From: a virus
Direction: 5' to 3' (one strand)
Length of the DNA: 27,359 nucleotides
Virus record (IMG/VR): IMGVR_UViG_3300009702_000069
Location: 1-27,359 of that record
Position 1 is the stretch's first letter; every line of letters begins with the position of its first letter. The notes below the pieces were generated by a model, which worked only from the letters and a program-made list of their open reading frames with translations, had not been told where the DNA came from and ran no database searches. Both the position numbers and the translations under genes were made by a program. Of the stretch, positions 1 through 27,359 are shown in pieces.

Positions 1-38
1 CGCTTCATCCATTTCAGGTCTGCCACACGCTCGCTCAT
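1..38 (-). CDS. Start of a further late gene, cut by the window edge
   Basis: An ATG at 38 opens a minus-strand frame that runs off the window; only twelve full codons are visible (MSERVADLKWMK). Its ATG overlaps the TGA of the 110-aa gene upstream in an ATGA arrangement, the coupling used elsewhere in this operon, which is the main support for it being real. A short charged N-terminus running into a Trp-Met-Lys stretch would suit a XhlA/holin-like accessory protein, a common neighbour of fibre genes, but twelve residues cannot establish that. Confidence 0.45.
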   Translation of the reverse strand, partial: MSERVADLKWMK

Positions 39-367
39 GCCGGCCCCGTCGTCGTCGGCCAGTAGACATCCGATCCGATATCTGCGGGCGGGTTGGCCTC
101 GAGCAGGTTGCTCGCCGCCCGGATCGCTTCGATTGCCGCATCAACCTGGCGCAGTTCGGTGGCGCGCGCGGTTTCGTCTGGCGTCCAGGCCAGGCCGTCG
201 ATCAGGCGCTTGTTCTGCAACCGGACAGCCTCCCGGGTGCCGTTTGCGATGATGGTCGCCAGGTTGCGCTCGTCGCGCGCCCCGACCAGCGCCATCATCC
301 GGCGCGCGGCCTCGGCCCGGACCTGGTCGACGGGCGTAAGTTGGGGTCTCAATCGTCTAACGGCCAT
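35..367 (-). CDS. Small conserved-type phage protein downstream of tail fibre
   Basis: A 110-aa, Ala/Arg-rich, mostly helical protein with no signal peptide or membrane segment. It is the fibre gene's immediate neighbour: the fibre ends with TAG at 373-371, and this ATG lies one codon later in the same frame (TAG-TGG-ATG). It ends in TGA overlapping the next start. Position and size fit the small accessory proteins that often follow podovirus fibre genes (assembly or lysis helpers), but no motif supports a function. The shared frame with the fibre means stop-codon readthrough would append it to the fibre C-terminus; this is an observation only. Function unknown. Confidence 0.7.
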   Translation of the reverse strand: MAVRRLRPQLTPVDQVRAEAARRMMALVGARDERNLATIIANGTREAVRLQNKRLIDGLAWTPDETARATELRQVDAAIEAIRAASNLLEANPPADIGSDVYWPTTTGPA

Positions 368-370
368 CCA

Positions 371-2800
371 CTAGCTCCATTGCAGCACCACGCCGGTGAA
401 ATAAATTTCCTTGGCGTTCAACGTCCGCAGCCGCCACTTCATGGACGTGCCCGAGGGCTGGGCGGAAATATCGAGCGTCTCGTCTTCATAAAAGTTCGTG
501 CCGTCGCTGGCGCTACCGACCTTGACCAGCGTTGCCGCCGTCCAGGTCGTGCCGCCGTCGCGCGATACCTCGCCAATCACGTCTGTGTTGATGGTAATGG
601 CGTCGATCGGCTTGATCTGCATCAGCAGGCGGGCGTTCGTCGGCACGGCCGTCGCCGTAAACGCATTCGACGGCAGCGTTATGTTTTGCGCCGTCGATGC
701 AAGCGTCATTTCGAGCTCACCGATCTGCAAATATGTGGCGTCGCCGTCGTTCGCGCTCACGTTGATCCGGTAGTTCGTGTAGGACGCCGGCGAGGCGATG
801 TCGTAGGCGCGGGTCTCGCTGGCGCTCCAACCGGTCTCACCGCTCCGGGTATCGAGGATATCCCAACTCGTGCCGTTCCAGCCCTCGAACGTCCAGTCTT
901 TCGGCGTCCGCGCCGGATTTGTCGCCGCGGACGCTACCGTGTAGCGGGCGATCGTAATCGCCGACGCGAAATTGTATTGCAGCCAGCCGGTCGTGGTCGC
1001 GTTCGTCACCCAGAACCCGGTTGTGTCGTCAAGGGCGTTCCAAGCCTGGCGCGACGTGCTGAGCTCCGAACTGGCCGACGCCGTACCGCTCGGCGCCGTG
1101 TTCGACGTCATGGTCGGAATTTGGTCTGCCGGCGAGGTCATCGCGGACTTGTAAAGATCGGCCGTCGCATCGTAGACTTGGTTCGTCGCGGCGCCGGTGT
1201 CGACGTCGGTCTCGTCGTCAAACGGGTCGGCGATGCCGTCGATCATATTGAGCCGATCACCCTGCAGGTCCGCGATGGCGAGGGCATTGAGCAGTACGTC
1301 CGTCGGCGTGGCGCTCGCCCCGCCACCGCCAGGCGGCACCGACCAGGTGCCATCTGCCTTCAGGTACTTGCCGGCCACCGCGTCACCCGCCGCCGGCGCC
1401 GGCGCCAACCCCTTGGTACCACCCGAGCCGGTATCGCCGACCAGCGCCTCGACAAGCGCGGTCAGTTGCGCCGTGGTCAGGTCGATCGCGTCGGCCGCCG
1501 CGCCGGTGTTGTTGCCCTTCACAGTATTCGCCGGCATTTGTGCCAACTTGGCGTTCGTCGCAGCGTTCGCCGCAAGCTCGCCCGTTCCGACGGCACCCGC
1601 CACGATCCGCGCCGCCGTCACCCAGTCGTTCGCCTGGATCGCCGTCAGCGTCGCGTTGATCGTGTCGATCGACGTTTTGACCTCGGCGAAGGTGTCCATG
1701 GTCGGGTCGGCGCCGGCGAGGATCGCATCGATCCGGGCGATCTCGACATCGAGCGCCGCCTTGACTTCGGCGAAAGTATCCATCGAGACGTCGGACGCAG
1801 CGAGAATGGCGTCCGTCACGGCCTTCAGGTTGTCGAGCGCGTCCGATACAAACACACCGGCCACCGTGCCGCTGTCGTTGTCGATCTGCGAGGCGTCATA
1901 GTCGCTCGCCGCAGCGGCCACGTCGCCGGTCCGCCCGAACACGCTCAGCACGGCGCTCGCACCGAGCAGCGTCTGCCAGTAGGTCTGCCAGTCCGCGCCA
2001 ACCACCGGTTCGCTGGTGGCGCCGGACGTGTGCGGCAGGAAGCACAAATAGGACGAGCCCTGACGCGAGACCACATCACCCGTCAGATAGGCCGTCGCCG
2101 TCGCCCAGGTGCCGCGGGGCGTAATCGAGCGCGGCAAAAACACCTGCCAATAGGTCGCCCAATTGGCGCCCGTGCCCGGCGTGTCGGCGCTGGCCGACGT
2201 ATGGGCCGCGATGGCGATATAACTAACGCCGTCGTAGTGCACGACGTCGTCGACGGCATAGCTGGTGCCGGTCGCCCAGCCACCGCGCGGCTGCACCCCG
2301 TTGTCACTCGGTGCCGCCAGCGCGATCGGCAAACCATTCGCATCGAACGCCAGCCACTTCGACGCTCGCGCCGCCTTTAACGGTATGGTCAGATCGACGG
2401 CCTCGTCGGCCGGCGAGAGCGCCGGGCGCCGCGCGAGCTCGCGGTCGTGTTCCTGGACCTGGATTTGCAGATTGTCGAAGTCGGCGTTCAGGTCGCTCGA
2501 TGTCAACGCCGTCGGCCCAAGGTCGGTGATCCGCTCGACCGTTCGGGCGCCGACCAGGGCATAGATGTCATTTGCCGTTGCGCCGGTGACCAGAGTCACC
2601 GTGCCGCCGGCCTGGTTGCCGGCGTTCTGGACCGTGTAGTCCGTGGTCTCGACCAGTTGCGTCGCCACACCGTCGCGTTCGCGCCAGACCGCGATGTCGG
2701 CCGCCAGCTTGATCGGGAAATCATAGCTGAACACCGTCTGGCCGGCGCTCGCCGTTAGCCGGATGATTCGGTCGTCGAAGGGAAACGTCAGGTCCGTCAT
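371..2800 (-). CDS. Tail fibre / receptor-binding protein with two CBM-like modules and a discoidin-like domain
   Basis: An 809-aa protein that would attach the particle to the host surface. Residues about 1-130 (YDFPI, DYTV, SSDLNADFDNLQ) match the virion-anchoring N-terminus typical of T7-like fibres. Two repeated short modules follow at about 171-218 and 227-277; each has W-A-x-x-x-x-Y-x-x-x-D-V-V, an aromatic pair and a closing WxxYWQ, the pattern of ChiC/CBM5/12-type carbohydrate-binding modules. Residues 335-390 contain two copies of the phrase MDTFAEVK in helical segments. The stretch QMPANTVKGNNTGAAADAID at about 421-440 is a common phage-fibre motif. A F5/8-type-C (discoidin-like) domain spans about 563-699, followed by a beta-rich end. 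Promoter-like site A lies about 90 bp upstream, and GGGGCG precedes the ATG. The gene ends in TAG. Fibre identity is secure; the ligands are unknown. Confidence 0.92.
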   Translation of the reverse strand: MTDLTFPFDDRIIRLTASAGQTVFSYDFPIKLAADIAVWRERDGVATQLVETTDYTVQNAGNQAGGTVTLVTGATANDIYALVGARTVERITDLGPTALTSSDLNADFDNLQIQVQEHDRELARRPALSPADEAVDLTIPLKAARASKWLAFDANGLPIALAAPSDNGVQPRGGWATGTSYAVDDVVHYDGVSYIAIAAHTSASADTPGTGANWATYWQVFLPRSITPRGTWATATAYLTGDVVSRQGSSYLCFLPHTSGATSEPVVGADWQTYWQTLLGASAVLSVFGRTGDVAAAASDYDASQIDNDSGTVAGVFVSDALDNLKAVTDAILAASDVSMDTFAEVKAALDVEIARIDAILAGADPTMDTFAEVKTSIDTINATLTAIQANDWVTAARIVAGAVGTGELAANAATNAKLAQMPANTVKGNNTGAAADAIDLTTAQLTALVEALVGDTGSGGTKGLAPAPAAGDAVAGKYLKADGTWSVPPGGGGASATPTDVLLNALAIADLQGDRLNMIDGIADPFDDETDVDTGAATNQVYDATADLYKSAMTSPADQIPTMTSNTAPSGTASASSELSTSRQAWNALDDTTGFWVTNATTTGWLQYNFASAITIARYTVASAATNPARTPKDWTFEGWNGTSWDILDTRSGETGWSASETRAYDIASPASYTNYRINVSANDGDATYLQIGELEMTLASTAQNITLPSNAFTATAVPTNARLLMQIKPIDAITINTDVIGEVSRDGGTTWTAATLVKVGSASDGTNFYEDETLDISAQPSGTSMKWRLRTLNAKEIYFTGVVLQWS

Positions 2801-2817
2801 CGCCCCGCCCGCAGTTA

Positions 2818-2861
2818 CCCCGCGCGGCGCCGGTCATGGGGGAACCCGACGCCGCGCGGGG
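2818..2861 (-). other. Stable GC-rich hairpin in the tail fibre leader
   Basis: Perfect 11-bp arms, CCCCGCGCGGC at 2818-2828 and GCCGCGCGGGG at 2851-2861, extend to 12 bp with the next pair and enclose about 20 bases. The hairpin lies between promoter-like site A and the fibre ATG at 2800, so it would form in the 5' leader of that transcript. No U-run follows on the minus strand, so it is not a standard intrinsic terminator. mRNA stabilisation or attenuation is possible. Confidence 0.5.
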
Positions 2862-2887
2862 CGGTGGCAACATGCTTTCGCAGGGAC

Positions 2888-2920
2888 AGAATAAGGCCGC
2901 ACGGGGTGGCGGTGCATGGC
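2888..2920 (-). promoter_or_regulatory. Repeated phage promoter element, site A (fibre)
   Basis: Minus-strand 13-mer GCCATGCACCGCC at 2920-2908, then 14 bp, then TATTCT at 2893-2888. Three other sites in the window have the same word at the same distance from a TAnnnT-type hexamer. This one lies in the gap between the lipoprotein and fibre genes and would start a transcript with a leader of roughly 80 bases. There is no good TTGACA box at the usual distance, so an activator or dedicated polymerase factor may read the 13-mer. Confidence 0.65.
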
Positions 2921-2953
2921 AAGGGCGGGGACGGGCGTGGGGTATCGGTGGGG

Positions 2954-3310
2954 TCAGCCGCGATGGAACCTGAGATTGCAGTTCTTTCGGATCGAGGCTT
3001 TCTCAACGGCTTCGAACTCACCCTTGAGGCGGCCGAGTTCCGCCGCCGTCTGCCCGTCACCGTTGAGCATGAAGATCGGGAAAAGGATCACCACGGCCGC
3101 AGCCGTCGCCACGAAATCCATCGTCGCGTTGCGGTCTTGCTGACCGGTTACCTCGGCGACGCGAGCCGAAATCCGCTTGGCTTCGTCGGCCAGTTGCGCG
3201 CACGTAAAATCGCGATACTGCAGGGGCGACACATAGACCGCCCGAATATTGCCCGATGAACTCGCGCAACCGGCGAGCACTAGACACACAATCAGCCCAA
3301 AAGCCCGCAT
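2954..3310 (-). CDS. Small lipoprotein with C-terminal conserved helical domain
   Basis: The product is 118 aa from the ATG at 3310, chosen because AAGGGAGGGG lies just upstream and because it begins a proper signal peptide: Met-Arg, a hydrophobic stretch, then lipobox LAGC with the acylated Cys at residue 16. The mature part has YVSPLQY, a Cys-containing helix, SARVAEVTGQQDRNATMD, then a hydrophobic segment (VATAAAVVILFPIFML) that could span the membrane, and a final charged helix ending near KNC. This arrangement matches small envelope lipoproteins common in alphaproteobacterial genomes and prophages. It lies next to the divergent Bro-N gene, outside the T7-like core, so it is probably cargo altering the cell envelope. 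Superinfection exclusion would be a reasonable but untested role. Ends in TGA. Confidence 0.8.
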   Translation of the reverse strand: MRAFGLIVCLVLAGCASSSGNIRAVYVSPLQYRDFTCAQLADEAKRISARVAEVTGQQDRNATMDFVATAAAVVILFPIFMLNGDGQTAAELGRLKGEFEAVEKASIRKNCNLRFHRG

Positions 3311-3382
3311 CACCACCCCTCCCTTGACAGCCGTAAGAAGAAATCTCACCATGCCAGAGCCTTCGCGTTTTGTGAAGGTCGG

Positions 3383-3524
3383 GATTAGCACCCCGTTCGC
3401 ACTGGTCTTACCTTATGGTCGGGCCACATGGGCCGAAGTCTCCCCGCGGAAACGCTAGGATTTCGGGCCGTGTCCAGTGCGCGGTTGTGCTAACCTGTGT
3501 GTGCCCGGCCACCCGATTAGCACC
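3383..3524. promoter_or_regulatory. Divergent regulatory region with repeated GRTTAGCAC words
   Basis: The roughly 250-bp gap between the lipoprotein start (3310, minus) and the Bro-N start (3562, plus) contains GATTAGCACC at 3383-3392 and again at 3515-3524, and the inverted form GTGCTAACC at 3487-3495. The last two form an inverted pair 19 bp apart. These are candidate operator half-sites for either divergent gene. No convincing -35/-10 pair was found. The rest of the gap shows nothing recognisable. Confidence 0.4.
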
Positions 3525-3561
3525 GGAACCGGGCTTCAGTTCCAGCACTGGAGTACCCGTC

Positions 3562-4437
3562 ATGACAACCCAACTGTCCGTCATCCCCCTCGCTTTCGAA
3601 GAAAATCTGGTCCGCGTCGTCAAGCGAGATGGCGAACCCTGGTTTGTTGGCATCGATGTTTGCCGATGCCTGGACCTCAAAAAACCGGAAAACACGCTTT
3701 CAAGCCTCGATGATGATGAGAGTTACACCCTCAGTAAGGGTGTAACTAATGGCCTAGACGGTCCGAACGCGCGCATTGTGATCTCTGAACCCGGCGTTTA
3801 CCGGCTGGTTTTCCGCTCCCGCAAGCCCGAAGCCGAGCGTTTCAAGCGCTGGCTGGCCCACGAGGTGATCCCCGCGATCCGCAAAAACGGTCGTTTCGGC
3901 CCTGAAACCAGCGTCTCCGAGCCGGTTCCCTCCGAAGCCGTCGCCAGCCTTGCCGTGATTTCGCTCAACCTGAAGCTGGTCAAGGAATGCCGCAACCTGT
4001 TCGGCAGCGAACGGGCACGCGGACTTTGGGCCGAGCTCGGTCTGCCCGAGGTGCCGCTGGCCCCGCCGACCGCCTATGATGAGGCGGTGCAGTGTCTGAC
4101 CCATTTGCTCACCGCACCGTCGCATGACGGCAACGCCAGCATTCGCGACACCCTGGAGCTGGCTTTCGAGGACGACCTGAATGCCAGCGTCCACATCCAG
4201 GCCAGCGGCCTCCGCGTCGTCGCCACGCCGTCGGAAGGTTTCGTCGTCGCCAACCACCACCCCCGGTTGGCGGAAATCTTCGCCGGCACGCCCTGGACCA
4301 GGGGCCGCCACGCCCGCGTCCTCCGCCGGCTTGCCGGCAGCGGCATCTCGGGCTCGGTCCGGGTCGATGGCGTCACCCGCCGCGGCACCCTGCTGGCGCC
4401 CGACTGGCTCGACGAGGCGAAGCTGTTCGCCGGCTAG
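3562..4437 (+). CDS. Bro-N domain protein (antirepressor-like), plus strand
   Basis: A 291-aa product starting at the ATG at 3562, with GGAG at 3551-3554. Residues about 8-115 form a Bro-N domain: N-terminal beta strands (VRVVKRDGEPWFVGIDVCRC), LDDDES, ISEPGVYRLVFRSRKPEAERFKRWLAHEVIPAIRKNG. Bro-N is a DNA-binding domain of phage antirepressors and baculovirus BRO proteins. A middle helical part links to a C-terminal block (about 230-290: ANHHPRL, GTPWTRGRHARVLRRLAG, RGTLLAPDWLDE) that looks like a small winged-helix-type DNA-binding domain; this is an inference from pattern only. The gene is inserted against the direction of the late operon, between the largest internal virion gene and the lipoprotein, so it probably has its own control. 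It carries a perfect inverted repeat (3721-3747). Ends in TAG. Confidence 0.85.
   Translation: MTTQLSVIPLAFEENLVRVVKRDGEPWFVGIDVCRCLDLKKPENTLSSLDDDESYTLSKGVTNGLDGPNARIVISEPGVYRLVFRSRKPEAERFKRWLAHEVIPAIRKNGRFGPETSVSEPVPSEAVASLAVISLNLKLVKECRNLFGSERARGLWAELGLPEVPLAPPTAYDEAVQCLTHLLTAPSHDGNASIRDTLELAFEDDLNASVHIQASGLRVVATPSEGFVVANHHPRLAEIFAGTPWTRGRHARVLRRLAGSGISGSVRVDGVTRRGTLLAPDWLDEAKLFAG
3721..3747. repeat. Perfect 11-bp-arm inverted repeat inside the Bro-N gene
   Basis: Arms AGTTACACCCT (3721-3731) and AGGGTGTAACT (3737-3747) with five bases (CAGTA) between. It lies in the coding sequence just after LDDDE, where it encodes SYTLSKGVT. The arms contain GTTACACC/GGTGTAAC, the same word that is clustered in the 23.5-23.75 kb array. 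Confidence 0.7.
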
Positions 4438-4466
4438 CGATATGTGAAGGCTTCGCCGGCCCGCAT

Positions 4467-7400
4467 TCACTTCCTGCGTTTGCGCTTGTGGCTTTTCGGC
4501 TTGACGCCACTCAGTCTGCGGACATCGCCGAGGATTTTGTCGATGTCGGCATCGGCGCCGTCTCGCAGAATGCGCTCACGGATCGCCGGCCAGGCCTGTT
4601 GCAGCGTTTTGCCATCGACGACCCCGGCCTTGCTGATCAGCGCCTTGTAGGCGCTGGCAATAGCGGGCGCCGCCTCCTCGAGTAGCTTCAATTCCTGGCC
4701 CGGGTCCATCGGTTTCTTTTGCTTCCAGCCCCGCGCCCGGATCGCAATGAGGGCGTTGCGGGCTTCGCCCATGGCCATCCGCGAGAGCAGGTCGTCAGCG
4801 ACCCGCTTGGCCGACGGCGACACCGTCTCATAGCCGTCAATCAGGGCTTTTCGCACTTTTGAAATGACCCGCGAGACGACGCCGGCCCGCGCGAACGGAT
4901 GCAGGCCGTTTGCTTTTTTCGCAAAATGCGTTTTCAGGATCGCATAGGCCCGCTCGTCCAAGCTCATTTTCGCCAGATACTGCTCGGCGCCGCTATCGTC
5001 GCCGTCGTCAACGAGCCGCTTATAGCTCCGGGCTTTTCGGGTCATCAGTCCACCGCGCCGGCCGACCTGGTGCCAGAATTCCTTTTGCGACGTCGAACCG
5101 CGCGAAATATCGCGGATGAACCGATGGGTAAAAACCGTGTCGTCGAAACCGAGGTCGGGCCGGTTCGCGTTCAGGGTCTGGTTGGTGTGTTTCAGAAACT
5201 CCCGACCCAGCGTGCCGCCGACCGTGCGAAAGACAAAGTCCACGTTTTGCGGCGAGACGCCGAGGCGCTTGCCGATCGAGCGGGCGAATTCCGAGGTGTA
5301 GGTGTTGAACTGCAGTGCCGGCTCCAACGCTTTCATGTGCTCGGGCACCACGGGCCGGTCGAACCGCCGGTCCTTGTTGAAGCCGAGGCCGAGCACAAGA
5401 TCGGCGACCGGCGCATTGAACGGCGGCAACATCAGATCGACCAGGCCGTCACGCAAACGCTGCCAGGCCAGCGGATCGTCTTTGGCAATCGCGTCGTAGC
5501 TGCGCTCAAAGACGTTCGAAAGGAACGCCGGCTCAAACGGTTTTGGGATGGCGGTCCACTCACCGAACAGCTTGACCATCCAGTGGGTCGCCTTCAGATA
5601 GTCGCTGATCTCCTCATATTCCGGATCGTCGCGATAAAGCGCCGTCAGCGTGAGCCCGAACAGACCGAGCGCCGTCGCCTTGGCCCAAATCCGGGACGAC
5701 GCCGGCAGGGCAGCCTGCTCCTGCTTTGTGAGCACCTGCCCCGTCAGAGCCTTGATGGCGGGCACAATGGCCGCCCGCGAAAACTTCTCGACCCCCTGAA
5801 GCGCCGCGTTCGTGAACGTCGCCGTCCGCCGGATGTGCAGCATCCGTGCGCCTTTGCGGGAAAAGTCAATGAAATCGCGTGCGACGTAGGCCGCCTCGAT
5901 CAACGCCTCGCGCTCGGTTAATCCGCGCGAGCGGTGCATCTTGTACGACTGCTCGAACAGGCCCTGGCGGGTCGCGGTCTCGCTCAGTTCCGTCGCCGAG
6001 AGCAGCTTTTTAAAGAAGGTCGGCAACGACGTCACGCCCTGCACCACGTAGCCCTTTCGGCGCATCTGGCGGATGTCGGCATCGACGCGGACCTTCGAGA
6101 CCGCCGAGACGTTAACGCCGCCGTGAATGCCGCCGAAGGAGTTATAAAGCCGCGAGATCTCGCTGCGCGTGATTTCTGACTTGAAGCCGCGGGCCGCGTC
6201 GACGAACGGGCGATAGCCCTCGTTCAGGACCCAGGCCGCCATCTGGTCACGCACCAGGTTCGCGAACATGAACGACGGCGAGGCGGTGACACCGGTTCTG
6301 AGGATCGTGCTCGGTCTCGAGACCGTGGCGATCCACAGGCTCGACACATCCCGGTTCATGCCCGTCAGGGCGCCGTACATCTCGCGCCCGAAACGGCCGT
6401 CGGCGAGACGAAGCGCCTGGCGCTCGCCGTCGCGCCAGACATAGATCACGTTCTCGCCCAAGCTACCCTTGGCACCGGCGCCATAAAACACCCGCTGTTC
6501 GCCACCGCCGTCGACCGCTTCATCGGCCAGCGTATTGAGCGTCGCCGCGTCCTGACCGTCGAGATGGCCGGCACGGACATCGCCGGCCACCGCATGATCG
6601 AGCCCGATGCTCACCTGCTCGTCCGGGCTCAGCCGTTCGACAATCCGCCCACTGCCAAAGCCGGCCCGGACGGAAAGGTCCTCCAACGCCTTGAAAACGT
6701 CGTTCCGGGCAATGATGGCGCGGGTTTGATAGCTGTCCATGATCATCGCCTGGATCGGGTTGACGATGTCGCGGTCCGAGCCCTTGAACTTAAACAACAC
6801 CCCCTTGGCGCCGCTGTCGCTACCGCTCCGGGTCAGCGCCTGCACCTGCTTGTCGCTCATGTCGCGCAGTACGGGGACATAGAACGGCCGCGTAAGACCG
6901 GCCTCGTAGGCGTCCTTTGTGATCAGACCGGCCTCGTATTTCAGCCGCCACTGCTGGCGCCCATAAGCGTGCACCTTCATCGCCGCGGCCCGAAAGTTCG
7001 GCCGCGCCGCGTCCATCTCGTCGACGAAGCGGAGCAGCGATCCGGCCGGCTCGGCGTCCGGCGGCCCCGGCAGGTCGCCGTCGAAAAACCGCCGCCACTC
7101 GACAAGCAGCCGGAGCGAAGCCGTGTAGGCGCCGAAATCATCGATCATCTGATCCGACCAGCGCCCGGAGCCAAACGCCTCTTCGAGGGCCGCGAACATG
7201 CTCGGCCCCTCGGGGTCGCGGCCATGATAGGGCGTGACGCCGTTGGCCAAATCCATCTGCCCGGCGGAATGGGCTCCCCGCGTCAGCCGGGCCAGCTTAT
7301 AGGCGTCGTTCGCCGCCTTCAGGTCGATAAGCTCGCCGGTGTTCTCCTGATAAATCTTCGCCAGCGCCCGCACCGCCCTGTTGATCGGGTTCAGGTCGTC

Positions 7401-9767
7401 GACAAAGCTCGTGTAGACCCAATTCCCCACGGCCGGGATCGCGTCGAAGACCGTCTCATCGCGCTCCCTGATGCCGCTGCGTTTCTGGCGCGAGCGCTTC
7501 CACGACACCACACGGCCACGCATGGCATCTCTCGAGGATTGCACCAGCGTCGTCTGGTAGTCGGCGCTGGCGGCATCGAGAGACGCCAGCATCTCCGGGT
7601 GCCGGCGCTCGAATATGTCGATGAACTCCTTGGTCAGCGTCGCCATGTTCTTGTTCACCAGCGGCCGCGCTGTCATGTAGAAGTAGAGGAAATCCGCCAG
7701 ACCTTGCTGCTCGGCGGTCGGGTTGCCGGCCATCTCGACGAGATGGCCGTAAGAATTCGTCACCCGGCGGAGAAAGCGCGCATTGGAGTCGAGAAACAAT
7801 TGCGTCCATTTCCGGTCGCGGGTCGTCAGCAGTGAAACGATGTGCTCAGCGGCGCCGCGCGCCACGATCGGAAAATCGTTCAGATGCGCCACCCGCAAAA
7901 CGCCGCTGTCATAGCCCCTCTTGCCCTTGACCAGGCCCTGCCGGATATCGAAACCGAGACCCCTTGCGAGGTCGCGCGACACCGACTGGACGCTCGGTGG
8001 CTTGGGCACCGCGTCACCGACCAGGCGGGCGGTTCTCTGGCTGTCGGCGATACCTTTCGCCGGCCGCGCCGCGATCACCGAGAGCGGCGCGCCGGCCTCG
8101 GCGCTGGTTGCCGGCGCCCGGCGCGGCGGCCGGCGCGAAGCAAATTGTCCAGGGAACAGTTTCGGCGAACGTGGCTCATAGCGCGGCAACTCAAAGCGTT
8201 CATGCGACAGCGCCTCCGCCGCCCCTTGGCGCGAGCGGTTGATCCAACGCCGATAGGCCGGATCGAGATCGTCGAGGATCCCTTCAAAATCGCGGAACGC
8301 CTCTGGCACCCGGTTGCGAAACCTGCCGGGGTGCATCTGATAGACCCACAATACCGTCTCGAACACATCTACCAGTGGACCCTGCCCCGTAGCCTCGCGA
8401 AAACCGTCGTTCGCGATCACAAGGGCCTCATGAAACCGGGTGATGAACTTTTCAAGGTCGCCGCGCTTCTTGCCCACAAGGTCGCCACGCCTCCCGCCAA
8501 TAATCTTCGCAATCTGCCTGTCGTGGTTCTGGCGGATGAAGCGCCGCAAATCGTACATCAAAAAATCCCGGTCCGGGAGCAAATGGTTATCCGACCGCTC
8601 GAAGCGGGCCGCGATCGGGCCGCGCTTGAGGACATGGAACGTTTCGTTCGCCACCGGGTCTCCGGCGATGTCACGCTCAGATCGGATGGTGTCGATCACC
8701 GTCGGCAGGTCCTGCTCACGGGCCGCACTGCGCCGTTGCTGAGTCAATATGCGCAGTTTCAGGACGTCCTTGCCAAGCCCCTCGAACTGGTCGGTCGCGA
8801 GGATGGCGTCGAAGGTCCGGCTCAGGTCGGGCGCAATCTCGTTGGCGATTTTCGGATGCGCCACATAAAGCTCGACGAATGTCGCGCCGGCGTCCTGGCG
8901 CACCGGCACGCCCTGCTTGGCCGCCTCTTTCTTGATCCGCTTCAGTTCCGGGGCGAACTGTTTCTCGAAGGCGCCAAAATCAAAATGCGGATCGGCGCGC
9001 CAGGCCTGAACCGTCGAGATCAATTCACGGTCGCCGAGAAAGGAGGGCTGGAAGTTCTTTTTCGGATCGCCGCCCGGCAGCCCCTCGCGGCCCCGCACCA
9101 CCCCGCCGCCACCGAGCACGAAGCCGAACCCGCCGCCGACGGCGATCCCGAGGGCACCCCCGACGGCGGTCCTCAGCGGATCGAATTGATCCTGCACGCC
9201 GGCGGCGATGTTGAGACCCTGCACGATAGGATCGACGGCGACGTTGATGGCGCCGCCGGCGACGGCCTGCTCGACCGCTCGCGTTCCGCGCGCTCCGAGC
9301 TTTGTGGCCAGCTTCCCGCCGGCGGTTATGAACCTCGGCCCGGGAATAAGAGACTCCGGCGTCGGTGCAGAACCAGCCAGTTGCCCGACCAGCGCCACCG
9401 CGGCCTCCGACGTCGTCTCGAACCCCGGCATCTGTTCGAACCGGCGACGGCGGGCGCGCGCCTCGCCCTCGAGCACCGCGGCCGAATACGGGTCCGTCCT
9501 GGCCAGGTCTTCCATAAACAATCGGTTCAGATAGTTGTAACCGGCCCCGGCGATCGTGCCGTTGAAAAAGGCATCGCGGGCGTTTGCCTTGAAGCGCTCG
9601 TAGAGCGACGGTCCGAGATTATGATCGGCCGCATTGATCGGCCGCACCGTCTGCTCGACCGTCGTGTCGGCGAGACGGTATTGCGCGAACGGGTTCGGCC
9701 CGGCCGGGTCCTTTGCAGGGGCGGCCGTGGGCCGGCCCGCTTCGTTCGGTGATCGGTTTTCCGGCAT
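4467..9767 (-). CDS. Giant internal virion protein (T7 gp16 position) with LPD38-like region
   Basis: The ATG at 9767 (MPENRS) is preferred over an earlier in-frame start because GAGGG lies six bases upstream and it overlaps the previous stop by only a few bases; the product is 1766 aa. Such proteins are packaged inside podovirus heads and ejected with the DNA to form the entry conduit. The N-terminus is Pro/Ala-rich and disordered. Residues about 170-230 hold Gly/Ala/Val-rich hydrophobic stretches (QAVAGGAINV, AVGGALGIAVGGGFGFVLGGG) that could insert in a membrane. Around 1150, a segment reading SRPSTILRTGVTASPSFMFA and about 1390-1500 (THWMVKLFGEWTAIPKPFEP, LPPFNAP) resemble the large polyvalent protein LPD38-type region of phage ejection proteins. 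The Lys/Arg-rich C-terminus ends at TGA. No lytic transglycosylase motif is recognisable, unlike T7 gp16. It is uninterrupted over 5.3 kb. Confidence 0.82.
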   Translation of the reverse strand: MPENRSPNEAGRPTAAPAKDPAGPNPFAQYRLADTTVEQTVRPINAADHNLGPSLYERFKANARDAFFNGTIAGAGYNYLNRLFMEDLARTDPYSAAVLEGEARARRRRFEQMPGFETTSEAAVALVGQLAGSAPTPESLIPGPRFITAGGKLATKLGARGTRAVEQAVAGGAINVAVDPIVQGLNIAAGVQDQFDPLRTAVGGALGIAVGGGFGFVLGGGGVVRGREGLPGGDPKKNFQPSFLGDRELISTVQAWRADPHFDFGAFEKQFAPELKRIKKEAAKQGVPVRQDAGATFVELYVAHPKIANEIAPDLSRTFDAILATDQFEGLGKDVLKLRILTQQRRSAAREQDLPTVIDTIRSERDIAGDPVANETFHVLKRGPIAARFERSDNHLLPDRDFLMYDLRRFIRQNHDRQIAKIIGGRRGDLVGKKRGDLEKFITRFHEALVIANDGFREATGQGPLVDVFETVLWVYQMHPGRFRNRVPEAFRDFEGILDDLDPAYRRWINRSRQGAAEALSHERFELPRYEPRSPKLFPGQFASRRPPRRAPATSAEAGAPLSVIAARPAKGIADSQRTARLVGDAVPKPPSVQSVSRDLARGLGFDIRQGLVKGKRGYDSGVLRVAHLNDFPIVARGAAEHIVSLLTTRDRKWTQLFLDSNARFLRRVTNSYGHLVEMAGNPTAEQQGLADFLYFYMTARPLVNKNMATLTKEFIDIFERRHPEMLASLDAASADYQTTLVQSSRDAMRGRVVSWKRSRQKRSGIRERDETVFDAIPAVGNWVYTSFVDDLNPINRAVRALAKIYQENTGELIDLKAANDAYKLARLTRGAHSAGQMDLANGVTPYHGRDPEGPSMFAALEEAFGSGRWSDQMIDDFGAYTASLRLLVEWRRFFDGDLPGPPDAEPAGSLLRFVDEMDAARPNFRAAAMKVHAYGRQQWRLKYEAGLITKDAYEAGLTRPFYVPVLRDMSDKQVQALTRSGSDSGAKGVLFKFKGSDRDIVNPIQAMIMDSYQTRAIIARNDVFKALEDLSVRAGFGSGRIVERLSPDEQVSIGLDHAVAGDVRAGHLDGQDAATLNTLADEAVDGGGEQRVFYGAGAKGSLGENVIYVWRDGERQALRLADGRFGREMYGALTGMNRDVSSLWIATVSRPSTILRTGVTASPSFMFANLVRDQMAAWVLNEGYRPFVDAARGFKSEITRSEISRLYNSFGGIHGGVNVSAVSKVRVDADIRQMRRKGYVVQGVTSLPTFFKKLLSATELSETATRQGLFEQSYKMHRSRGLTEREALIEAAYVARDFIDFSRKGARMLHIRRTATFTNAALQGVEKFSRAAIVPAIKALTGQVLTKQEQAALPASSRIWAKATALGLFGLTLTALYRDDPEYEEISDYLKATHWMVKLFGEWTAIPKPFEPAFLSNVFERSYDAIAKDDPLAWQRLRDGLVDLMLPPFNAPVADLVLGLGFNKDRRFDRPVVPEHMKALEPALQFNTYTSEFARSIGKRLGVSPQNVDFVFRTVGGTLGREFLKHTNQTLNANRPDLGFDDTVFTHRFIRDISRGSTSQKEFWHQVGRRGGLMTRKARSYKRLVDDGDDSGAEQYLAKMSLDERAYAILKTHFAKKANGLHPFARAGVVSRVISKVRKALIDGYETVSPSAKRVADDLLSRMAMGEARNALIAIRARGWKQKKPMDPGQELKLLEEAAPAIASAYKALISKAGVVDGKTLQQAWPAIRERILRDGADADIDKILGDVRRLSGVKPKSHKRKRRK

Positions 9768-9774
9768 GGCGCCC

Positions 9775-10263
9775 TCAGCTGGTCGGAACTGCACTCGGCG
9801 CCGGCGCCTTATCCCGGACCTTGCCCTTTCCGCCGCCCTTGCCTTTCATCTCCTCCTGAATTTTGAACAGCTTGTCCTGCAAGTCGTGCAGCCGCCGGAA
9901 TTCGTCCTCGGGCACGTCACCGGGGTCCGGGTCCAGGTCATAGACCATGGGCGCGAGACCGTCGGCGCCCTGCAACGTGCCGCCCGTGGGGCCCTCGTCC
10001 AGTCGCTGGCGCACGTCGTCGATGTTTTGCTGCAACAACTCCTGCTCGTCCGGCGTCAGCCGCCCCTTGAGCTGATCGAGCAACTGTTTGTGATCGATTT
10101 GTTCCGGAGCCCCGAACAATAGCCTTGCAGCCGGGTTATTATTATCCCCCGCGTCCGGCGACGACGGGTCCGGGACCGCACGCACCTTGCCGGTCCCCCG
10201 GCACACCGGGCAGATGTTTTCGCCGCCGCCCGGCGCCGGTATCCTGCTCTGATTAGCCGCCAT
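9775..10263 (-). CDS. Small virion-operon protein with a Cys motif
   Basis: A 162-aa product from the ATG at 10263 (MAANQSRI), preceded by AGGTCAGGAA. Near the N-terminus it has CPVCRGTGKV, a single CxxCxGxG repeat like one zinc-knuckle half of the DnaJ type; one copy alone would bind metal only in a dimer or with other ligands. A predicted helical middle (LLDQLKGRLTPDEQELLQQN and LQDKLFKIQEEMKGK) is followed by a Gly/Lys-rich tail. It lies between two large internal virion genes and overlaps both neighbours' junctions, so a role in assembly or in chaperoning ejection proteins is plausible. Not recognised as a named family. Ends in TGA. Confidence 0.75.
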   Translation of the reverse strand: MAANQSRIPAPGGGENICPVCRGTGKVRAVPDPSSPDAGDNNNPAARLLFGAPEQIDHKQLLDQLKGRLTPDEQELLQQNIDDVRQRLDEGPTGGTLQGADGLAPMVYDLDPDPGDVPEDEFRRLHDLQDKLFKIQEEMKGKGGGKGKVRDKAPAPSAVPTS

Positions 10264-12328
10264 TTCCTGACCTCGCTTTTCCAATCACCCGCCCGAACCT
10301 GTTCACCACACCGGCCGGCGCACTCTGGCGTCGCCTGGCCGTCGTACCCCTGACGCGCCGCTTGCCGAACGTGTCGACGAAGTCACCCGCCGGCGCCGTT
10401 TCCTGCCGCGTCGACGGCAGACCACCACTCAGCCGATCCAGTTCGTTGCGCGCCGGGCTCGGCCCGGCCTCCGTCGCGGCCGGCGCCGGCGGCTCGACCT
10501 GGAAACCACCCAGCTCGGCATCCGCCGGCGTCATGGCGGCAAAGGGATCGCGCGGATCGGCGAGGATCGCACGAGCCGAACCGGGGCCGAACTCCTGGTC
10601 GAAATCGCCGGCCGCATCCGGGTCGGCGATCAGGTGCTGAATGGCGGCAAACGTCGGTGTCCGCTTCGAGAACGGCCGCTCCCCCGGCACCGGGGCCGCG
10701 AACGGCGTGAAACTTTCACCGCTCGGCCCGCCATCAATAAACAGCCCGTCGTCGGACACCAGCGTCGCATCGGCGATATCGCCGCGCCGGGCCAGCGCTT
10801 CCAGCTCGCGGTTGCCCGGCCGGTCGCCACGCCTCAAAGCCGCCAGCACCGGCACCGAGAAATCGTTGCCGGCAATCGTCTCACGTCCGGCCCCGATCAT
10901 GATATCCGAAAACACCTGATCGGCTAGCGGCCCGTAGGTCGCCTCGACGAAGCCCGCCAGCGACCGGATGCCGGCGCTGATGTTCCCATTCGCATCCGGC
11001 TGCACGCCGCGCAGCATAGCCCGCGCCTCGGCCCTGGGCAGGGTTTCGGGCGATATCACGCCGGCGTCCGCCTGCAGCCCCATCATCGTCGTGACATAAT
11101 TCTGCTCGCTTTGCGGATCGCCCGGCACCCGGGCCGCCTTGGCCTCCTTGGCCGCCGGCAGATCGGCGACCGACGCCGCCGGGTCTTCGAGACGCTGGCG
11201 CCTCAGTCGGCCGACCTCGGCATCGAGACGCCTGTAAACCGGTCCGAGAAAAGCCTGCATGGCGCTATCTTCCGGGAACGCCAGATCGAGCCGGCCATGA
11301 AAATCTTCCTCGGTGGCCAGCGCCAGATTGTCGAACACGCCGGCAAACACCTCGTCGGCATAGCGGGCCCGAAAGCCGTCGACGATGTCGGCCTGATCGG
11401 CCTTCGGAAAATCCCCCAGCATGTCGCTGTTGGCGACACCGTCAAGGAAATCGAGTTTGGCCGCTGGCGTGTCCAAGTGGTCATAGACACCGGCAATCCG
11501 CGCCTCGACCACCTTGCGCGCGGTTGCGTTGAGAATTTCCGCCTGCCGCGCCGGCGACAGCAGCGGTGCGCCATCCGGGCCGGCCGCCGCCAGCGCCTCG
11601 GTCAGGTCGGCCGTCTCGCCGGCCAGCGCAGCGGATGCTTCCGGCGTCGTCGCCAACCTGTAGGCGTTTTTCGCGAGCGCCGTGGTGCGCGACGTGATCG
11701 CCGCATCGAGCGCCCCGACGGCCTCGGCCTTCTGGCGCCGCATGGCCTCACGGGTCGCCCCGTGCATCGCACTGAGGCGTTGCCGGTTGAACACCGCCTC
11801 GAACTGCGGCAGCACGGCAGCGGCGAGGTTTTCATCCGCCCCCAGTTTCTCGAGCCAGCCGGCGGCGGCGCCATCCAGCGATTTGGCCAACCCCACCGGG
11901 TCGCCGGCGTGCTGTGTAGCCAGCTCGTCGACCTGGGTCGCGACCGCCACCACCATTTTATTCTTAAACGTTTCGATGCCGCTCGCATCAAACGCCGCGC
12001 CGAAGATTGTCTGGTCGCCCGTTGGCTGAAAGCCGTCTTCGCGGCCGGCCAGCGCACCGCTTTTCTTGCCCTCCGCCAGGGCCGCCCGGTCGGCCGCCTG
12101 GCCGAGCTTCGCACCGATCCGGTCGAGGCCGCGCGCGAACTCGGCCGCCATCCCGAGCTTGATATCGCCCAGCGCCCGGGCCGCGGCCGCCTGCCCGCTC
12201 GTGGTGACGCGGGTGTCGACGCGCCGAACCCGGCCGTCGAGCCGCGGCGTGCCGGTCCGGCCGGCGACCGTGTTGACGTTCGACGTGCCCGGAACGCCGC
12301 CGACGCCGCGTCTGTCGCGATTGGCCAT
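10253..12328 (-). CDS. Internal virion protein (T7 gp15 position)
   Basis: A 691-aa, Ala/Asp/Leu-rich, almost wholly helical protein. A disordered N-terminus (residues 1-45, Gly/Arg/Thr-rich) leads into long helices; the C-terminal 120 residues are again Pro/Ala-rich and end basic (RRRQSAPAG, FGRVIGKARSG). No enzymatic motif is visible. Its place between the 251-aa gp14-type gene and the giant gp16-type gene matches T7 gp15, which forms part of the ejected core. Its ATG shares one base with the upstream TGA, and its TAA overlaps the next gene by 11 bp, showing tight translational coupling. The assignment rests on synteny and composition rather than sequence recognition. Confidence 0.75.
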   Translation of the reverse strand: MANRDRRGVGGVPGTSNVNTVAGRTGTPRLDGRVRRVDTRVTTSGQAAAARALGDIKLGMAAEFARGLDRIGAKLGQAADRAALAEGKKSGALAGREDGFQPTGDQTIFGAAFDASGIETFKNKMVVAVATQVDELATQHAGDPVGLAKSLDGAAAGWLEKLGADENLAAAVLPQFEAVFNRQRLSAMHGATREAMRRQKAEAVGALDAAITSRTTALAKNAYRLATTPEASAALAGETADLTEALAAAGPDGAPLLSPARQAEILNATARKVVEARIAGVYDHLDTPAAKLDFLDGVANSDMLGDFPKADQADIVDGFRARYADEVFAGVFDNLALATEEDFHGRLDLAFPEDSAMQAFLGPVYRRLDAEVGRLRRQRLEDPAASVADLPAAKEAKAARVPGDPQSEQNYVTTMMGLQADAGVISPETLPRAEARAMLRGVQPDANGNISAGIRSLAGFVEATYGPLADQVFSDIMIGAGRETIAGNDFSVPVLAALRRGDRPGNRELEALARRGDIADATLVSDDGLFIDGGPSGESFTPFAAPVPGERPFSKRTPTFAAIQHLIADPDAAGDFDQEFGPGSARAILADPRDPFAAMTPADAELGGFQVEPPAPAATEAGPSPARNELDRLSGGLPSTRQETAPAGDFVDTFGKRRVRGTTARRRQSAPAGVVNRFGRVIGKARSGNGG

Positions 12329-13083
12329 CAGGGCCGGCCTGGCGCGAAGCGCAGATCATTCGGTCCGCGCGAGCCACCCGACGTCCGCGACCGCACCGTC
12401 GGACCGCCGCGCCGGCTGACGTCGGAAATGAAATCAAGGGTTTTTATGGCGGCCGAGAAAAACCCGCTCTGGCTCGCCGCATTACCGCGGGCCAGGGCGA
12501 CAAACCCGGATGGATCACTCGGGATCAGATCTGGGAACGCGAGCGAACCCTCGAGCCGGGCCGGCAGGCCGGAGAGGTTCGCATCACGCCGGACCCTGGC
12601 GATATCCTCGTTGGTTCGCGATGCGATGTCTGCGGCCGCGTGGGCCGGCGTGCCGAAGCTGCTATCGACACCACCGGCGGCGAACGCAACCTGGGTCTGA
12701 CCGATGGTTTCTGCCATCCGCTGTAGCAGATTGGCGACGGTTTCTTCCGAATTGAGCTTGGCCACGTTGGCCGCCAGGTCGCGCCCGGCCTGGCCGAAGT
12801 CGAGCCCCGCCTGGTCGACCACGGCATTGCTCTGGGCCGCCAGCTCGCGGGTCCGCCGGGTGCTGGCGGCGGCCTCGGCCTCGAAGCGAGACTGCCTCTT
12901 GGCACTCGTACCGCCAGCGATCGAACTCAATGCACTCAACGCCGTTGAGCCACCCTGCAGGGCGGTTTCGACAGAAAGCCCCTCGGCACCGATCCCGAGT
13001 GTCGTCCCGATGCTCGAAAGCCCGGTGCCGACGCTTCCAATGCCGCTGGCGATAGCCGTCCCGAGCCCTGCAATAATCTCCAT
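12328..13083 (-). CDS. Internal virion protein (T7 gp14-like)
   Basis: A 251-aa protein. The first 60 residues are Gly/Ser/Ala/Ile-rich and hydrophobic, as in T7 gp14-type proteins that enter the outer membrane during DNA ejection. The middle is a helical section (residues about 60-130) followed by QVAFAAGGVDSSFGTPAHAA, a phrase typical of this internal virion family (an aa-G-v-D-x-x-x-GTP pattern). The C-terminus is basic and flexible. TGATG overlaps join it to tail tubular B upstream and to the 691-aa protein downstream. The order gp12-gp14-gp15-gp16 supports the call. Confidence 0.8.
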   Translation of the reverse strand: MEIIAGLGTAIASGIGSVGTGLSSIGTTLGIGAEGLSVETALQGGSTALSALSSIAGGTSAKRQSRFEAEAAASTRRTRELAAQSNAVVDQAGLDFGQAGRDLAANVAKLNSEETVANLLQRMAETIGQTQVAFAAGGVDSSFGTPAHAAADIASRTNEDIARVRRDANLSGLPARLEGSLAFPDLIPSDPSGFVALARGNAASQSGFFSAAIKTLDFISDVSRRGGPTVRSRTSGGSRGPNDLRFAPGRP

Positions 13084-14978
13084 CAGTTGACCTCCAACAC
13101 CAGCGACATCACCTCGAGCGGTCCGGGCGTTGGCTGGTCGATCGTCACCAGGCCATTATCGCTCGAGCCAAGCAGGCGCGGCACCACGACCTCCTCGGTC
13201 AGCAGTTTTGACATCATCGGCGTATCGAGAGCGACCGCGCCGAACTGATCGACCGTGATCTTCCGGCTGTCGGCATCGTTCGCCGTGACCCGAAAGTTGC
13301 CGGTCCGATAGACTGAGGCCCGCACCGTATGTATCCGTTTCTTTCGCCGCAGAACCGTGTCGTCCTGAAGTTTTTCCAGCATCGGCATGGTCGTCACGCT
13401 GGGCGCGAAATCAATCCCGACATCGACGACCGTCGCCGCCGTCGCCAGCGTGATCTGGCCACTCGCGACCGTGAACGGTCCGGCCGGCGTGCCATCGGCC
13501 ATGGCCCAGACCGTCTTGCCCTCGAGATCGGTCAGACCGCCGATCACCGTCGTCGGTGAAGCAAACGTCTGGCGCACCGTGGCGTCGCCATAAACCCCCT
13601 CGACGATCTCCTCGAGATAGACGTCCGTCTGTCCTGATACGGTGCGCTCGACGGCCGCCCAAATGCGCCGCGCGCCATCGACCAGAAAATCCCGCCATAG
13701 GCCATCGCCGTGGCTGAGCTTCGACCAACCCGCGACATCCTGATCGCGCAACATCGTCATCACCGCGCCCGACCCGTCGGCGTTGACCACCAACAGGAGT
13801 GAACCCTCAGAAGTTTCGGCGGCCGGTCGATGGGTCAGACTGATCGCGTCGGAAATCAGATGCGAGGCGAGCAGTGACGCGGCGCCGCCGGCATAATCGG
13901 CCTGGGCGTCGTCCCACAACATATCGCGGATCACGGCGCCACCCGACTGGATATAGAGCGTTCCGCCCTCGATGCCGACGACCGGTGCACCCGGCTTCGA
14001 TCCAAACGTCGTCGTGAGGACGAACACCACCGGCTGGGTCGCGTCGATGACCCGCGTCGTGACGTAGAATTCGCCGAAATCCGTCAGGCATTGGAGATGC
14101 CGGCCACTGTGCAGCTTCAGGACATTGACCACCTCGTCGGCATCCAGGGCCAGCGTCAGGGCCTTGGCCGACGCCCCGATCTGGTCCGTGTCAAAATTGA
14201 AATAGTCCGCCAGCTTCGAGGCAACGACCACGTGCGGAAACAGATAGAGACCCCCCATCCAGAGGCGATCCTGAAACCAGGTCGCGCATCGCGGCCAGCC
14301 TTGTTTCGTGCCGAATATGGGCGCACCGGACGAGACGTCGCGACCCTGAACGACGCTGGTCGTCGTCACCGTCACGCCGTCGTTGCCGACAACATCGGCC
14401 CGGATCAACGGCCAGAACCGGGCCGCGTTGGCACCACCGACAAAATCCACGGTGAAATCGAGATTTGTCGCATCGGCCAGATCGACCGTGACGGCAATGC
14501 CGGCCGCGATATTCGGCAAACCCTCGAGGGCGCCGACGAGCGCCGTCGCCATGGCCCCGGCGTCGCTCGATTTGGTCACCGGCACCGTTTCCAGAAATTC
14601 GCACGTCAGGATGATCGCCTCACCGTCGGCGATCCCGGCAACCTTGATCTGCTGGCGCTCGTCCTGGCCACCGGAATAGACCGGTGACGTCGACTGGGTG
14701 TCCACGTTGGTGAATGTCGGTAGCTGCGACTGCCACTCGTCGTCGGCGCCCTGGCGCTGGCACATCCAGATGACTTCGTGGTGAAAGAGGAGAAGCGTGT
14801 CGTGGCTCTGAGCGTTGTCGATCTCGCGCAACTGGCTGGATCGGTATGGCAGCGCGATTGCCGACTTCCACACCCCGTCGCGATAGACATCGGCATTCCG
14901 GTCCGTAGCGAAAATCTGATAGGTTTCAGAATCAGAGAACGCAACGGCAGCCTGCGGACCGCAGAACAGATCGTCTTT
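13083..14978 (-). CDS. Tail tubular protein B, main part (T7 gp12-like), separated from its start by a frame change
   Basis: About 630 residues forming most of the tail nozzle protein. Recognisable landmarks are AVAFSDSETYQIFATDRN, ADVYRDGV and the family hallmark GWPRCATWFQDRLWMGG, which is typical of podovirus tail tubular B / stabilisation proteins; the C-terminus is beta-rich (RRKKRIHTVRASVYRT). The open frame extends up to 15164, but upstream of about 14978 its translation is nonsense-like (Cys/Trp/Arg/Asp-rich), while the true N-terminus is in the other frame. Inserting one base in the A-run at 14979-14976 would join the two parts as WVEKDDLFCG. No credible start codon exists just after the junction. 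Ends in TGA, sharing one base with the next ATG. Confidence 0.82.
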   Translation of the reverse strand, partial: KDDLFCGPQAAVAFSDSETYQIFATDRNADVYRDGVWKSAIALPYRSSQLREIDNAQSHDTLLLFHHEVIWMCQRQGADDEWQSQLPTFTNVDTQSTSPVYSGGQDERQQIKVAGIADGEAIILTCEFLETVPVTKSSDAGAMATALVGALEGLPNIAAGIAVTVDLADATNLDFTVDFVGGANAARFWPLIRADVVGNDGVTVTTTSVVQGRDVSSGAPIFGTKQGWPRCATWFQDRLWMGGLYLFPHVVVASKLADYFNFDTDQIGASAKALTLALDADEVVNVLKLHSGRHLQCLTDFGEFYVTTRVIDATQPVVFVLTTTFGSKPGAPVVGIEGGTLYIQSGGAVIRDMLWDDAQADYAGGAASLLASHLISDAISLTHRPAAETSEGSLLLVVNADGSGAVMTMLRDQDVAGWSKLSHGDGLWRDFLVDGARRIWAAVERTVSGQTDVYLEEIVEGVYGDATVRQTFASPTTVIGGLTDLEGKTVWAMADGTPAGPFTVASGQITLATAATVVDVGIDFAPSVTTMPMLEKLQDDTVLRRKKRIHTVRASVYRTGNFRVTANDADSRKITVDQFGAVALDTPMMSKLLTEEVVVPRLLGSSDNGLVTIDQPTPGPLEVMSLVLEVN

Positions 14979-15580
14979 TCGACCCACAACCGCACCGTCG
15001 TCAGGGTCGTGGCACCCGTCGCCACGCCGCCCACGACCACCATCCGCCAATAGCGCGCCGACTGGGCGCCTCCCGGCGCCGTCGCCATCCGCCTGGTGCG
15101 GAGCGACGTCCGGACATTGACCGGGCCGCCAAAATCCGACCAAGTGACACCATCGCTCGACCACTGCACCTTGACAGCATCATCGGCACCCGTCGTCGCC
15201 ACACTGACATTTTCGAGATCGACAGCCGCAATGGTTTGCGCGGCAGACAAATCGATTTGAAACACCACGAACGGATCGCCGCTGGTGATCGCGGTGGTAA
15301 AATTTGTCGCCGCCTGCTGGTCGAGCAGATTGGCGATCGTGCCGCCATTCGGCGCCGTGATCATCGACGCCGTCAGCGGCACCGCCCGGAGCTGGCGCCG
15401 CAGTCTGCCCTTGGTGACACCGCCGCCGCGCCGGGCGACGCCGCCCTGCGGCCGGACAATGACGTTCAAGCCACCACTCAGGCCCTGGTAGTATTGCTCG
15501 AGATCCCCGCGATCGACAAGCCGAGGATCGAGCACGCCCTTGGTAAAGTTGTTCTGCTGGCGCCCGGCCCCCCGCGTCAT
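14606..15580 (-). CDS. Tail tubular protein B, N-terminal part with inserted discoidin-like domain
   Basis: Residues 1-55 (NNFTKGVLDPRLVDRGDLEQ, GLNVIVRPQGGVARRGGG) are the classic start of T7 gp12-type tail proteins. The usual continuation is interrupted at about 75-200 by a beta-sandwich segment (AATNFTTA, VVFQIDLSAAQTIAAVDL, VKVQWSSDGVTWSDF, ARYWRMVVVGG, VRLWVEK) with the pattern of a F5/8-type-C/discoidin domain. After residue 202 (position 14975) this frame turns into an Arg/Ser-rich nonsense translation that stops at 14606, while the genuine sequence continues in the -1 frame. So only 15580-14975 is meaningful here. The start is the ATG at 15580, one base after the TAG of tail tubular A. 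Confidence 0.78.
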   Translation of the reverse strand: MTRGAGRQQNNFTKGVLDPRLVDRGDLEQYYQGLSGGLNVIVRPQGGVARRGGGVTKGRLRRQLRAVPLTASMITAPNGGTIANLLDQQAATNFTTAITSGDPFVVFQIDLSAAQTIAAVDLENVSVATTGADDAVKVQWSSDGVTWSDFGGPVNVRTSLRTRRMATAPGGAQSARYWRMVVVGGVATGATTLTTVRLWVEKTICSAVRRLPLRSLILKPIRFSLRTGMPMSIATGCGSRQSRCHTDPASCARSTTLRATTRFSSFTTKSSGCASARAPTTSGSRSYRHSPTWTPSRRHRSIPVARTSASRSRLPGSPTVRRSS

Positions 15581-15581
15581 C

Positions 15582-16187
15582 CTAGTACCTCGTCGTGATC
15601 AAAGGTCCCGGATCACCCGCCGTCAGAGTCGGGCTCGGATGGGCCATGGCGTCCGCGGCCTTGGCCCTGGCCAGTAGCCCCAGATCGCCCGGAAACCGCG
15701 GGTCGCCGTCGAGCAGGGATAGATAGTATTGCGAACTCTTGATGTCTTCCTTCATCGCCACGGCGAGGTGCGCGGCGATGGCGAGAATAACGCACTGGCG
15801 AAACAGCGGCTGCCAGTCGAGCGGGCTTGGCACGAAGCGGTAGCGGGCCCAAAGCGCCGTCGCATCGCTCTCGATGGTGTCGCCGACCAGTTCCCAGAGC
15901 TTGAACGGCAGAGACCAGTCCGCGCTATCATAGATCGCATCGGGCGCCTGCAGGCGGTCACCCGGCAACTGGAAGGCATAATCCCAGGGCCCCGTCGGCG
16001 CCGCCGCCAGCCGCGACAACGGCGCCGTCTTGGTCGCGAACGACCAGCGATTGAGCCCGAGCAGAATGTCGAGCTGATCGTCGTAGGCCGACAGCACGGG
16101 CGCCGCCCCCTCCGCCTCTTCCGATTGGATCGGCAATTCGGCGATGCGGGCGAGCGCCCGGTTGCAGATGTCGACGCGGGTCGTCAT
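15582..16187 (-). CDS. Tail tubular protein A (T7 gp11-like adaptor)
   Basis: A 201-aa protein matching the podovirus gp11 / tail tubular A family: N-terminal ICNRALARIAE, then LLGLNRWSFATKTAPLSRL (the conserved W-x-F-A segment), YAFQLPGDRLQAPDA, LWARYRFVPSPLDWQPLFRQ, and a helical end with AHLAVAMKEDIKSSQYYLSL. These proteins form the ring between portal and nozzle. It is of normal family length and intact. The start ATG at 16187 shares a base with the upstream TGA. It ends with TAG, used here as a true stop because the continuing frame is nonsense. Tail tubular B follows one base later. Confidence 0.92.
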   Translation of the reverse strand: MTTRVDICNRALARIAELPIQSEEAEGAAPVLSAYDDQLDILLGLNRWSFATKTAPLSRLAAAPTGPWDYAFQLPGDRLQAPDAIYDSADWSLPFKLWELVGDTIESDATALWARYRFVPSPLDWQPLFRQCVILAIAAHLAVAMKEDIKSSQYYLSLLDGDPRFPGDLGLLARAKAADAMAHPSPTLTAGDPGPLITTRY

Positions 16188-16456
16188 CAGACGATCGGAT
16201 AGGCCGAAACGGTGACGACGGTGCCGCTGTTGGCGGTCACCATGTAAATCCGCGGCACCGGCGTGCCGTCGAGATCGAGCGATCCGAGGATCAGGTCGCC
16301 GACTTTGAGTTGCGCCGCGAAGCTATCAAAATAGTTCGCGGCATCGACGGCCGCCGCCGCGTCGTTTGTCGATAGCGCCCACAGGCCGTTTTGCTGACCG
16401 GCGGCGGTCGAGCCACCGAAGCTGATGCGGCGCAGATTTTCAGCAGATAGTGCCAT
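16187..16456 (-). CDS. Small head-associated protein next to capsid
   Basis: An 89-aa protein with GAGGA upstream of the ATG at 16456. The middle, YFDSFAAQLKVGDLILGSLD, and the beta-rich end (RIYMVTANSGTVVTVSA) give a compact beta fold. Proteins with the same F-D-x-x-A-x-x-L-K-x-G-D core commonly lie directly after the capsid gene in phages of this type and are probably decoration or head-completion proteins; that role is inferred from position. A hairpin precedes it (16487-16511), so its expression may be lower than that of the capsid. Confidence 0.75.
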   Translation of the reverse strand: MALSAENLRRISFGGSTAAGQQNGLWALSTNDAAAAVDAANYFDSFAAQLKVGDLILGSLDLDGTPVPRIYMVTANSGTVVTVSAYPIV

Positions 16457-16486
16457 TTTCTAGTCCTCATTCCAGAAATGCAATGG

Positions 16487-16511
16487 ACCGGCGCGGTCAG
16501 GCCGCGCCGGT
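16487..16511 (-). terminator. Terminator-like hairpin after the major capsid gene
   Basis: Perfect 10-bp arms, ACCGGCGCGG (16487-16496) and CCGCGCCGGT (16502-16511), with a five-base loop. It lies in the 72-bp gap between the capsid stop and the 89-aa gene. On the minus strand the stem is followed by CCATTGCATTTC, not a strong U-run, so partial termination or a 3' mRNA stabiliser is more likely than a full stop. Confidence 0.5.
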
Positions 16512-16528
16512 TATACTGACAGCCCGGA

Positions 16529-17065
16529 TCAGGCGATCGCGACACTGTTGTCGGCAATGCACTTCACCAAACCTTCGGCCTGGCGAATTTTGCTCGCGAT
16601 CCCCATCCAGTTGTTTGCGAGCCACGCGGTCTTGGCGTTTTCCCAGGTAATCCGCGACTGGACTTTCTTGTTATCGACCGAGAGCACGGCCGGCTTGTGC
16701 CACATATAGAATTCGAGACCGTTGGCACCGTTCGCGGTGAAAATGCCCTCCGGGCCGAGGAACCAATGCACGCCGTTCCAGAACTTCGACACCGAGCCCT
16801 GCATGAAGCTCAGATTATTGTCGCCAACCCAGTCCGCGTTATTGAACTGGGTGAACGTCATCATCTGGTTCCACATAGTCGACGGCAGCATGCAATACAC
16901 CTGACCGTCCCACGGGACGTCCTGTTGCTGCATGATCCGGATGGCTCCGAGCGCCAGGCCCAGGTCCCAGACGGCGGTCGCCGAACCGACGGTGTTGGTG
17001 CTGGTGTAGGTGCCGGCGGCCATGGCCGCGTGAATGACCTCGTCATGCTTGCGACCGAGTGCCAT
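16529..17065 (-). CDS. Major capsid protein, C-terminal part after an in-frame TAG
   Basis: Encodes the larger part of the head shell protein. MALGRKHDEVIHAAM, ALGAIRIMQQQDVPWDG, GQVYCMLPSTMWNQMM, NADWVG, FWNGVHWFLGPEG, EFYMWHKPAVL and SRITWENAKTAWLANN are the landmarks of a podovirus capsid family with a presumed HK97 fold. The 178-aa product as drawn uses the ATG at 17065, but this is unlikely to be a true start: no ribosome site precedes it, and the same frame continues upstream through four codons and one TAG (17080-17078) into the N-terminal part. With the TAG read as an amino acid the whole capsid protein would be 286 aa, without any gap. Ends in TGA. Confidence 0.85.
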   Translation of the reverse strand: MALGRKHDEVIHAAMAAGTYTSTNTVGSATAVWDLGLALGAIRIMQQQDVPWDGQVYCMLPSTMWNQMMTFTQFNNADWVGDNNLSFMQGSVSKFWNGVHWFLGPEGIFTANGANGLEFYMWHKPAVLSVDNKKVQSRITWENAKTAWLANNWMGIASKIRQAEGLVKCIADNSVAIA

Positions 17066-17077
17066 GCCGGCCGTCCT

Positions 17078-17389
17078 CTAGGCTTCACCCACCGCCTGGA
17101 CACTCATTTTCTCGAGGTCGTCCTCGCGGATATATTCCGCCGCCTGATAGTTGACGAAGTCGACCTTGACCCGGGTCCGCCCGGCGTTCATCGGCACCAG
17201 GTCCTGGATCGTCCCGGTCGGCGGCATCTGCACCGCCGTGCCGGTTTTCGCCAGCATGAAATAGGCACTCTTGGCGTCGGTCTCGTCGGTCGACGAAACC
17301 GTGTCGCGCAACCGATAGCCCTTGTCCTGATAAACGTGGGTCACACCGTCGCGATATTTTTCGGTAAACCATTGTGAAGCATCAGCCAT
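17078..17389 (-). CDS. Major capsid protein, N-terminal part ending at an in-frame TAG
   Basis: Encodes 103 residues beginning MADASQWFTEKYRDGVTHVY, with YFMLAKTGTAVQMPPTG, DLVPMNAGRTRVKVDFVNYQ and AAEYIREDDLEKMSVQ, the N-terminal arm and first strands of a phage capsid protein. The ATG at 17389 has a strong GAGAGGAA site and a roughly 115-base leader from promoter-like site B. The TAG at 17080-17078 interrupts the gene between VGEA and RTAGMALGRK; the frame is otherwise continuous and no residues appear to be missing. A C-to-T change in a CAG (Gln) codon would explain it. A free 103-aa fragment could not build a head, so either the element is defective or the codon is suppressed. Confidence 0.85.
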   Translation of the reverse strand: MADASQWFTEKYRDGVTHVYQDKGYRLRDTVSSTDETDAKSAYFMLAKTGTAVQMPPTGTIQDLVPMNAGRTRVKVDFVNYQAAEYIREDDLEKMSVQAVGEA

Positions 17390-17511
17390 TTTCCGTTCCT
17401 CTCAAACCGTGCTGAAATGAGCTACGGGCCGAGTGCCACGGTGCCGGGCGGGCTTGCCGATGTCGGTAGGTGCCGCCGGCCGGACGCGGGTCTGTCCCTT
17501 CGCGTGCTGCG

Positions 17512-17552
17512 AATATAGGGCCGGCATGGGTGGCGGTGCATGGCGCACCGCC
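17512..17552 (-). promoter_or_regulatory. Repeated phage promoter element, site B (capsid)
   Basis: Minus-strand GCCATGCACCGCC at 17544-17532, 14 bp, then TATATT at 17517-17512, the best -10 match of the four copies. Uniquely, this copy also lies in an inverted repeat: GGCGGTGC (17532-17539) and GCACCGCC (17545-17552) flank ATGGC. It sits in the 170-bp gap between scaffold and capsid genes, the usual place for the strongest late promoter. The rest of that gap is leader sequence with no other feature. Confidence 0.7.
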
Positions 17553-17561
17553 ACCGATACG

Positions 17562-18383
17562 TCAGGCGGCAGCGGACCAGTCGAATTCCTGGTAGAGCCG
17601 CGTCGTCTCGGCGGCGAATGCCTTGTCGAATTTCGGGTTACCCGGATCATTGCGCGGATCGGCGTTGCGTTTGGCCAGATCGGCGCGGGTCATCGTCCCG
17701 ACGTGCTGGCCGGCCTCGCCCGTCTGCAACCCATGCTCGCGCGTCAGCGCCCGCATTTTCTCGAATGCAAGCAGCCCGTCGGCCGTGTCAGCGAGGCCTT
17801 TCAGCGCTTCGCCCTCGGCCTCGCTGAACACCTTTTGACCGACCATGTTGTCGATGACGCCGGCGACCTCATCATAGCGCTGAAACCCGGCATTGAGGAT
17901 TTCCTCGTCGCTGCCGCTCGCCTTGTCTCCAAGAACCTTTCTGGCCTCCTCCAGCGGATCGACCGAGTTGACCAGGCCGGCCTCGATCAGGTCGCCAACG
18001 AACTTTTGCGTGAACGCCGGGAGCTGCTTGTCTGTGATCCCCGCCTCGCGCGCAGCTTCGAGGAAAATCGGCATCGCCGGATCATCCTTGCCACCGAGGA
18101 CGCGCTCGATCTCCGGGGTGGTATCGAGATTGTAGCCGGAGACCTCATCGGGCACCGCCCCGCGCTCACCGAGCGACTTGCGGGCGCCATCATACGCGGT
18201 CAGAATTTTTCCGATGGTCCCTTTGGGATCGTCGGCCTTGAACTGGTCCGGCAGGTTGTCGGGCAGCCAGTCCGGCTGCCCGCCGCCGGCACCGCCATCA
18301 CCAGAACCACCGTCTCCGTCAGAACCGCCGGCGCCTTCGCCATCCGGGGCCCACGCGATTTGAAACAGTCTCCAGAATTCCAT
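17562..18383 (-). CDS. Head scaffolding protein
   Basis: A 273-aa acidic protein placed directly before the capsid gene, the standard position for scaffold. It has a Gly/Asp/Ser-rich flexible stretch (about 15-35), then PDWLPDNLPDQFKADDPKGT, a motif very typical of podovirus scaffolds, then Ala/Glu/Lys-rich helices (ARKSLGERGAVPDEVSGYNL; FLEAAREAGITDKQLPAFTQ) and a final helix with FDWSAAA. Scaffolds direct shell assembly and then leave. The start ATG at 18383 has AGAGGAG seven bases upstream and directly follows the TAG of the previous gene in the same frame. Ends in TGA before promoter-like site B. Confidence 0.88.
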   Translation of the reverse strand: MEFWRLFQIAWAPDGEGAGGSDGDGGSGDGGAGGGQPDWLPDNLPDQFKADDPKGTIGKILTAYDGARKSLGERGAVPDEVSGYNLDTTPEIERVLGGKDDPAMPIFLEAAREAGITDKQLPAFTQKFVGDLIEAGLVNSVDPLEEARKVLGDKASGSDEEILNAGFQRYDEVAGVIDNMVGQKVFSEAEGEALKGLADTADGLLAFEKMRALTREHGLQTGEAGQHVGTMTRADLAKRNADPRNDPGNPKFDKAFAAETTRLYQEFDWSAAA

Positions 18384-18743
18384 CTATTTGCTCCTCTTGC
18401 TCCTTTTCGGCGCCGCCTGGCCTTCGGCAATCGCCGCCTCGATCATCCGCACGATTTGATTTTGGCCGTGCCGCATGGTGACGTAGGGTGCCATTTGCTC
18501 GAAAGTGATCGGCTCCTGGTGACCGACCTGGATCGGAACCATGTCGCGACCCACGGTTTCGCTTCGGAGCCAGTCGAGCACAACACGGCCATCATCGGTC
18601 GCAAACAGCCTGGCCACGGCGAGCGCGATGTCGCGGCGCTTCGAGGCCATCGCCCGGGTGGCCGCGTCCATTTTCGGTCCCACGCCCTCGAGACCATCCC
18701 AGCCGACGCTCGTCAGTTCCTGCAAAGCCGTCATGGGGTCCAT
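18384..18743 (-). CDS. Bbp19-like small phage protein
   Basis: A 119-aa protein between portal and scaffold. The central block ALAVARLFATDDGRVVLDWL, and MRHGQNQIVRMIEAAIAEG near the end, match the pattern of the Bbp19-like family of podovirus proteins (F-x-T-x-x-G-x-x-V-L-x-x-L, then x-x-G-Q-x-x-x-V-x-x-I). Function is unknown; the position suggests head assembly. The C-terminus is basic (KRSKRSK). Its ATG overlaps the portal TGA by one base. It ends in TAG, immediately followed in frame by the scaffold ATG, with the scaffold ribosome site inside its last codons, so ordinary termination and re-initiation is the natural reading. Confidence 0.75.
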   Translation of the reverse strand: MDPMTALQELTSVGWDGLEGVGPKMDAATRAMASKRRDIALAVARLFATDDGRVVLDWLRSETVGRDMVPIQVGHQEPITFEQMAPYVTMRHGQNQIVRMIEAAIAEGQAAPKRSKRSK

Positions 18744-20365
18744 CAGTTTACCGCCGCTCCGTTCTGTGCCGGCGCCGGCGCATTACCGCCGCCGGCACCA
18801 CTGGCCTGATCGATCATCGTCTGCGCCTTGCCGCTGGCGAGTTGGTCAATGATCGTCTCTAGAATCTTGTTTTCCTTGTCGTCCCGGATGAACCGTTCCT
18901 CGACACCGAGTAAACGCCCGAGCTCCGGCAACAGGGTCTCGAAGCGGGCCACCATCGCGGCCTGTTCCGGGCCGGAGATTTGCAGCATGATCGACACCCA
19001 CTCGACCATTTTCTGGGCCATGTCGGCCTGCTGTCCGCTGGCAATCGGACTGACCACCTTCATGGCGGTAACGAGCTGATCGATCTTGATCTTTGTGGAC
19101 AGCATCCCCTTGCGCTCAAGCACATCGATCACGCGCTTGACGAGCGGCACGATGATCTCGAGCGTCAGCCGGCCGTAAACGCCGCCGAGGTCCTGGGCCA
19201 GGCGCTTCATCCGCTCGACGATTTCTGTCGGTGAGCGCACGGCGCCCGCCTCCGGCGGCAGAGTGTCGTCGAACGTTGCCTGTTTGACCGCCTCCCTTTC
19301 GTCGTCGATGACGACCGAGGAGATGTCGAAAGACCCCGGCAGATCGAGCTTGGCCAGCGACGGCCCGAGCCCACCGCCGGTTGAGCTCACCGCAATCATG
19401 GCGTTCGGCACAAAATTCGCCGTGTCCGGGTTGAACACGCTATCATCGCGATAAATCCAAATCCCCATGATGGCAATCGCGGCGGCGCGGAGCACCATCT
19501 CGCGGGCCTTGTTCAGCGTCTTGATGTTCGGCATGGCGATCATGCCCGGCCCGCGGCCATAGGGCTCACCGGGGACAACGTAAAAACGCGGCGTCAGCCA
19601 GGGCGTCACCCGGAAATTCTCGCTCCAGATCGCCGGATCGTCGGCAGGGGCATCTTCCCAAAACACCGTCAGGACCCAAATCTTCAGCTTCGGATCATAG
19701 ATCGTCGCCTGCACGATGGTCACATCGCTCGACTCATTCTGGCGCATCTTTTCTCGCAGCTTGTCGCCGAACGCGCCATCCGGCCACATATCGCGCAGTT
19801 CGTTCACATCCCACTTTTTGCGCCAGTAGACACCACGCACCCGGTTGAAGCCGTCGGTCTCGAGCGCGAGCTCATGATAAGGCACCGAGACGCACTCGAT
19901 GACATCGTCATCGTCGCCCTCCCGGATCAGCATCGCACCGGTACCCGCGAAAAGAACGAGATACATCTCGTGACTGGCGACGTGAAACGTCGAGGTCCTG
20001 AGAGCCGCGTGAACAACTTTCGAGATGTCCTGCAGCGCTCGGGTGAATTCCGCCTTGTCGACACCGAGGCGCTCTGCGGCCGGCCCTGGCTCGAGCTGGA
20101 AGAAATCGGCAAAAAGCGGCGTCAGGTAGTCCTGCATCCGGCCGGCGAACCGGACGGCCGCCTTCGGAGCCGTGCCGTCGAAAATGCGATCGGTCCGCTT
20201 TGCGGCCTTGCTTTCGTATTCGCCGGCATTGCGATAGGGGATTGCGTACCGGTAGACTTCATCGGCGAGATAATCCCAGCGCCTGCGGTACTGAAAGGCC
20301 TTCGCGGATTTCTTGCGCAGCCGCTTGATCGAGCTCTGCTCGGGGTCTGTTTTCGCCGCTTCCAT
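18743..20365 (-). CDS. Portal / head-to-tail connector protein (T7 gp8-like)
   Basis: A 540-aa product from the ATG at 20365 (MEAAKTDPEQ), chosen because it lies just after the upstream TGA; a GTG at 20404 is an alternative start. The portal forms the dodecameric ring at the packaging vertex. Residues about 20-50 (RRRWDYLADEVYRYAIPYRN) and on through RIFDGTAPKAAVRFAGRMQD, EMYLVLFAGTGAMLI, VRGVYWRKKWDV, GEPYGRGPGM and PNIKTLNKAREMVLRAA follow the Head-tail connector (gp8) family closely. The C-terminal third has the helical stem and an acidic crown (PEQAAMVARFETLLPELGRL), then a Gln/Ala-rich tail. It is of normal family length and intact. Confidence 0.93.
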   Translation of the reverse strand: MEAAKTDPEQSSIKRLRKKSAKAFQYRRRWDYLADEVYRYAIPYRNAGEYESKAAKRTDRIFDGTAPKAAVRFAGRMQDYLTPLFADFFQLEPGPAAERLGVDKAEFTRALQDISKVVHAALRTSTFHVASHEMYLVLFAGTGAMLIREGDDDDVIECVSVPYHELALETDGFNRVRGVYWRKKWDVNELRDMWPDGAFGDKLREKMRQNESSDVTIVQATIYDPKLKIWVLTVFWEDAPADDPAIWSENFRVTPWLTPRFYVVPGEPYGRGPGMIAMPNIKTLNKAREMVLRAAAIAIMGIWIYRDDSVFNPDTANFVPNAMIAVSSTGGGLGPSLAKLDLPGSFDISSVVIDDEREAVKQATFDDTLPPEAGAVRSPTEIVERMKRLAQDLGGVYGRLTLEIIVPLVKRVIDVLERKGMLSTKIKIDQLVTAMKVVSPIASGQQADMAQKMVEWVSIMLQISGPEQAAMVARFETLLPELGRLLGVEERFIRDDKENKILETIIDQLASGKAQTMIDQASGAGGGNAPAPAQNGAAVN

Positions 20366-20369
20366 GATG

Positions 20370-20750
20370 TCAGCCGCCGAGCTTCTTGGCGAGCCCGCGG
20401 GCACCCGTCTCCACGAATGTCAGCAATCCGAGACGACCACGCCCGGGACGTCGTGCGGCCCGTGAGCGCCGCTCCAGATCGGCCGCTTCCTTGCGCCGCT
20501 TATCGGCTTCGGCCTTGATGCGAGCCGTTTCTGCCCGTGCCGTGGCTTCGTTGCGCCGGAGCCTGGCCGTCTCTGCCTGCGCACGCGCCGCCTGGGCCCG
20601 GCGCAATCTCTCCTGCTCGGCCCGGAACGACGCCTCGGCGCCCTTGCGCACCGCCCGCGCCGTCGTGCCTTCGCTCAGTCCGACGCTGCTCGTGACATTC
20701 CGAAATGTTTTGCGCACCGATCGGCCGACGCTTCTGACTATCTTCGACAT
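20370..20750 (-). CDS. Basic coiled-coil protein upstream of portal
   Basis: A 126-aa product from the ATG at 20750 (MSKIVRSVGRS), preceded by GGGAG. A basic N-terminus is followed by a long Ala/Glu/Arg heptad-like helix (about residues 45-100: EQERLRRAQAARAQAETARL, RAETARIKAEADKRRKEAAD), clearly a coiled coil, then a short C-terminal segment. Similar Ala/Arg-rich coiled-coil proteins occur between terminase and portal in related podoviruses; function unknown. The first part overlaps the 3' end of the GNAT-like frame by about 250 bp; its composition shows this is the coding frame in the shared stretch. Ends in TGA five bases before the portal start. Confidence 0.75.
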   Translation of the reverse strand: MSKIVRSVGRSVRKTFRNVTSSVGLSEGTTARAVRKGAEASFRAEQERLRRAQAARAQAETARLRRNEATARAETARIKAEADKRRKEAADLERRSRAARRPGRGRLGLLTFVETGARGLAKKLGG

Positions 20751-21162
20751 CCCGCATCTCCCAAATCTGCATGACCCCATCGGTGCCGATGTGTGTCATC
20801 CCGAGCAGCGCGACCATCCGGCCGCCGGCCTCGTTGCCCACAACCACACGGGCCGTCACCGGGCCGGCAAAACGCACCACCTTCCCGGCCAGAACCCCTC
20901 GAACGTGCCGGATCACACCGAGCATGTGACGCGCGGCCCCATCGCCGAAAAGGGACCAAAGCTCGGCCCCATCGCCGACACTTGCTATACCAGCGACGCA
21001 CAAGGCGGTGCATGGCGGCACGTCGTAAGCCCACACGGGCCCCGCCCGCATCTGCCGGCGAAAGGCCGCGAGCTTGTCCGGGTCCGGCCCCAGGCCACCG
21101 TTCAGGTCACCAAGCACGCTGATCAGATCGGAATAGCGCGCCGGCCGCGCCGTGACGGTCAT
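20500..21162 (-). CDS. GNAT-like / T7 gp13-type protein with overrunning C-terminus
   Basis: The reading frame is 220 aa, but only residues about 1-140 look genuine. The start TARPARYSDLISVL, the central ELWSLFGDGAARHMLGVIRH, and VVVGNEAGGRMVALLGMTHI follow the acetyltransferase-fold pattern seen in phage gp13-type and GNAT-like proteins. Catalytic ability is uncertain: no clear Q/R-x-x-G-x-G/A acetyl-CoA loop. After QIWEM the translation (Arg/Gly/His-rich) is the shadow of the coiled-coil gene in another frame, giving a 250-bp overlap. Either the overlap is real or a one-base change removed a nearby stop; the third frame has a TAG just past the next ATG. The start ATG overlaps the large terminase TGA. 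Confidence 0.65.
   Translation of the reverse strand: MTVTARPARYSDLISVLGDLNGGLGPDPDKLAAFRRQMRAGPVWAYDVPPCTALCVAGIASVGDGAELWSLFGDGAARHMLGVIRHVRGVLAGKVVRFAGPVTARVVVGNEAGGRMVALLGMTHIGTDGVMQIWEMRDVEDSQKRRPIGAQNISECHEQRRTERRHDGAGGAQGRRGVVPGRAGEIAPGPGGACAGRDGQAPAQRSHGTGRNGSHQGRSR
20984..21016 (-). promoter_or_regulatory. Repeated phage promoter element, site D (inside GNAT-like gene)
   Basis: Minus-strand GCCATGCACCGCC at 21016-21004, 14 bp, then TATAGC at 20989-20984. This is the only copy within coding sequence; it would drive the coiled-coil, portal, Bbp19-like and scaffold genes. The 13-mer is identical to sites A and B, but the bases between it and the hexamer differ from theirs, so the match is not explained by wider duplication. 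Confidence 0.55.
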
Positions 21163-22679
21163 GACTCGAACACGTTGAAATCTGATTTGCCGATTGTCGT
21201 GCCACGGCTGCCCCGCCGTGACCTGATCTCCCGGCTGCCGGAGATCACGCCATAGCGACCCTTCTCGCCCAGGAGTAGATACTGCAAGGCGTCATGCGGG
21301 TTGCTCCAATCATTCTTTTCCGGCTTGTCGGAATAGCGCTCACCGCCACCGACCAGGCTCCGCTTGTAACGGTAATGGGAGGCGAAGCCCTTGCGCAGCA
21401 TCGGCGTTGCGCCCCGGCTCAGGATGAACGCCGGCGTCTGGGAATCGATCATGAACGTCAGTTCGTCCTTGACCGCCGTCAGGCGCGGCTCGATCTCGTT
21501 GGTTTCCGTCGGCAGAATAGGAAAGCCGAGCTCCCGGGCGACGATTTCCGCCCACGCGAATTCACCCGCCTCCTTGTCGGCGCCGGTGAACCCGGCCGGA
21601 TCACACCAACCCATTTGGATCGCAGCATTCGGTGCGACATCGCCTAACACCTGCTTGAACTGCGCGGCGAACCGCCGGGCATTCATCCGGCCGGGCACGA
21701 CCTCGGCGAGGATGCGCCACTGGCCGAGCGATGTGCGCTGGGCGATGACACCTGCCGGTCGGGTCAATCCCTGGTCGAAGCCGACCTTCACCGGTAAATT
21801 ATCGCTTGCCTTCAGCGGCGCGGCCGACAAATGCAGCGCATCGGAATATTCCGGGTAGACCGGCTCGCCTTCTTCCGAGGGGCCGTATTCACAGTCGATG
21901 AACCGGGTGATCCAGCGCGGCTTCTTGGCGTTGAGCCGGATCAGGCGATCATAGTATCCGTCCGGCAAATTCTGCACGTTTTCGGCCCGACCGGTCCTGG
22001 CGCCGGGCTGGCGATAGAGCGTGTAGCCCTCGACGCGCTGTTCGTCGAAGGCTTTGACAAACCAGTGATCGATATCCGGCGCGTTCAGATCGCCGACCAC
22101 ATAGGGCCGATAACTGTCACCCGGTCGCAGTTGCTTTTTCGGCGGATAGCGCCCGATCCGCCCGATCGCATTGGTCAACACCGTTTCGGGCATCTGGTCC
22201 ATTTCGTAGAGCCAGAACGCCGTCGGCTCGAAACCGCGCATAAACGGCTGGACCGCTTGTTCGCCGATGGCGGCGAAGATTACCTCGCATTCCACCTGCA
22301 CCACGACCCCACCGCGGATCACCTTGAACCCCACCTTGTGAAACGCCTGGCGCCCGCCACCACCCTTCAGTTCGGCCTCGAAAAAATTGTCCGTCGTCCG
22401 CGGCAGCCACTCGAAATAAGTCGGGAACAAGTTGCGCTCGATCTGGCCGTAGGTGTTGCCGATGATCGCCAGGCGATAACGGATTTTTCCATCCCGGCAG
22501 ATCGGCATCTGCCCAGCGTTGAGCAGCATGTCGTAAACGCACGAGACTGACTTGCCACCGCCGACCGGACCCATTATCGCCCGGACCTCGCTGGTCCGGT
22601 CCAGCAGGAACGCCTCGGCGACCGGACCCGCCGGCTTGAACGTCCGGAAATTCTCGACATCGTTGCCGCCGCCGTTCAT
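21159..22679 (-). CDS. Terminase large subunit
   Basis: A 506-aa product from the ATG at 22679 (MNGGGNDVEN), with GAGGTG about six bases upstream. It is the ATP-driven DNA packaging motor and nuclease. The ATPase domain begins with VRAIMGPVGGGKSVSCVYDM (Walker A, GPVGGGKS, about residue 40); a Walker-B-like acidic pair is in FWLYEMDQMPETV. The nuclease half has VGFDQGLTRPAGVI (RNase-H-like catalytic Asp) and MGWCDPAGF, with a later acidic stretch (NDWSNPHDALQYLLLG). It ends in TGA overlapping the next ATG. The gene is intact, unlike the small subunit. Confidence 0.92.
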   Translation of the reverse strand: MNGGGNDVENFRTFKPAGPVAEAFLLDRTSEVRAIMGPVGGGKSVSCVYDMLLNAGQMPICRDGKIRYRLAIIGNTYGQIERNLFPTYFEWLPRTTDNFFEAELKGGGGRQAFHKVGFKVIRGGVVVQVECEVIFAAIGEQAVQPFMRGFEPTAFWLYEMDQMPETVLTNAIGRIGRYPPKKQLRPGDSYRPYVVGDLNAPDIDHWFVKAFDEQRVEGYTLYRQPGARTGRAENVQNLPDGYYDRLIRLNAKKPRWITRFIDCEYGPSEEGEPVYPEYSDALHLSAAPLKASDNLPVKVGFDQGLTRPAGVIAQRTSLGQWRILAEVVPGRMNARRFAAQFKQVLGDVAPNAAIQMGWCDPAGFTGADKEAGEFAWAEIVARELGFPILPTETNEIEPRLTAVKDELTFMIDSQTPAFILSRGATPMLRKGFASHYRYKRSLVGGGERYSDKPEKNDWSNPHDALQYLLLGEKGRYGVISGSREIRSRRGSRGTTIGKSDFNVFES

Positions 22680-22918
22680 GGCCGCACCTCGGCAATCACG
22701 CGCGCGCGGCACCCCCCGACCCCCCGATGTGTCAACAAAATTTTCCGCACCCTGCCCTCGCAGGGACTTTTCAAAAAGTGAAAACGGTGCGGGACACCCA
22801 CCTTAAAAATAATCCCCCCCCGACTTCTGGGGGGCCTCTTTTTTTGCCGGCGCGGGCGCTGGGCCACTGATTTCCAATCAGCGAGATCGAAATCAATTTT
22901 TGTAGAAGTATCAGTCAC
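22676..22918 (-). CDS. Possible small ORF bridging the two terminase genes
   Basis: An 80-aa frame starting at a GTG that overlaps the small-terminase TGA (GTGA) and ending in a TGA that overlaps the large-terminase ATG (ATGA), so it exactly fills the gap between them. That tiling is the main argument for a real gene. Against it, the frame crosses a strong hairpin with poly-C/poly-T runs and a second structured region, and the product (basic, PRRQKKRPPRSRGG) has no recognisable domain. It could equally be a structured non-coding spacer. Confidence 0.3.
   Translation of the reverse strand: MTDTSTKIDFDLADWKSVAQRPRRQKKRPPRSRGGIIFKVGVPHRFHFLKSPCEGRVRKILLTHRGVGGCRARVIAEVRP
22745..22792 (-). other. 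Predicted three-way-junction RNA/DNA structure upstream of large terminase
   Basis: Outer arms CCGCAC (22745-22750) and GTGCGG (22787-22792) enclose two hairpins: CCTGC/GCAGG (22751-22755 with 22760-22764) and ACTTTT/AAAAGT (22766-22771 with 22774-22779). All pairs are perfect Watson-Crick. It lies about 65 bp before the terminase start. It could be a leader RNA structure or part of a packaging site; no known RNA family is recognised. Confidence 0.45.
22805..22846. terminator. Bidirectional intrinsic-terminator-like hairpin between the terminase genes
   Basis: A C8 run at 22814-22821, loop GACTTCT, and G6 at 22829-22834 form a strong stem. On the plus strand CCTC and seven T follow (22839-22845); on the minus strand ATTATTTTT follows. 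Both directions therefore satisfy the stem-plus-U-run rule. On the minus strand it would reduce transcription from small to large terminase. Confidence 0.65.
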
Positions 22919-23250
22919 TTGGCGTCGTCGTCCGACTGCGCGAGATCCGACAAATCGCGATCGCCATCGCTAACCTCTTGAATTTCCTCGATTTCTGCGA
23001 GCGGCAGTCCGAGCCCAATCGGCGCGTCGGATGACGCGCCCAGGTTGATCTGGATGATGCCCCCGCCCGAGCCCTCGGCCTCGACCGCCACCGGCTGCTT
23101 TTGCTCGACGTACGGCAGCGCCGCCACGGCCGCCGAGACCCGCAGCTTGACGACGTCGATCAGGCTCTCCGCGCCCAGCTCGCGCGCCAGCTCGCGCGTG
23201 TCGCGATTAGCCAGCTCGACTAGCACCTCGAGCGGCGATCGCAGCCCGCG
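22915..23250 (-). CDS. Terminase small subunit, C-terminal part after an in-frame TAG
   Basis: The frame directly after the TAG at 23253-23251 continues with RGLRSPLEVLVELANRDTRE, then a helical stretch (VVKLRVSAAVAALPYVEQKQ, PVAVEAEG) and an acidic tail ending in TGA. The segment SPLEVLVEL...ALPYVEQKQPVAVE is the typical core of terminase-small-subunit-like proteins in these phages, which recognise packaging DNA. A GTG at 23226 could start a 103-aa fragment, but no ribosome site is visible, and the family core begins before it. The region should therefore be one gene with the N-terminal part. Confidence 0.75.
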   Translation of the reverse strand, partial: RGLRSPLEVLVELANRDTRELARELGAESLIDVVKLRVSAAVAALPYVEQKQPVAVEAEGSGGGIIQINLGASSDAPIGLGLPLAEIEEIQEVSDGDRDLSDLAQSDDDAK

Positions 23251-23460
23251 CTACCGGAGCAGCCAGTCGACCATCTCCTTAGTGCGCCGGTTCCGAGCGC
23301 CCGCCGGCCGGCCAGGCCCGCGCGCTGCACGCCCACCCGCCCCAGTCGGCGCGTCATCGTCGCCCGGCAGCATCGACAGCTGCTCGCCGCCCGCCGCCGG
23401 CGCCTCACCAACCCCCACAGTCTCAATCGCCGCCGCGATGCCCGCCTTTTCCCCGATCAC
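23251..23460 (-). CDS. Terminase small subunit, N-terminal part ending at an in-frame TAG
   Basis: Encodes 69 residues from the ATG at 23460 (weak AGGGG ten bases upstream). A flexible Ala/Gly-rich start leads into RGPGRPAGARNRRTKEMVDW, a basic GPGRPxGxxN-type motif with a helix (MVDWLLR) that normally runs on into the SPLEVL core of this family. The TAG at 23253-23251 stops it between LLR and RGLRSPLEVL; without it the gene would be 181 codons. CAG to TAG or TCG to TAG would each be single changes. The gene lies first in the late operon, about 315 bp after promoter-like site C. Confidence 0.75.
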   Translation of the reverse strand: MIGEKAGIAAAIETVGVGEAPAAGGEQLSMLPGDDDAPTGAGGRAARGPGRPAGARNRRTKEMVDWLLR

Positions 23461-23522
23461 CGCTAATAAACCCCTGATATTTAATTAGAATTGCTACAAC
23501 TGTCCCACTGACTGGAACAAGC

Positions 23523-23748
23523 GTTACAGCGCTGTTACACCAAAAAAGACCGACATAACAAACACTTACCATACGTTTGTAACGTGTAGCGATGTAACAC
23601 ACGCTCACGTGTGCGCGCGCGTGAGCGTGCCTATGCGAGATCATTGAGTGGTACAGCGTTACAGTGGGATTATCGCGCGTTAAGTTATTGAAACAACAAC
23701 AAAAATCCAATGTAACACCAGTGTAACACTCACGCCGCCGGCGTTACA
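23523..23748. repeat. Cluster of eight TGTAAC/GTTACA words (candidate origin or operator array)
   Basis: GTTACA occurs at 23523, 23534, 23658 and 23743; its complement TGTAAC at 23578, 23593, 23711 and 23722. Two pairs (23523/23534 and 23711/23722) have starts exactly 11 bp apart, one helical turn, and point in opposite directions, flanking the array. The region from 23461 to about 23800 contains no credible gene and is visibly richer in A/T than its surroundings. It lies between the replication block and the packaging genes, in the leader of promoter-like site C. Confidence 0.65.
23600..23629. repeat. Perfect 10-bp inverted repeat in the centre of the array
   Basis: CACGCTCACG (23600-23609) and CGTGAGCGTG (23620-23629) flank TGTGCGCGCG, an alternating purine-pyrimidine run. 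It lies between the two oppositely oriented sets of TGTAAC words, consistent with a protein-binding or extrusion element of an origin. Confidence 0.6.
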
Positions 23749-23755
23749 AACCCCC

Positions 23756-23771
23756 ACCTCAAGACCTCAAG
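23756..23771. repeat. Tandem 8-bp repeat (ACCTCAAG twice)
   Basis: Two adjacent exact copies, 23756-23763 and 23764-23771, immediately downstream (minus strand) of the -10 of promoter-like site C, so at the expected start of that transcript. They may be an operator. Confidence 0.4.
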
Positions 23772-23780
23772 AATTTTCTG

Positions 23781-23813
23781 ATCTTAAAATGGGTCGGGGT
23801 AGCGGTGCATGGC
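23781..23813 (-). promoter_or_regulatory. Repeated phage promoter element, site C (packaging operon)
   Basis: Minus-strand GCCATGCACCGCT at 23813-23801 (one mismatch to the other copies), 14 bp, then TAAGAT at 23786-23781. It begins 10 bp after the ribbon-helix-helix gene's stop and points at the small terminase. The transcript would cross the TGTAAC array before reaching the first gene. Confidence 0.6.
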
Positions 23814-23822
23814 CGAGCGCTT

Positions 23823-23981
23823 TTATTTGCTGCCCGGGTCAGGATCAGCCAGAAATCGCTCCAGCGCTCGCATCACGACGGCCGTGAATGTCGGGCTCAC
23901 GGTCTGGCGATCTCGCCATGCATTGATCCGCGCGACGAGATCTTCATCAAAGCGGATTGTCATCGATTTTTTGCTGGTCAT
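23823..23981 (-). CDS. Ribbon-helix-helix (CopG/Arc-type) DNA-binding protein
   Basis: A 52-aa product from the ATG at 23981: MTSKK, then the strand SMTIRFDE, first helix DLVARINAWRDRQ, turn TVSP, and second helix TFTAVVMRALERFLAD. This is the compact fold used by Arc, CopG and ParD repressors, which insert a paired strand into the DNA major groove as dimers. ATGs at 23996 and 23963 are alternatives; 23981 is preferred because it lies six bases after a -10 box (23992-23987) paired with a perfect TTGACA, which would give a leaderless mRNA. A 40-bp palindrome overlaps its promoter, so autoregulation is likely. It ends in TAA just before promoter-like site C. Too short to be found by length-filtered gene calling. 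Confidence 0.8.
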   Translation of the reverse strand: MTSKKSMTIRFDEDLVARINAWRDRQTVSPTFTAVVMRALERFLADPDPGSK

Positions 23982-23986
23982 GCGAC

Positions 23987-24032
23987 TTTTTAGCATGCGT
24001 GACTTGACGTGTCAATACATGCATGCTAAATG
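23987..24032. promoter_or_regulatory. 40-bp palindrome with mirror-image divergent promoters
   Basis: Outer arms TTAGCATGC (23990-23998) and GCATGCTAA (24021-24029) flank a core TTGACGTGTCAA (24004-24015). The core gives a -35 on each strand: plus TTGACG (24004-24009), 17 bp, TAAATG (24027-24032); minus TTGACA (24015-24010), 17 bp, TAAAAA (23992-23987). The -10 boxes overlap the outer arms, so one dimeric repressor bound here would block both promoters. Confidence 0.75.
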
Positions 24033-24057
24033 ATCGACATCGGCCGGCACGGAGCCG

Positions 24058-24069
24058 CTGACACGTCAG
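24058..24069. promoter_or_regulatory. Second operator-like copy, CTGACACGTCAG
   Basis: A palindrome sharing the ten-base core TGACACGTCA with the central operator at 24004-24015 (reverse strand), 54 bp away, placed between the plus promoter and the ribosome site of the 105-aa gene. A partial third copy, TGACACGTC, is at 24400-24408 at the start of the next gene. Confidence 0.55.
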
Positions 24070-24084
24070 TCTAGGAGAGACGAT

Positions 24085-24402
24085 ATGACTACGAACAAAC
24101 TCAACGAAGTGCAGAAGATGGTTGACGAGCTAATCAGCCACAACCCGAGCGGGTATGAAGTCGTCCGACATTGGCACCGTGGAGTGCTAGCCGGGCACCA
24201 GATCAAGGGTGATTATTTGTGGATTATCGCCGTAAGAACTCCCGCGATGCGTCAAACCGGCACGGCGTTACAAATCGGGGTATCTCACTATCCGATCAAC
24301 AGCGCGACTTATCATGCCAACGATCGGCTAGGAAGCAACATTCGTACCTGCGATCCAATTGAGCCTCAGCTCGCCGGGCTCGCCGAGGAATTGAGCCGGT
24401 GA
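24085..24402 (+). CDS. Hypothetical 105-aa protein of the regulatory cassette
   Basis: The start ATG at 24085 has AGGAGA at 24073-24078, an excellent site. The product has an N-terminal helix (LNEVQKMVDELISHN), a beta-rich middle (GYEVVRHWHRGVLAGHQI, DYLWIIAVRTP) and a short C-terminal helix. Two adjacent histidines around a tryptophan (RHWHR) are noticeable, but no known domain is recognised. It is the first gene of a two-gene plus-strand unit facing the ribbon-helix-helix gene, so it is probably early or regulatory, perhaps an antirepressor or host-takeover protein. Base composition is lower in G+C than the late genes. Its TGA overlaps the next GTG. Confidence 0.75.
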   Translation: MTTNKLNEVQKMVDELISHNPSGYEVVRHWHRGVLAGHQIKGDYLWIIAVRTPAMRQTGTALQIGVSHYPINSATYHANDRLGSNIRTCDPIEPQLAGLAEELSR

Positions 24403-24647
24403 CACGTCGAATGACGGCTACGGAGCTGCAACAAGCCGGGGTGGCCCTGTTCGGGCCATCCCATTGGCAAACAAATCTCGCATTGCTCCTGCTCGGCAAG
24501 CGCGGCAGCGAGACCAGCCGGATTCGCAACTGGCTCGCCGGCGAGCCAATCCCCGCAGGCATCCGCAGGGACCTGGTCGCTGCGCTCAGACAAAAGGCGC
24601 GCGAGGCGACTGAAGTGGCCGATCGGCTTTGTGATTTAGAGCGCTAA
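24399..24647 (+). CDS. Helix-turn-helix-like regulator
   Basis: An 82-aa product from the GTG at 24399, preferred over the ATG at 24411 because GAGGAA lies eight bases upstream and the GTGA overlap links it to the 105-aa gene. The central part SHWQTNLALLLLGKRGSETS leads into RIRNWLAGEPIPAGIRRDLV, a pattern (WQ-x-x-LA...R-x-x-R-x-W-x-x-G-x-x-P-I-P-x-G) typical of small phage helix-turn-helix proteins of the Cro/XRE-like type. The recognition helix would cover about residues 35-50. With the opposing ribbon-helix-helix gene it makes a two-regulator switch. Ends in TAA; converges on the helicase gene with no obvious terminator between. Confidence 0.72.
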   Translation: MTRRMTATELQQAGVALFGPSHWQTNLALLLLGKRGSETSRIRNWLAGEPIPAGIRRDLVAALRQKAREATEVADRLCDLER

Positions 24648-24675
24648 GTGCATAAAATCAGCAAATAGATTACCA

Positions 24676-26502
24676 TCACTCCACGCTCCCCATGCAGCCC
24701 TTGTCACCATAGAGCCCGTCGAGGCTGATCATCGTGCACCGGCAGTTGCCGCCGGCGACCCGCATCTGGCGCATATCCCAGAGTTCGCGCGGCGCCTGGC
24801 GCAGTGCGTTGGCCCACACGCCGGCGGTTTCGTCCCCGCCCCACGTGCTGTCGGCAAAGAGCGCCCGGGTTTTAGGATGTTGGTTCGGCACCGCGAGCCA
24901 GAACACGCCGCCGGGCCGCTTGTCGCGAGCCCGCCAGAGCCCGAGACCGGCCTGCGCCAGCGTCTCGCGGGTCAGGGTAAAGTCTATTTCCTGGTTGCGG
25001 TTGAATTTTTCCAGGACCTGCCCTACTGTCTGGCGCTGACCGCCCTTCCAGGCATCGACGTCGACCGACAGCATGTGATTGAGCGCCATCAACCAGTTCG
25101 GCGCCGCGTCTTCGAACTCGGCCATGTCATCGATCGCCAGCAGGCGCCGCCAGGCGCTCAAATCCTCGCCCATCGGCACATCCAGGGCCTCGAAGCGCTC
25201 GCCGATCACGAGCTCCGCGCACGCCAGCAGTGTACCATAGGTGTCCTGGCCACGGCCATCGTGTCCGGCGGCCGCCAGTTGCTCGCGATAAGCCGCATGC
25301 TTGTCGCCGAATGACGGCCAGCCGTCCATCAGCCGGCGCAGCATCATCGACCCGGCGATGGCCAGCGCCTGATCCGTGATGTCAGGCTCCTTGCCGGAAA
25401 TCGGCCCAAGCTTGAGCATGGCCATGCGCGATAAATCCTGCGCCTGCAGCGGCGGTGTATTGATGGACGAAAAAAGGAAAGCACTCCGGGCCTGGAATTC
25501 GGCGCCCACGTGTTTGTCGCCGCCGCGCAGGATGGGCCCACCGGAGAAGGCGGCCCGCATCAGATCAATCACCGCTTTGTTGCGCCGCCCGTCCTTTTTT
25601 CCCTCGATCTCATCGATGCCAACCGCCAAGCTATCATTGCCGATCTTTTGCCAGATGCCGGCGGCGGTTGCGTCGACCGCTTGTATAATCCACGACCCCA
25701 TGACCGCTTTTATTTTCTCCTGCAGTACCGATTTACCGGTCCCCTTATCGCCAAGGATATAGACCGCCGGGCGATTTTTCAGAGCCCCGCCGAGAAACGC
25801 CGCCGCGATCCAGCCGAGCAGCAGCACCGGGTCGAGGTCCGGCCGGGCCCAGTTCCAAGTCCGGAACAACGGCAGCAACAGCAGCGCCGGATCGTGCTCG
25901 CGGCTCATTTCCATGTGCCACGGCTGCGGCAGCGCCGGCCGCGCCGGATAGACGCAGCCGTCGATTTCCTTCGGCTCCATCAGGCTCCCCTGATAGAGAA
26001 TTTTGCGCCCGGTATGCAGCACAAGACCGCCGTGCGCGTCGCGCCAGGCGCCGCGCCCCCGGACCTTGTCGGCGTCCGACCAGGTGCCGCGCCGGGCGCA
26101 AGCGTCGGATAGGCATTCGTATGCCTGTTCGTTGCGCCAACCGACAATGAGGCCGTCCTTGTTGTGCCGCGGCCATGCCCAATAGAGATATTGCGACCGG
26201 CCCATAAAGAGCGACGTCGTAAAGGCCCGGCCAAATTGGCCACACGTCACGGCCCGCAGCTGATTGATGGTGTCCAGAAAATAATAGAGATCGCCATCGA
26301 CGCCGAGCGGGGTCACCGGGCAGTCGGGCGGCAGCCCCAGTAGATCGGGCTCCCAGGCGCCGGCATCGCACCCAGTGCGCACGGTCAGATCGACGATCGA
26401 CGGGTCGCTGGCGACCGCCGGATTGACCACGTCCTCGGCCCGCGCCAGGTCGTAGCGGATTGCCGTCACGCCGGCCCCGGGGCCATCGTCGGCCGGGCTC
26501 AT
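24676..26502 (-). CDS. Phage DNA primase/helicase-type P-loop ATPase
   Basis: A 608-aa protein. The N-terminal 230 residues (GQFGRAFTTSLFMGRSQYLY, RGTWSDADKVRGRGAWRDAH) resemble the primase-side domain of phage and plasmid replication ATPases. The ATPase core has Walker A in AVYILGDKGTGKSVLQEKIK (about residue 245-260), Walker B LAVGIDEIEG (about 290), and a sensor-like SSINTPPLQAQDLSRM, the arrangement of superfamily-3/D5-like helicases. A helical C-terminal domain follows. It would unwind DNA, perhaps starting at the adjacent TGTAAC array. Its ATG overlaps the upstream TGA. The exact family is uncertain because no primase metal-binding motif is obvious. Ends in TGA. Confidence 0.8.
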   Translation of the reverse strand: MSPADDGPGAGVTAIRYDLARAEDVVNPAVASDPSIVDLTVRTGCDAGAWEPDLLGLPPDCPVTPLGVDGDLYYFLDTINQLRAVTCGQFGRAFTTSLFMGRSQYLYWAWPRHNKDGLIVGWRNEQAYECLSDACARRGTWSDADKVRGRGAWRDAHGGLVLHTGRKILYQGSLMEPKEIDGCVYPARPALPQPWHMEMSREHDPALLLLPLFRTWNWARPDLDPVLLLGWIAAAFLGGALKNRPAVYILGDKGTGKSVLQEKIKAVMGSWIIQAVDATAAGIWQKIGNDSLAVGIDEIEGKKDGRRNKAVIDLMRAAFSGGPILRGGDKHVGAEFQARSAFLFSSINTPPLQAQDLSRMAMLKLGPISGKEPDITDQALAIAGSMMLRRLMDGWPSFGDKHAAYREQLAAAGHDGRGQDTYGTLLACAELVIGERFEALDVPMGEDLSAWRRLLAIDDMAEFEDAAPNWLMALNHMLSVDVDAWKGGQRQTVGQVLEKFNRNQEIDFTLTRETLAQAGLGLWRARDKRPGGVFWLAVPNQHPKTRALFADSTWGGDETAGVWANALRQAPRELWDMRQMRVAGGNCRCTMISLDGLYGDKGCMGSVE

Positions 26503-27113
26503 TTTCCGGCCCCGCCGGCGCGCCGGCCAGCCCGGCCGTTCGACCTGCGGGTCTTAGGCTTCGGCTTTGACGCGCCTTGCGACGTCTTCGGCCCCTTTTT
26601 ATGTGATAATACGACTCTCTCGAAACCCGACGGTGCTTTGCGGGTTGTCCGCCGCCAGACCCCGTCGTCCGGCAACAGGGGTCGGGGTGGCGCACTCGCC
26701 ATCTCTCGGGCCGCGGCCTGGCGCTCGGCCACCCCCACCAGCTCCGGCATCAGGCGATGGAAGATTTGGTAGGCGACCGTCATGCAAAGCGGCAGACCCG
26801 CCCAGCCAGCCGGGTCGAGCATCACGTGATCCCCGGCGACGAACCGGTAAAGACTTTCCGGCGGATCGTCCGGGTGACCGAGGACAAACCCAACCATCTC
26901 GGTGATCGTCCGGGCCTCGTCGCCCCGCCCGGCCCGCCCCCCGCCGTACCAATACCGCCCGTCGAGACTCTGGTCGCCCATCGGCTCGCGCCAGGTCGCG
27001 ATCAGCTCGAACGCGCTCGCCGCCGCCCCGCTCGCCACCGCGATCGCCTCGTCGCGCAGCAGCCGCCGCTGCGGCAGGCTGCTCAAATCGACAAAATCAT
27101 CCGCCAGCGCCAT
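26499..27113 (-). CDS. Hypothetical protein upstream of the helicase
   Basis: A 204-aa product starting at the ATG at 27113 (MALADDFVDLSS), where AAGGGGGG precedes; the longer frame upstream overlaps the previous gene and is less plausible. N-terminal helices (RRLLRDEAIAVASGAAASAF) lead to a Tyr/Gly-rich centre (SLDGRYWYGGGRAGRGDEAR), a segment PLCMTVAYQIFHRLMP, and a very basic tail (KPKPKTRRSNGRAGRRAGGA) suited to nucleic-acid binding. No family is recognised. Tight overlaps with both neighbours suggest it works with the helicase, perhaps as a loader, but this is inferred from context only. Confidence 0.65.
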   Translation of the reverse strand: MALADDFVDLSSLPQRRLLRDEAIAVASGAAASAFELIATWREPMGDQSLDGRYWYGGGRAGRGDEARTITEMVGFVLGHPDDPPESLYRFVAGDHVMLDPAGWAGLPLCMTVAYQIFHRLMPELVGVAERQAAAREMASAPPRPLLPDDGVWRRTTRKAPSGFERVVLSHKKGPKTSQGASKPKPKTRRSNGRAGRRAGGAGK

Positions 27114-27357
27114 CACCACCCCCCTTCGCCTTAAAGTCGCCCGTTGGTCGAGACAACAGCCCGTCATTCTCGACGTGAAACTGATCTTCCTCCGATGTGG
27201 ATGCCAGTTCGGTGGCATCGGGCCGATACCATTCAAATGCAGGGGTGCTCACCTCAAGCAACTCTGGCGCGGCATCGAACAGGCTATAAGCCAATCCATC
27301 ACACCCCGGATTAACACACGACATCATCACCGGCGCCACGCCCTTATCTCGCTCCAC
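27097..27357 (-). CDS. Small Cys-containing hypothetical protein, start uncertain
   Basis: Up to 86 aa are visible, reaching the window edge; ATGs at 27327 or 27324 (MMSCVNPGCDG), or a GTG at 27339 after AAGGGC, are possible starts. The CVNPGC pair and AYSLFDAAPELLEVSTPAFE, WYRPDATELA, HVENDGLLSRP resemble a small phage/prophage family with a Cys-containing start and a W-x-x-P-T/D-x-x-E middle. Function unknown. It overlaps the next gene by about 17 bp. The frame may begin beyond the window. Confidence 0.65.
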   Translation of the reverse strand: MERDKGVAPVMMSCVNPGCDGLAYSLFDAAPELLEVSTPAFEWYRPDATELASTSEEDQFHVENDGLLSRPTGDFKAKGGGDGAGG

Positions 27358-27359
27358 CG

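Follow-up and report, generated by a model that had tools for sequence, protein, structure and literature searches.

Late genes and four promoter-like sites

The window, that is the whole stretch of 27,359 nucleotides analysed here (IMG/VR virus record IMGVR_UViG_3300009702_000069), belongs to what is probably a temperate podovirus, and all its genes given coordinates below lie on the minus strand. A primase-like gene (24676-26502; phrog_21086 and phrog_35358, DNA primase) precedes a small terminase candidate, terS (22915-23460), which contains one in-frame TAG and aligns with the gene preceding terL in relatives. The large terminase gene terL (21159-22712) encodes a protein with 56-63% identity to its IMG/VR relatives; the closest named phage by TerL is Burkholderia phage BcepC6B (Ryyoungvirus; 36% identity), with the same structural gene order. 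Next to terL lies a 220-aa ORF (20500-21162) with 29% identity to the same-position gene of relative L018; it has no Pfam match, and is called GNAT-like here by family likeness and not by a profile match. The portal gene (18743-20404; PF12236 Head-tail_con, E=8.7e-77), the major capsid gene (16529-17389; phrog_3437 on both halves, PF19821), again with one in-frame TAG, and the tail fibre gene (371-2800; PHROG tail proteins, CBM_5_12) are found further downstream. Recoding of TAG, suggested by the in-frame codons in terS and the capsid gene, was rejected, as the fibre gene, tail A and a 119-aa gene end in TAG. A separate cluster of repeats was observed in the terS leader and would suit packaging or replication.

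An exact search recovered the 12-mer GCCATGCACCGC four times in the window, on the minus strand only, with no copy on the plus strand; set beside the words of relatives, that of the window is CATGCACCGC. Each copy is followed, after 15 bases, by a -10-like hexamer. Promoter 1 (word 2909-2920, TATTCT at 2888-2893) lies ahead of the tail fibre gene, promoter 2 (17533-17544, TATATT at 17512-17517) between the scaffold and capsid genes, promoter 3 (21005-21016, TATAGC at 20984-20989) ahead of the portal gene, and promoter 4 (23802-23813, TAAGAT at 23781-23786) ahead of terS, with the primase-like gene on its upstream side. The original prediction of a four-copy minus-strand word with a TA-starting hexamer at constant offset is thus reproduced, including its variable thirteenth base (C, C, C and T). 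A sigma-70 type -10 box is present at all four sites; the description of the hexamers as TAnnnT-like fits three of them, TATAGC being short of the final T. The copies at terS, capsid and fibre are intergenic, as proposed, and identical across GCCATGCACCGCYACCC, but the portal site falls inside the GNAT-like ORF and is not intergenic.

The word is located at about -39 to -28 and its 3' half occupies the -35 register, so that it replaces a -35 box rather than standing upstream of a missing one. The earlier remark that no TTGACA box exists is right in that the sites are non-consensus for sigma-70, yet it overlooked that the word itself sits in this register. None of the four sites was reported as a consensus promoter by a sigma-70 scan. 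No TTGACA-like -35 with a spacer of about 17 was found at them; they carry a conserved non-consensus word at a fixed 15 bp and no consensus -35 at 16-18 bp. No fifth site exists in the window, even when up to three mismatches were allowed with TA at the right place.

Four copies of a 12-mer on one strand were found in 11-18% of Markov genomes and are not rare alone, which would favour a repeat produced by composition. However, a four-copy 12-mer with TA at a common offset was found in 0 of 1,200 simulated genomes, against one in the real genome. A coding origin, in small ORFs starting ATG CAC CGC (MHR...), draws on the presence of ATGCACCGC in all four sites with TA in that frame, but at site 4 the reading frame closes after eight codons, no Shine-Dalgarno sequence was seen, and the words of relatives lack ATG. 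The small-ORF idea was rejected, not being kept in relatives, and a chance or coding repeat is extremely improbable. Promoter 3 as a coding coincidence was likewise dropped, because relatives also have a site inside the GNAT gene.

Homologous sites with other words in relatives

Elements with the same 15-bp spacing recur in relatives, both podovirus contigs and prophages of Hyphomicrobiales, at the terS, portal, capsid and fibre positions and in some cases at lysis genes. Five N15 sites were found in G004, four in HYP, three in G012 and at least four in G404, while G006 and G011 each possess three N15 sites and one N16 site. A site upstream of terS with a lineage-specific word is present in G004, G006, G011, G012 and HYP, and the homologous site upstream of the fibre gene in G004, G006, G009 and HYP; the capsid-upstream site is also present in relatives. 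The portal site of relatives lies within the 5' part of the GNAT gene, and by eye promoter 3 of the window is about 25 codons deeper into it. In G011 this site contains the leucine codon TTA, which matches the G011 word, and G006 has serine there, in keeping with the G006 word.

The words are AAAGTTGACA in G004 and G012, GCGGTTAACA in G011, AAAGTCTATC in G006, CGGGTTTCCA in HYP, and CGGTTGAC[CG] in G404 and its kin. They are constant within a lineage and different between lineages, as are the extended words, and several relatives have a -35-like hexamer (TTGACA, TTAACA) in the register taken by the window's word. Across 14 phages, core words occur 54 times on the late strand and 3 times on the other strand. 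The proposed scan and spacer comparison across relatives thus returned homologous sites at the same four to five positions with 15 bp again, although the word itself proved private to the window lineage. De novo clustering without position information recovered the words of the window, HYP, G004, G011 and G009; among distant prophages it gave only noise, and several have no word that we could find.

The spacing was examined further in 20 prophages kept out of hypothesis formation. TTGAC[AG]-N15-TANNNT occurs 12 times on their late strand versus once on the opposite strand, whereas TTGAC[AG]-N17-TANNNT occurs once on the late strand versus seven times on the opposite one, the usual peak at 17. 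These counts bear on the possibility that the sites are ordinary host promoters, which the housekeeping or an alternative sigma factor would read with no need of a phage activator, the TTGACA relatives being short-spacer sigma-70 promoters. A TTGAC hexamer close to consensus is indeed present at the site in most lineages, and alphaproteobacterial promoters tolerate varied spacing. Against this, the spacing is fixed at 15 in nearly all sites, compared with the peak at 17 on the other strand of these prophages; moreover, the words of the window, G006 and HYP are unlike TTGACA, and the extended words, conserved inside a lineage, are not shared from one lineage to another. We consider plain host promoters quite unlikely.

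It is very unlikely that the words, instead of marking promoters, are repeat sites serving packaging, replication or some other DNA-binding process that came to lie between gene blocks by chance. Repeated words are typical of such sites, and one copy does lie inside an ORF, but the fixed offset to a -10-like box, the single orientation and the position always ahead of late blocks in several lineages argue against it, and the repeat cluster of the terS leader would suit that role instead.

Searches of IMG/VR yielded eight single, unrelated matches to the full 17-mer and at least 118 single matches to the 12-mer-N15-TANNNT pattern. The latter were attributed to chance, since among the 80 loci listed homologous genes were found in none except one weak fibre match. 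No further terL relatives were found in IMG/VR by alignment search, and the portal as a single-sequence query gave no match. BcepC6B differs from the relatives in having no series of TTGACR/TTAACA-N15-TANNNT sites, and the A4 profile detected no DnaA-like gene in it.

As judged from sequence, the shared positions and spacing, together with the late-strand peak at N15, point most probably to a regulon of late promoters in which a word private to each lineage stands at the -35 region. Transcription very probably starts at the four window sites.

A DnaA-like candidate for the reader

A DnaA-like gene was found in 22 of the 25 relatives with the early region covered, and is located in the early operon, near its head and near primase genes. 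A profile of these phage proteins matches DnaA domain IV in PDB (E=4.6e-5), host DnaA, and a host GafY-type gene in the mucR, DnaA-like, DUF6456, sufE locus described earlier (PMC9638019). The predicted structure of the relatives' protein (pLDDT 95) comprises the DNA-binding domain only, without the AAA+ part, and scores Z 13.8 to DnaA domain IV against 6.0 for the next unrelated entry. A Foldseek search with this model gave no match at E<0.001, and its top ten were all DnaA or DnaA-containing proteins. The window stops short of the corresponding region and does not contain the gene; in the window phage it presumably lies beyond the contig end. G135 has the promoters and lacks the gene in the stretch examined, but its left part resembles chromosome of the host, and G135 may therefore represent a truncated prophage.

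Recognition-helix residues were compared with the words. SHEA is found with AAAGTTGACA (G004, G012), SHTA with CGGGTTTCCA (HYP), SAPG with GCGGTTAACA (G011), DPMA with AAAGTCTATC (G006) and SKQA with CGGTTGAC[CG] (G404 and kin). Residues and words change together, but this is a weak indication, since the match mostly tracks descent among the phages, G004 and G012 for instance being close in terL and portal as well.

A DnaA-domain-IV-like protein resembling GafY is accordingly our leading candidate for the activator, as far as sequence can indicate. Alternatively, the late promoters may be activated by another phage factor reading the word, such as an unrecognised sigma-like or sigma-appropriating protein, with the DnaA-like protein serving replication. 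DnaA-like phage proteins are regarded elsewhere as replication proteins, and the early location near primase genes would also fit such a role. The modelled protein nevertheless lacks the AAA+ part, the words are almost confined to late promoters, and no sigma-70 region 4 protein was found above cut-off in the seven virus records searched; we regard another factor as unlikely, if less so than plain host promoters. PF00940 (single-subunit T7-type RNA polymerase) had no match in the seven records, but no control genome gave one either. The GafZ/DUF6456 partner (PF20057) was not found in the same number of virus records, which are possibly incomplete, with a positive Caulobacter control.

A private promoter code and its relation to known systems

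In the mechanism we propose, each predicted promoter would consist of a sigma-70 type -10 (TANNNT-like) and a 10-14 bp word exactly 15 bp upstream, over the -35 region. An activator, which we infer to be required at these promoters, would be encoded by the phage, occupy the word and dock on the host sigma-70 holoenzyme, and its recruitment would let the terS, portal, capsid and fibre units be expressed jointly at a late stage of infection. As the activator, a small, GafY-like helix-turn-helix protein of the DnaA-domain-IV type from the early operon is the likeliest. Since word and reader vary by lineage, every lineage would have a promoter code of its own while the geometry stays fixed, and lineage-specific words at the same places and spacing suggest that every phage carries a switch protein matched to its word. 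The original suggestion, a family of late promoters read with the aid of a phage factor, remains the best reading; we give the whole of it, with an activator-dependent late regulon, a DnaA-like reader and a lineage-private code, a probability of roughly 0.6.

In T4 middle promoters, a MotA box replaces the -35 at a fixed distance from the sigma-70 -10, with sigma appropriation by AsiA. The likeness lies in a phage-specific word in place of the -35 and a phage activator as its reader, putative in our case; sequence and spacing differ, the candidate reader here has a DnaA fold, and the word varies between related phages. P2 Ogr and Mu C, which activate late genes in temperate phages, and the lambda CII sites are comparable in that several promoters share one activator site and have no good -35, but the sites there are dyads or direct repeats located at other positions.

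A further parallel is offered by GafY/GafA, the activators of gene transfer agents in alphaproteobacteria (PMC11150451, PMC9638019, PMC6363796), which share the DnaA-like DNA-binding domain seen here in the relatives' proteins. There too, within the same group of hosts, a single dedicated activator serves several promoters of a regulon and turns on phage-type structural genes from sigma-70 promoters with a poor -35. Caulobacter GafY binds domains 3-4 of RpoD and assists where the -35 is degenerate (PMC11150451). Its site lies far upstream, at about -123 to -113, and IHF is required as well (PMC11150451), unlike the word here, which lies over the -35. GafA/GafY differ further in their GafZ/DUF6456 partner or domain, for which no match was obtained among the phage relatives.

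For this group of temperate phages we found no published work on late regulation. Our analysis provides six or more promoter words that differ in sequence but share one geometry, and for five of these there is a candidate reader about 100 residues long. It also opens a direct test of the way in which sigma-70, aided by a small activator, can work at a promoter whose spacer is 15 bp. Should the word-reader pairs prove orthogonal, they could also serve as genetic parts. A possible origin of the gene-transfer-agent activator GafY is also suggested. It is an even call whether a family of Hyphomicrobiales podoviruses combines a constant promoter architecture, at terS, portal, capsid, fibre and lysis genes, with co-diversifying words and activators that form orthogonal codes, GafY then being a domesticated member of this class of phage activators.

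Repeated elements in the window and their counterparts in relatives

Nearly all genes of this 27,359-base podovirus record lie on the minus strand, in the order primase-like gene, terS, terL, GNAT-like ORF, portal, scaffold, capsid, tail proteins, a 1,775-aa protein and fibre. The original prediction of four minus-strand copies of one word with a hexamer at a fixed offset is borne out by exact matches: GCCATGCACCGC occurs four times, on the minus strand only, and 15 bases separate each copy from TATTCT, TATATT, TATAGC or TAAGAT. Three copies are intergenic, as had been proposed, and the fourth is located inside the GNAT-like ORF (20500-21162). No fifth site was found in the window with up to three mismatches allowed. 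A four-copy 12-mer by itself is not unusual in GC-rich sequence like that of the window; four same-strand copies with TA at a common offset (up to 30 bases) arose in none of 1,200 Markov simulations (orders 3 to 5); the window itself has one such set. The four elements probably have promoter activity. They are not consensus sigma-70 promoters, in agreement with the predicted lack of an ordinary promoter box, and such putative late promoters would need an activator.

A total of 13 syntenic IMG/VR contigs were found via terL, at 56-63% identity, together with prophages of Hyphomicrobium and other Hyphomicrobiales; a strong terL match is present in 22 of 397 sampled Hyphomicrobiales genomes. The window phage is probably temperate, given the integrase-like genes and the prophages among its relatives. 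Scanning of the relatives upheld the spacing at the same places and not the word itself, which differs by lineage. Each has its own repeated word 15 bases from TANNNT upstream of terS, portal, capsid and fibre, and the lysis-side gene of some is likewise preceded. AGTTGAC[AG] has five sites in G004, all with 15 bases, and CCTGCGGGTTTCCA has four in HYP (terS, portal, fibre and lysis), also all with 15. G006 carries AAAGTCTA[TC]C at four sites, three with 15 bases and the terS site with 16, while G011 and G009 carry GGTTAACA at terS (16 bases, AATGAT), portal, capsid, and fibre or lysis. AGTTGMCA/GGTTGACG was found at three sites in G012, and CGGTTGAC[CG] in G404 and its kin, where GATNNT or CATGAT replaces TANNNT at the fibre site of several phages with the spacing still 15. 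Core words over 14 phages number 54 on the late strand versus 3 on the opposite strand; they were chosen from these same sites, and the evidence lies in the strand and position bias, not in the count.

The portal site of the relatives falls within the 5' part of their GNAT gene, where the codons specify K-L-T-V-P...Y, and protein conservation accounts for part of its likeness among them. At this site G011 has CGG TTA ACA, with TTA encoding leucine, and G006 has AAG TCT ACC (K-S-T), each fitting its lineage word; the codons in these two cases are as selection on the DNA word would be expected to produce.

The 15-base rule was derived from the IMG/VR contigs and then tested on 20 newly fetched prophages by counting TTGAC[AG]-N(s)-TANNNT on both strands for s = 10 to 24. 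The late strand gave 12 matches at s = 15, five of them from G404 alone, and 0-3 at other spacings, whereas the opposite strand gave seven at s = 17 and one at s = 15. Since the two strands peak at 15 and 17, respectively, the late elements are a class distinct from ordinary promoters in the same prophage DNA.

Other features of the window

The terS leader (23523-23748) contains eight TGTAAC copies in both orientations. The whole window has 13 copies against 2.9 expected, a number reached in 0 of 100 shuffles. Clustered words in the terS leaders of relatives are CCGTTCC (G006, G011, HYP), GGTGAAC (G004) and GGTACAC (G404). These repeats, likewise lineage-variable, are possibly TerS/pac sites or replication iterons.

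In-frame TAG codons occur at 23251 (terS) and 17078 (major capsid), and homology runs on past each. TAG recoding is unsupported, because TAG is the normal stop of the fibre, tail A and 119-aa genes and no tRNA was found; sequencing error or decay may account for the two codons. Around 14900-15164 the tail B gene changes frame: its N-terminal part shares the frame of 15580 and the remainder that of 13083-15164. It is an uninterrupted single gene in relatives; an indel is likely.

A Bro-N domain gene (PF02498) at 3415-4437 is on the opposite strand among the late genes, and has relatives at different places in G006 and G012. Between primase and terS, within 23823-24084, lies the gene of a short ribbon-helix-helix-like protein with a weak BrnA antitoxin match. 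The inverted repeat TTAGCATGC...GCATGCTAA stands ahead of this gene, which is opposed by two small genes on the plus strand, an arrangement not seen in the relatives compared.

A DnaA-like candidate reader

No sigma-70 region 4 protein was found above the cut-off in seven virus records, and none of the seven matched a T7-type polymerase in a search to which no control genome responded either. A helix-turn-helix protein of 84-113 residues, with longer open frames in some prophages, is encoded near the head of the early operon in relatives. It is present in 22 of the 25 relatives with the early region covered, the match in G409 being weak. A profile of four phage proteins matches domain IV of E. 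coli DnaA in the PDB (E=4.6e-5) and also host DnaA. The AlphaFold model of the phage protein has a pLDDT of 95; VIA-align places six DnaA entries at Z 11-14, with the next row at 6.0, and Foldseek agrees (probability 1.00), but with E-values of at least 0.006.

The second profile match in the Hyphomicrobium genome is a DnaA-like gene between mucR and DUF6456-sufE, the locus described for the gene-transfer-agent activator gafA of Hyphomicrobiales (PMC9638019). The host protein of this locus and the phage proteins have a common tail of the type IEDRRDDPxFDRxLDxLE. The Hyphomicrobium MAG sequence (L170, 1404-3754) has this gene-transfer-agent-control locus, with mucR, DnaA-like, DUF6456 and sufE, besides its prophage. 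Caulobacter GafY binds RpoD domains 3-4 and aids RNA polymerase where the -35 is degenerate (PMC11150451).

Recognition-helix residues co-vary with the lineage word among the relatives compared: SHEA in G004 and G012 with AAAGTTGACA, SHTA in HYP with CGGGTTTCCA, SAPG in G011 with GCGGTTAACA, DPMA in G006 with AAAGTCTATC, and SKQA in G191, G359, G235, G272 and G404 with CGGTTGAC[CG]. The helix and word of G012 are those of G004, although its whole protein is nearer to G011 (45%) than to G004 (40%). However, G004 and G012 are also nearest to each other in terL and portal, so most of this agreement is explicable by kinship, and the pairing may be taken as a lead, not proof.

The DnaA-like protein is the likeliest candidate reader of the word, and the window phage would carry its gene beyond position 27359. 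Expressed early, this activator would then occupy the word, from about -39 to -28, and contact sigma-70, and the holoenzyme could thereby open promoters in which sigma region 4 is unable to read the -35 at a distance of 15 bp. Phage promoters in which an activator word replaces the -35 are of a known kind. The present class, of which no description was found in the part of the literature searched, is a variant with a fixed 15-bp spacing, a word that changes with lineage and a candidate reader resembling DnaA domain IV.
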